Positions 1 to 46,309 of a stretch of DNA of 46,309 nt are shown one piece after another; the first letter of the stretch is position 1; the number at the start of each line of letters is the position of its first letter. The DNA is from Sulfurimonadaceae bacterium (GTDB lineage Bacteria > Campylobacterota > Campylobacteria > Campylobacterales > Sulfurimonadaceae). The notes beneath the pieces were generated by a model, which worked only from the letters and a program-made list of their open reading frames with translations, was not told the DNA's origin and did not search any database. The stretch is taken from NCBI GenBank assembly GCA_016744905.1, contig JADGDM010000015.1, positions 2,981 to 49,289 on the forward strand. The letters are read 5' to 3'. The translations under genes and the position numbers were made by a program.

Positions 1-52
1 GGATTATAGCGAAAAAAAGTTGGGTTTTTGTTTAAATTTAGAAATAGAGGGA

Positions 53-77
53 TTAACACCGTAAGATACGGTGTTAA
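53..77 (-). terminator. Hairpin downstream of the ferredoxin gene
   Basis: A perfect 11-bp inverted repeat with a 3-nt loop lies 9 bases past the ferredoxin stop codon. No long U-run follows on the minus strand, so it may be a weak intrinsic terminator or an mRNA 3' stabiliser. Confidence 0.5.
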
Positions 78-85
78 AAGTGTTG

Positions 86-445
86 TTAGTCTACAACGTT
101 CTCGCGGTTTACACGAGCTTCATTAGAAATACTCTCAACAAATGGTTGCTCAATATCAGCATCTTCCATTACGAAGTTTTTACCATCTACATAGTTTGCA
201 CCAGCAAAGAAATCTTTGTGCTCAGCAGTATAAGGCATATCCCAAGTGATACAACCCTCTGTTGGACATGAAGTTGCACAAGCTGGTTCGTCATGATGAT
301 CTACACACTCTACACATTTATCTGGATAAACGTAATAAAGTTCTTCACCTGTTGGATTATCATCCTCATCTACAATTGCTTCTACTGGACATTCGTCGAT
401 ACAAGCACCACAGTTGATACAAGTGTCATTAATAAATACTGCCAT
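86..445 (-). CDS. 2[4Fe-4S] ferredoxin, Alvin type
   Basis: This is a soluble, low-potential electron carrier of 119 residues. Cluster I ligands are C9, C12, C15 and C19 (followed by Pro). Cluster II ligands are C44, C47, C56 and C60, with an 8-residue insert between C47 and C56. That insert and the long acidic C-terminal tail are typical of the Allochromatium vinosum-type ferredoxins used by epsilonproteobacteria with pyruvate or 2-oxoglutarate:ferredoxin oxidoreductases. C65 is an additional cysteine. The start is well placed: an AGGAG sits 6 bases before the ATG. It appears monocistronic, with about 200 bp of non-coding DNA before metK and a hairpin after its stop. The family call is firm; the specific redox partner cannot be read from the sequence. 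Confidence 0.95.
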   Translation of the reverse strand: MAVFINDTCINCGACIDECPVEAIVDEDDNPTGEELYYVYPDKCVECVDHHDEPACATSCPTEGCITWDMPYTAEHKDFFAGANYVDGKNFVMEDADIEQPFVESISNEARVNRENVVD

Positions 446-605
446 TTAATTCTCCTAAAGTTAATTTTGTAAACTATACCAACTTGAATTTTAAATAAAG
501 CTAAAATTATGAAAGAATTATGATATTAATTCAAAGAGTAACGTATAAGTAGTGAAAAGATTAAAATGTAGATGGAAAGTAGCTAATAAGGGGGATTTGT
601 GCTAT

Positions 606-632
606 TAAATAGGAGTATATAACTCCTATTTA
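606..632 (-). terminator. Hairpin downstream of metK
   Basis: An 11-bp perfect inverted repeat (core AGGAGT/ACTCCT) with a 5-nt loop lies 20 bases after the metK stop. The flank is not strongly U-rich on the minus strand, so termination is likely but not certain. The rest of 446-651 shows no gene. Confidence 0.5.
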
Positions 633-651
633 GAACTTATATACTTTAGAT

Positions 652-1809
652 TTATAGAGAGAGGTATTTTTTAATCTCTTCTACTCTATCTGTCTTTTCC
701 CAAGTAAATTCAGGAAGTTCACGACCAAAGTGCCCATAAGCAGCAGTTTTTCTATATATTGGACGTAAAAGGTCCAATGAGTCTATAATTCCAGCTGGCG
801 TTAAATCAAAAAGTTCTTTAACACACTCTTCAATTTTATTTTCATCAACGACACCTGTTCCATGTGTATCAACCATAATAGAGACTGGTTTAACAACACC
901 AATAGCGTAAGCCACTTGAAGCGTAGCACGTTCACACGCACCTGCTGCTACAAGATTTTTAGCTACGTGGCGCGCTGCATATGCGGCAGAACGGTCAACC
1001 TTGGTTGGATCTTTTCCAGAAAATGCACCACCACCATGAGGACAAGCCCCACCGTAAGTATCAACAATAATCTTTCTACCTGTAAGTCCAGCGTCACCTT
1101 GCGGCCCACCAATAACAAACTTACCTGTAGGATTAATATGATAAATCACATCATCACTTAAAAGATCAGCAGGGATAACGTGTTTAATAACCTCGTTAAT
1201 CACATCTTCTCTCAATTGATTTTGATCGATTCCATCATGATGTTGCGTAGACACAACAACAGTCTCAACTGAAACTGGCTTTGAATCTATATACTTTACA
1301 CTGATTTGTGCTTTTCCATCAGGACGAAGATAAGGAATAATACCTTCTTTACGTACCTGCGCTAAACGCTCAGTTAAGCGGTGACACAAGTGGATAGGTA
1401 AAGGCATAAGTTCTGGTGTCTCTTTACAAGCATACCCAAACATTAAACCTTGATCACCTGCGCCAATAGCACCATCTTCTTGATCAACGCCTTGGTTGAT
1501 ATCAGGAGACTGCTCACCTATTCCATTTAATACTGCTGCCGCTCTATAGTCGAAACCATAGTTTGCATCGGTATAACCAATTTCTTGGATCACTCTTCTT
1601 GCAATTTCTTGCATTGGCGTATACGCCGTTGTCTTCAATTCGCCTGCAATTACACAAAAACCATTTGAAACTACTGTTTCACACGCCACACGTGACGAAG
1701 GATCTTTAGCAATAATATCATCCAGAATAGCGTCGCTAATCTGATCAGCCATCTTATCAGGATGCCCTTCTGTTACAGACTCAGAAGTAAATATGTACTC
1801 TTTTGTCAT
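652..1809 (-). CDS. metK: S-adenosylmethionine synthetase
   Basis: Makes S-adenosylmethionine from methionine and ATP in the cytoplasm. At 385 residues it has the normal family length. The N-terminal GHPDK motif (residues 15-19) lies in the ATP site, the GAGDQG hexapeptide is near residue 117, and the glycine-rich [16 protein letters not shown] loop lies near residue 258; all look intact. An AAAGG precedes the ATG at 1809. It is divergent from the peroxiredoxin gene, sharing a 153-bp intergenic region, and appears to be transcribed alone. One palindrome copy (GGCGCGCT at 970) lies in the coding region. Confidence 0.98.
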
Positions 1810-1902
1810 CGATTACCTTTATTGATTATCCTCAAAATTATTTTGAAGTTTGATATACTATCTGAAAGCAGTTTAAAGTTTTTATCCCATTTAAAATAAA
1901 CA

Positions 1903-1962
1903 AAGTTTTTTAATTTTGGATGAGATATACTTCCATACTTTAAAAAAACACAAGGAAATTAT
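1903..1962 (+). promoter_or_regulatory. Probable promoter and RBS of the peroxiredoxin gene
   Basis: TATACT at 1926-1931 is a fair -10 element in AT-rich DNA, and AAGGAA lies 6 bases before the ATG. No clear -35 box is seen, which is normal for epsilonproteobacterial sigma-70 promoters. The divergent metK promoter must share this 153-bp region. Confidence 0.35.
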
Positions 1963-2559
1963 ATGTTAGTAACAAACAAAGCTCCAGACTTTACAGCAAC
2001 AACAGTTTTAGGAAACAACCAAATCGTTGAAGATTTCAACTTATACGAAAACTTCGGTGAAAACGGTACAGTTTTATTCTTTTATCCACTAGACTTTACA
2101 TTTGTATGTCCTTCAGAGATCATCGCTTTTGATCACAGACTTCAAGAGTTCAAAGATCGTGGTGTTGAAGTTATTGGTGTTTCTGTTGATTCACAATTTT
2201 CTCACTTTGCATGGAAAGAGACTCCAGTAAACAAAGGTGGTATCGGCCAAGTTCGTTATCCATTAGTTGCTGACTTAACTAAAGAGATCTCTAAAGCGTA
2301 TGACGTACTACTTGATGGTGGTGTTGCTCTACGTGGTTCATTTTTAATTGACAAAGACGGAACTGTTCGTCATGCAGTAATCAATGACCTTCCACTTGGT
2401 CGTAACATCGATGAGATGATTCGTATGGTAGATACTATGCTTTTTACTAACGAGCACGGTGAAGTTTGTCCTGCTGGTTGGGCTAAAGGTGACGAAGGTA
2501 TGAAAGCTGACACTGAAGGTGTTGCAGATTATCTTGCTAAACACGAAGATGATTTATAA
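1963..2559 (+). CDS. 2-Cys peroxiredoxin (AhpC/Tsa family)
   Basis: Cytoplasmic peroxidase that reduces H2O2, organic peroxides or peroxynitrite and is re-reduced by a thioredoxin-like partner. The peroxidatic cysteine is C49 in the FTFVCPSE motif. The resolving cysteine is C169 in EVCPAGW, giving the typical 2-Cys class. Length 198 matches AhpC/TsaA of Helicobacter and Campylobacter. The C-terminal tail after C169 is long enough to carry the helix that makes such enzymes sensitive to over-oxidation, but the YF motif itself is replaced by YL. No AhpF or regulator gene is adjacent. A GC-rich palindrome lies just beyond the stop. Confidence 0.95.
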   Translation: MLVTNKAPDFTATTVLGNNQIVEDFNLYENFGENGTVLFFYPLDFTFVCPSEIIAFDHRLQEFKDRGVEVIGVSVDSQFSHFAWKETPVNKGGIGQVRYPLVADLTKEISKAYDVLLDGGVALRGSFLIDKDGTVRHAVINDLPLGRNIDEMIRMVDTMLFTNEHGEVCPAGWAKGDEGMKADTEGVADYLAKHEDDL

Positions 2560-2577
2560 TATAAACCTCTTCACTCT

Positions 2578-2595
2578 AAGCGCGCTAGCGCGCTT
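2578..2595. repeat. 18-bp perfect palindrome from two abutting AGCGCGCT copies
   Basis: Two copies of the octamer abut 19 bases after the peroxiredoxin stop, giving AAGCGCGCTAGCGCGCTT. As RNA it can form a 7-bp GC-rich stem with a CUAG loop, so it may act as a terminator, although no U-run follows. It is the only intergenic and only tandem copy in the window. Confidence 0.7.
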
Positions 2596-2612
2596 AACCC
2601 CTCCAATTAAAG

Positions 2613-2735
2613 ATGAACAATCTCCTACTTAGAAAAATACTTTATTATGAAGATTCAGAGAATAAAAGTAGCACTTCAAGAAGAGAGTATGCTATAAAAA
2701 AGCTTTCACGAGCGCAAAAGCTTGACGTTGATTAA
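2613..2735 (+). CDS. Possible small protein, 40 aa, unknown
   Basis: An ATG-to-TAA frame of 40 codons lies between the peroxiredoxin gene and the convergent outer-membrane gene. The product is lysine/arginine-rich with a helical, charged C-terminal half (ending KLSRAQKLDVD). It has no signal peptide and no cysteines. Codon use is ordinary for the window, but there is no clear Shine-Dalgarno sequence, and the frame overlaps the 3' end of the opposite gene by 4 bases. It could be expressed by read-through from the peroxiredoxin gene, or be chance. Confidence 0.35.
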   Translation: MNNLLLRKILYYEDSENKSSTSRREYAIKKLSRAQKLDVD

Positions 2736-3400
2736 AAGAAAAAGTTGACTCCATATGTTAAAGCATAGGTAGCTCCTGAAATATCATGTAATTCAGTATA
2801 TTTACCATCTGTTGTACTGTCAATAGAAGAATTCGATTTGAGCCAACTATAATTTACTCCATAAGTTATGTATAATTGAACAACCTCATACAGTGTTGTC
2901 TCTAACCCAATATTAGCATCAAGTAGAAACCCAATAGAGTAGAACTCTTTACCTTGGAGATCTCTAATATTATCAACAAATGCGTAGGATATTCCACCTC
3001 CATATATTAACCCTAATTCAAAATCATGTAAGTCAATAAATGAGTAGATTAGCTCAATTTCTCCGCCGAAAGCCCATCCATTAGCTTCATCAAATTTCAT
3101 ATCTGTATATTTTAAAGCGAATAAACCCCCATCCACTGCTCGTCCAAATTTATATGTTGTATACACTGATGAATTAATATCCCTATCTTCAGTACGTTCA
3201 ATGTCATCTAAGGATTGATCATCATATGTTATCTGAGATTCATATGTATAACTACCTTTTCCACTGCCTAGTGTTCTACTAACACCGATAAAATATGGAG
3301 CATTTGATAATTCTTTTTCATAAGTAGCATCATTTTCAAGTACAAAATCATCTGCGATAATATTAGTTATTAGTATGATCATTACAATTAATTGTTTCAT
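2732..3400 (-). CDS. Putative outer-membrane beta-barrel protein
   Basis: A 222-residue exported protein. The N-terminus is a signal peptide (about residues 1-16, ending near IIAD), followed by a long stretch of alternating aromatic and polar residues typical of small barrels (repeated GLIYGGGISYAF-like strands). It ends with a strand finishing FFF, matching the C-terminal aromatic signal for BAM insertion. No catalytic motif is seen. It stands alone: 150 bp upstream to the DUF1761 gene on the same strand, and convergent with the peroxiredoxin unit. Function unknown; the barrel call is inferred from pattern only. Confidence 0.6.
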   Translation of the reverse strand: MKQLIVMIILITNIIADDFVLENDATYEKELSNAPYFIGVSRTLGSGKGSYTYESQITYDDQSLDDIERTEDRDINSSVYTTYKFGRAVDGGLFALKYTDMKFDEANGWAFGGEIELIYSFIDLHDFELGLIYGGGISYAFVDNIRDLQGKEFYSIGFLLDANIGLETTLYEVVQLYITYGVNYSWLKSNSSIDSTTDGKYTELHDISGATYALTYGVNFFF

Positions 3401-3551
3401 TTTTCACCTTTAAATGAAATATAACATAAAACAACTTAAATAATAACGAAATTTGTTTTACTTGTAGGACATATACCTTACAGGTAATTTAGAAGTAGTT
3501 AAAGCTATTTTTAAATATTTATCTGACCCTTTTAAGAGAAGGATCCTAGCA

Positions 3552-3977
3552 CTAGAGAAGTGCTTGAATAACGGCTATCAGTGTGAAACCTACCAAGTTA
3601 TATCCTGTATTGATAATAAAAATCAGACCTGGGCTTTTATCATGATAGTTAAAATATACTGATCCCATCTGTGTTGCGGCTACAAAACCTAACCACGCCA
3701 TCAAAGAGTATTTTAAATTAGCTGCCATACTCCCATCTCCAAATACAAAAAATTGCATCAATGAGAAGGCTGCTAAAAATGCACCTATAAAAGAGTAAGT
3801 CATCCCCTTATATGTTCCACATTTTCCATTTTCTAATTCACAATTTTGCATTGATTCTTCAGTGAAATTCATGGCTTTCATCCATGTGTTTCCAAAAAGT
3901 ACTTTTGAGTACCAAAGTGCGCCTAAAAAGAAATAAGCCAGTCCTGAAACGATTAGTGCTAAAACATCTACTTGCAT
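3552..3977 (-). CDS. DUF1761 family membrane protein
   Basis: A 141-residue integral membrane protein with four predicted hydrophobic segments. The N-terminal signature FLGALWYSKVLFGNTWMKAM (about residues 17-36) matches the DUF1761 family, whose function is unknown. The loop after the first hairpin carries a pair of cysteines (CELENGKC) not expected of the family in general. The ATG is preceded by AAGGA. The nearest genes on the same strand are over 60 bp away, so it is probably a single unit. Confidence 0.75.
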   Translation of the reverse strand: MQVDVLALIVSGLAYFFLGALWYSKVLFGNTWMKAMNFTEESMQNCELENGKCGTYKGMTYSFIGAFLAAFSLMQFFVFGDGSMAANLKYSLMAWLGFVAATQMGSVYFNYHDKSPGLIFIINTGYNLVGFTLIAVIQALL

Positions 3978-4043
3978 ATAAATATCCTTATATTTTTGAG
4001 GAAGTTTATTAGAATCATATTTATGTAATATTAAAAATAGTAA

Positions 4044-4397
4044 TTAATCTGTCAAGCACACACTAATTTGATTTGGCTTGAGAAAAAACTTATAATAGAT
4101 CATATATGCCAAGATACCGAAGTACGCAGCCACCCCTAAGGAGATAAAAAGTGCCCCGACATTAAAATGTTTTTTTTCCATTGTTAAACTGTCTTCACTC
4201 ATGTATGCTTGATTGTATCCGTTATTATAAAGCATCTCATCAATACGTAGCAGTTTATCTTTAGGCTCTAATTCACTATTTTTTATCTTGACTATGTAGC
4301 TGTTAAAAGTATCCAAGTTCTCTTTTTGAACCTTTCTGTCCCAAATATAAACAATAATTCCAAGAGGCAGAACAAATAACATTATGACTGTACTCAT
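4044..4397 (-). CDS. Small two-span membrane protein, unknown
   Basis: 117 residues with a hydrophobic N-terminal helix (about 3-19), a charged cytoplasmic or periplasmic middle of about 60 residues, and a second helix (about 84-108). No family recognised. Its ATG overlaps the TGA of the upstream helicase gene by 4 bases (ATGA), so the two are translationally coupled. The link to a soluble helicase is not explained by any motif. Confidence 0.65.
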   Translation of the reverse strand: MSTVIMLFVLPLGIIVYIWDRKVQKENLDTFNSYIVKIKNSELEPKDKLLRIDEMLYNNGYNQAYMSEDSLTMEKKHFNVGALFISLGVAAYFGILAYMIYYKFFLKPNQISVCLTD

Positions 4398-5659
4398 AAA
4401 GTATACTCCTGTACAAAATTTAAAGCCTTGCTATCTGCGTAAGCCAGATGGTGCCAATCTTTAAGCGGTTGAACCAAACTCAAGCGCGCTGGTGAGGTGG
4501 CACGTGAGAGTGCCACATAAAACTGAGAAGGAGCAAAGATCTCTTTTGTCTCGATAATAAGATCTTCTATGCTCATCCCTTGTGATTTATGAATAGTAAT
4601 GGCAAAGGCTAGTTGCAGTGGAAACTGATACACACTCAGTACCGACTCTTCAACAAACTCTTTTTTACCTTCAATAGTCTTCTCTTTCCATACCGTTTTA
4701 TCTTGAGAGACCTGCTCTAATTTTACCACAACCCCATCGTCTTTTTCAACGTACACTTTTGAATCTTCAAGCTTTACAATCTTAGCGCGCTCACCATTGA
4801 AGTAGTTCCAAGAGTTACGTGTAAAAAGGATGGGTGCACCTACTTTTAATTGAAGTTCTATATTGATGCGCGCATCACTAATAAAACGTTCAACTTCTTT
4901 GTCGTTTAGATTTTTATCATGTCGAATAATTTCTGCTCTGTACGTCTCCTCATCACTTTCAAGAAAACTCAACTGTTCTTGATTGTGTCGTAGCGCGCTG
5001 GCATTTTTTCCAAACAGATAGGTAAAGGCACTAAGATTTTCTGGAAGTGGTTTGATAAGATGGTGAAGATAGTAGTGTTCTGCCTCACTAACATTAGCAA
5101 AACGAACCGCATTAAGCACTTCAATAAAATCACTGTCATCCGTTCTATACACCTTGGTTAGATTAATCGTATGCATCTCAAATGCACTCCAAGACTCAGA
5201 CTCAAAGGCAAACATCACCTCTGCGTACCCACGAACAACAGGAGGCAATTGTAAAAAATCACCTACGAGTAAAAGTGCCCCAGTAAACTCAGACTGTAAA
5301 AGACGCAGACGAATCATATCCATCAACGAAGCACTCACCATAGAGACCTCATCAATAATAATCAAATGCATATTCTTAATTAGCTTTTTAGTCCTTTTTT
5401 TAGGCTCATACTTTTTACGACGTTCCAGATCTTCTATACTATCAGCGATACCTAGATCAAAAAAACTATGTAATGTTTGTCCACCAAGGAGTGTTGCTGC
5501 CATTCCTGTAGAAGCAAGTTTTGCCACTTTTTTTGCTTCAGATTCGTAATGGGCGATGACTTTACGCGTTAAAGTAGTTTTACCAACTCCTGCGCCACCC
5601 GTTAAAAAGATATTTTGAGCATTTCCAAGTTTCGCTACCAGTGATTCTAAATTATCCAA
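4394..5659 (-). CDS. PIF1-like superfamily 1B DNA helicase
   Basis: A 421-residue ATPase. The Walker A motif is GGAGVGKTT (about residues 21-29). A helicase motif Ia (STGMAATLLGGQTLHSFF) follows at about 49-66, and the Walker B/DEVS motif (IIIDEVSMVS) at about 99-108. A LVGDFLQLPPV motif III is near 136. The C-terminal UvrD/RecD-type domain holds LAFAITIHKSQGMS (motif V) and VALSRA (motif VI). This order fits the short bacterial PIF1/RecD2-like helicases, which unwind 5'-3' at forks, G-quadruplexes or R-loops. It is more compact than RecD2 and lacks an N-terminal nuclease-like region. It begins 9 bases after the FecR gene ends and overlaps the next gene, so it may be the fourth or fifth gene of one transcript. 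Three AGCGCGCT sites lie within it. Confidence 0.85.
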   Translation of the reverse strand: MDNLESLVAKLGNAQNIFLTGGAGVGKTTLTRKVIAHYESEAKKVAKLASTGMAATLLGGQTLHSFFDLGIADSIEDLERRKKYEPKKRTKKLIKNMHLIIIDEVSMVSASLMDMIRLRLLQSEFTGALLLVGDFLQLPPVVRGYAEVMFAFESESWSAFEMHTINLTKVYRTDDSDFIEVLNAVRFANVSEAEHYYLHHLIKPLPENLSAFTYLFGKNASALRHNQEQLSFLESDEETYRAEIIRHDKNLNDKEVERFISDARINIELQLKVGAPILFTRNSWNYFNGERAKIVKLEDSKVYVEKDDGVVVKLEQVSQDKTVWKEKTIEGKKEFVEESVLSVYQFPLQLAFAITIHKSQGMSIEDLIIETKEIFAPSQFYVALSRATSPARLSLVQPLKDWHHLAYADSKALNFVQEYTL

Positions 5660-5668
5660 ACAGGCCTC

Positions 5669-6430
5669 TTAGTTTAACGGACCGATTTGGTCACTATTTT
5701 CAGGTCGAGTCACGGTACTTTGTATTGTTGTCAAATCAGTAACCTTCTCAATTATCTGAATATCCTCAGTATCTTCTTCTACCTTAATAGTATTGAATTG
5801 ATCCAGAACTTCTTGGGTGGTATTAGAAACATCAACTCTCTCTTTTTGTGTTACGCTAAGTTCTTCTTGTTTGGCTTTTTTAAACTCTTTCATCTCTATC
5901 TTTTTTTGAATAGGGATGTTTTTCTCAATACTTACCATCTCCCCACTAGGAACAACCATCTGCTTACCAGGAATATCAATTGTAATGGCCCCTTTTAAAC
6001 AGGCGATTTTTTCACTGTCCATATCAATTTCAGCCATAAAAATTGTTCCTCTAATCCCTATCGTAGCAGAACGAGTCTTGATTTTAAAACGATTCGGTGC
6101 AATTTTCCCTATCTTCCCACTCACTGCTTTAAAAAAACCTTTGTTTGCTTTAAAATTTAATTCTGGGTTTTGTGAATCTGCACTGTATCTGTCAAAAGAG
6201 AACTCTGAATTTGGACCGATAGTAATAACCGTCTTATCATTTAAAATAACCTGTACACGACTTCTCGACTCTGTGACTATCAGATCTTTTTCATTAATAC
6301 TGTCTGAGATAGAGAGTTCTAAAGTATTCGTAGCGCGCTGTACTTTTGCCTTACCTACTAAAGAAGAGACAACCCCGATATTAGCGAAAACAGTGATGGT
6401 GCAGAGCAGTAAAAATATTAATATTTTCAT
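5669..6430 (-). CDS. FecR domain periplasmic protein
   Basis: 253 residues. A signal peptide (about 1-16) is followed by a FecR-type beta domain at about 20-130. That domain has the family hallmarks: a dense run of short strands, VITIGPNSEFSFDRY near 72 and the IGIRGTIFMAEI segment near 127. The C-terminal 80 residues are charged and probably disordered. Iron-dicitrate FecR proteins have an inner-membrane anchor and a FecI partner. This one has neither, and belongs to the stand-alone exported FecR group often found beside TPR/barrel genes. It follows the TPR-barrel gene by 9 bases. AAAGG precedes the ATG. The specific role is unknown; a scaffold or sensor role in the envelope is an inference. 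Confidence 0.8.
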   Translation of the reverse strand: MKILIFLLLCTITVFANIGVVSSLVGKAKVQRATNTLELSISDSINEKDLIVTESRSRVQVILNDKTVITIGPNSEFSFDRYSADSQNPELNFKANKGFFKAVSGKIGKIAPNRFKIKTRSATIGIRGTIFMAEIDMDSEKIACLKGAITIDIPGKQMVVPSGEMVSIEKNIPIQKKIEMKEFKKAKQEELSVTQKERVDVSNTTQEVLDQFNTIKVEEDTEDIQIIEKVTDLTTIQSTVTRPENSDQIGPLN

Positions 6431-6439
6431 AAAAGACCT

Positions 6440-7717
6440 TTAGTAATTGTATTGTAGTGATAACGAGACCACATCTTTATCGTAATGTGATGGCACATAG
6501 TTTGAGAGGTTTGCAATATGTACATAATTTAAAGCTGTTTCATACTTTTTCCAAAATACCTTAGAAAAATCCAATGAAACATGATTGTAGTGATCCAACC
6601 TCGCTTCTGATTCATTCATCAGTACATCTTCAAAAATTGTATATCGGTACTGATAAGAGAGCTTAGTAAAGTACCCACTACCAATATGATAATTCATACC
6701 CAAGGCAAACTCATAGAGGTTTTTATTGATATATTTTACTGTCGAAACCTCTTTGGCTTTAAAATAATCTGCTAAAACTGAGCCAAAAATATAACTCTGC
6801 GCATACACTTTAAACAAAGAAAATTTCAAACCAAATTCATTATCATCTCTATTTTTCAAATCTTCTCTAATATAACTACGACTTTTATAAATCAACTGCA
6901 TGGTACTGATATAGTTCTCATTATACACCCTATTAAGTGTAGGGGTTATGGAGAGTGTATGTAATAGATTGTTTTCTAAGTAGTAGAGATCATCATATGC
7001 AACAGGCAGATACAGGCTTGCCTTATCAAATTTATATCCAATCCCAAGTTCTACTTTTGCGAAATAGATATCATACTGCTCAGCGCGCTCATAGTTCTGC
7101 CCATAAAGGTTTAAGTCAGCTTGTAAATACCAGGCATTTTTTGCACCCATATCATACAGATAGCTTAAGTTGGCCCCATACGAGAGGAAAGCACTCTCTT
7201 TTACATCTTCACTCGCAACCGCATTCGATCCAATATCTTGATAATAAGCATCTAAGTTTCCACTACCAGCATTTGCATTTACATTGCTATCATATCCAGC
7301 TTTGGCATTGATATTGACTCTAAATGTAGAGCGCTCATTTTTCTCACTCAGCAGTGCTTGTAAGGTATTTTGATCATTGGCAGAGAGGGTATACTTTTTT
7401 AATTTTTCTACCAAAGCCTTAGATTCTTTTTTCATATTCTGTTTTTGATAAATAGTCGCTAGGAATAGAGCTGCTTCAATATTCTCTTCATCTAAATTCA
7501 ATACACGTTCATACGCACTCATCGCGTCTTCTTCATCGTCTAACTCTTTTGCACAGCGCGCCCAAAGTAGTTGTTTATGTATATCAGTAAAACCAGCATA
7601 ATCTTTTTCTATCATATTCAATGCGCTTCTATAATCTTTTTCATCATAAAATTCTTGCGCACTTTGAGCAAATAGTGTTAAGTGAAGCAGTACAAAAAGA
7701 AGTATCTTTTTCATCAT
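6440..7717 (-). CDS. TPR plus outer-membrane beta-barrel protein, Slam-like
   Basis: 425 residues. After a signal peptide (about 1-17) come three or four TPR-like helical pairs (about 20-125, including AYERVLNLDEENIEAALFLA). From about residue 135 to the end the sequence is a run of amphipathic beta strands rich in Tyr, Leu and Asn, and it ends in SLQYNY, a good BAM signal. N-terminal periplasmic TPRs joined to a C-terminal barrel is the layout of Slam (surface lipoprotein assembly modulator, DUF560) proteins. Sequence-level identity to Slam cannot be judged here. The start overlaps the stop of a large lipoprotein gene (ATGA), which supports a joint function. Alternative: a generic barrel with assembly TPRs. 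Confidence 0.6.
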   Translation of the reverse strand: MMKKILLFVLLHLTLFAQSAQEFYDEKDYRSALNMIEKDYAGFTDIHKQLLWARCAKELDDEEDAMSAYERVLNLDEENIEAALFLATIYQKQNMKKESKALVEKLKKYTLSANDQNTLQALLSEKNERSTFRVNINAKAGYDSNVNANAGSGNLDAYYQDIGSNAVASEDVKESAFLSYGANLSYLYDMGAKNAWYLQADLNLYGQNYERAEQYDIYFAKVELGIGYKFDKASLYLPVAYDDLYYLENNLLHTLSITPTLNRVYNENYISTMQLIYKSRSYIREDLKNRDDNEFGLKFSLFKVYAQSYIFGSVLADYFKAKEVSTVKYINKNLYEFALGMNYHIGSGYFTKLSYQYRYTIFEDVLMNESEARLDHYNHVSLDFSKVFWKKYETALNYVHIANLSNYVPSHYDKDVVSLSLQYNY

Positions 7718-9480
7718 GCACCGCCATTTTGCATATCTTGTATGATTAATAACTCATGTTCATCATTGAGCATAAATGTAAGGTTTGAATCATTAGGATG
7801 TCGTGCGCTAAGCAATGAACTATCGACAACGCTAAAGTTTTGCATACTAATATAACCCATAGGTTGTAGATGGCTATCCATTATTGTAATACCTTTTTTA
7901 ACATCAATAATACCAAAGTTAAATACCCCAACATCATCAACAACGGGCTCTAATCCATAAGCATAGTGTAGGACATTATAAGAAGTATTATTCTCCATAT
8001 TCAAATCTGAAGTATATACTCCTGCTTGCGCATCAGCAATCACAAGGACATCCGTTCCGTAAACAATATCATTAAAAGCAAAAACATCATGAACAAATGC
8101 TCTACTCTTTTTCAGAGATATTGCGCTTAAAGTATTAAGCTCAAAAGTAGAAACACCTTCATAACCTCGTGCCATAAAAAGTGTATCGTTAAAGTCGCTC
8201 AAGGCATAAATCGGTGCTAAGTCAGAATACTGTTCTTTAAGACTTAATGTAGAAGGCGCATTAAATTCAAAATGATACAGCCCATCATCTAAGGTTGCCA
8301 CAAATAGATTTCCATCGCGCATCATCTCTATATCTGTCACAGTAGAAGCCAATACATGATGTCCCAATATTTCAAAACTACTTGCATCAATCACATAAAA
8401 TCCAAAACCTTTAGTGCCCAGATAAAGATAACTATCACTTTTCACAATTTTAGTAATAAGATAGTCATCTAAGGCTGTTTCATTCATGTCCGATTCTGAT
8501 TCGAAAGATATTAATTCTAAAAAACCTTCATTTCCTTCTACTACGATAGAGCCATCATCAGACCTCATAATTCCTACTCTTGTTAAACCATAAGCCACAT
8601 TGTCTGAGGTGGTCAATAAATCAGGATAAAACAAGGCAGTAGCATTTGCATCAAAAGTACTTAAATACTCATTTTGTATGCTATCAATCATAACCACTTC
8701 TTGTTCTGCTAAATTTGGAGAGTTATAAAAAGAGCCAATGACAGTTGAAAAGTTAAAGTCAGTAAAATTTCCACTCAGATCTGAAATATTCTCTTTAATA
8801 AAAATATTATAAGATTCAAGATCCATCAAATAGTCTGCAGGAAAGCAGGTAATAGAACGCTGTCCATATTCCACTTTTGAACACGGAATCTCAATCTCAT
8901 CTGCCCCTTCTAGAGAGAGTTTAAAGTACTCTTTGCCTTCAAGAGGAACAATAGGCTCATTAAAAATAATAGAGACAGCACTTTGAGAGTAAGAAGAGTA
9001 TTCTGGAGTTGTCAAAGTAATAATAGGTGCAGTATAGTCACTTTGATCTAAGGTACTAAATGCAAATACAATCTTTTGACCTAAACTTCTTCCATCTAAA
9101 GCAGCCACATGCTCTTGTAGTTCCATCTCATAGTTGCTGTCTGGATCAAAATTTAGATTTTTATAAACACGAAATTTTTGAGCAGACAAGGTGTCAATTT
9201 TCAATGTATCTTCTAATATACGTTCATCATTAACTATTTTATAAAGAACAACTCCATAAAAAGTGGTTTGCGTCGTAGGATTATATTGAGGATAGAGTGT
9301 TGTAGTATTCACGCGATGAGAAAATTCTAAAATGATAGCTGCATTTATGGGAATAATATTGTCCGTTGCTCCCCGTAAGGAGACGCTAAATTCTTTTTTA
9401 ACTTCGCTGTGTTTAACGTTGTCTTGACAGGCTGTAAAAAATATAGGCAATAATAGTAGGTAAAAAATATATGTTCGCAT
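7714..9480 (-). CDS. Large lipoprotein with Ig-like and propeller-like regions
   Basis: 588 residues. A lipoprotein signal peptide ends in FFTAC, making C18 the lipidated residue. Residues about 30-240 resemble two bacterial Ig-like domains of the Big_5/SbsA type (motif PINAAIILEFSHRV, then LTTPEYSSYSQSAVSIIFNEPI). Residues about 270-585 look like a beta-propeller of LVIVD-type repeats (YLGTKGFGFYVIDASS, NLFVATLDDGLYHFE, LFMARGYEGVSTFE). No catalytic residues are evident, so an adhesive or binding surface protein is likely. It heads a run with a TPR-barrel protein and a FecR protein, and has AGAGG before the ATG. There is no Asp at +2 after the lipid cysteine (Gln), so inner-membrane retention is not expected. 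Confidence 0.75.
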   Translation of the reverse strand: MRTYIFYLLLLPIFFTACQDNVKHSEVKKEFSVSLRGATDNIIPINAAIILEFSHRVNTTTLYPQYNPTTQTTFYGVVLYKIVNDERILEDTLKIDTLSAQKFRVYKNLNFDPDSNYEMELQEHVAALDGRSLGQKIVFAFSTLDQSDYTAPIITLTTPEYSSYSQSAVSIIFNEPIVPLEGKEYFKLSLEGADEIEIPCSKVEYGQRSITCFPADYLMDLESYNIFIKENISDLSGNFTDFNFSTVIGSFYNSPNLAEQEVVMIDSIQNEYLSTFDANATALFYPDLLTTSDNVAYGLTRVGIMRSDDGSIVVEGNEGFLELISFESESDMNETALDDYLITKIVKSDSYLYLGTKGFGFYVIDASSFEILGHHVLASTVTDIEMMRDGNLFVATLDDGLYHFEFNAPSTLSLKEQYSDLAPIYALSDFNDTLFMARGYEGVSTFELNTLSAISLKKSRAFVHDVFAFNDIVYGTDVLVIADAQAGVYTSDLNMENNTSYNVLHYAYGLEPVVDDVGVFNFGIIDVKKGITIMDSHLQPMGYISMQNFSVVDSSLLSARHPNDSNLTFMLNDEHELLIIQDMQNGGA

Positions 9481-9534
9481 AGTAACCTCTTGTTTTAATG
9501 GTGTATTATCTCATAATAACTTAAAGTTTTAGAC

Positions 9535-9978
9535 TCAATTATCTTCTTTATAGTGCTCACTAAACTCATCTAATAAAAACTGCACACTTTCAAAAATATC
9601 TACTTTTACATTCTCTTCACTCTCTAACATATCTGTGCCCTCATAAGTGATAGCAAATGTATCTATCGCATCTTTTCGTGTAGTAATAACATCACTGGCA
9701 ACGGCGAGTTTTATAAAAACAATATCCGTGCCTTTAACACTTGCACTTTCAAACTTCATCATCAAAGTAGCCCCATCACGACCCTCAGACTTTAGACCAA
9801 GCGCGTGCAAGGCATCTACCATCTTTATTTTCACTGCCTTGATGTCTGATTCATTTAGTAGTGAAGATTGATTACTGACATAAATATGTGAAGTTTCTAA
9901 GTTGGTTAATGTAAACATCACTTCTGCTTCTAAAAGCGTACTTAAAAGAAAAAACAGACTTATAATTAACTTTTTCAT
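9535..9978 (-). CDS. Exported protein of unknown function
   Basis: 147 residues with a signal peptide of about 18 residues and a mixed alpha/beta mature part lacking cysteines. It resembles small periplasmic proteins with a DUF302/LPP20-like or LptE-like fold, but I do not recognise a family. The start overlaps the stop of the thioredoxin-fold gene by 4 bases, so the two are coupled. The role is likely in the periplasm with that partner. Confidence 0.6.
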   Translation of the reverse strand: MKKLIISLFFLLSTLLEAEVMFTLTNLETSHIYVSNQSSLLNESDIKAVKIKMVDALHALGLKSEGRDGATLMMKFESASVKGTDIVFIKLAVASDVITTRKDAIDTFAITYEGTDMLESEENVKVDIFESVQFLLDEFSEHYKEDN

Positions 9979-10400
9979 TTTGTAAACTCTTTTCGAACAT
10001 GATTCAAATCTTCAGAAAAGACGTCATATTTAACAAAACCTATCGTCTCGTAAAAATGCTCACCACTTTTAGGGTCGATAAAAAAGATTGTAGGGTTACG
10101 GGGCGTTTCAAATTCAAGTGGAAATTTTCCTTGGTCATACTTTTTATCTTGAATCACCGTAATCACCTCTTTATCTACACGAAGTTTGATATCTTCATGT
10201 GCCAAGGTACGACGCTCTAATTTTCTACACCAAGGACAGTAATCTGCCACAATCACCAACATCAAAGGTTTGTTCTCTTTTTTCGCCACACTCAGCGCGC
10301 TGGAGTAATCTCTATAAAACCCCATATCTTTCGCATAATCATCAATCTTCGCTCCAAAGAGTGAAAATGTCAAAATTAAAACCATCAATAAACTTTTCAT
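9975..10400 (-). CDS. Periplasmic thioredoxin-fold protein
   Basis: 141 residues. A signal peptide (about 1-17) is followed by a thioredoxin-like domain with a CPWC active site (about residues 55-58, in DYCPWCRKLE) and a cis-proline-like segment NPTIFFID. This is the SoxW/thioredoxin_7 type, which reduces protein disulfides or delivers reductant in the periplasm. No DsbD/CcdA homologue is in the window to supply electrons. AAGGA precedes the ATG. One AGCGCGCT site (10294) encodes Ser-Ala-Leu in it. Confidence 0.8.
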   Translation of the reverse strand: MKSLLMVLILTFSLFGAKIDDYAKDMGFYRDYSSALSVAKKENKPLMLVIVADYCPWCRKLERRTLAHEDIKLRVDKEVITVIQDKKYDQGKFPLEFETPRNPTIFFIDPKSGEHFYETIGFVKYDVFSEDLNHVRKEFTK

Positions 10401-10482
10401 ATTATTCCTTCTATTATAATTAGAGATTATTATAGTGAAGAAGGACTAATGAATTAAAAAAGATTATAAGTAGATTGTTTTT

Positions 10483-11688
10483 TTAAGCTTCTAGCTGAGT
10501 GTCTTTGAAGATTTCAAGCACTCTTCCAAAAGGAACAGGAAGATTTTTCGGACTCACCCAAATCACTTCATTCAGTGGTTCAACCTCAGGAAACACCCCG
10601 AAGGTATCACTAAAGTAAAGGACTAATGAGCTGCTGTCTAAATGGTCTTCGATATGCTCAAAAACCACCCGAAAGTCAGTTCCCCCTCCTCCTTTAATTT
10701 CAATGTCTAAAGATTCACCTGTTCTAAATGTTTCATGAGAGTGAACCTTAGCATCAGCAACGATCATCTCAATCTCATACGAATTAAACAGCAACATAAT
10801 AGACTCAACCTCACTTAGAAACTGTGAGAGTAAAAACTCATCAATCGAGCCCGAAGAGTCAATCGCAATGATGAGTTTCATCGTTTCACTAAAAGCAGAG
10901 GGGAGATAAATACCCGTATAGAGTAACTTTTTAGAAGGGGGAAACATTCGATAATCATCACGATAATATGAGTCAACAATATTATTTAGCTCAGCGCGCC
11001 AGTCAACCAAACTCTCAAAGTCAAGCTCAAAAAAACGTTCTAGTCCTAAAGGAATCTCATCCATGGCCGTCGATTTGTCCAGCGCGCTGTTGTTATGGTT
11101 TTCCCACTCTTCCTCTTCTTGTTTGTCTATGGTTTTTTCAACGTCATCAAACTCCATAGCCGGTCTATTTTTATCATCACTCTCAGAGTTGTCATGATTT
11201 TGATGTTCTTGCTGCTTTTTTCTATTGTTTTCATTAAAACCGGTGTCATTCTCTTCATCCTCATTAAACTCTTCATTTGAGATCTCATCTTTGAGCATCG
11301 CATAAATCTCTTCCGCGTAGAGACCATCAAAACGAGGTTGATAATTAACATGAGGAGGAATCTCTTCCATATTTTGAACCAGCATGGCGTTGATAGCGAA
11401 GTCCGTACTCAGTTGCCAAAGCCAAGTCATACGGTTGTTTTTACGATTGTCATGTGCCAAAGAAGCGTGCATCGCCCCATTTGAGAGGACAAAGCCTATC
11501 TCATCAAGACTCAGCGCGCTGAGATATTCATCATTATAATCAAGACGAATTCCATCACTCATAAATGCTTGAATATTATCACTTTGATGCAGTTCAAGTT
11601 TTGATGCCAACGTTCCAAAATAGGGTTGTTCTATTAAAAGCTTGGCCTTTGCTTGAGAAATTTTCGCATCAAGAGTGAGTTCAGTCAT
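10483..11688 (-). CDS. VWA-domain protein with DUF2201-like N-terminal domain
   Basis: 401 residues, cytoplasmic. The N-terminal half (about 1-130) resembles the putative metallopeptidase domain DUF2201. The middle is very acidic and Asn/Glu/Lys-rich (about 140-205), so probably disordered. The C-terminal half is a VWA-like domain: the MIDAS sequence DSSGS (near 280) and a GGGGTDF loop (near 338) are present. Proteins of this type are the partners of MoxR/CobS-type AAA+ ATPases, and the AAA+ gene lies directly upstream, 16 bases away. Usual DUF2201 proteins carry HExxH; here the equivalent stretch reads NGAMHASLAH, without the Glu. The role is probably assembly or remodelling of a client complex; the client is unknown. 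Confidence 0.8.
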   Translation of the reverse strand: MTELTLDAKISQAKAKLLIEQPYFGTLASKLELHQSDNIQAFMSDGIRLDYNDEYLSALSLDEIGFVLSNGAMHASLAHDNRKNNRMTWLWQLSTDFAINAMLVQNMEEIPPHVNYQPRFDGLYAEEIYAMLKDEISNEEFNEDEENDTGFNENNRKKQQEHQNHDNSESDDKNRPAMEFDDVEKTIDKQEEEEWENHNNSALDKSTAMDEIPLGLERFFELDFESLVDWRAELNNIVDSYYRDDYRMFPPSKKLLYTGIYLPSAFSETMKLIIAIDSSGSIDEFLLSQFLSEVESIMLLFNSYEIEMIVADAKVHSHETFRTGESLDIEIKGGGGTDFRVVFEHIEDHLDSSSLVLYFSDTFGVFPEVEPLNEVIWVSPKNLPVPFGRVLEIFKDTQLEA

Positions 11689-11704
11689 ACCCTGTAACTC
11701 TGTA

Positions 11705-12700
11705 CTAGGCTAAAAGAAAAGCAAATTTTTCTACCCATTTGCCAAAACCATTAAGATGTTCCATTTTGATGTCAGCGCGCTGAAGATCTTGTACCATCAT
11801 CACCGCAAATTCACTCTGCATCGCTAGAGAGTACATCAATAAGTTTTCTACCTTTGCATCTTCTGGCGCGCTAAGTATCTTAGAAACCAAACCAGCACTC
11901 AGTGCGTAAAGAACATCGATTTCTTTGCTCTGGTCACTGCTTTCACCACTTAAAATAGCATCAAGATCAGGCAGACGACCCATCACCTTAGAAAAGCTCA
12001 AAAAGTTTACAGCGCGCTCACGACCAATAGCTCCGGCAACGCTTTCTAGAACCAAGTTGGCGGGCATACTACTTTTTAAAATATTATTTACAAATTCCCA
12101 AGACCGTGGTGTCGCAAAACTTTTTTCATTTAGCTTTGGATCAAAACTAAAAAGATCTTCATTTTTATACGCAATATAAGCGATGATTCGATCATCAATA
12201 CCAGCAGAATATGCCCAGTCTTTCCAATCTTCCACACTCACTTCCATCTCAAGGTGTACAAAACGATTCGCTAAGGGCGATGGCATTTTATACACTATCC
12301 CTCTGTCACTTTCACGATTTCCCGCAGCGACAATCGCGTAACCATCAGGAAGTGTGTACTCACCTACTTTTCTATCAAGTATCAGTTGATACGCTGAGGC
12401 CTGCACGGCAGGAGGGGCGGTATTTAACTCATCTAAAAAAAGTATACCTACCCCATCACGAGGTAAAAATGCAGGGGGTGCCCACAGTGCGGTATGTGAT
12501 TCTTTATCATAAAAAGGTATCCCCTTCAGATCAGTAGGATCCAACAAAGAGAGACGAAGATCGATGAAGTTAACATCTTTCTCTTGAGCAATCTGCTTCA
12601 CAATAGAAGACTTACCAATCCCCGGTGCGCCCCAAAGAAAAGTAGGAATTTGTTCATCCACCAATGCGCTCAGTGACGCAGTACACTCTTTAGCCAACAT
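11705..12700 (-). CDS. MoxR-type AAA+ ATPase (AAA_5)
   Basis: 331 residues from the ATG at 12700. I chose this start because AAAGGAG sits 7 bases before it; an in-frame ATG at 12754 would add 18 residues deep inside the upstream gene and has no such site. The Walker A is GAPGIGKSS (about residues 22-30), Walker B is ILFLDELN (about 84-91), and sensor 1 is VAAGN (near 124). The arginine-finger area reads MPSPLANRFVHLE. This is the MoxR/CobS class that pairs with VWA proteins to insert cofactors or remodel targets. It overlaps the preceding gene by 11 bases and is followed by the VWA gene. Confidence 0.9.
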   Translation of the reverse strand: MLAKECTASLSALVDEQIPTFLWGAPGIGKSSIVKQIAQEKDVNFIDLRLSLLDPTDLKGIPFYDKESHTALWAPPAFLPRDGVGILFLDELNTAPPAVQASAYQLILDRKVGEYTLPDGYAIVAAGNRESDRGIVYKMPSPLANRFVHLEMEVSVEDWKDWAYSAGIDDRIIAYIAYKNEDLFSFDPKLNEKSFATPRSWEFVNNILKSSMPANLVLESVAGAIGRERAVNFLSFSKVMGRLPDLDAILSGESSDQSKEIDVLYALSAGLVSKILSAPEDAKVENLLMYSLAMQSEFAVMMVQDLQRADIKMEHLNGFGKWVEKFAFLLA

Positions 12701-13415
12701 ATTCTCTCCTTTGAGCCAATAACTCACGCCAAACATCATGTGCATTTTTTTCAATACTTGCTATTAATGCATCTGAAGTATTTGGATGTCGAATAATTCG
12801 CTCAACAATCTTCATACTCGAGTTGTCCGAGCCATTTTTAATAATCTCTTTAATAGGTTTCAAAGCGCCAATATAATCAATAAACGCACTCTCTTCTGTC
12901 TCACGTAGCAGTTCCATAAAACCTGCATTGGTGTACTTAACATTCGTAGAGTGCTCTTTATTTGAGTAAAAACGGTAAACAAAGGCCGAACTCATGTCAC
13001 GGTTTTCATCATTTTCATAAAGCCCTTCTCCTTGCCAGTCATAAAGCTTTAAAAGTTTCAAAAAGAGTGTATCACTGATATAATTATTTTTTAAAAAGAC
13101 CATCAAACGGTCTTGATTATTACTCAATTTCAAACTCATCAAAAGACGGTTATCATCCAAATTTTCACATAAGGCTCGTTCAAACGCTTCTAGAAAAAGA
13201 ATGGTTTTACTCTCGTCTTTAGAAGCAGCATAAAGTTTATCTTCATCTACAGGACTAATCATACGTCCCTCAACGACAAATTTCACATCATCATCTAAGG
13301 TCTCAGCGCGCTCAACATTATAGTTTTTAAGTAGTGTATCAAACTCTTCTAGGTTTAAAGCTCTTGTTTTTCCAAAAAGGTAAATACGACTATTTTCTAT
13401 TGTTTTTAAATTCAT
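12690..13415 (-). CDS. Unknown protein, first gene of the MoxR/VWA operon
   Basis: 241 residues, soluble, no signal peptide or membrane segment. Residues about 8-55 (with RIYLFGKTRALN and VERAETLDDDVKFVVEG) look like a diverged BRCT-type domain; this is a pattern judgement only. The rest is helical and rich in Leu, Asn and Asp, possibly HEAT-like. The final codons overlap the start of the AAA+ ATPase gene, and both are followed by the VWA gene, so it is likely a third component or adaptor of that machine. There is no obvious Shine-Dalgarno sequence. Confidence 0.7.
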   Translation of the reverse strand: MNLKTIENSRIYLFGKTRALNLEEFDTLLKNYNVERAETLDDDVKFVVEGRMISPVDEDKLYAASKDESKTILFLEAFERALCENLDDNRLLMSLKLSNNQDRLMVFLKNNYISDTLFLKLLKLYDWQGEGLYENDENRDMSSAFVYRFYSNKEHSTNVKYTNAGFMELLRETEESAFIDYIGALKPIKEIIKNGSDNSSMKIVERIIRHPNTSDALIASIEKNAHDVWRELLAQRREYVG

Positions 13416-13523
13416 AAAGGTATTTTATCTTTTTTATCTTATAGAATTTAGCTTACTAAACACACTTAAGTATCACACCAAACTTTAAAACTTTTATGGG
13501 TCATTCCACTAAGCTCAATAGAT

Positions 13524-13553
13524 ATAGTTAAAAATATTTTCTGATTTAACTAT
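13524..13553. promoter_or_regulatory. Inverted repeat in the divergent intergenic region
   Basis: ATAGTTAAA and TTTAACTAT form 9-bp perfect arms separated by 12 bases, between the unknown gene of the MoxR operon and the diguanylate cyclase gene. It could be an operator for either. The rest of 13416-13600 is AT-rich DNA with no gene seen. Confidence 0.3.
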
Positions 13554-13600
13554 TTATTTAACTTAGCTGATATAGAATATTTATATCTAGTAGTTAAGAT

Positions 13601-13616
13601 AAGGAGTCCCCCTATA
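13601..13616 (+). promoter_or_regulatory. Strong RBS followed by ATA instead of ATG
   Basis: AAGGAG at 13601-13606 is followed after 7 bases by ATA (13614-13616). The frame from this ATA is open into the diguanylate cyclase gene and encodes its first transmembrane segment. There is no ATG, GTG or TTG in that frame between 13608 and 13688. Confidence 0.6.
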
Positions 13617-15512
13617 AAAGCATCTGATTTTCACATTAAACTCTCTTCTACTTTTATTGCTTATGGACTTATTTTAGTACTTCTAAGCATGGGTTTAATT
13701 TATAAATTTAATATTGACAGTATCAAATATCTAAGCATTGAGAAAGCAGAAGAGACTTTTATGGAGAGAAAAAATGTCTTTCATGATTACATTGATAATA
13801 GTAATTTAAAACTTTTAGCGGTTAAAGATTCTGCTATTTTTTCTCAATACTTAGACACTCATTTGACTAACCCCTTAATTAATAACTTTTTTTTAGATAT
13901 TGCCAACACTTCGCACAATATTATGCAACTGCGTTATATCGATAAAGAGGGTATTGAAAAAATACGTATAGACAGAGAAACGTATTCCTCAGAAGCATTT
14001 ATAGTCACGCATGACAAATTACAAAATAAAAAAGACCGATATTATTTCAAAGAGATAATGCAGATAAAAGAAGCTGCTATTTGGTTGTCTAAACTGGACT
14101 TAAATATCGAACATGGCACCATCCAAAGACCCATCAAACCTGTTTTACGTCTTGGTACACCTGTCATCCATAATGGAGAAAATGTTGGTATCTTAATTAT
14201 CAATCTGTTTATGGAAGATTTTTTAAATGATCTTATTACACTTCCCATCTTTGATGTCCATATTTTTAATCAAGATGGAGATATTCTAGTAGACTCTATT
14301 CATACACATGCTTGGAGTAAATATCTTGAGAACAATCAAAGTATAAAAACGCATTTTCCTCAAGAAATCTATTCAAAAATACTCGCTCAACATGAATATA
14401 AGTCTGAAAAGCTCTACTCAAACAAAATTTTTCTTGATAATGAGGAAGACCTCATTATGGTTATTCAAGCAAAAAATCGTCATCTTGAAGAAGAAGCAAC
14501 TAAGAACTTTAAACAAGTATTTTGGATTATGCTCACTGTTTTACTCTTCTCTTTTCCACTCTCCTATCTATTTTCAAAAACACCTTCAAAACTAAAAAGA
14601 GAGGTTGATTTGCAAAAAGAGGATCAAGATGTTCTTCTCTCTCTTTTTGACATCAGTGACAGCGTACTGTTTAAATGGAACAATGATGAAACTTGGACAG
14701 TACCTTATGTATCAAAAAGCGTTGAAACCCTACTTGGCTATAGCCAAAATGACTTTATTAGCAATTCCATCACCTATGCAGAGTGTATCCATAAAAATGA
14801 CATAGAGCATGTATTTGAGGAAGTTCAGCAAGCGAAAAGTAATAAGCTCTATTTCTTCAAACATGATCCTTACCGTATCAAAACTAAAGATGGAAGCTAT
14901 AAATGGATATTGGATTACACTGTTGTGCAAAGAGATGAAACGGGGAACATACTCAACTTTGTAGGCTACCTCAATGATATTACAGAACTTAAAAATAGTG
15001 AGATAGCCCTAGAAAGACTCTCTATTACAGACCATCTCACACAAGCGTATAATAGAATTCACACTGATAACATCTTACAACAGCAGTACCAACGCTTTGT
15101 ACGGAATAAAGAAGAGTGTAGTGTAATTCTCATAGACATTGATCTTTTTAAATCTGTTAATGATACTTATGGCCATCTTATTGGAGACAGTGTTCTTATT
15201 GAATTCACCAATATATTAAAATCTAAAATCCGATTCAGTGATATATTAGGTCGATGGGGAGGAGAAGAATTTCTCGTCATCTTACCCCATACCAACCTTG
15301 AGACCACTATGTTAATTGCAGAAAAATTAAGAAAAACTATATCCGAATATATATTTACGACCATGAAAAATGAGACTGCCAGTTTTGGTGTAGCCTGTTT
15401 GAGTAAAGCAGGATCAATAGGTGAACTCGTAACTATTGCGGATAAAGGTCTATACCTTGCTAAAGATAGTGGACGCAACTGTGTTAAAACGATTCAAGAC
15501 CAAGATCAGTAG
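13614..15512 (+). CDS. Diguanylate cyclase with Cache-type sensor, PAS and GGDEF domains
   Basis: Makes c-di-GMP in response to a periplasmic signal. From 13614 it has 632 codons; the first ordinary ATG is at 13689, which would cut into the first membrane helix (residues about 9-28, SSTFIAYGLILVLLSMGLIY). The order is: helix 1, a dCache-like periplasmic domain (about 30-295), helix 2 (about 300-318), PAS/PAC (about 340-465), then GGDEF (about 475-625). The active site GGEEF is intact, and RFSD five residues before it is a complete I-site. I therefore favour the ATA start at 13614, supported by AAGGAG. It is divergent from the MoxR operon and convergent with the cytochrome gene. Confidence 0.85.
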   Translation: MKASDFHIKLSSTFIAYGLILVLLSMGLIYKFNIDSIKYLSIEKAEETFMERKNVFHDYIDNSNLKLLAVKDSAIFSQYLDTHLTNPLINNFFLDIANTSHNIMQLRYIDKEGIEKIRIDRETYSSEAFIVTHDKLQNKKDRYYFKEIMQIKEAAIWLSKLDLNIEHGTIQRPIKPVLRLGTPVIHNGENVGILIINLFMEDFLNDLITLPIFDVHIFNQDGDILVDSIHTHAWSKYLENNQSIKTHFPQEIYSKILAQHEYKSEKLYSNKIFLDNEEDLIMVIQAKNRHLEEEATKNFKQVFWIMLTVLLFSFPLSYLFSKTPSKLKREVDLQKEDQDVLLSLFDISDSVLFKWNNDETWTVPYVSKSVETLLGYSQNDFISNSITYAECIHKNDIEHVFEEVQQAKSNKLYFFKHDPYRIKTKDGSYKWILDYTVVQRDETGNILNFVGYLNDITELKNSEIALERLSITDHLTQAYNRIHTDNILQQQYQRFVRNKEECSVILIDIDLFKSVNDTYGHLIGDSVLIEFTNILKSKIRFSDILGRWGGEEFLVILPHTNLETTMLIAEKLRKTISEYIFTTMKNETASFGVACLSKAGSIGELVTIADKGLYLAKDSGRNCVKTIQDQDQ

Positions 15513-15518
15513 AGTCGA

Positions 15519-16262
15519 TTACTGTTTTTCTATCCAAACAAGGAGGGTATCTATCTCTTCAGCACTCAAATCTTTAAAAGAGGGCATCATTGCCCCACGA
15601 GACTGCTTCCACTTTCCTTGTGAACCATTTGTAATACTCTCACGCATCAACTCTGGACGATCTTTATAGCGCGCCCACATCTCATGAAGCGGTGGACTCA
15701 TAGTATAAAGTGTCTGCTTATGACAACTTACACACTTATGTTTTCTAGCCAGCTTCTCACCTTCACTTAAATCATCATACTCTTGTTGATCTTTTATCAA
15801 TTTTAATAAATTTTCTTGATTATAAAAAGAGAACATATACTTTGCTATGGCTTCAAGTTCACCTTTGGTGACTTTACCTTTTTGTGAAGGCATCAAGCCA
15901 TAACTTTCGAGACTTGCCTCATCACAGAAGGTTTTATCTAAAGAGGGATTCATCACATAGTCTTGCACAAAGGCGATGGCTTTGAGTTTTTGTTCACTTT
16001 TTGAACTTGCTTGTATAAAATCATACACATGAAAAGTAACCGCCATCAGTGGAGGGGCTACCTCTTCAGGATAACTTGAAGCAGGCATATCAAGATTGTG
16101 ACACGATGCACATTTTGTCTCTAGTAATTTTTTTGAATTATAGTTTTTTTGAGGAGTTTTAGTTGTTTGTGTCGTTTCATTTGAACATCCAAAAAATACG
16201 CCGGACAGAGAACTGATAAGCAGGAGAACAAAAACAGCTCTTATTATACGTATTTTTTTGAT
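15519..16262 (-). CDS. Diheme cytochrome c lipoprotein, no standard start codon
   Basis: Electron-transfer lipoprotein of about 247 residues. Starting at the ATC of 16260-16262, the frame gives a basic N-terminus, a hydrophobic helix and a lipobox GVFFGC (C26). A first heme site CASCH follows (residues 51-55), and a second, CVSCH, is at residues 177-181. The first in-frame ATG (16088) would drop the signal peptide and the first heme. AAGGA lies 6 bases upstream of the ATC. In-frame sequence 5' of the ATC contains ATC, TTA and GGA, then a TAA stop, so the start must lie at 16262-16271 and cannot be ATG, GTG or TTG. Candidate methionine ligands include MPAS and MMPSF. The role is probably in a periplasmic respiratory chain; the partner is unknown. 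Confidence 0.75.
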   Translation of the reverse strand: MKKIRIIRAVFVLLLISSLSGVFFGCSNETTQTTKTPQKNYNSKKLLETKCASCHNLDMPASSYPEEVAPPLMAVTFHVYDFIQASSKSEQKLKAIAFVQDYVMNPSLDKTFCDEASLESYGLMPSQKGKVTKGELEAIAKYMFSFYNQENLLKLIKDQQEYDDLSEGEKLARKHKCVSCHKQTLYTMSPPLHEMWARYKDRPELMRESITNGSQGKWKQSRGAMMPSFKDLSAEEIDTLLVWIEKQ

Positions 16263-16518
16263 GATTAATCCTTATAATTAACAGTAGAAGTATATGAGGA
16301 TGTTGGTTAAGTTGTCTTAATGATTTAAAATTAGTTTGACGATTTTAATAAGCTTTAAATATTACTTTAAACGTCAGGAGGTGAAGTCATCTCTCTTTTA
16401 GCTACAACCAAAAGAGAAAAGTAAAATGAATGTTTCGACCCAGGGTAAAACAATCAAATTAAACAAACTATACTCAATTAATTGAGCACAGCGGAAGTAT
16501 ATTCAGGAATAGTTAATC
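16263..16518. other. Intergenic stretch with an isolated perfect Shine-Dalgarno
   Basis: About 255 bp between the cytochrome c and FKBP genes, AT-rich, with no sizeable ORF. It contains AGGAGGTG (16377-16384, plus strand), followed 5 bases later by ATC and an 11-codon frame ending in TAA. A hairpin (TCTCTTTT/AAAAGAGA) follows. A short plus-strand frame of 19 codons begins with ATG at 16425. None is convincing as a gene. A small RNA is possible but unproven. Confidence 0.35.
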
Positions 16519-16543
16519 AAACATAAATTATTTCTTTATGTTT
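16519..16543 (-). terminator. Hairpin at the end of the FKBP gene
   Basis: A 9-bp perfect stem (AAACATAAA/TTTATGTTT) with a 7-nt loop overlaps the stop codon of the FKBP gene. It is AU-rich and thus weak, with no long U-run. Confidence 0.4.
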
Positions 16544-17276
16544 ATTTCTTAATCTCTAAAAGTTCAATTTCAAAAAGTAAAGTTGAATCAGGCCCAATCA
16601 TTTGACCTGCGCCACGTGGACCATAAGCCAATTTAGAAGGAATATAAAGTTCCCATTTTCCACCAACTTTCATCAGTTGAAGTGCTTCAGTCCAACCTGC
16701 GATTACGCCACCAACAGGGAAAGTAGCTGGTTCTCCACGATCAATTGAACTGTCAAATACTTTACCATCAATTAAAGTACCTCGATAATGTGTAACAACT
16801 GTATCACTCGCACTTGGTGTTGCACCAGATCCAGCTTTAACAACCTTGTACTGAAGACCTGAAGGAAGTGTTACTACACCCTCTTTAGCTTTGTTTGCCG
16901 CTAGAAATGCTTCACCTGCTTTAACATTTTCAGATCCAGCTGCTGCAGCTTCTTTCATCATTTTCTCTTGTGCTGCTTTTTGGAATTCCATCATTGCTGC
17001 TTGAGACTCTTGAGGTGTCATTTTAGGTGCTGTACCTGCTAATGCATCTTTAAGACCTAGTGTTAATGCATCTGCATCAATCATATCTTTAGTTTTAGCG
17101 ACTTGCATACCTACTTGAAGACCAATGCTGTAACCAACTTTTTGTGCTGCTGTACTTAATGCTGCTGCCTCTTTTTTAGGCTCAACTTTTTTTGTTTCAG
17201 TTTTTGTGTCATTACATGCACTCATACTTAAAACGATAGCACCTGCTGCGATTACTGATAATAATTTTTTACTCAA
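16542..17276 (-). CDS. FKBP-type peptidyl-prolyl isomerase lipoprotein (Mip/FkpA-like)
   Basis: Folding catalyst for exported proteins. I place the start at the TTG of 17274-17276, because AAAGGA lies 7 bases before it and the following residues form a lipoprotein signal (LSMSAC). The lipid cysteine is C21. Residues about 40-125 form the Mip-type helical dimerisation domain (KVGYSIGLQVGMQV). About 135-244 is the FKBP domain, with GLQYKVVKAGSGA, VVTHYRGTLIDGKVFDSS and the conserved GPRGAGQMIGPDSTLLFEIEL end. Length and order fit Mip/FkpA. It is a single gene with its own hairpin. The lipid anchor is a point of difference from the soluble FkpA. Confidence 0.9.
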   Translation of the reverse strand: MSKKLLSVIAAGAIVLSMSACNDTKTETKKVEPKKEAAALSTAAQKVGYSIGLQVGMQVAKTKDMIDADALTLGLKDALAGTAPKMTPQESQAAMMEFQKAAQEKMMKEAAAAGSENVKAGEAFLAANKAKEGVVTLPSGLQYKVVKAGSGATPSASDTVVTHYRGTLIDGKVFDSSIDRGEPATFPVGGVIAGWTEALQLMKVGGKWELYIPSKLAYGPRGAGQMIGPDSTLLFEIELLEIKK

Positions 17277-17346
17277 ATTTTTTTCCTTTTGATATTTATA
17301 TTTTCGGTGCAATTATACACAAGAAAGGTTACTAATTAACTTCGTA

Positions 17347-18105
17347 CTATTTTAAATAGTAATTAATCGAGTAACGCAGATCATCATCCATACTGTCCAT
17401 AGATGTCAACATCCATCTTAAGTATCCTGCATCATCTAAGGCCACATCAGCGATACGTTTACCCTTATGTTTACCAAATCTAAAGGTTGTCATTAAGATA
17501 GGTTGCGACGTCAATTCAACCAGTTTTTCAACAGGGTTTTCACCAGGATATGACTCTTGCACACTCGCACGTAACTTACTTAAAAAAAGTTTTAAAGTGA
17601 TAACATCACCAATAGCATCATGGGCTTTTACTTCTACACCCAAAGCCGCTTCTTCTTTTGGCTCATCTTTATATAGACCCATAGAGTAACGAAAATATTG
17701 AAGTTTGTGCATCTCTTCATCAGGATAAATGTGGCGCGCACAACGAAGTGTATCAATAGACTTCATCGAGAGTTCAAAACCCTCTTTTTTTAACATGCCA
17801 ATATCAAAAGGAGTGTTATGGATAATCATATAATTTTCAGGAGTATTCAGTTCTTGCAGACGTTTATATGCCGTAGTCTCGCTACATGCTGGCTTACCTT
17901 CAAGCATATCTGGGGTGATATGATGTACGGCCATTGCACCAAATTTAATGTCAATATTTGTGCTACAAAATTCATTATGAACCTCTATAGGTTCACCTGG
18001 ACTTAAAACAACAAAGCCCAGTTGAATTACTCTATCTTCTTCACTTGCACCTGTCGTTTCTGTATCTAAAATAATGTATTTTGCTTTTGCTTTTGCTTTT
18101 GCCAA
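17347..18105 (-). CDS. DEDDh 3'-5' exonuclease, ExoX-like
   Basis: 252 residues. The exonuclease domain has LDTETTG (Exo I, about residues 12-18), HNTPFDIGML (Exo II, about 95-104) and HDAIGDV (Exo III, near 163), giving the DEDDh set. The C-terminal part (about 200-250, FRFGKHKGKRIADVALDDAG) is the small domain found after such exonucleases in ExoX-like and DUF3820 proteins. The likely role is trimming DNA ends in repair. The start is a TTG with AAAGG 7-8 bases upstream. The first eight codons after it are a run of Ala-Lys encoded by a perfect hexanucleotide repeat, giving a basic tail. Confidence 0.85.
   Translation of the reverse strand: MAKAKAKAKYIILDTETTGASEEDRVIQLGFVVLSPGEPIEVHNEFCSTNIDIKFGAMAVHHITPDMLEGKPACSETTAYKRLQELNTPENYMIIHNTPFDIGMLKKEGFELSMKSIDTLRCARHIYPDEEMHKLQYFRYSMGLYKDEPKEEAALGVEVKAHDAIGDVITLKLFLSKLRASVQESYPGENPVEKLVELTSQPILMTTFRFGKHKGKRIADVALDDAGYLRWMLTSMDSMDDDLRYSINYYLK
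18079..18102. repeat. Hexanucleotide repeat (TTTTGC)4
   Basis: Four perfect units encode the Ala-Lys run at the N-terminus of the exonuclease. Gain or loss of a unit would stay in frame, so it would change tail length rather than switch the gene. Confidence 0.8.
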
Positions 18106-18150
18106 GAGAGTAACCTTTGTATTTATATAAAATGATTTTAAGGAATTATA

Positions 18151-18537
18151 TCAAAGGATATTTAGAAATGGCTCATGAACATAGTGTTTCAATACATATA
18201 AAAACATCTCGTTCATATATATTTCTATAAATTCATCTTCAATCTTCCAGACCTCATCAAAGCTACAAAAGCTCATCACCTGCCAAGACATCTTTTTTCC
18301 ATGGTATTCAAAAGAAGGAACCATAACTGGCTCATTAAGTTCCTCAAATAGTTTCATTATCATTGATTTTGATATATCATCACACTCATAATTAAACACC
18401 TGACATAGCTTTAAAACAGGGATATGTAGTTCTGCATCATTTTCATTAATATAGGTGTTGTAAAGAATATTTGCCAATTTAATAGCATCTTCACTCAAGT
18501 CTTGTATAATAATTTCTAAATCTATTTTGTTTTCCAT
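18151..18537 (-). CDS. Small cytoplasmic protein, unknown
   Basis: 128 residues, acidic, all-helical in appearance, without signal peptide, cysteine motif or membrane segment. I do not recognise a family. It lies 45 bp upstream of the exonuclease gene on the same strand with no terminator seen between them, so they could be one transcript. No good ribosome-binding site precedes the ATG. Confidence 0.6.
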   Translation of the reverse strand: MENKIDLEIIIQDLSEDAIKLANILYNTYINENDAELHIPVLKLCQVFNYECDDISKSMIMKLFEELNEPVMVPSFEYHGKKMSWQVMSFCSFDEVWKIEDEFIEIYMNEMFLYVLKHYVHEPFLNIL

Positions 18538-18675
18538 AGTTATATTTTACTACTGAAAATTTAACCAAAGATAAATAGTCAAAAAAATGTAATAATTTTT
18601 TCCTATTAAGTCTAATAAGTCTCTCATCAACTAAAAGATAAATCTATTTTAAATATAAATGACTACAATTTGCAC

Positions 18676-19317
18676 ATGAAAACATTAATCTTACTTTTAA
18701 ACTTACTCTACTCACTCAGCGCGCTAGAAATTACTCAAACACCTATTGTCTTTGATGAAGAACGTATAGCACTTTCTAAGGCTTACATACAGTCTCATTA
18801 TGGATTGAATGTCAAAAACATTAAAATCACTCCTAAAATTATCGTTTTACACTTTACGGCAGTAGATGATTTTAATGCCTCTTTTGAACGTTTAAATCCC
18901 ACCAAACTCTTTACAGACAGAAGCGATATCGCCGCCGCTGGCGCGCTGAATGTCTCAGCTCAATTTTTAGTACATAAAGATGGAAGCATTCATCAACTTA
19001 TGCCAAGTGATAGGTTTGCACGTCATGTTATCGGCTTAAATTACAGCAGTATTGGGATTGAGAATGTGGCGCGTAATGCCAACGCACTAACAAAAGAACA
19101 GATAAAGTCAAACATTTCTTTGGTCAAGCATCTTAAAGAGAAGCACCCAAGTATTGAGTACCTGATTGGACATGAAGAGTATCAATGTTTTGAAAACCAC
19201 AGATTGTGGTTGGAAAAAGACGCAGGATATAGAACAGAAAAAGATGACCCAGGGTTTTATTTTTTAAACAGTGTCAGAAAAGAGTTTCCTTCTCTTAAAA
19301 AAGCGCCTTGTACATAG
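18676..19317 (+). CDS. N-acetylmuramoyl-L-alanine amidase (Amidase_2)
   Basis: Cleaves the sugar-peptide link in peptidoglycan. 213 residues from the ATG at 18676; an in-frame TTG two codons earlier is a less likely start. A signal peptide (about 1-17) precedes the Amidase_2 fold. The first zinc histidine is in IIVLHFTA (near residue 57), with FLVHKDGSIHQL near 100, a conserved ARHVIGLNYSSIGIEN segment, and IGHEEY near 165. This places it with AmpD/AmiD-like enzymes acting in the periplasm. Further downstream on the same strand is a dipeptide epimerase, so peptidoglycan turnover may be a shared theme. It has two palindrome copies. Confidence 0.85.
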   Translation: MKTLILLLNLLYSLSALEITQTPIVFDEERIALSKAYIQSHYGLNVKNIKITPKIIVLHFTAVDDFNASFERLNPTKLFTDRSDIAAAGALNVSAQFLVHKDGSIHQLMPSDRFARHVIGLNYSSIGIENVARNANALTKEQIKSNISLVKHLKEKHPSIEYLIGHEEYQCFENHRLWLEKDAGYRTEKDDPGFYFLNSVRKEFPSLKKAPCT

Positions 19318-19319
19318 TT

Positions 19320-20330
19320 TTACTCATACACCAAATCCTCTCTCCATAAGGGGTGATGAAAATGTAGTCCATGATCACAAGTGTTTGAAACCACTGCGTC
19401 ATCAAAAGTAATACTTCCTATCTGTTGCCACTGTTTAACCCCATCAACTTCACTGCTACTAACAGAGATGTTAAAGACTAAGGTTTCATTTATATCCAGC
19501 ATAAACTCCTCACGAAAATCATCAACACCTAGCTTAGTTTGACCCTCTTGCGCATCTATTTTCATCCAGCGTGGTGTAAGGATATCTGCACTGCTCTCTT
19601 CACCAAGGTAAGAGATCTCATACAGTTGTCGCTCTCCTGAGTTAGAGTCTGCATCTGAAAAAGCACTCGCAACCTTAATGCCATAGGCCAGCGCGCCAAA
19701 GACACTACTGGTAAAACTGACTTCAGGGGCGTTGGTGAGTTCTACATCAGTAAAATATTCAGCCTTCGTTCCACCCAAATCATCAATTACAAAAAAGTTA
19801 GCACTTGGCGCACTGTGCAGTTCTAATTCGTTCATGCTTGGAAAAAGTTTTCCCGCCAATCCAAAGGCTCTATTTTCTCCACGTTTGGTATTGCTCATTG
19901 CTGAAGAGGCACGTCCGATAAGAAGTGCCTTAGATCCATTTTTAAAATACCCACCATAAGCGTTGTTGGTATCTATCTCCCACACACCACGCACACAGAC
20001 ACCATTAGGATGTGCCAACTTATCAAAGTGTTCTAAGACATCAGAATTATCACGCAGTGTACGCTGTGCATTTTTAAAGATAAGATCCACTGCCCCATCA
20101 AAAAGCTTTGAGTAAGCCACACTCTCTTGAGGATAGACCTCAACAGGGTCTGAAACAACTCGGTTCCAGACAGATTCGAACTGATTGAGCGCAGGAACAA
20201 ATTTTACAACCTCGGTATTTTCATTTACACGCACTTGCTCATCCTCCTGCACCTCACTGTTACATCCACTAAAGAGAAAAATGGATAAAATGCTACTTAT
20301 AAATATTGATTTCAAAATATAGCCTATCAT
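19320..20330 (-). CDS. Lipoprotein, possibly catalase-fold related
   Basis: 336 residues. Signal peptide with lipobox LFSGC (C23). The mature region has a long alpha/beta body with HPNGVCVRGVWEID, YFKNGSKALLIGRASSAMS and AFGLAGKLFPS (about 110-170), then FFVIDDLGGT. I recall this segment from proteobacterial proteins annotated as catalase-like, but no heme ligand tyrosine motif is clear, so this is a weak guess. It is convergent with the amidase gene (2 bases between stops) and divergent from a small ORF. Function unknown. Confidence 0.6.
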   Translation of the reverse strand: MIGYILKSIFISSILSIFLFSGCNSEVQEDEQVRVNENTEVVKFVPALNQFESVWNRVVSDPVEVYPQESVAYSKLFDGAVDLIFKNAQRTLRDNSDVLEHFDKLAHPNGVCVRGVWEIDTNNAYGGYFKNGSKALLIGRASSAMSNTKRGENRAFGLAGKLFPSMNELELHSAPSANFFVIDDLGGTKAEYFTDVELTNAPEVSFTSSVFGALAYGIKVASAFSDADSNSGERQLYEISYLGEESSADILTPRWMKIDAQEGQTKLGVDDFREEFMLDINETLVFNISVSSSEVDGVKQWQQIGSITFDDAVVSNTCDHGLHFHHPLWREDLVYE

Positions 20331-20376
20331 TATAATTTTAAATGATTATAGCCACTTAAAAAGAACAAGGATTTTC

Positions 20377-20541
20377 ATGTCATGGAGAATGACCTACAAC
20401 AACCTCAATGGTGCCGCTTGCTCAGCGCGTGGCATCGCACTTGGAAAAAGTAAAAAAGAGTTAGAAGCCTTGGCTGCTGATTTAAAAGAGACGATATCTA
20501 ATGTAAAAATTGAGAAGATTGAAGAGAAAAAAAATGATTGA
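20377..20541 (+). CDS. Small protein, 54 aa, unknown
   Basis: ATG to TGA of 54 codons, with AAGG 6 bases upstream, overlapping the start of the next gene by 8 bases. The product has a polar N-terminus (SWRMTYNNLNGAACSARG), then a helical Lys/Glu-rich tail (KKELEALAADLKET), suggesting a small soluble or coiled protein. The good ribosome-binding site and the overlap with the DUF819 gene support it as real. Confidence 0.65.
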   Translation: MSWRMTYNNLNGAACSARGIALGKSKKELEALAADLKETISNVKIEKIEEKKND

Positions 20542-21667
20542 TAACGCCTTACTTTATCTACTCTCTATTAGCTTTATAGCCCTGCTTTTCTCGTACTTTG
20601 AGTCAAAAAAAAGTTTCAAAATCTTTGACTATGTGCCTGCAGTTTTAATGACTTATGCGCTGTGTATGTTTTTGGCCAGTTTTGGTTTTTGGGAACAGAC
20701 CCAAGAGATTACAGATATTTATAAACTCACTAAAACAAATCTCTTACCTGCCATGCTCTTTTTAATGTTGATACAAATAGATATCAGAAGCTTTTTCTCT
20801 CTCGCACCCTCACTGCTTATTGCCTACGCTATTGCGATCTCTTCACTGCTTTTTGCCTTTACTTTAGTCTTTGTAAGTTTAGGGTTTGGAAGCAGTGACA
20901 TCGGTGTTTTTGCCACACTCAGTGGCTCATGGATGGGTGGAACCGCCAATATGCTCGCTATTAGTAGCGCGCTGGAAGTGGAAAAAGAGGCACTCTCTTT
21001 GGCCATCATCGTTGATACTGTCTTGTATGGATTTTGGTTGATGTTTTTACTCTCACTTGTACGCTTTGCACCGAGCTTTAACACGTGGACCAAGTCCAGT
21101 GCGCTGAGTCAAAAGATGGAAGGGATTGGTTGTGCTTGTACGATAGGACCAAAAAGATACTATCTATTTTTAGCCCTTGCCCTTTTTATCTCCCTTCTTT
21201 CTCAACTCATCTCAGGTTTGCTTCCAGATTTTTTAAGTACCACCTCTTACAATGTTATCATCGCCACACTCTTTGGATTAGGTTTTTCATTTACCCGTCT
21301 TAAAGAGATGAATGGTAGCAGTGATATTGCCAATACCATGCTTTTTATGTTGATCGCCCTCATCGCTTCACGTACCAGTTTTGAGCACTTTGAGAACATT
21401 GGTCTCTATGTTCTTGCTGGCGCACTGATACTTCTCATCCACGCCATCATTATGCTTATTGGTGCAAAGCTATTTAAACTCGATCTTTTTAGTATCGCCG
21501 TAGCCTCTTTGGCAAACATCGGGGGTGTTGCCAGCGCGCCACTACTTGCGGCGACCTTTCACAAGTCACTCATCGGAGTGGCCGTTATACTCGCTATTAT
21601 GGGTTATCTTATTGGCACCTTTGCGGGGCTTTTTCTTGCTTATATTTTAAAAGGAATTGCTGGATGA
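20534..21667 (+). CDS. DUF819 family membrane protein
   Basis: 377 residues from the ATG at 20534. An in-frame TTG at 20510 is less likely, as it lies within the upstream gene. It has about 11 hydrophobic segments and the family signature SWMGGTANMLAI (about residues 132-143). A second inverted-repeat-like half has ASLANIGGVASAPLLA (about 328-343). The fold resembles gluconate-permease-like transporters and the substrate is unknown. It overlaps the small gene before it and, by 4 bases (ATGA), the dipeptide epimerase after it, so it may carry that enzyme's substrate or product. Confidence 0.85.
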   Translation: MIDNALLYLLSISFIALLFSYFESKKSFKIFDYVPAVLMTYALCMFLASFGFWEQTQEITDIYKLTKTNLLPAMLFLMLIQIDIRSFFSLAPSLLIAYAIAISSLLFAFTLVFVSLGFGSSDIGVFATLSGSWMGGTANMLAISSALEVEKEALSLAIIVDTVLYGFWLMFLLSLVRFAPSFNTWTKSSALSQKMEGIGCACTIGPKRYYLFLALALFISLLSQLISGLLPDFLSTTSYNVIIATLFGLGFSFTRLKEMNGSSDIANTMLFMLIALIASRTSFEHFENIGLYVLAGALILLIHAIIMLIGAKLFKLDLFSIAVASLANIGGVASAPLLAATFHKSLIGVAVILAIMGYLIGTFAGLFLAYILKGIAG

Positions 21668-22707
21668 TTATTACTGATATTTTGATTGCAGAGATTAATA
21701 TTCCGCTACGCACGCCTTTTATTACTGCGCTCAGACGCGTGGATAATGCAGAGTCTTTGGAGATAAGGATTATAACCAACAGCGCGCTCATCGGAGTGAG
21801 TGAAGTCCCTGCAACCAAAGCGATTACAGGAGAGGATTTTGAGAGTATCAAGGAGAGCATAGCGCGCTATATAAAACCACAATTATTGGGGCAAAGTGTC
21901 AACACAAAACTACTAGAAGAGCTTCATAGCTGTTGTGAAGGGAGAAGTTCTGCTAAAGCGAGTATTGATATTGCGCTCTATGATCTTCTCGCTCAAGAGA
22001 AAAATCTCCCTCTTTATAGATACCTAGGTGGAGAGTATCAAAAATTAGAAACAGATGTCACCATCAGTCTCAACACACCTGAGGTTGTATTAAGTGACGC
22101 CAAAAAAGCACTTAAAAATGGTTTTGAATTACTCAAAGTCAAGCTTGGAGATGAAGAAGATCTGGAACGTTTAGAGATTTTAAGTAAACACCTACCAAAA
22201 ACACCACTCATTTTAGATGCCAACCAAGCATGGAGTAGAGAAAAAACTTTAACACTTTTATCACAAACAACACATAAAAATATTCTACTCATTGAACAAC
22301 CTGTTCAAAAAAATGAACTAAAGGCACTAAAAGATATCACATTGTCTTCTAAGATAGACATAATCGCAGATGAAAGTGCCTTTGATTTAAAAGAGATAAA
22401 ACACCTAGTAGAGCATCAAATATGCGACCTCATCAATATTAAACTCATGAAATGTGGAGGGATTTTTAAAGCCATTGAAATCATCAAATATTGCCAATCT
22501 AAAAATGTAAAATGTATGTTGGGTTCTATGTTAGAAACCCCTCAATCAATTGCCGCAGCCCTACATCTGGCCATGACATACAGCGACACCATCATCTATC
22601 TTGATTTAGATTCACCCCTTTTATATGAGAATATTCCACCCTATTACAATATAAGGTTTCATAAAAATATTTTATATCTTGATAAAATTAATAAACTTGG
22701 TATATAA
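21664..22707 (+). CDS. Dipeptide epimerase, enolase superfamily (L-Ala-D/L-Glu type)
   Basis: 347 residues. The N-terminal capping domain runs to about residue 115. The barrel carries KVKLG (Lys near 160), LILDANQAW (metal ligand Asp near 186), IEQPV (Glu near 212) and IIADESA (Asp near 237), followed by INIKLMKCGG with the second catalytic Lys. The final loops contain GSMLE. This matches L-Ala-D/L-Glu epimerases (YcjG/YkfB), which recycle the murein tripeptide, but other dipeptides are possible. The gene overlaps the DUF819 gene. It ends with a hydrophobic and basic tail (LDKINKLGI). Confidence 0.88.
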   Translation: MIITDILIAEINIPLRTPFITALRRVDNAESLEIRIITNSALIGVSEVPATKAITGEDFESIKESIARYIKPQLLGQSVNTKLLEELHSCCEGRSSAKASIDIALYDLLAQEKNLPLYRYLGGEYQKLETDVTISLNTPEVVLSDAKKALKNGFELLKVKLGDEEDLERLEILSKHLPKTPLILDANQAWSREKTLTLLSQTTHKNILLIEQPVQKNELKALKDITLSSKIDIIADESAFDLKEIKHLVEHQICDLINIKLMKCGGIFKAIEIIKYCQSKNVKCMLGSMLETPQSIAAALHLAMTYSDTIIYLDLDSPLLYENIPPYYNIRFHKNILYLDKINKLGI

Positions 22708-22740
22708 TATTTAACTTAATTTTTGTGATGTGAGAAAATA

Positions 22741-24414
22741 ATGAATAATATTAAAGATCTAATTCCCTTAACAAAACAGTTTACACTACTTTATGTGGAA
22801 GATGATCAGGATGTTCAAACGCAAACCTATGCTATGCTTAAAATTCTTTTTAAAGAAGTCGAGTGTGCCGATGATGGATTAGATGCCTTGGAAAAATATC
22901 GCCAAAAACCTTATGATATCGTTTTAACTGATCTTAAAATGCCTAAAATGGGTGGAATTGAGATGAGTAAGGTCATTCGTAATATTAATCGTCACCAGAT
23001 TATTGTTATTCTCTCAGCCCATAGTGATTCAGAACTTTTTCTAGACACTATCAGTCTTGGTGTTGATGGATTTATCCTCAAACCTATAGACGCCAATTCA
23101 TTTTTTCCTGTTATGGAAAAGGTCGCTCGAACTATTTACCTTAGTAAAGAAAATGAAGATTATAATAATCGATTAGAGACACTTGTTAAAAAGAAAACAG
23201 CGCAGATTATAGAAGAGTCACAAAAAGATCAACTAACTGGCTTATATAATCATCTCTCTCTCATGCAAGCGCTTAAAGAGAAAAAATCTCGTTCTCTTTT
23301 ACTTTTGAATATTGACCAATTTGGTCTCATCAATGATGTATATGGTTTTGATATGGGAGATGAAGTACTTAAATCAGTTTCAAATTCATTTATAGAAATG
23401 GCACTTCCAAAAAGTAAAATATTTAGACTTAGTGCCGATGAATTTGTCATTTTGATGGAAGAAAATTTAACAGCTGCGGTCAGTTGCGCTAAAAAAATAC
23501 TCACATACTTCTCTAAAAATAGCGTAGAGGTTGATGAATTAAGTATGAACATCTCCTTTAGTATTGGTCTTGATAGTAGTGATAATTCAGATATTTTAAA
23601 ACATGCAAAAATCGCCTTGCTTGATAGTAGAGAAGATGGAAGAAATAGCTTTAAAATTTTTACTGATGACACCAAATACCTCAGTACACAAAAGAACAAT
23701 CTAAAATGGATAAAAAAATTACAACTGGCTTTTAAAAATGATGAAGTACACTCTTTTTATCAACCCATAGTGAATAATAAAAACCAGCTAATCGAAAAGT
23801 ATGAGTGCCTTGTAAGAATTGTTAGTGATAAAGACATCTATGTTCCATATCATTTTTTAGGTGCCGCTAAACTTAGTGGAATGTTATCAACCATCACAAA
23901 AAGAATGATAGAAAAAAGTTTCCAATCTTTTAAAAATCATGATGCGGAACTCTCTTTAAATATCACAGATGAAGATCTAAAAAATAGCGACATGAGAAAA
24001 TTTCTACTCTCGCAGGTAAGAGCCTATAATGTAGAACCGTCTAAAGTCGTTTTAGAAATCTTAGAAAATATTGTCTCCCTCGATGAAGATACCGTTATCA
24101 ACGAACTTTTAAGTCTTAAAAAACTTGGTTTTAAAATTGCCATCGATGACTTTGGAGCAGAGGGTTCTAACTTCGCACGACTCCTTAAAATTGACCCTGA
24201 TTACCTCAAAATAGACGGGGCATTTATCAAAAATATTGCCACGGATACAAAAAGTATGTTGATTGTTGAGACCATCGTCACCTTCTGTCAAAAAGCAGGT
24301 ATTAAAACCATTGCTGAATATGTACACAATAAAGAGACACAAGAGATAGTAAATGCCCTTGGAATCGACTATTCACAGGGTTATTTTTTCTCTGAGCCAC
24401 TGCCTAAAATATAG
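22741..24414 (+). CDS. Response regulator with REC, degenerate GGDEF and EAL domains
   Basis: 557 residues. REC domain at about 12-130: the phosphoacceptor Asp is in IVLTDLKMP, with acidic VEDD and Lys in FILKPI. GGDEF at about 155-305: the site reads SADEF instead of GGDEF, so cyclase activity is unlikely. EAL at about 325-555: ECLVR replaces EALVR, but the catalytic residues appear intact (LNITDED, VLEILEN, IDDFGAEGSN, DYLKID, IAEYV, SQGYFF). The likely role is a phosphodiesterase tuned by phosphorylation, with GGDEF as a possible GTP-binding activator. No sensor kinase is adjacent. Confidence 0.88.
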   Translation: MNNIKDLIPLTKQFTLLYVEDDQDVQTQTYAMLKILFKEVECADDGLDALEKYRQKPYDIVLTDLKMPKMGGIEMSKVIRNINRHQIIVILSAHSDSELFLDTISLGVDGFILKPIDANSFFPVMEKVARTIYLSKENEDYNNRLETLVKKKTAQIIEESQKDQLTGLYNHLSLMQALKEKKSRSLLLLNIDQFGLINDVYGFDMGDEVLKSVSNSFIEMALPKSKIFRLSADEFVILMEENLTAAVSCAKKILTYFSKNSVEVDELSMNISFSIGLDSSDNSDILKHAKIALLDSREDGRNSFKIFTDDTKYLSTQKNNLKWIKKLQLAFKNDEVHSFYQPIVNNKNQLIEKYECLVRIVSDKDIYVPYHFLGAAKLSGMLSTITKRMIEKSFQSFKNHDAELSLNITDEDLKNSDMRKFLLSQVRAYNVEPSKVVLEILENIVSLDEDTVINELLSLKKLGFKIAIDDFGAEGSNFARLLKIDPDYLKIDGAFIKNIATDTKSMLIVETIVTFCQKAGIKTIAEYVHNKETQEIVNALGIDYSQGYFFSEPLPKI

Positions 24415-24420
24415 GGCAAC

Positions 24421-24440
24421 TTTAGCTTTTTTTGGCTAAA
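24421..24440 (+). terminator. Possible terminator between the EAL gene and the cob cluster
   Basis: TTTAGC and GCTAAA form a 6-bp stem with an 8-base U-rich loop, 6 bases after the EAL gene stop. It is weak. Confidence 0.3.
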
Positions 24441-24471
24441 CTTCATCACATTTAAATCATTAGGCTACCTC

Positions 24472-25521
24472 TTGCACATTCACTCCATTTTAGAGAGTTC
24501 GCATCAACTCTCAAGCTATCAAAACAAAACCGCTTCATTTGCCCTTATTGGCTCTATTACTAAAACATGTAATATCAAAGGCATCACCCAAGCAGGAATC
24601 CCTGGTTTTATTGATTTAACCCCAACTCTTGACGCTGAATTTATAGCAACAGGGAACGTCTACTCTATGCCTAAAGTAGCAAGCACCCCCTCCGGTGTTC
24701 CTACCCCTGCCCTCATTACCAAAGGGGTTGATCTTGTTCACCCTTTTAAAAAGATCTCTATTATTGACGCAGGAATGGCACATAAACCTCAAAATGTTAA
24801 CGAGTATATTGCCTTTAATATTCAGCCCTGTGAAGCCATCAATGGTGCGCAACCCTTTGATGCCAAAGAGGTTTTTGAAAAAGGGAAAACCTATGGGCAC
24901 TTTTTCAAAGTTGATGCGGATTACCTCATAGTAGGCGAAAGTACCCCATCGGGAACCACAACTGCACAAGCCTCACTTGAAGCCTTAGGTTTAGATATAC
25001 AAGGCTGTTTTGCATCATCTTTTGCTGATGTTCCCTCAAGTACCAAAGATGAAGTGATTCAAGCCTCATTAAAAAAGATTAATCATTCTATGAGTGATTA
25101 TGAAAAACTGGGACATACTTCAGATCAGATGTTGCTTTTTAGTGCGGGGTTTATCAGCGCGCTGAGTCATAACAGTAAGATTATGCTTGCAGGTGGAACG
25201 CAAATGGCGGCGATGTTACACATCATGCAAACACTCACCTCTTCATACAATGCGCAGAATATCATCTTGATGACAACCTCATGGGTAGCCCAAGATAAAA
25301 ATTCAGATATCAGAAAACTTCTAGAACTTTTACCAACGCACGTAGAAGGTTATTACAGTGATTTTACTTTCAAAAAATCACGCTCAGATGTCTTAAAACT
25401 TTATGACAAAGGTGAGGCTAAAGAGGGTGTTGGCGCAGGTGGTGCTTTAGGCTATGCGGCGCTAAATAATGTGGATGAAGTAACACTTCTTAATCAGATA
25501 GAGGTCTTTGTCGGTTTATGA
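24472..25521 (+). CDS. TIGR00303-type NaMN:DMB phosphoribosyltransferase-like protein
   Basis: Likely makes alpha-ribazole phosphate from nicotinate mononucleotide and a lower-ligand base, the step that activates the base for B12. 349 residues starting at a TTG; no in-frame ATG or GTG exists in the 45 bases upstream, and the ribosome-binding site is weak (TAGG). The family (archaeal/alternative CobT, UPF0284) is suggested by the GTTTAQASLEALG segment near 165, AGGTQMAAMLHIM near 240 and VGAGGALGYAALN near 322. It is the first gene of an overlapping run cobU, cobS, cobC, cobQ. Activity relies on family knowledge and context. Confidence 0.8.
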   Translation: MHIHSILESSHQLSSYQNKTASFALIGSITKTCNIKGITQAGIPGFIDLTPTLDAEFIATGNVYSMPKVASTPSGVPTPALITKGVDLVHPFKKISIIDAGMAHKPQNVNEYIAFNIQPCEAINGAQPFDAKEVFEKGKTYGHFFKVDADYLIVGESTPSGTTTAQASLEALGLDIQGCFASSFADVPSSTKDEVIQASLKKINHSMSDYEKLGHTSDQMLLFSAGFISALSHNSKIMLAGGTQMAAMLHIMQTLTSSYNAQNIILMTTSWVAQDKNSDIRKLLELLPTHVEGYYSDFTFKKSRSDVLKLYDKGEAKEGVGAGGALGYAALNNVDEVTLLNQIEVFVGL

Positions 25522-26012
25522 TTATACTTTACATAGGGGGTCAAAAAAGTGGAAAATCACGTCTGGCTGAGAAGCGTACATTAGAACTTTCAACTGATCA
25601 AAAACCTGTCTATCTTGCCACCTCTGAAGTTTTTGATGTGGAGATGAAAATGCGTATCGATAAACATAAGACTCAGCGCGCTGATCACTTTGAGACCATC
25701 GAAGAGCCACTACATCTCTTACGAATACTAAACAATACCAAAGGCACTGTCTTAGTTGAATGTCTAAGTATCTGGATTAATAATATGCTCCATTATGAAA
25801 AAGAAGCGGAGATATTCACACAAATAGAGAGTATTTTAAAACTCAAACAGAACTTCGTCTTTGTGCTCAATGATGTTGGATCTGGAATCATCCCAGACAA
25901 TGCTTTGGCACGAAAATATATTGATATCTCTGGCGCGCTGTCTCAACGTATCGCAGAAATGGCAGATGAAGTTCACTTTGTCACTGCTGGCCTTAGTTTG
26001 AGAATGAAATAG
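25518..26012 (+). CDS. cobU: Adenosylcobinamide kinase / GTP:adenosylcobinamide-phosphate guanylyltransferase
   Basis: Phosphorylates adenosylcobinamide and transfers GMP to it. 164 residues, normal for CobU. The P-loop is GGQKSGKS (residues 7-14). The family's HKTQRADHFETIEEP segment (about 50-64) follows, with His and Arg for the guanylyl intermediate. LVECLSIWINNML is near 80, and the conserved NDVGSGIIPDN is near 120. It overlaps the preceding gene by 4 bases and shares the last base of its stop with the GTG of cobS. AGCGCGCT (25675) encodes the QRA of the active-site segment. Confidence 0.93.
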   Translation: MIILYIGGQKSGKSRLAEKRTLELSTDQKPVYLATSEVFDVEMKMRIDKHKTQRADHFETIEEPLHLLRILNNTKGTVLVECLSIWINNMLHYEKEAEIFTQIESILKLKQNFVFVLNDVGSGIIPDNALARKYIDISGALSQRIAEMADEVHFVTAGLSLRMK

Positions 26013-26740
26013 TGAAAGATTATTTCATCGGTTTTAAAATCGCCTGGGGGATGCTCAGCACCATCCCTATCTTAACGCTCAATGAATTCAAGCAAGGTTA
26101 TAACGGTTACGCCACTGCGATGTATCCACTTGTCGGTCTTCTGCTTGCCCTACTTCTCAACCTCAGTGCGTTACTACTGGAACCTTATTTGGCTTCTTGG
26201 CATCTGTACACTGTTTTATTTGTTCTGTGGGTCTATCTTTATGGCGCCATTCATCTTGATGGGGTCGCAGATGTGTATGATGGACTAAAGTCGTATGCAC
26301 CCAAAGAGAAGTTACGTGAAATCATGAAAGACCCTCGTGTGGGCGCGTTGGGTTTTATCTTTACAACCATGCTTTTATTCTTAAAGCTCTCAGGGTTTAT
26401 CGCGCTCGCCGATGTAACTGCCCTACTTAGCATCATGATGTTAAGTCGTTATGGAGTTCTTTTTCAAGTCTACTTTTTTAATTCAGGTGGAGATATGTCT
26501 ACGGCTGCGCAAAGTGAATTCACGCCGATAAATTTCTTTGTTGCCTCACTGAGTGTTGCCCTATTTGGCTTACTATTTTTAGGTTTCTCTATCTTTTTAT
26601 GGATGGCATTGGTGGCTGTCGTAGCCCCCTTAATCGCAAAAAGATTACTACATCGTTTTGAAAAAATCAATGGCGATATGTATGGTTACAGTGTAGAGTG
26701 GATAGAGATAATACTGATCTATGCTTTTCTAATATTATGA
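26012..26740 (+). CDS. cobS: Cobalamin 5'-phosphate synthase
   Basis: Integral inner-membrane enzyme that joins adenosylcobinamide-GDP to alpha-ribazole (phosphate) to form cobalamin (phosphate). 242 residues starting at a GTG that overlaps the cobU stop. The family motif GAIHLDGVADVYDGL (about 78-92) with acidic metal ligands is intact, and RVGALGFI is near 110. About six hydrophobic helices follow. It overlaps cobC by 4 bases. Confidence 0.93.
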   Translation: MKDYFIGFKIAWGMLSTIPILTLNEFKQGYNGYATAMYPLVGLLLALLLNLSALLLEPYLASWHLYTVLFVLWVYLYGAIHLDGVADVYDGLKSYAPKEKLREIMKDPRVGALGFIFTTMLLFLKLSGFIALADVTALLSIMMLSRYGVLFQVYFFNSGGDMSTAAQSEFTPINFFVASLSVALFGLLFLGFSIFLWMALVAVVAPLIAKRLLHRFEKINGDMYGYSVEWIEIILIYAFLIL

Positions 26741-27261
26741 AAAATATCACCCTAATTCGTCATGGAGAAGTTGAAGCGCGCTATCAAGGTGCGTATAATG
26801 GATGGATAGATATTGATCTTTCTCCTAAGGGTGCACAGGACATGAAAATATTAGGACTGAGTTTTAGCGAATCTGATGCCATCTACTGCTCAGATTTGAA
26901 ACGCTGCCAAAACTCTCTTTCATTTTTCAAAACAAAAAAACAGATTATTTCCAAAGAGCTACGTGAAAAATCATGGGGTGAAAATGAGGGTAAAACCTTT
27001 GATGAGATTGGGATAGAGTATGAAACCTTTATGCAGTACATCTACGCGCTCGGAGGAGAAACACTTAATATCTTTGAGATGAGAGTAAAAAAAATATGGG
27101 AAGAGATAAAGAGCTCAGAGCATAAAAACATCACGGTACTTACACATGGTGGTCTTATTCGGATGATTTACTGTTTAGAACGTGACATTGATTATGAAGA
27201 GAGTTTTAACATCGACGTCGGATTTGGCTCACTACATCATTTTAATTTTGAAGGTTCATAG
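26737..27261 (+). CDS. cobC: Histidine phosphatase, probable alpha-ribazole phosphatase
   Basis: Probably removes the 5'-phosphate from alpha-ribazole phosphate or cobalamin phosphate. 174 residues from the ATG at 26737, which overlaps the cobS stop (ATGA). A TTG 39 bases earlier would also be in frame but lies inside cobS. The phosphohistidine motif LIRHGEVEARYQGAYNG is at about 6-22, with a second His in LTHGGLIRMIY near 141. This places it in the phosphoglycerate-mutase-like family. The operon context indicates CobC. Confidence 0.85.
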   Translation: MKNITLIRHGEVEARYQGAYNGWIDIDLSPKGAQDMKILGLSFSESDAIYCSDLKRCQNSLSFFKTKKQIISKELREKSWGENEGKTFDEIGIEYETFMQYIYALGGETLNIFEMRVKKIWEEIKSSEHKNITVLTHGGLIRMIYCLERDIDYEESFNIDVGFGSLHHFNFEGS

Positions 27262-28656
27262 ATGCACTCACTTAGTATTTTAGGCACCAGTTCAGATGCG
27301 GGGAAATCCACCCTCTCTTTTGCCATCACCTATCTTTTACACCACGCAGGTTTCAGTGTTGCACCCTTTAAAGCACAAAATGTCTCCAATAACTCCCAAG
27401 TATGTGATGCGGGTGGAGAGATTGCTATTGCTCAATTTTTTGCGGCTGAGTCTATAGGACTTAAAACAGAAGTAGCCATGAATCCTGTTTTAATCAAATC
27501 AGGTGGCGCTTCAAAAGCACACCTCATCATTAATGGTAAAAGTCTAAAAACACAACACGTCTTAGAGTACTACCGTGATATTGACAAGTTAAAACCCGTG
27601 GTAAAAGAGGCCTTTTTAAAGTTAAAAGAGCGCTACGCTTGTATCGTTGCTGAAGGCGCAGGCAGTCCAGTTGAGCTGAACCTCATGGATAAAGATCTCT
27701 CTAACATCACCATCGCTAAAGCGTTTAATACAAAAATTATTCTTGTTGCTGATATCGAACGTGGTGGCGTTTTTGCTTCTATCTATGGAGTGTATAAACT
27801 GCTTCCAAAATCACTGCGTAAAAATGTAGTGGGCGTCATTGTCAATAAGTTTCGTGGGGACATCACACTCTTTGATGACGGTGTTAAAATTATTGAGAAA
27901 AAATTTGGACTAAAGGTCTTGGGCGTTGTACCGTATCGTCCTTTTAACCTTGGCTTTGAAGACAGTGCTTCACTGATGAATTACACCCAAGATATACAAA
28001 AAAGCATCATTAAAGTCGGCGTTATTAAACTTCCACACATCAGTAACTTTACTGATTTTGAGCCACTCATCGCCGATCCACAAATCGAACTTAGTTTTAT
28101 CTCCAGTGTGAGCGAAGTACGTGCCTGTGACTTGATTGTCCTTCCAGGATCAAAAAGAGTGGTAGATGATCTTTTATGGATAAGAGAACGTGGATTTGAA
28201 AAAACACTAAAATCTAAAAAACAGCGTGTAATCGCCATATGTGGTGGGTATGAGATGATGTTTGAGCATCTATTAGATCCAAAACATATAGAATCCGAAC
28301 ATAAACAGATCCGAGGAATAGGACGACTTAAAGGTAAGGTGCTATTTAAAAAGAAGAAGCGTGTCAAAAAAGACAACTATAAAATTTTTGATCTTAGCAT
28401 CAAGGGTTATGAAATTCATAATGGGCGCGCTAAGAAAATAGCTCTGAAAAGAAGAAGGCTCTATGCAACTTTTATTCATGGTCTTTTTGACAGTGATACC
28501 TTCAGAAAAAAGATATTTACTCAAATCAACCCCAACTATGTGGGTTATAATTTCCAAAAATATAAAAAACACTCTATACGCAGTTTTGCTACCCATGTAG
28601 AAAAAAATGTAGATATGCCCTATATTATTCAAGCACTTACAGAAAAAGTTAGCTAA
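27262..28656 (+). CDS. cobQ: Cobyric acid synthase
   Basis: Amidates the peripheral carboxyls of adenosylcobyrinic a,c-diamide using glutamine and ATP. 464 residues, slightly short of the usual 480-510. The N-terminal BioD-like ATPase domain has a P-loop SSDAGKST (about 10-17), KAQNVSNNS and ADIERGGVFAS (near 166). The C-terminal class I-type glutamine amidotransferase half holds the nucleophile Cys in AICGGYEMM (near 325) and HGLFDSDTFR near the end. The family keeps the Cys-His pair. The ATG directly follows the cobC TAG with no gap. The other half of the corrin pathway is absent from the window, so this suggests salvage or a pathway split elsewhere. Confidence 0.92.
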   Translation: MHSLSILGTSSDAGKSTLSFAITYLLHHAGFSVAPFKAQNVSNNSQVCDAGGEIAIAQFFAAESIGLKTEVAMNPVLIKSGGASKAHLIINGKSLKTQHVLEYYRDIDKLKPVVKEAFLKLKERYACIVAEGAGSPVELNLMDKDLSNITIAKAFNTKIILVADIERGGVFASIYGVYKLLPKSLRKNVVGVIVNKFRGDITLFDDGVKIIEKKFGLKVLGVVPYRPFNLGFEDSASLMNYTQDIQKSIIKVGVIKLPHISNFTDFEPLIADPQIELSFISSVSEVRACDLIVLPGSKRVVDDLLWIRERGFEKTLKSKKQRVIAICGGYEMMFEHLLDPKHIESEHKQIRGIGRLKGKVLFKKKKRVKKDNYKIFDLSIKGYEIHNGRAKKIALKRRRLYATFIHGLFDSDTFRKKIFTQINPNYVGYNFQKYKKHSIRSFATHVEKNVDMPYIIQALTEKVS

Positions 28657-28702
28657 TTAAGGATTAAATGGAGCAATAAAATATGACAATGAATAAATAA
28701 CC

Positions 28703-29092
28703 TTAATAACTCATAGACCTAATCAAATCAATAAGCTCTGTATCGCTGTTTTTTCCTTTATCCATACTCAAAACACACGTTGCCCAGTATCCATCTCCTG
28801 AATCAATCAAGATGCAGGCTTCAGGAACTACTTCACTGGCTGTTCTATTGTAATCTTCACAGATCTTATAGTCATTGTAAACATAGTCCAAGTAGGTAAC
28901 ATTGTCCAAGCTGGAGATATAGTTGTAGTTGTTGTACATCACGTTACAACGCTCTTTGGAGAGGTGAGTGTAGATGACAATGGCATCACTTTTTGTATCG
29001 CTGTTTGACTGTGAAAAGTCATCATTGGTACAAGCAACAAATAGTAAGGGAAGTAAAAATAGTACTGTTTGTATCACGTTTTTCTCTTTCAT
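28703..29092 (-). CDS. Small lipoprotein, unknown
   Basis: 129 residues from the ATG at 29092. An in-frame ATG 10 codons earlier overlaps the permease gene. The signal peptide ends in LFVAC (C20). The mature part is about 110 residues, acidic, Tyr- and Asn-rich, with four cysteines (ERCNVMY, KICEDY, EACILI, ATCVLS) that could form two disulfides. No family recognised. It lies 14 bases after the permease stop and may be its co-transcribed partner, or be independent. Confidence 0.65.
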   Translation of the reverse strand: MKEKNVIQTVLFLLPLLFVACTNDDFSQSNSDTKSDAIVIYTHLSKERCNVMYNNYNYISSLDNVTYLDYVYNDYKICEDYNRTASEVVPEACILIDSGDGYWATCVLSMDKGKNSDTELIDLIRSMSY

Positions 29093-29106
29093 AGTCTCAT
29101 AATACC

Positions 29107-30198
29107 CTAAGATGAACAGCAACTGTCATCACTACACTCTTTTTCTTTAAAAAAGCAAGGTTTTAGTACGTAATAAAGCACAAAAATCCATAGAACAACG
29201 CTTGATGCCCAAGCTAATAAACTGGCGTGCTCATCCATATGTACCAACGCTTTAACATTAACATCACGAAAGAGATAGTCAAGTCCTAAACCAAAGATGA
29301 TAGAACCGATAATGATGGTACCAAGATAGATATACAATGTACGCATACCCAACATTTTTTTAACTACCCCAATGGTGACTGTATTTGTCGCAGGGCCCGC
29401 ACTTAAAAAGACAAAGGCTGCGCCTGGTGAAACACCTGCGAGCATTAATCCTGCGGCAATAGGTAGAGAAGCCGTTGCACAAACATACATCGGTACGGCT
29501 ATAGCGATAGCAATAAGATAGGAGAGCCAATTGTACTCAATCAAGATCTCACTGAGGTTTTGTGGAACCGAAACTGTAATCAAGGCACCTAAAAGAAGAC
29601 CTATCAACAAAGGAGAAGCGATATCTTTTAACAGCGTCACAAAGGCGTAAGAGAGTGAATCGTGCAAGATGTTTGGTTTCTCATCTTCGCAAGTTGACGA
29701 ACTACAACAATTTACCTTAGGATCTTGTTCAGCAGGAACCTGCATGCTAAATGTAGCCTTTGGTTTTGACTCCTCTTTGGGCTCTTCTTTCACATAAACA
29801 TTTGATAAGATACCAGCAATAATCGAGATAATCATTGAAGTAATCACTCTATAAATAGTAAATACCCACCCAAACATTCCATAAGTAGCCAAAATAGAGT
29901 CCACACCTGTAATCGGTGTTGAGATCAAAAAAGCTAAGGTAGAACCATTGCTGGCACCACTTTTTTTTATGCTTGTGGCTAAAGAGATAACCCCACAAGA
30001 GCAGACTGGTAGAGGAATTCCAAAAACAGTCGCTTTTATAACCGAGCCAATAGAATTTCTTCCCAAATGATTTTTAACAATAGTATCAGGCACTAAGGTG
30101 TGCAGTATCCCTGCGAACAGAAGTCCAAACAAGATGTAAGGCGCCATGGCATTGCTCAGGTCCACTAAAGCATCAAGATAACTTAGAATAAATTCCAT
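29107..30198 (-). CDS. YraQ/DUF318-type permease, SO_0444-like metal transporter
   Basis: 363 residues, about eight to ten membrane spans in two halves. The signature GIPLPVCSCGVISLA (about 59-73) with CSC, and the second-half PMYVCATASLPIAAGLMLAG, mark the YraQ/DUF318 permease family. The SO_0444 Cu/Zn efflux subgroup is the closest by memory. The cytoplasmic loop holds CCSSSTCEDE (about 180-189), and the C-terminus is also cysteine-rich (CSDDSCCSS), both consistent with thiophilic metal handling. The divergent ArsR gene supports metal or metalloid export. Alternative substrates such as arsenite or organic arsenicals cannot be excluded. Confidence 0.8.
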   Translation of the reverse strand: MEFILSYLDALVDLSNAMAPYILFGLLFAGILHTLVPDTIVKNHLGRNSIGSVIKATVFGIPLPVCSCGVISLATSIKKSGASNGSTLAFLISTPITGVDSILATYGMFGWVFTIYRVITSMIISIIAGILSNVYVKEEPKEESKPKATFSMQVPAEQDPKVNCCSSSTCEDEKPNILHDSLSYAFVTLLKDIASPLLIGLLLGALITVSVPQNLSEILIEYNWLSYLIAIAIAVPMYVCATASLPIAAGLMLAGVSPGAAFVFLSAGPATNTVTIGVVKKMLGMRTLYIYLGTIIIGSIIFGLGLDYLFRDVNVKALVHMDEHASLLAWASSVVLWIFVLYYVLKPCFFKEKECSDDSCCSS

Positions 30199-30211
30199 TT
30201 AAACCCTTTTG

Positions 30212-30228
30212 TGTTATTATAAATAACA
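30212..30228. promoter_or_regulatory. Probable ArsR operator
   Basis: TGTTATTATAAATAACA is a perfect inverted repeat (7-bp arms, 3-base spacer) between the permease start and the divergent ArsR gene, in the position expected for an ArsR/SmtB operator. Confidence 0.55.
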
Positions 30229-30279
30229 AATTTGATATATAAATGTATTGTTATATGTTTTGACTTAGAAAGGTCTTAG

Positions 30280-30597
30280 ATGAATGCGTTAATTTTAATC
30301 TCAAAAGCCTTTAGTGATGAGAACCGTTTAAATATTGTTGCGCTGATACTTCGTGAGAAGAGACTCTGTGTCTGCGAGATCTGTGACACCCTAGAACTCT
30401 CCCAACCTCTTGTTTCACGCCATCTTAAACAGCTTAAAGAAGCAGATATATTACAAAGTTCAAAAGAGGGAAAATGGGTTATCTATACCTTAAGCACAGA
30501 ACCGTCTGAGCTACTGCTTGCCTATATTAATCATATTAAGACTTACCCTATTACGCTAAAAAAGCTTATCTCTTGTAGCGCACTAGAGAAAAACTAA
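30280..30597 (+). CDS. ArsR/SmtB-family metal-responsive repressor
   Basis: 105 residues, a winged-helix regulator. The segment ILREKRLCVCEICDTLELSQPLVSRHLKQL holds a CVCEIC motif (about residues 30-35) in helix alpha3, the ArsR-type metal site, followed by the recognition helix QPLVSRHLKQL. It is likely to repress itself and the permease until As(III), Cd or a similar thiophilic metal binds. A perfect palindrome lies 50 bases upstream. Its stop is 24 bases from the btuC stop (convergent). Confidence 0.88.
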   Translation: MNALILISKAFSDENRLNIVALILREKRLCVCEICDTLELSQPLVSRHLKQLKEADILQSSKEGKWVIYTLSTEPSELLLAYINHIKTYPITLKKLISCSALEKN

Positions 30598-30621
30598 CCC
30601 TAACTATCGCTCTTCTTCTCT

Positions 30622-31584
30622 TTAATTTCTTTTACTCAAAATCAAATAGATAAAAAATGGTCCACCTATAAAAGCGGTGACAATACTGATCGGGATATCA
30701 ACACCTTCAACAATTGAGCGCGCTAGAACATCCATAAATACCATAAAAAGACCCCCAAATATGGCGGTGGGGATGATGAGTTTATGCACACTTTGTTTGT
30801 AGATAATTCGGACGATGTGTGGAACCACTAAGCCAACAAAACCTATGGGTCCTGTGATGCTCACCAGCGCGCCAACACTCAAAGAGCTGGTGAGCAAAAG
30901 CAGTGGGATAAGTTTTTTTGTATCCACCCCTTTAAGTTGCGCACTTTCCTCATTCACGCTAAGGAGTTGAAGCTCATAACGTTTGGCGTAAGAGAGTGCA
31001 AAAAGAAGTAGTGCGCTTACACTCACGATGACAACACTCAAGTATCCAATGGTCGAGAGCGATCCCATCGTAAAACGGATAATCATCTGTGTCTCATGTG
31101 CATCGCTCACATAAAAAAGCAACATCAAAACCGAGGTGTAAAAAAATGAGAGTGCGATACCTAAAAGCAACAGTGATGTGTGGGCTTGGCGCGCCAGATA
31201 ACGTGAGAGCCATAGAAGGAGTATAACTGTCAGCAGTGCGCCGATAAAGCCAAACCCACTCACAATGGCCAGACCAAAACTCATACTGACTATGCCCAGT
31301 TTGATAGCGATACCTGCACCTAAAACTGCGCCACTGGATATACCTAAAGTATAGGGCGTCATTAAAATATTTCTAAAGATATTTTGAAAAAGCAGACCAG
31401 AGAGTGCAAGGGTAATTCCTGCGAAAAATGCCAATAAAGTACGTGGCAATCTGATCTCAAAAAATATCTTATAAGAGAGTGTTGTACTGTCAAATATCTC
31501 GCTTGGACTAATACTCAACGTCCCAATAAAAGGTGAGATCAACAGCAGCGCGCCAAGAGAGAGTATCAATAAAATCTTAATCAT
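30622..31584 (-). CDS. btuC: FecCD-family ABC permease, cobalamin uptake
   Basis: Inner-membrane subunit of a type II ABC importer. 320 residues with about ten membrane helices and family motifs RLPRTLLAFFAGITLALSG (about 47-65) and GPIGFVGLVVPHIVR near 242. Start overlaps btuD by 8 bases. Linked to a periplasmic binding protein, an ATPase and a BtuB-like receptor next to B12 biosynthesis genes, so cobalamin is the most likely substrate rather than ferric siderophore. The family itself does not discriminate. Confidence 0.85.
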   Translation of the reverse strand: MIKILLILSLGALLLISPFIGTLSISPSEIFDSTTLSYKIFFEIRLPRTLLAFFAGITLALSGLLFQNIFRNILMTPYTLGISSGAVLGAGIAIKLGIVSMSFGLAIVSGFGFIGALLTVILLLWLSRYLARQAHTSLLLLGIALSFFYTSVLMLLFYVSDAHETQMIIRFTMGSLSTIGYLSVVIVSVSALLLFALSYAKRYELQLLSVNEESAQLKGVDTKKLIPLLLLTSSLSVGALVSITGPIGFVGLVVPHIVRIIYKQSVHKLIIPTAIFGGLFMVFMDVLARSIVEGVDIPISIVTAFIGGPFFIYLILSKRN

Positions 31585-32314
31585 ACCGCATTCCTAGAGA
31601 GCGTAGTTCAAAAGAGGTTTTGTAACACGCTTCTAAATTTTCAATGGTAAAAAAATCATCTGGATTATTATAATACCTATAGCCGTCTGCTTTTATAAAT
31701 AGCACTTCACCTTGGATACTTTTAGCAAAGTTTAGATCATGGGTAATTAAAACAGTTTGATGCTCATTTTGCAGTGAACGGATAATCTTAGATATCTCTA
31801 CGCTATGTGTTGGATCAAGGTTTGCCGTTGGCTCATCAAAGATAATAATCTCACTCTCTTGCACCAGCGCGCTGGCGATCAGACAAAGTTGCTTCTGTCC
31901 TGAGCTTAGCGCGCTGAGTAGATGATCGGAGAGTTCAAAAATACCTAAACGGTTTAAAACCTCATCAACTTTTTTGTAGTCCTCTTGTGCGTAGTTTAAA
32001 TAAGGTTTTTTATACAAATAGCGTCCCATCAAAACAAACTCTTTGAGAGATACATAAGGATCGAAATTTTCCAGTGAGGCAGGAATATAAGCGATCATCT
32101 TAGCGCGCTCTAAAAGATCTAAGTCTAAAATATTTTTTCCATTTAATCCTATCTCACCTTTGAAACCTATCAGTGCGCAGAGTGCCTTAGCCAAGGTACT
32201 TTTACCAGAACCATTCGCACCTAAGATGCTAAGATGTCCTTTTGATTCAAAACTAAAATTTTCCAATACAGACTTACTTTCATAAGTAACACTCAGATCT
32301 TTAACGCTCAGCAT
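31577..32314 (-). CDS. btuD: ABC transporter ATP-binding protein, cobalamin uptake
   Basis: 245 residues from the ATG at 32314 (TTG codons just upstream are less likely). Walker A GANGSGKST (about 32-40), Q-loop in YIPASLENFDP, signature LSSGQKQL (near 138), Walker B IIIFDEPTAN (near 158), and the H-loop LITHDL. It overlaps btuF by 14 bases and btuC by 8. Three AGCGCGCT sites lie inside it, two only 42 bases apart around the signature. Confidence 0.9.
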   Translation of the reverse strand: MLSVKDLSVTYESKSVLENFSFESKGHLSILGANGSGKSTLAKALCALIGFKGEIGLNGKNILDLDLLERAKMIAYIPASLENFDPYVSLKEFVLMGRYLYKKPYLNYAQEDYKKVDEVLNRLGIFELSDHLLSALSSGQKQLCLIASALVQESEIIIFDEPTANLDPTHSVEISKIIRSLQNEHQTVLITHDLNFAKSIQGEVLFIKADGYRYYNNPDDFFTIENLEACYKTSFELRSLGMRYD

Positions 32315-33122
32315 CAACAATCTTTTGACAAAGGTAAGGAATGGCTAAGGCAATTTTATCACTAGGAATCGCTATCATATTCGCATCTACTATCACTATC
32401 TTTCCATTTTTAGCCGCTTTAATTGGCAGTGATCCCCATGTCGCTTGAAGCAGCTTTTTATCAATAGGCTGATCTGTCAAGGATGAGTGTTGTAACAACA
32501 CAATATCAGGATCAAGTGCAACAATCTGCTCATAACCCAATACTGGCTGAGCAAATGTTTTACTGGTAAAGGCATTGGTCGCATTGCACGCCTCTAAGAT
32601 CTGCTCAAAGTAGAGATCATGTCCTGCTACGTAGATATTTGAGCGAAGATCATAAGTCACACCAAAAGCGATAAGCACTGATTTTTTCTTTTTTAACTTT
32701 GGTGCATTTTTACGGGCATTTTCTATTTTTTTTACCAAACTATCCGCATTGGTGGCGCTGATATTTTGAGCAATAATCTGGATACTATCCTCAATATCTT
32801 CTATTTTATTTAACTTTACACTTAAGGTTTTAATTCCCAGCGCGCTGAGTTGTGAGAGAAACTTTTGAAGATGTCCTTGTCCAATGACCAAGGTAGGACG
32901 AAGAGATAAAACTTTTTCCAAATTGGGATCAAAATATCCTCCAATTTTCTCGATTTTTTGAACCTCATTGGGAAAAGCAGCAAAACTACTCACTCCTACC
33001 AGTTCATCTCCTTTTTCAAGTGCAAAAACGATCTCACTCAAAGAGGGGCTAAGCGTAATAATACGCTCTTTCGAGAACAGTGTTGTAACCATAAACAGCA
33101 GACTCAAAAACAGACGCATCAT
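32301..33122 (-). CDS. btuF: Periplasmic cobalamin-binding protein
   Basis: 273 residues. Signal peptide (about 1-17), then a helical-backbone type III binding protein fold: RIITLSPSLSEIVFAL at the N-terminal lobe, VGVSSFAAFPNEVQKI and GGYFDPNLEKVLSLRPTLVI, and C-lobe LDPDIVLLQHSS. This matches BtuF/HutB-like proteins. It carries B12 from the receptor to BtuCD. It follows btuB by 14 bases and overlaps btuD. Confidence 0.87.
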   Translation of the reverse strand: MMRLFLSLLFMVTTLFSKERIITLSPSLSEIVFALEKGDELVGVSSFAAFPNEVQKIEKIGGYFDPNLEKVLSLRPTLVIGQGHLQKFLSQLSALGIKTLSVKLNKIEDIEDSIQIIAQNISATNADSLVKKIENARKNAPKLKKKKSVLIAFGVTYDLRSNIYVAGHDLYFEQILEACNATNAFTSKTFAQPVLGYEQIVALDPDIVLLQHSSLTDQPIDKKLLQATWGSLPIKAAKNGKIVIVDANMIAIPSDKIALAIPYLCQKIVDAER

Positions 33123-33136
33123 TACTCCTTTATCCT

Positions 33137-35041
33137 CTAATATTTGGCGTTTAGACCCATGTACAAAGAACGTCCAGCAGTGGCGTAACCATCTACTGTT
33201 TGGTAATATACATTTGTAATGTTATCTAGTTTTCCATAAACGGTGATAAAGTCATTGACTTCAACATTTGAGACAAAATTAATTACAGTGTAGAAACCTG
33301 TCTGCGCACCTTCATCATTGGCTCTGTTGAAACGTTGTCCGATATATTGTCCATTAAGTCCCAAATCAAAAGTTTCAGTAGCATAATAAATAACTGAAGC
33401 ATCTACTTGATCTTTTGGTCGGCGCGCTAGTGCTTCACCATTGGCATCTTTGACATCAAGGTAGGTATAGTTTGCACTCACACCTACAATATCAAAGAAG
33501 TAATCTTCATAAGCAATCTCGATCCCTTTAAAGACAGACGTTCCCTCTACATTTTTATATTGACCACCCGTATACGTTACAGCGTCATCATAGGTATAAT
33601 CAATAAAGTCACTTACTTCATTGTAAAAACCAGTTAATGAAAGAATATCATTACCAATACTAATCTCGAAACTGCTTGTCGATTCTGGTTTAAGTGCGTC
33701 ATTTCCCACTAAAGAAACATCGCCTTTATAGTCTGTATATGAAGGGGCATATAGTTGATACAGTGAAGGTACATTATAACCCGTACCAATGTTTGAACTA
33801 AGATAGATATCATTATAAACAAACTGCTTAAGTCCAAGTTTTCCCGTCAGTTTATCATCAAAACTGCTGTATTTATCATAACGAATCGACTCAGTGATAA
33901 TAGTATTGAGACCTTTAAAAAGGCTCAGTTTGTTGTAGTTTGTTGTAAAAGCAGAGAGGGCATCGTACTCTTTATTAAGTTCTGTTCCTCCTGACTTATC
34001 TTGTTTAAAAAGTTGATACGAAGCGCCAAAACGAATAAAGCTGTTTTCGATATAAGCGATTTTATCATCAATTTTCACTTCAGAAACAGAACCTTCATAA
34101 CCACCATACTGATCCCTATCGAATATTGAAAGATTGTACTGCGCACTTATATCGTTAACCGAGTCAGTATGTTTGTAAGACAAGGTATAAAAACGGTTTT
34201 TTAGATAGTTATAATAATATGAAGTCCCCCATGCGTTTTCCTCCACATTCTCAGCATCAATACCTGCACTTGCGTCATACTCAGTATAGGCATTAATCAT
34301 TTGAAGACTGGCTTCTACTCTGTCATTTTCAGTGATATTGTATCCCGCTTTGAGGTTAAAAGTTTCATTGGTATATTTGTCTTTTTCATACCCTAAGTCA
34401 TCAAATCTTTTTCCATAATTCACATCACCTTTAACAGGTTCTGCTGAAGATAGATTATCACTATCAAAATATGATCCCCCCATAAGGACATCAAAGTCAT
34501 CCGTTGCATAAGAGGCTTGAAGTGAGGCGATTTTAGTATCAAATGAACCGTATTCTATATTTGCCTCACCATGAAGACCTTTTTGAGCACTTTTAGTAAT
34601 GATATTAATAACACCACCACTTGCATCCGCTCCCCAAACACCCGATTGTGCACCTTTTACAATCTCTATTTGTTCTACGTTACTCAACATCATATGCTGA
34701 ATTTGTGCACCACCGGTACCTGTAATATCGTTATAACGAATCCCATCAATCATCACTAAAGTACGCTTAGCACTGATACCACGAACAAACATGGATGATG
34801 TTTTACCTGTACCTCCATTACTGGTTGTCGCAATGTTACCAAGACGATTTAGTGCTTCTGATAGAGTGTTAATACGTGCCGCTTTTATCTGTCCAGCAGT
34901 AATGACTGTAACGCTTTCAGTCAAATATTTTTTCTTAACTTCCGTTCCTAATGAAGACTGAACTTCAATCTCTTCTAATTTAACTTCTTGTGCATAACTC
35001 ATAACCGCAAGCGCGCTGAGTGATAAAACTATCTTTTTCAT
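33137..35041 (-). CDS. btuB: TonB-dependent receptor, BtuB-like
   Basis: Outer-membrane receptor of 634 residues. A signal peptide (about 1-17) precedes a TonB box-like EIEVQS and the plug domain at about 40-155, with RGISAKRTLVMIDGIRYND and GVWGADASGGVINIITK. The rest is a 22-strand barrel ending in GLNAKY. Context next to btuFDC and cob genes suggests cobalamin or a corrinoid; family members may also take ferric chelates. It is 49 bases downstream of a Cys/His-rich gene. Confidence 0.85.
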   Translation of the reverse strand: MKKIVLSLSALAVMSYAQEVKLEEIEVQSSLGTEVKKKYLTESVTVITAGQIKAARINTLSEALNRLGNIATTSNGGTGKTSSMFVRGISAKRTLVMIDGIRYNDITGTGGAQIQHMMLSNVEQIEIVKGAQSGVWGADASGGVINIITKSAQKGLHGEANIEYGSFDTKIASLQASYATDDFDVLMGGSYFDSDNLSSAEPVKGDVNYGKRFDDLGYEKDKYTNETFNLKAGYNITENDRVEASLQMINAYTEYDASAGIDAENVEENAWGTSYYYNYLKNRFYTLSYKHTDSVNDISAQYNLSIFDRDQYGGYEGSVSEVKIDDKIAYIENSFIRFGASYQLFKQDKSGGTELNKEYDALSAFTTNYNKLSLFKGLNTIITESIRYDKYSSFDDKLTGKLGLKQFVYNDIYLSSNIGTGYNVPSLYQLYAPSYTDYKGDVSLVGNDALKPESTSSFEISIGNDILSLTGFYNEVSDFIDYTYDDAVTYTGGQYKNVEGTSVFKGIEIAYEDYFFDIVGVSANYTYLDVKDANGEALARRPKDQVDASVIYYATETFDLGLNGQYIGQRFNRANDEGAQTGFYTVINFVSNVEVNDFITVYGKLDNITNVYYQTVDGYATAGRSLYMGLNAKY

Positions 35042-35090
35042 TTATTTCCTTGAGTATTAAATATTTTTTTGATTGGTTGAATAGATAAAT

Positions 35091-35417
35091 TCAAGTTGGT
35101 GGTGAAATATTTGAGTTGCTAAATTCGTAGGGGGAGATGTTTAAGTTGACTTCTGCGTTCTCACGTAAATGATTACGTGTATAGTGTTTAAAATGACAGT
35201 TACAATGGCAGGTTTTTGATGAGAGGATAAGAACAGGGTTAATATCGATGGGCAGTAAAGCCTCATCTTCAAGTTCCTCAGTATCAAAATCAATGCTCAT
35301 AAAACTATGATCAGATTTAACACGTACAGAAGTAGCATCAAGTTGTGTCTGAGAGACGCAGGCTTGAATGGCGCTTAGTGAAAAATAATTTTTTCCAAAA
35401 CCACGAGGTAATTTCAT
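35091..35417 (-). CDS. Cys/His-cluster protein at the head of the btuB operon, unknown
   Basis: 108 residues, no signal peptide and no membrane segment. The C-terminal third has a dense cluster, CHCNCHFKHYTRNH (about residues 70-83), three cysteines and four histidines in 14 positions, which looks metal- or heme-binding. The N-terminus (KLPRGFGKNYFSLSAIQACVSQ) is basic then acidic. A strong AAAGGA precedes the ATG. It begins the likely operon with btuB, btuF, btuD and btuC. Not recognised as any family. Metal or corrinoid storage, sensing or an accessory role is a guess. Confidence 0.6.
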   Translation of the reverse strand: MKLPRGFGKNYFSLSAIQACVSQTQLDATSVRVKSDHSFMSIDFDTEELEDEALLPIDINPVLILSSKTCHCNCHFKHYTRNHLRENAEVNLNISPYEFSNSNISPPT

Positions 35418-35447
35418 ACTACTTCCTTTTTTGAGATTTATAATATT

Positions 35448-35465
35448 TATTATTTGCGAATAATA
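35448..35465. promoter_or_regulatory. Inverted repeat upstream of the btuB operon
   Basis: TATTATT and AATAATA are 7-bp perfect arms with a TGCG spacer, about 30 bases before the Cys/His-protein ATG. It may be an operator for an uptake regulator. AT-rich arms mean chance is possible. No cobalamin riboswitch is seen nearby. Confidence 0.35.
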
Positions 35466-35541
35466 TCATAATATTTTTCTTTTACACTTTATTCACACTA
35501 AAACATTCTAAACTACAACATCAAAACAAAAAGGACTTATC

Positions 35542-35757
35542 ATGTTAATGTTTAGTATCTATTTTATTATCGCTGTTGTTTTTAGCATCATCTATTTTGC
35601 ACTACAACACTCACTTAAAACATCGATTTTAGCTGGCTTAATCTGGCCTGTAACAGCCTCTATCATGTTTGGTGCACTTCTCATAGCACTTACAAGAGAG
35701 CTCTTTATCCTTCTACAGAATTCATTAAAAAAAGGTGGTGTGATTCAAAAGGCTTAA
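35542..35757 (+). CDS. Small two-span membrane protein, unknown
   Basis: 71 residues with two hydrophobic helices (about 3-22 and 28-50) and a short Lys-rich tail. AAAAGGA precedes the ATG, which supports expression. Nothing recognised. It is 59 bases upstream of thiI on the same strand; a possible weak hairpin (GGTGTGA/TCACACC) covers its stop. Confidence 0.55.
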   Translation: MLMFSIYFIIAVVFSIIYFALQHSLKTSILAGLIWPVTASIMFGALLIALTRELFILLQNSLKKGGVIQKA

Positions 35758-35816
35758 ACCTTCACACCTCTAGCACTTATGCTATAATTTTATCCATATA
35801 AAACAAGGCAATATTC

Positions 35817-37280
35817 GTGCAAACTTCAACATCCAATACTCAAAAATTCATCCTCAAACTTTTCCCTGAAATCATGGTCAAAGGCGCATCAGCGCGTCGA
35901 CAGATGGTGGGACAACTTTATGTCAACTTAGGTACAGTTTTACACCGTATTGATCCAGATATTGTGATCAAAAAATTCTCAGATAAGATAGAAGTGGTTG
36001 CACCAAAAACTGTTTTAGTTGAAGTAAGACAGATGTTAATTCAAACGTCTGGAATAGAACAAGTTCTTGAAGCCTTACAATTTGACAAAGTCATGACACT
36101 TGATGAGATTAAATCAATTGTTGGTGACCTCTTCAAAAATGAGATAGAAGATAAAACCATTGTAGTGCGCGCAAAGCGAACGGGTTCACATGAGTTTACC
36201 TCTATGGAAATAGAACGTGGTGTGGGTGGTTATCTTTTAGCCCATACTGGTGCCAAAGGAGTGAGTCTTAAAAATGCTGAAGTCAGTATCAAGATGGAGT
36301 TGGTTCACGAACAACTTAATATCATCACTCAAAAGTATAAAGGCCTTAGTGGATTCCCAATAGGCACACAAGGTGATATTCTCTCTTTAATGTCTGGTGG
36401 ATTTGATTCTACAGTAGCCTCTTATCTTACTATGAAAAGAGGTTTAAAAACACACTTCGTCTTTTTTAACCTTGGTGGTAATGCCCATGAGATAGGTGTC
36501 AAACAAGTAGCCCTATATCTCTGGTCAAAATTTGGCTCTTCTCATAGAGTAAAATTTATCACTATCCCTTTTGATGATGTACTCACAGAAATATTTCGCT
36601 CAACGGGTCCAACCTACATGGGTGTGACTTTGAAACGTCTTATGATTCAAGCTTCAGAGAAGATAGCCGAAGAGATGGAGATAGATGCACTGGTCACAGG
36701 AGAGAGCGTAGCGCAAGTGTCGAGTCAAACACTGCGTAACCTTGCGCTCATCGATCAAGTAAGTACCAAACTTATTTTACGTCCACTCTCAACCATGAAT
36801 AAGCCAGATATCATGAATATTGCAGCAGATATCGGAACCAAATACTTTGCAGAAAATATGCCTGAGTACTGTGGTGTCATCTCTCAAAACCCTATCATTC
36901 ATGGCTCTTTTAAGCGTATGGAGAAAGAGGCTAAGCGTTTTGACTATAGTGTCTTAGATAAAGCTGTTGAAGATGCGCAACATATTTATGTTGATGAGAT
37001 AGTCAACGATGTAAATAATTTAGAAGCCGTAGAAATCGTTCGTGAAATAGATGATGATAAATATGTGGTGATTGATATTCGTACTGAGGGAGAAGCCGTA
37101 GTCACTTCATGTGAGAATATCAAGATACCTTTTCATAAACTAAAAACTGAGTTTGATAAATTACCAACAGATAAAGAGTACCTGCTCTATTGTGATAAAG
37201 GTATTATGAGTCAGTTACATGCCCAATACTTGAGAGATGCAAAGAATATAGAAAATGTTAGGGTTTATCGACCTGAATAA
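35817..37280 (+). CDS. thiI: tRNA 4-thiouridine synthetase with rhodanese domain
   Basis: Introduces s4U at tRNA position 8, and can supply sulfur for the thiamine thiazole. 487 residues starting at GTG (no ATG nearby). A ferredoxin-like plus THUMP region runs to about residue 165, then a PP-loop ATPase with SGGFDST (near 191). A C-terminal rhodanese domain at about 390-487 has the catalytic Cys in LLYCDKGIMSQ (near 461). The THUMP, PP-loop, rhodanese order is that of the long ThiI class found in E. coli. Downstream is a convergent tRNA-Leu. Confidence 0.93.
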   Translation: MQTSTSNTQKFILKLFPEIMVKGASARRQMVGQLYVNLGTVLHRIDPDIVIKKFSDKIEVVAPKTVLVEVRQMLIQTSGIEQVLEALQFDKVMTLDEIKSIVGDLFKNEIEDKTIVVRAKRTGSHEFTSMEIERGVGGYLLAHTGAKGVSLKNAEVSIKMELVHEQLNIITQKYKGLSGFPIGTQGDILSLMSGGFDSTVASYLTMKRGLKTHFVFFNLGGNAHEIGVKQVALYLWSKFGSSHRVKFITIPFDDVLTEIFRSTGPTYMGVTLKRLMIQASEKIAEEMEIDALVTGESVAQVSSQTLRNLALIDQVSTKLILRPLSTMNKPDIMNIAADIGTKYFAENMPEYCGVISQNPIIHGSFKRMEKEAKRFDYSVLDKAVEDAQHIYVDEIVNDVNNLEAVEIVREIDDDKYVVIDIRTEGEAVVTSCENIKIPFHKLKTEFDKLPTDKEYLLYCDKGIMSQLHAQYLRDAKNIENVRVYRPE

Positions 37281-37319
37281 GTTTTGAGAAAAGCTTGTTT
37301 GGAGAGTTATAAAGAAGTA

Positions 37320-37403
37320 TGGTGCGATCGGAGGGATTTGAACCCTCACACCGTTAGGCACAAGCCCCTCAAGCCTGCGTGTCTACCGTTCCACCACGAT
37401 CGC
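37320..37403 (-). tRNA. tRNA-Leu, anticodon GAG
   Basis: Class II tRNA with long variable arm. Acceptor stem GCGATCG/CGATCGC with discriminator A and encoded CCA (37320-37322). The D-arm has GTGG and AACGGTAGAC. The anticodon loop is TTGAGGG with anticodon GAG (37368-37370), and the variable arm is TGCCTAACGGTG. The T-arm is GAGGGTTCAAATCCCTC. It decodes CUC/CUU leucine codons. It sits 17 bases past the atpE stop side and is convergent with thiI. Confidence 0.97.
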
Positions 37404-37413
37404 ACGTGATTGT

Positions 37414-37438
37414 TTAAAAAACTCAGCCGAAGCTGAGT
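37414..37438 (-). terminator. Intrinsic terminator of atpE
   Basis: On the minus strand, ACTCAGC-TTCG-GCTGAGT is followed by a run of six T. A UUCG-tetraloop hairpin plus U-run, 14 bases after the atpE stop, is a classical Rho-independent terminator. It also separates atpE from the tRNA. Confidence 0.9.
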
Positions 37439-37452
37439 GAGGGTACGAAGGA

Positions 37453-37764
37453 TTATCCTAAGTATGGGTTCGCATATAAAGCGATAAGAGCAATTACTAG
37501 TGTATAGATAACTTGCGCTTCGATCATTGCAAGAGCGATGAACATAGTAGTCATTAGTTTTCCACCAAGACCTGGGTTACGTGCAGTACCAGCGATAGTT
37601 GCAGCAGCAGTATGACCCATACCGATTGCTCCACCAAGTGCAGCTAGACCAAGACCAACACCAGCAGCGATCATTGAGTAAGCTTTAAGAGTTTGGTTTG
37701 CAACCTCTTCACCAGCGAATGCAGCAGCAGTAAGTGCTACCATTAAGAAAAGAATTTTTTTCAT
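37453..37764 (-). CDS. atpE: F-type ATP synthase subunit c
   Basis: Forms the proton-driven rotor ring. 103 residues. A leader-like N-terminal helix (MKKILFLMVALTAAAFAGEE) precedes the usual two-helix hairpin, an arrangement seen in epsilonproteobacterial AtpE. The conserved polar loop is GTARNPGLGGK (about residues 59-69), and the ion-binding carboxylate is Glu in AMIEAQVIY (near 82). It is separate from the other atp genes, as in related species, and ends at a strong terminator. Confidence 0.95.
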   Translation of the reverse strand: MKKILFLMVALTAAAFAGEEVANQTLKAYSMIAAGVGLGLAALGGAIGMGHTAAATIAGTARNPGLGGKLMTTMFIALAMIEAQVIYTLVIALIALYANPYLG

Positions 37765-37924
37765 GTTTAGTTCCTAAGAATAATTTTTCAAAGTCTGTTC
37801 GGATAGCGTAAACACCAATTTCTCGATGCCAACCACAACATAAATGCCATGATTTCCCTACTAAATACTCTGTTGAGCGGAATTATACTGAAAAAAGATA
37901 AAAGAAGGTTTAAAGAGGAGAGTT

Positions 37925-37950
37925 TATACTTCACATTTTTGTGAAGTATA
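37925..37950 (-). terminator. Hairpin downstream of pnp
   Basis: A 10-bp perfect stem (TATACTTCAC/GTGAAGTATA) with a 6-nt loop begins 12 bases after the pnp stop. It ends the lptD-pnp run, with no strong U-run, so some read-through is possible. The rest of 37765-37961 holds the atpE upstream region. Confidence 0.6.
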
Positions 37951-37961
37951 ATAATTAAATA

Positions 37962-40130
37962 TTAAGCACGGCCAAGAGAGATTTTATTGCCTTTGAACTC
38001 TAAGATCTCAACTTTAATAGCTTCACCTTCACTAAGAACATCAGAGACACGTTCAACACGTACTTCTGAAACTTTAGAGATATGAAGAAGACCATCTGTC
38101 CCACCTGGCAACTCGATAAATGCACCAAAGTCAACAATTTTCTTGACCTTACCATCGACAATATCACCAACCATGTACTCAATTTTTTCAGGTTTTGGTG
38201 CACTTGCAATGCCTTCAATATGCGCACGCGCATCTTGAACACGCTGCTTATTTGTTCCAGAAACTTTAACTGAACCTACTTTTTTGTCGATATCAATAGC
38301 TACTTCAAACTTCTCGATAATTTCACGAATAGTTTTACCTGCTTGACCAATAATCTCACCAATCATACTTGGATCAATACTGAAGATATCTCCACTAGGT
38401 AGCGCGTCAACAAATTCAATCTCTTCTACAGCATCATTCATGATATCAATAATATGTCCACGACCCTCTTTAGCTTGCATAAATGCCATTTTAAGAACGT
38501 CTAAAGAGATACCACCCAGTTTAATGTCCATCTGAAGTGCAGTAATTCCATTTTTAGAACCGGTTACTTTAAAGTCCATATCTCCATCATGATCTTCAAG
38601 ACCCATGATATCACTTAAAATGACGTGCTTGCCACCTTCACTTACCATACCCATTGCGATACCTGAGATCTCATCATTGACACTAATATCAGCAGCGCGT
38701 AGTGCCATATAACCACCACAAACAGTTGCCATTGATGATGAACCATTTGATTCTAAAATCTCAGAAACAAGACGAATAGTATGTGAAGGACGATCTAGTA
38801 CACACTCTAGTGCGCGCTTACCTAAGTTACCATGACCCAATTCTCTACGTTTTGGCCCAAGAACTGGAGAAGGTTCACCTACTGAGAAACCTGGGAAGTT
38901 GTAATGCACCATAAACTCTTCGTTTTGTGTACCTTTATCTTTAAGGTTTTCAAACATCTGTGCATCTTTTGGCCCACCTAAAGTAAGAACAACCAATGCT
39001 TGTGTTTGACCACGCGTAAAGAGTGCAGATGAGTGTGCAGATGGCAATACATTTGTTTCAATAGTAATAGGACGGATTTCAGTAACAGCTCTTCCATCAG
39101 CACGTACTCCCTCATTTAAGATTTGAGCACGAACCAATTCTCTTTTGTATGATTCTAATGTACGTTTTACTTCTGATTCATCAAAGTTTTCATACTTAGC
39201 AATAATCTCTTTACGAATACTACGTAACTCTGTAGCGCGCTCACTTTTTGCCATCTTAGTAATTGCCACTTTAACAGCATCTGTATATTCTGATTTTATC
39301 GTTTCTAAAACATCTGCACTCTCAGGGAAAGTCAGTAAGTTAAGTGGTGTAGTTGGTTTTTTATGTGCATCAAAAGCAGCTTCATAAGCTGTATTGGATT
39401 TTTTCAACTCATCTTGTGCTTGTGCTAAGATCTCGATTAACTCATCTTCGCTCATCGCATTTGATTTTGAAACACCAATGCTGTCCATTCCCATAGTAGG
39501 ATCGATCATTGGATCAATAATTGCCGCTGGAATAATTTCACTTTCAAAAGAGCCAATTGAACGCATCTCAATCATCAACATATCTTCTTTTGAACCTGCA
39601 AGATAAAGATCAAGTGTTGAATCACTCATCTGAGTAGATGTTGGATTGATAATTACTTCACCATCAACCTTACCTACACGTAAACCTGTAACAGACGTAT
39701 AAACATCGATATCTGAAACATACAATGCTGCAGAAGCTGCATTTAAAGCCAATGTTTGAAGATCAGACTCTGCGCCAACACTTAAAACCATAATCGTAAT
39801 CTGCGTTGGATGTGCGAAACCTTTAGGGAAAAGTGGACGAAGAGATCTGTCAATCACACGAGATGTTAAAGTTTCAAAATCACTTGGTTTACTTTCACGT
39901 TTAAAAAATCCACCTGGAAATTTACCAGCTGCGTAAGTTTTTTCAATATACTGAACCGTTAGTGGTAAAAAATCACCATCAACTTGATCGGTTTCATCAT
40001 AAGTAATGGTCGCCAACATTACTGTGTCGCCTGATTTCATCCATGCTGCACCATTTGATTGTGCGGCTACTGTATTTAGGCCATACTGCTCTGTTTTATT
40101 GTTTAATTCTAGGTCAACGTTATATTTCAT
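37962..40130 (-). CDS. pnp: Polynucleotide phosphorylase
   Basis: 3'-5' phosphorolytic exoribonuclease of RNA decay. 722 residues. Two RNase PH domains at about 10-140 and 325-545 (ADGRAVTEIRPI near 344, FMVHYNFPGFSVGEPSPVLGPKRRELGHG in pieces near 400), then a KH domain near 575 (MIGEIIGQAGKTIREI) and an S1 domain near 640-715 (GDIVDGKVKKIVDFGAFIELPG). All domains are complete. It follows the phosphoribosyltransferase-fold gene by 3 bases. One AGCGCGCT and one variant lie within it. Confidence 0.97.
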   Translation of the reverse strand: MKYNVDLELNNKTEQYGLNTVAAQSNGAAWMKSGDTVMLATITYDETDQVDGDFLPLTVQYIEKTYAAGKFPGGFFKRESKPSDFETLTSRVIDRSLRPLFPKGFAHPTQITIMVLSVGAESDLQTLALNAASAALYVSDIDVYTSVTGLRVGKVDGEVIINPTSTQMSDSTLDLYLAGSKEDMLMIEMRSIGSFESEIIPAAIIDPMIDPTMGMDSIGVSKSNAMSEDELIEILAQAQDELKKSNTAYEAAFDAHKKPTTPLNLLTFPESADVLETIKSEYTDAVKVAITKMAKSERATELRSIRKEIIAKYENFDESEVKRTLESYKRELVRAQILNEGVRADGRAVTEIRPITIETNVLPSAHSSALFTRGQTQALVVLTLGGPKDAQMFENLKDKGTQNEEFMVHYNFPGFSVGEPSPVLGPKRRELGHGNLGKRALECVLDRPSHTIRLVSEILESNGSSSMATVCGGYMALRAADISVNDEISGIAMGMVSEGGKHVILSDIMGLEDHDGDMDFKVTGSKNGITALQMDIKLGGISLDVLKMAFMQAKEGRGHIIDIMNDAVEEIEFVDALPSGDIFSIDPSMIGEIIGQAGKTIREIIEKFEVAIDIDKKVGSVKVSGTNKQRVQDARAHIEGIASAPKPEKIEYMVGDIVDGKVKKIVDFGAFIELPGGTDGLLHISKVSEVRVERVSDVLSEGEAIKVEILEFKGNKISLGRA

Positions 40131-40133
40131 ATC

Positions 40134-40781
40134 TTATACTCCAAGTATTTTTTCGATTTCATCATCAGTCAATTTTTCTAATGTGGAATAATAGCATGAT
40201 GTCTTAATATAATCCCTGAGTTCATGTACGGAAAATATCTCATCAGCTAGTGGTTCAAGTGCATCTACAACTTCAACAGGGACAACAGGAACAGCAATAT
40301 AAATCGCTTTTGGCTGCATGGCTAAGATACTTTTAATGGCTACTAAAAATTTAAAACCATTTTCTGATCCCTCATCAATAAGCATAATAGTTTTATTGAT
40401 ACACACTTCAAAATGTTTTCCATGACGATACTGAAACATTTTACTCAATATCTTCTCTTCATGTTTACGGTTCGCTTCGCCATAAATATAATCCACTTGA
40501 ATTTCAAAGGAATTAATCAGTGTCTCATCCATTACAATCTCTTCAGTTTCACTCACACGGGCAATTTCACACTCAGGATTATTAGGCGCAGTAATCGCTT
40601 CAGAAAAAAGAAAATCTGTTTTTAATTTCAACTTATTTCCAATATGCTTTGCAATTTCCAATCCCCCTGAAGAGACAGCGATCAACGACCAATCCTCACT
40701 TTTCATCTGCTCTGTGGGTAAAACATCAAGTAATTTTGTTGCTGCGTCAATACGGTCTTTATATAACTCTTTACATGGCAT
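40134..40781 (-). CDS. Phosphoribosyltransferase-fold protein
   Basis: 215 residues, cytoplasmic. The type I PRTase layout is present: LIAVSSGGLEIAKHIGNKL near 32-50 and the PRPP-loop region IMLIDEGSENGFKFLVAI (near 130-147), where the usual D-E/D-G-A/T-G signature reads DEGSENG. A partner-forming C-terminal half has VPVVPVEVVDAL. The acidic pair is altered from the canonical DD, so catalysis is not certain. It is between lptD and pnp and shares their transcript (gaps of 10 and 3 bases). AAAGGA precedes the ATG. Confidence 0.75.
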   Translation of the reverse strand: MPCKELYKDRIDAATKLLDVLPTEQMKSEDWSLIAVSSGGLEIAKHIGNKLKLKTDFLFSEAITAPNNPECEIARVSETEEIVMDETLINSFEIQVDYIYGEANRKHEEKILSKMFQYRHGKHFEVCINKTIMLIDEGSENGFKFLVAIKSILAMQPKAIYIAVPVVPVEVVDALEPLADEIFSVHELRDYIKTSCYYSTLEKLTDDEIEKILGV

Positions 40782-40791
40782 AAATCTTCCT

Positions 40792-42948
40792 TTATGGTGC
40801 TTGAATAGGTTCAGATAATTTGTAGTTGAACTCTATTTCTGTAATTGGTTTCAGCGCAACAGTTAAATAAACATATTTGTCATATACTGACGATGTTGTA
40901 CCACTTCCACTGAGTATTGGTCTATTGTTCTCTACGTATTTGAGACCAAAATCCCAACAACGTTTGGTATATAAAAATCCGATTTCAGCACTTTTACTAA
41001 TTTCAGCTTCTATATCGTAAGCATACTTACCAAAATAACGGTAATGTTTATCATGCACATAGGTAGCATCTAAGGTAACATATCTTGAATATTCGATCTG
41101 AATCTCTTCATCAGCAATAGTAAATGTATCTTCATATAAAAAACTAAGTGATGAGTTAATAGTGCCTTCTGCATATTTTAATGTATTAATAGACTTAGTT
41201 ACACGTGCGTAATCATAATTATAAAATGTATCATTATAAAGAGAAAATTGCTTTGTTATTTTATAGTCTAACTCACTTTCTAGTTCTGACGTTTCCAGTG
41301 CGCTGGTATTGGTAAAGACTCTTTGAGAGAGTCGATGATACAAAAACTGATTACCACTATCATCAAAAAGGTATTGAATAATATTAAGTGCAAGATTGCT
41401 TGCTTTTTCTTCTGTGGTATAAAAAGCACAAAGGTCTTTGTCTACGCCAACCTCAGAACACGCATCTGGTGCATCTTCATAATAGCCTTTTCGTAATTCT
41501 TCTACATCAAAACTATACGCAGAGGTAAAAGAGAGAGCATGAGAGAAGTCTTCATAAGGTTTTAGCAAATAGGTTCCTACGTCAATACTCTGGGCTAAGG
41601 TTAAAAACTCTCCTTTTTTCTGCGTATCAGTAAGCGCAATATCATTGCTTAACTTTGTACTTTTAGCAATACCTTCCGCACGGTACGCAACATCAATATA
41701 GTTATCTAAAAAGGTACTTTGCAAGGTTAATGGGACTGTTAACTCTATTTGCTCAGCATTACTTCCTTCTGTTCGATAATGAGAGGTGTAGTTGGCATTA
41801 AAACTATACAGTAAATGATCATCTAAAATGGTGTCAATATAACGGTGATACTGCACAATGGGAAGATTTTGAATCGTATCGTTATTGTCTTCTTTATTCA
41901 AATCAAGATAGTACTTAAAGTAACTACCAATATAGTTATTATCATCAGAATAAAAAAGGTTTGCACGAGAAAAAATTTGATTTGAGGTGACATTTTGAGA
42001 AGGATTGTTTGAGTTTAAATTAAGATAGTCAATATCATTCATATGCATAGCATCGATATCTAATCCACTTTGACCAGCACTATCAACACCAAAATACTCT
42101 TTTAACCAATTACTATTTTCATACTTAAATGTAAATCCAAAATGTTCTTCATTGGCCAAGTCAAATTTTTGAGCGTACTCTTCTTGTTCTTTAAAATATC
42201 CAAGATTCAACTCACCATGAGAAGAGTGCGAATCTACAAAACGTAATGTCCCATAAATACCACGGCCACGATTGGTTCTAATTTGAGGACTTAACTCTAA
42301 ATCCCATGAATCATAAGGGGCAATATAGAGAGGTTGTTGATAATAAAATCCCTCATCACTTGAAACACCAACAAAAGGAAGTAGTAGACCAGAACGTCTA
42401 CGGTCATCTAAAGAATATCCTAAATAAGGAGAGTAAAAAACAGGAACTTTTTTAAAGTAAAGACGTGCATTATAAAGATTCATCCACTGTGATTCATCAC
42501 TATAATCACTACTAGAGAAGTGAATACTCCAGATAGGGTTACTGGGTTCGCATCCAGAAACAACACCACTACTTAAATCGTAATTGTCTTCTTTAACATC
42601 AGCAGTGGCGGCACTAATCCAAACTTTTTCTTCCTTACTTAAAAGGTAAAAAGGTTTAATATGTTTTTCATCTATTTTAGAATTTAATTGTAAGTATTGG
42701 CCCATGATTTGGAACTCAGCACCCTTAAGCATAGTAATATTACCCTTGAGTTCTAGCATCTCATTGTCTCTATTATAATAGGCTTCATTTGAACCAATAA
42801 CTTGATCTTCATAGAAAATCAAAACAGAACCACTGGCTTTAATATGTGTTTGATTGGTATCTATATTTTGGGCGAAGAGTTCTGCATTACCTGATGCCAG
42901 TGCAGAACTTGTAAAAAAGAGAAGAAGGAAACTGAGCAGTATGCGCAT
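40792..42948 (-). CDS. lptD: LPS-assembly protein, outer membrane
   Basis: Outer-membrane translocon for lipopolysaccharide. 718 residues with a signal peptide (about 1-18). The N-terminal OstA/LptA-like jellyroll is at about 20-110 (IKASGSVLIFYEDQVIGSNEAYY), then a large barrel of alternating strands with the conserved PVFYSPYLGYSLDDRRRSGLLLP segment in about 165-195. Cysteines are few (CEPSNP near 135 and DACSEV/LCAF near 500). The C-terminus ends EPIQAP rather than an aromatic. No LptE gene is seen; it starts 8 bases after the RDD gene. Confidence 0.9.
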   Translation of the reverse strand: MRILLSFLLLFFTSSALASGNAELFAQNIDTNQTHIKASGSVLIFYEDQVIGSNEAYYNRDNEMLELKGNITMLKGAEFQIMGQYLQLNSKIDEKHIKPFYLLSKEEKVWISAATADVKEDNYDLSSGVVSGCEPSNPIWSIHFSSSDYSDESQWMNLYNARLYFKKVPVFYSPYLGYSLDDRRRSGLLLPFVGVSSDEGFYYQQPLYIAPYDSWDLELSPQIRTNRGRGIYGTLRFVDSHSSHGELNLGYFKEQEEYAQKFDLANEEHFGFTFKYENSNWLKEYFGVDSAGQSGLDIDAMHMNDIDYLNLNSNNPSQNVTSNQIFSRANLFYSDDNNYIGSYFKYYLDLNKEDNNDTIQNLPIVQYHRYIDTILDDHLLYSFNANYTSHYRTEGSNAEQIELTVPLTLQSTFLDNYIDVAYRAEGIAKSTKLSNDIALTDTQKKGEFLTLAQSIDVGTYLLKPYEDFSHALSFTSAYSFDVEELRKGYYEDAPDACSEVGVDKDLCAFYTTEEKASNLALNIIQYLFDDSGNQFLYHRLSQRVFTNTSALETSELESELDYKITKQFSLYNDTFYNYDYARVTKSINTLKYAEGTINSSLSFLYEDTFTIADEEIQIEYSRYVTLDATYVHDKHYRYFGKYAYDIEAEISKSAEIGFLYTKRCWDFGLKYVENNRPILSGSGTTSSVYDKYVYLTVALKPITEIEFNYKLSEPIQAP

Positions 42949-42956
42949 GTAGTGCT

Positions 42957-43403
42957 TTAGTAAACCACTATCGTTTTAGCAGTTCTATCATGCCAAGTAC
43001 GTCGATATGGATCTAACATTCCCCATAAGTAGCCTAAATACATCATCATCTCACTGATAATTCTAAAAACAGCGCGATTAAACGAAGCTTGAAGACTTGG
43101 TGAAGAGAGCGTACTCAGCTCTAGTACCTGAATTTTCATGGCAATTTTCCCTAAAGTAGCTCCGTATTGGTAGACAAAAAAAGTTTGGTAAGCTATTTTA
43201 ATAGCCATAAATTCTAAAACAAATTGATTGGTAACAATGATAAGTTCTTCCATGCTTTGTGCTGAAACAAAAGAGTCCCAAAGAATAATAATTAGAAGCG
43301 TAGAGAGGAGAAGTTCATCAATAAAAAATGCAGCTGAACGTTTAGAAGTTGGCGCTAAAGCCAACTCTTCACGATGAAGAAGTTCATCTAACTCTTCATT
43401 CAT
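42957..43403 (-). CDS. RDD family membrane protein
   Basis: 148 residues. The RDD signature is near the N-terminus ([15 protein letters not shown]) and there are two to three hydrophobic spans, then [15 protein letters not shown] and [14 protein letters not shown] near the end. The family's function is unknown. It overlaps purD by 4 bases (ATGA) and precedes lptD, an arrangement shared by related epsilonproteobacteria. Confidence 0.85.
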
Positions 43404-44668
43404 TTAAGAGCCTGATAAGCGATATCTGTACGTATCTTTTTACCTGCAAAATGCACCTGCCCACAAAGTAAATACGCTCGGTCTCTTGCTTCTCTAATAG
43501 TATCACCCAAGCCAACACAAACAAGTACACGTCCACCAGTTGCAAGCAGTGTATCATCTTCCATACTTACCCCAGCGTAAGAGATATGTGTATTTGAGTT
43601 TACATCATCATGATGGATATCATCCACAATAATTTCTGCAGGTGTTGAACTTTTATATGGATAATCTTTACTTGCCATAACCACACCTACTGCTTTTTGC
43701 TCAGAAAACTCTACATTTAAAGTGTCCAATTGCTTCGTAGCTGCCTTATAAAAAAGCTCACGCGCTGGTGTTTTAAGTAGTGGCATCAAAATTTCACACT
43801 CAGGGTCACCAAAACGTACGTTAAACTCTAATGTAATTGGTTCCCCATTAACAACCATAATTCCGATAAAAAGAACACCCTCAAATGGAGCACCCTCTTC
43901 TTTCATACCATCAAGTGTTGGACGAATCACTCTATCTTTTACTTTTTGATATAACTCTTCATCCACTAATGGCGTTGGCGCATAAGCACCCATCCCACCA
44001 GTATTAGGCCCCTTATCTCCATCAAGGATACGTTTATGATCTTGTGCAGCTTGAAGTAAGATATAGTCTTCTCCATCACAGATAGCAAACATAGAAAGTT
44101 CATAACCGTCTAAAAACTCTTCTACAATGACATTATGACCTGCATCACCAAATGATTTACCACTTAACATCTCTGAGACAGCTATTTTAGCCTCATCATG
44201 TGTTGAGGCGATAATAACGCCCTTACCCGCACAAAGACCATCTGCTTTAACAACAACAGGCACAGGCAATGTTTCAATAAACTTAAATGCTGTTTCAATA
44301 TGATCTGTCTCGATATAGCGTGCAGTAGGAATATTATACTTGGCTAAAAAGTTTTTCATATATACTTTTGAACCCTCTAAGCGCGCTGCTGCCGCTGATG
44401 GACCAAAAATAGTTAAATCTTTTGCTTTAAAAATATCAACCACACCATCAACTAAAGGACCCTCTGGACCTACAATAGTTAAATCAATTTTGTTTTCAAG
44501 TGCAAAATCAGCTAAGTCATTATAATCTTTGATATTGATATTCTCACCCAAACGTGTTGTCGCACCATTTCCAGGACAGAAATAAAGTTTTTCCACTTCA
44601 CTGTCTTGATTTAAAGCACGTCCTATTGAGTATTCGCGTCCACCACTACCAAGTATTAGTATATTCAT
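43400..44668 (-). CDS. purD: Phosphoribosylamine-glycine ligase
   Basis: Second step of purine synthesis, forming glycinamide ribonucleotide with ATP. 422 residues, normal length. The ATP-grasp fold shows [12 protein letters not shown] (N-terminal), [13 protein letters not shown] near 139-151, [21 protein letters not shown] near 215 and [12 protein letters not shown] near 285. A GGAG lies 9 bases before the ATG. A long leader of about 280 bases, carrying a probable 6S RNA and a hairpin, lies upstream. It is the first gene of the purD, RDD, lptD, PRTase, pnp run. Confidence 0.97.
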
Positions 44669-44723
44669 GTATTGTTCTCCGAGATAAAATTTAGGGATTT
44701 CCGTAATTGGAAGATATAAGGTC

Positions 44724-44754
44724 TAGACTAAAGAGAATTTTTCTACTTAGTCTA
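44724..44754 (-). terminator. Hairpin between the 6S-like RNA and purD
   Basis: An 8-bp stem, a 2x2 internal loop and a 4-bp inner stem (TAGACTAA/TTAGTCTA outer) lie just beyond the 3' end of the predicted small RNA. It could be its terminator or a purD attenuator; no U-run follows directly. Confidence 0.45.
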
Positions 44755-44762
44755 AGTCTTAA

Positions 44763-44953
44763 AAACACCGGGTGGCCGTTACACAATCTGGCTTGGTTCT
44801 CAAAGCCGTAATTATAGCGAAGCGAGCGTCTTATCAGGTAGCAATTTCTCAAGTTAGACTTTCAAACGAAATCACCGCACACAAAGACATCTACGTAGTT
44901 CACTAAAAGAATATGTAGAACCCTCAATATGTGAATATCGCACCACTCAGATA
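44763..44953 (-). ncRNA. ssrS: Probable 6S RNA
   Basis: About 190 nt with a sigma-70 promoter directly upstream and no coding capacity. The ends pair: GAGTGGT (44942-44948) with GCCACCC (44770-44776), one A-C mismatch. Inside this, CACA (about 44930-44933) pairs with TGTG (44782-44785), and GGTTCT (44917-44922) pairs with AGAACC (44795-44800) exactly. Beyond them is a large open central region whose 3' strand contains TATAAT (44811-44816), then an apical stem including GATTTC/GAAATT. Closing stem, central bubble and apical stem is the 6S plan, which mimics an open promoter to sequester RNA polymerase. I recall 6S lying upstream of purD in epsilonproteobacteria; that synteny is the main outside support. 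Covariation was not tested. Confidence 0.65.
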
Positions 44954-44959
44954 AAAATA

Positions 44960-44988
44960 ATTATATCACTTTTGTAAGGTTTTAGCAA
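44960..44988 (-). promoter_or_regulatory. Sigma-70 promoter of the 6S-like RNA
   Basis: On the minus strand, TTGCTA (44983-44988), a 17-base spacer and TATAAT (44960-44965) fit a strong sigma-70 promoter, predicting a start near 44953. It overlaps the 3' end of hemD. Confidence 0.6.
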
Positions 44989-45616
44989 GTTGTACAGAGG
45001 CTTTTATCGTTGGAACTTCGGGGATATAAATTTTTATATTACGCGGTAATGCTTTTTGGGTCGTTGTTCCAATAGAGACTATGATATGTTGTTCATTAAA
45101 AGTAAACTGTTGTTCAAAACACGCTACACTTGAGGGAGAAGTAAAGATAAGTACTGCGTGCTGAGCCAATTCAAAAGATTTTAATTTCTTATTGCAAGAT
45201 GTTTCATAAATCACAACATCTTCTATCGCAATATTTTCTTCTCTTAAATTATCAGCGAAATCTGTAGCAATAATTTTTGCACGAGGATACAATATTTTTT
45301 TATCTGCATAATTTTCAGTAATCTTTTCTCTTAATTCAGTACCATAACCATGAACCATATCAATCACATCTGCACCATGTTTTACCGCCTCAGCTGCCGT
45401 AGGTTCTGAAATAGCAATAACACCCAACGTTTTCCAAGAACTATCAATAGAATCCAGCGCGCCAAAAATCTGCTTAGAGGTCGCCACAATCAAGTCATAT
45501 TTAGAAAAATCGATATCAACATCATAAAAGGTAGTTTCAATAATCGGAACATACTCAATAGAATCATCATAAGGTGTTTTAGAAAAAAGGTAAATTGGAG
45601 GTTTAGAAGAGTTCAA
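44966..45616 (-). CDS. hemD: Uroporphyrinogen-III synthase
   Basis: Cyclises and inverts ring D of hydroxymethylbilane, on the way to heme, siroheme and corrins. 216 residues, short like other epsilonproteobacterial HemD. The two-lobe fold is suggested by KYDLIVATSKQIFGAL (about 39-54), ILYPRAKI near 109 and VLIFTSPSSVACFEQQF (near 155). The start is a TTG with AAGGA 6 bases upstream. The family is divergent in sequence, so the call rests on these patterns. Its last codons overlap the 6S RNA promoter. Confidence 0.85.
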   Translation of the reverse strand: MNSSKPPIYLFSKTPYDDSIEYVPIIETTFYDVDIDFSKYDLIVATSKQIFGALDSIDSSWKTLGVIAISEPTAAEAVKHGADVIDMVHGYGTELREKITENYADKKILYPRAKIIATDFADNLREENIAIEDVVIYETSCNKKLKSFELAQHAVLIFTSPSSVACFEQQFTFNEQHIIVSIGTTTQKALPRNIKIYIPEVPTIKASVQLAKTLQK

Positions 45617-45691
45617 AAGTTTCCTTTTGTAAATAAAGTATTTATCTTGAGTTAATTAGATCAAGTTTGGTTTTAGTTGGAATGTTTTAGT

Positions 45692-45716
45692 GCGAAGAGG
45701 TAGTGAACTACCTCGC
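45692..45716 (-). terminator. Hairpin downstream of guaA
   Basis: GAGGTAGT/ACTACCTC forms an 8-bp stem with a 2-base loop that is extended by GC pairs on both sides. On the minus strand it is followed by ACTAAAAC, so the U-run is poor. It lies about 40 bases beyond the guaA stop, in the gap before hemD. Confidence 0.55.
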
Positions 45717-45754
45717 AGTACTAATCATTTCAAATAAAGCCGAAATTGTTCTAA

Positions 45755-46309
45755 TTATTCCCACTCGATTGTTGCTGGTGGTTTAGAGGAAATATCATAT
45801 ACTACACGGTTAATTCCATCAACCTCATTAATAATTCTACGAGAAATTCTCTCTAATAAGTCATGTGGAAGGTGTGCAAAGGTCGCTGTCATACCATCAA
45901 CTGCTTCAACAACACGGACACAAACAGTATTGTCATAAGTACGATTATCACCCATAACACCGACTGATTTGACATTTAAAAGTACCACAAATGCTTGCCA
46001 AGTTTTAGCGTAATAGCCACTCGCTTTTAACTCATCAAGTAAAATAACATCTGCCTCACGAAGTAGTGTTAAATCAGGAACGTTCACATCACCCATAATA
46101 CGAATAGCTAAACCTGGTCCAGGGAATGGATGACGATCAACCATACCACTTGGAAGACCAAGTTCACGTCCAAGAACACGTACTTCATCTTTGAAAAGCT
46201 CACGAAGAGGCTCTATGAGTTCAAAATCCATCCAATCAGGAAGGCCACCAACATTGTGATGTGATTTAATAACTTCTGATGGACCATTAACAGAGATAGA
46301 TTCGATAAC
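45755..46309 (-). CDS. guaA: GMP synthase, C-terminal part (5' end outside the window)
   Basis: Converts XMP to GMP with glutamine. Only the last 184 codons are present; the frame is open to the window edge. An internal ATG at 46231 is not the start, as the frame continues upstream with [17 protein letters not shown]. Visible parts are the end of the PP-loop ATPase domain ([14 protein letters not shown]) and the dimerisation/XMP domain ([31 protein letters not shown]) ending in KPPATIEWE, the typical C-terminus. Confidence 0.96.

Follow-up and report, generated by a model that had tools for sequence, protein, structure and literature searches.

In a low-GC bacterium outside the cyanobacteria, the octamer palindrome AGCGCGCT has the behaviour of a highly iterated palindrome (HIP); of the 397 phylum genomes searched, no other shows it prominently. 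We consider it probable that the octamer is a sequence of the HIP class anchored on methylated CGCG.

Within the window, that is, the whole 46,309-nt stretch analysed here (36.7% GC), our recount returned the same 47 GCGCGC and 28 AGCGCGCT sites as the preliminary description (Table 1), compared with 1.49 (sd 1.26) and 0.15 (sd 0.39) in shuffled sequences, with 0 of 100 shuffles as high for either word; the A...T flank reported for 28 of the 47 sites was confirmed as well. The extended form TCAGCGCGCTGA does recur, in four copies where three had been listed, two of them off by one position. Across the whole 3.0-Mb genome there are 1152 copies of AGCGCGCT (383 per Mb) and 2 of the reversed control. 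Our own-genome sample, comprising the window and 40 stretches (612,124 readable bases, about 20% of the genome, with some short stretches read as N), has GCGCGC at about 711 per Mb and holds 254 copies of AGCGCGCT versus 1.9, 7.0, 17.4, 47.4 and 213.5 expected under Markov models of orders 1 to 5. An excess over Markov models, which the preliminary description had named as a check, is thus present at orders 1 to 4, and that at order 5 is small because the model is trained on hexamers within the octamer, GCGCGC among them; when the sites are masked before the background is estimated, the expectation falls to 1.5-3.9 (orders 1 to 4). The same description held that an equal excess of unrelated GC-rich octamers would speak against the motif; when the sample's over-represented octamers are ranked under the second-order model, AGCGCGCT and words overlapping it take the top 21 of the 24 places listed, and therefore there is no equal excess of unrelated ones. 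The extended consensus in the sample is YYYAGCGCGCTRRR, and one-off deviations from the octamer are mostly at outer positions (148 at positions 1/8, 26 at 2/7, 68 at 3/6 and 19 at 4/5, both strands summed).

Table 1. GCGCGC range and AGCGCGCT sites in the window (none of the features has a strand)
Position	Feature	Frame	Peptide	Remark
970..45462	GCGCGC range			47 sites, 19 without A and T flanks
2579..2594	two adjoining AGCGCGCT			intergenic, after peroxiredoxin gene
4483..4490	AGCGCGCT	2	PAR	
4784..4791	AGCGCGCT	1	ERA	
4992..4999	AGCGCGCT	0	SAL	
6332..6339	AGCGCGCT	1	QRA	
7082..7089	AGCGCGCT	1	ERA	
10294..10301	AGCGCGCT	0	SAL	
11081..11088	AGCGCGCT	0	SAL	
11511..11522	extended TCAGCGCGCTGA	0	SAL	
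11772..11783	extended TCAGCGCGCTGA	1	QRA	
12011..12018	AGCGCGCT	1	ERA	
13305..13312	AGCGCGCT	1	ERA	
18718..18725	AGCGCGCT	0	SAL	
20966..20973	AGCGCGCT	0	SAL	
21781..21788	AGCGCGCT	0	SAL	
21861..21868	AGCGCGCT	2	IAR	
25154..25165	extended TCAGCGCGCTGA	0	SAL	
25673..25684	extended TCAGCGCGCTGA	1	QRA	
26775..26782	AGCGCGCT	2	EAR	
30717..30724	AGCGCGCT	2	LAR	
31866..31873	AGCGCGCT	0	SAL	
31908..31915	AGCGCGCT	0	SAL	
32102..32109	AGCGCGCT	1	ERA	
32839..32846	AGCGCGCT	0	SAL	
35010..35017	AGCGCGCT	0	SAL	
39234..39241	AGCGCGCT	1	ERA	polynucleotide phosphorylase gene (our reading)
44380..44387	AGCGCGCT	2	AAR	

The comparison across the phylum that had been suggested placed this genome first of the 397 in AGCGCGCT count, with 0-91 copies in 60 relatives of the same family, and a phylum-wide motif was rejected. 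Another family (f14) reaches up to 400 copies, alongside higher GC. For the four of its genomes that we judged (G357, G422, G305 and G156, which have raised counts, at least 20 kb sampled and 42-48% GC; G394, with 324 copies on tiny contigs, was left out), octamer counts were 25 vs 12.2, 14 vs 9.8, 2 vs 2.7 and 0 vs 1.1 by second-order expectation, at most about twofold. A viral scan for paired octamers gave at least 80 loci; among those listed, the median GC is 0.618 and one is AT-rich (L320). The matches listed in a literature search for the literal octamer were unrelated by title, and HIPs outside cyanobacteria were absent from the literature matches listed, as judged by titles and abstract starts. 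Separately, another motif of this form is seen in the phylum, AGAWTCT built on GAWTC, and one genome has up to 8587 copies of TAGAWTCTA.

Most sampled copies (233 of 254) lie within ORFs, which would suit a codon or amino-acid artefact, or chance; however, the three frames hold 110, 67 and 56 copies, against 0.5-0.8 each as predicted from codon usage, and Markov models of orders up to 4 fail too, so this explanation, already doubted in the preliminary description, is refuted. Copies do occur in different frames as had been stated (12, 9 and 5 in frames 0, 1 and 2 of the window, with 2 between genes), while the accompanying mention of both strands falls away since a palindrome has no strand. 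The SAL, QRA and ERA peptides are inflated by the octamer: SAL stands at 2.8 times expectation here versus 1.24 in one relative (G029) and 0.75 in another (G008), and 110 of the 259 SAL tripeptides in sampled ORFs are octamer-encoded, a hint that proteomes can be remodelled by a system that modifies DNA. Many genic copies seem to have altered the protein. In 100 ortholog-like pairs giving 54 site comparisons (one gapped), the S, A and L residues of frame-0 octamers were matched at 0.24, 0.33 and 0.52, versus 0.47, 0.61 and 0.66 for S, A and L elsewhere; 23 SAL tripeptides with other coding sequences were similarly poorly matched (0.30, 0.35 and 0.70), so the lower conservation is not specific to octamer sites.

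We read the palindrome as A-G-[CGCG]-C-T, with CGCG enriched when flanked by G and C. In the sample, GCGCGC stands at 26 times its first-order expectation (435/16.7) and ACGCGC at 3.4 (163/48), versus 0.17-1.04 for the other eight flank classes and 0.52 for GCGCGC in G029. AG on one side and CT on the other tend to occur together, with an odds ratio of 4.3 (1.9 in G029, which has only 7 double sites). The depletion of an ordinary restriction-modification target is not seen in this genome, where CGCG overall is at 0.94 of maximal-order expectation, with seven of ten flank classes below 1 at first order.

The search of the genome for a matching methyltransferase that had been proposed yielded one C5 enzyme, the single PF00145 match, and no match to PF01555 or Vsr; Vsr-type very short patch repair was rejected for want of a Vsr match. 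In a scan of named genomes (60 loci), the 29 loci with close homologs (52-70% identical, L075-L103) avoid CGCG (405/669 = 0.61), whereas no avoidance is seen at the 31 whose homologs are weaker (2552/2530 = 1.01). In G195, whose homolog is 54% identical, none of the 16 tetramer palindromes is avoided as strongly as CGCG (35/302 = 0.12), and CGCG is low in G383 (47/142 = 0.33); in these two genomes GGCC, CCGG and GATC are low too, and relatives without a close homolog have CGCG at 0.74-0.79. Avoidance is uneven, with 14 of 18.0 at the closest homolog's locus (L102) and little or none at L079, L085, L095, L098 and L101. Judged by its avoidance around the homologs of that enzyme, CGCG is the probable target of this genome's only C5 methyltransferase; GGWCC, our first guess from avoidance, was dropped, since its level near weak homologs is about equally low (0.69 vs 0.73). 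Having the enzyme does not by itself bring the palindrome, which is lacking in all three of the phylum's other genomes that have a homolog (G383, G195 and G100). Two restriction-gene families accompany this type of methyltransferase; PADLOC matched three of the four genes tried to type II restriction enzymes (that of G383 was unmatched), and eight neighbouring genes tried in Pfam yielded no name. In this genome a restriction gene adjoins the methyltransferase, and such a pair should deplete its own site, which counts against our proposal.

Decay of the octamer falls mainly on the outer C of CGCG, which is described as the target base of the known CGCG methylases M.BepI and M.FnuDII (PMC5367854). 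Transitions in ORFs number 48 at C3/G6, 12 at C5/G4 and 16 at C7/G2 (Fisher p = 4e-6 and 9e-5), and p = 0.04 for synonymous changes alone. Non-synonymous changes at C3/G6 (10 per 246) lie above C5/G4 (0 per 343) and not clearly above C7/G2 (12 per 410 by our summing, with about 10 of the latter in relatives after scaling to equal size); the test is confounded because of codon constraint. The C3/G6 excess would fit the rule that a methylated C is preceded by G (GmeC), provided that this C is the modified one. It is unlikely that the anchor was instead another methyltransferase, now lost, unrecognised or of another class (such as a GCGC or GCGCGC enzyme), with the resident C5 enzyme a later arrival: GCGC outside CGCG is mildly up (1.3-2.1 in the six flank classes without CGCG), but methylation by a GCGC enzyme would fall on C5 in addition to C3, contrary to the transition counts. 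The search of the genome covered PF00145 and PF01555, leaving room for an enzyme of the type I, IIG or D12 Pfam families. It would also suit a late arrival that the 29 close-homolog loci hold 0 copies of the octamer (5 of the 31 weak-homolog loci have 1-2) and that the 2.4 kb of methyltransferase and restriction genes hold none, though zero copies in 2.4 kb would be expected fairly often at such density.

Our proposal as a whole, a lineage-specific HIP on a CGCG methyltransferase site with a methylation-coupled local drive, seems to us evenly poised between right and wrong. A C5-cytosine methyltransferase acting on CGCG would give A-G-(m5C)-G-C-G-C-T on each strand, and a local, site-by-site molecular drive coupled to this methylation would favour AG before and CT after the core and, over long time, would have written the octamer into genes and proteins. 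The octamer density of 0.44 per kb in ORFs versus 0.23 outside is a gap that a purely local drive does not predict. As the likeliest engine we suggest that, in a mismatched duplex arising after replication or recombination in which one strand carries the complete methylatable site, a putative MutL-independent nuclease or repair activity may discard the other strand; this heteroduplex repair engine as such is put forward tentatively.

The published HIP model, GmeC-directed mismatch repair with MutS/MutL (Elhai 2015), is very improbable here, even though the site would obey its GmeC rule were the outer C of CGCG methylated, with G before it on both strands (PMC4390886). MutL was without a match in this genome, and 0 of 31 genomes passed the cut-off (12 with weak partial matches) versus 11 of 14 controls, so methyl-directed repair of the published kind should not operate; C. 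jejuni is stated in a review to lack mismatch repair altogether (PMC2734928). The HIP model also predicts saturation near one site per kb, which we would expect to even out spacing, whereas the intervals are random to slightly clumped with no evening-out (162 GCGCGC intervals below 500 bp vs 136.6 at random, sd 7.6).

Spacing also bears on a methylation-marked DNA-uptake (or recombination) signal, by which competence machinery preferring methylated AGCGCGCT would take up kin DNA and biased transformation would spread the motif, a possibility that we rate well below our proposal as a whole. Known DNA uptake sequences, such as USS and DUS, resemble the octamer as short motifs iterated genome-wide, but their spacing tends to be even, as a per-fragment signal would favour, and spacing here is not more even than random. 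The motif's density, its spread across the whole genome and its lack on an IS-bearing contig, where 7.1 GCGCGC are expected and 0 occur, all fit uptake. ComEC, the competence gene searched for, was found in this genome and in 21 of the 21 genomes searched, and is thus common to relatives without the motif. In C. jejuni, import is limited to DNA that CtsM has methylated at RAm6ATTY, so that the mark there is a methylated palindrome, although in the portion of that paper drawn on here the motif is not described as iterated (PMC10046745).

The dispersal and extended consensus of the palindrome would agree with its being kept by selection because a protein binds it, be it nucleoid-associated, a chromosome-segregation protein or another DNA-binding one. 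Such sites tend to be common to relatives, unlike the 0-91 copies of the 60 family members, and this reading, which leaves both the G/C-flanked CGCG pattern and the one-C decay unexplained, is quite unlikely. A Chi-type recombination site, which would be shared by relatives having the same recombinase, is disfavoured by the same motif counts. The roles listed in the preliminary description are narrowed to the methylation-linked ones.

For the question of how HIPs arise, this genome offers a natural experiment in which the published repair model is testable: a HIP outside cyanobacteria in one of 397 genomes searched, a single candidate C5 methyltransferase and MutL undetectable. It is conceivable, if speculative, that methylation-coupled drive without MutL is a general source of iterated palindromes, extending and multiplying methyltransferase sites (AG before and CT after the core) and overwriting protein; AGAWTCT would then be a second case in this phylum.

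The paper that defined the HIP class, in which the origin of these sequences is an open question, describes palindromic oligomers, in most cases 75% GC or more, that are scattered through the genome in large excess at about 500-2500 per Mb, with a methyltransferase encoded for part of the sequence, GmeC methylation and one-off deviations commonest at the first and last positions (PMC4390886). AGCGCGCT is likewise a dispersed palindrome, 6/8 G/C, with 254 sampled copies vs 7.0 at order 2, although its density lies below that range while GCGCGC is within it; the candidate methyltransferase owes its assigned specificity to avoidance around homologs. The likeness to HIP1 drawn in the preliminary description is borne out by dispersion, occurrence in all frames, mostly outer deviations and a core at which the resident C5 enzyme probably acts. 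Both are GC-rich iterated octamers in which a methyltransferase site (CGATCG in HIP1, here probably CGCG) is extended by G and C, but HIP1 proper (GCGATCGC) has 0 copies in the sample, the host is not a cyanobacterium, the motif is confined to one genome among those searched, and MutL was not found here. Elhai 2015 also gives alternate HIPs (GGCGCC in Calothrix PCC 7103, rCCGGy and GCsGC), which resemble the present one in being sporadic, in single genomes, with a methyltransferase for each site (probable here); those replace HIP1 in cyanobacteria, whereas here there is no HIP1, the octamer is A/T-ended and a restriction gene adjoins the methyltransferase. With the CGCG type II restriction-modification systems (M.BepI, M.FnuDII and CpaAII) it shares the probable specificity and methylated base, yet CGCG, which many carriers of homologs avoid, is multiplied here within a single flank context.

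The palindrome AGCGCGCT (hereafter the octamer), which contains GCGCGC around a CGCG core, is far more abundant in the source genome than shuffles and Markov models up to order 4 lead one to expect. The preliminary description had counted 47 GCGCGC and 28 AGCGCGCT sites in the window, and these counts were borne out, with dinucleotide-preserving shuffles giving 1.49 and 0.15. Across the whole genome (3,006,917 bases in 122 contigs) we found 1152 copies versus 2 of the backwards pattern. An own-genome sample of 612,124 readable bases, made up of the window and 40 other stretches, held 254 copies (226 without the window). The Markov comparison that had been proposed, run here on the sample, gave expectations of 7.0 at order 2, 47.4 at order 4 and 213.5 at order 5, the last from a model whose training includes hexamers that are part of the octamer; once the sites were masked before estimating the background, orders 1-4 expected 1.5-3.9 copies. 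Rather than the equal excess of unrelated GC-rich octamers that had been named as the finding to tell against the motif, the 21 highest-ranking of the 24 over-represented octamers listed for the sample were the palindrome and words overlapping it.

The enrichment depends closely on flanking bases, the extended consensus in the sample being YYYAGCGCGCTRRR. Sorted by its flanking bases, CGCG exceeded first-order expectation 26-fold as GCGCGC and 3.4-fold as ACGCGC/GCGCGT, with the remaining eight flank classes at 0.17 to 1.04 times; among relatives, GCGCGC stood at 0.52 of first-order expectation in G029 and 0.70 in G008 with G011. A left AG was associated with a right CT beyond chance (254 sites with both, 262 with one, 288 with neither; odds ratio 4.3), and C was nearly excluded from the first position, with 4 copies of CGCGCGCT versus 84 of GGCGCGCT and 60 of TGCGCGCT on both strands of the sample. 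By our reading, the proteins of the window, together with the preliminary description, place the source in Campylobacterota. Among 100 genomes of the order, one of them the source genome, the 60 relatives from its family hold 0-91 copies each, and our searches turned up no further genomes of the source genus. The next highest count among 397 phylum genomes was 400, in a genome of family f14 (G357) whose sampled DNA is 48% GC; there a second-order model already expects 12.2 copies in 120 kb, and the 25 observed are no more than roughly double that.

A codon artefact had been judged unlikely, and the reading frames uphold that view: 233 of the 254 sampled sites fall within ORFs that were called mechanically, with 110, 67 and 56 at offsets 0, 1 and 2, where codon usage predicts 0.8, 0.8 and 0.5. 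In the sampled ORFs, the tripeptide SAL occurs 259 times (2.8 times composition expectation), and the octamer encodes 110 of these; without it, ALS and LSA likewise exceed expectation, at 1.71 and 1.57. The SAL ratio in relatives was 1.24 in G029 (63 SAL), 0.75 in G008 (21) and 0.94 in G011 (5). QRA stood at 3.08 versus 0.94 (G029) and 0.84 (G008), and ERA at 1.88 versus 0.93 and 1.19, with 2.21 on 4 counts in G011. Because of these excesses over relatives, the force behind the octamer seems to have altered proteins. Ortholog alignments, with one gap in 54 site comparisons, agree with an origin of the genic octamers by substitution, not insertion. Residues encoded by frame-0 octamers were less conserved in orthologs than S, A and L elsewhere, but this is not specific to the sites, since SAL tripeptides encoded otherwise were equally poorly conserved.

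The genome encodes one C5-cytosine methyltransferase (PF00145; 417 aa; locus L028/L056); the profile searches covered PF00145, PF01555 and Vsr, and gave no match to the latter two. The divergent gene adjoining the methyltransferase was recognised by a PADLOC model for type II restriction enzymes (PDLC03508, E 5e-32, residues 61-259). A homolog scan of named genomes yielded 60 loci, 29 with enzymes 52-70% identical, from several phyla, and 31 with weak homologs; CGCG was at 0.61 of expectation pooled over the former and 1.01 over the latter. Some single close-homolog loci showed 0 of 29.0, 0 of 24.9 and 1 of 21.8 expected, but avoidance was slight or absent at L079, L085, L095, L098, L101 and L102; in the last, whose homolog is the closest of all, CGCG stood at 14 of 18.0 expected. 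The restriction gene has a homolog in 20 of the 29 loci, and five more (L075-L077, L079, L102) carry a second restriction-gene family that aligns with the first only over short chance-level stretches and whose L076 member matches PADLOC PDLC03456. Within the phylum, the methyltransferase was found at E <= 1e-30 in 4 of 397 genomes (the source genome, G383, G195 and G100), with CGCG at 0.12 of expectation in G195 and 0.33 in G383; G195 has 4 octamers; of its 14 mates in genus g37 among the phylum genomes, 13 have 11-57 and G325 has 2. Identity to the homologs across the target-recognition region runs at 41-58% (36% for G100), somewhat lower than over the remaining protein. The resident enzyme probably targets CGCG. 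Many of its other carriers avoid CGCG, as expected of a restriction-modification host, whereas the source genome has it in excess within a single flank context, and some difference beyond the methyltransferase must be needed to explain it. Separately, ACTAGT is strongly avoided in the own-genome sample (17 copies where a first-order model expects 160); GATC, CTAG and CATG stand at 0.57-0.69 of maximal-order expectation.

Decay of the octamer bears on which cytosine would be modified. Transitions away from it in ORFs numbered 48 at the paired positions C3/G6, C3 being the outer C of CGCG, whereas C5/G4 had 12 (p = 4e-6) and C7/G2 had 16 (p = 9e-5). For synonymous changes alone the contrast was 38 per 220 vs 16 per 179 (p = 0.04), and for non-synonymous changes at C3/G6 versus C5/G4 it was 10 per 246 vs 0 per 343 (p = 2e-4). 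Non-synonymous changes at C7/G2 (12 per 410) were not clearly rarer than at C3/G6, but G029 and G008, scaled to the same size, showed 10.7 and 9.6 of these C7/G2 variants versus 3.0 and 0 of the C3/G6 ones; in frame 0, their scaled counts were 3.1 and 6.4 for AGTGCGCT versus 14 in the source genome, and 3.1 and 0 for AGCGCACT versus 24. The simplest reading of the C3/G6 excess is deamination of 5-methylcytosine at the outer C, the base that the known CGCG enzymes M.BepI and M.FnuDII modify according to PMC5367854. A GCGC-specific enzyme might methylate the sites instead, but would leave C5 exposed as well as C3.

Intervals between GCGCGC sites shorter than 100 bp numbered 30 (random 32.7, sd 5.0) and those shorter than 500 bp 162 (random 136.6, sd 7.6); the spacing is not evened out. 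One contig of the source genome (L058; 9,965 bases), chosen for having no GCGCGC, would be expected to hold 7.1 (P = 8e-4). We read in it IS3-like transposase pieces and metal-efflux-like genes; it is apparently recent DNA without the motif, and its emptiness fits a slow build-up in resident DNA.

Features observed in the window
Feature	Positions	Description
Paired octamers	2579-2594	Two octamers head to tail, intergenic, just after a peroxiredoxin gene; hairpin possible
Cobalamin salvage/uptake cluster	24472-35041	CobT, CobU, CobS, CobC, CobQ, then Btu-type transport (read from translations)

A second iterated palindrome occurs in the phylum. TAGAWTCTA (AGAWTCT around GAWTC) reaches 8587 copies in G306 (reversed control 118; 2.7 Mb), 2188 in G305 (23), 2162 in G377 (30) and 1952 in G353 (67), all of family f14; genus g50 shows at most a slight excess of it and the source genome no excess (49 vs 76); AGAWTCT lies dispersed at 2.4-2.8 per kb in ORFs of four sampled stretches (L145-L148) from two genomes. 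Possibly a third is TCGCGCGA, with 409 copies in G403 and 250 in G446 (family f15, genus g43), exceeding the octamer at 76 and 155. A literature search for TAGAATCTA with Helicobacter returned nothing.

For the Highly Iterated Palindromes (HIPs) of cyanobacteria, Elhai proposed repair via MutS/MutL directed by GmeC, a methylated C preceded by G (PMC4390886). The MutL model TIGR00585 had no match in the source genome; of 31 genomes 12 gave weak partial matches and 0 exceeded the cut-off, with 11 of 14 control genomes over it, and Campylobacter jejuni is described in a review as being without any mismatch repair (PMC2734928). With no MutL match, the drive would come from another activity, or else the site is a signal. 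A methylated DNA-uptake mark has precedent by analogy in C. jejuni, reported to take in DNA only if CtsM has methylated it at RAATTY (PMC10046745), and ComEC is present in the source genome. A local repair-type drive coupled to methylated sites would also generate octamers, and we lean slightly and weakly towards it because the spacing is un-evened, the one-sided class GCGCGT is enriched too, and the G-before-methylated-C rule fits the sites of unrelated methyltransferases; against a purely local process, octamer density is lower outside ORFs (0.23 vs 0.44 per kb).

Among the literature matches listed, in which coverage of subscription papers is limited, there were no HIPs outside cyanobacteria. 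We file the octamer in this class, typified by HIP1, as a member from outside cyanobacteria, taking its methyltransferase feature by inference. According to Elhai, the alternate HIPs of single cyanobacteria accompany methyltransferases for the site (PMC4390886), and if the CGCG specificity that we infer for the enzyme holds, the octamer would obey the GmeC rule.
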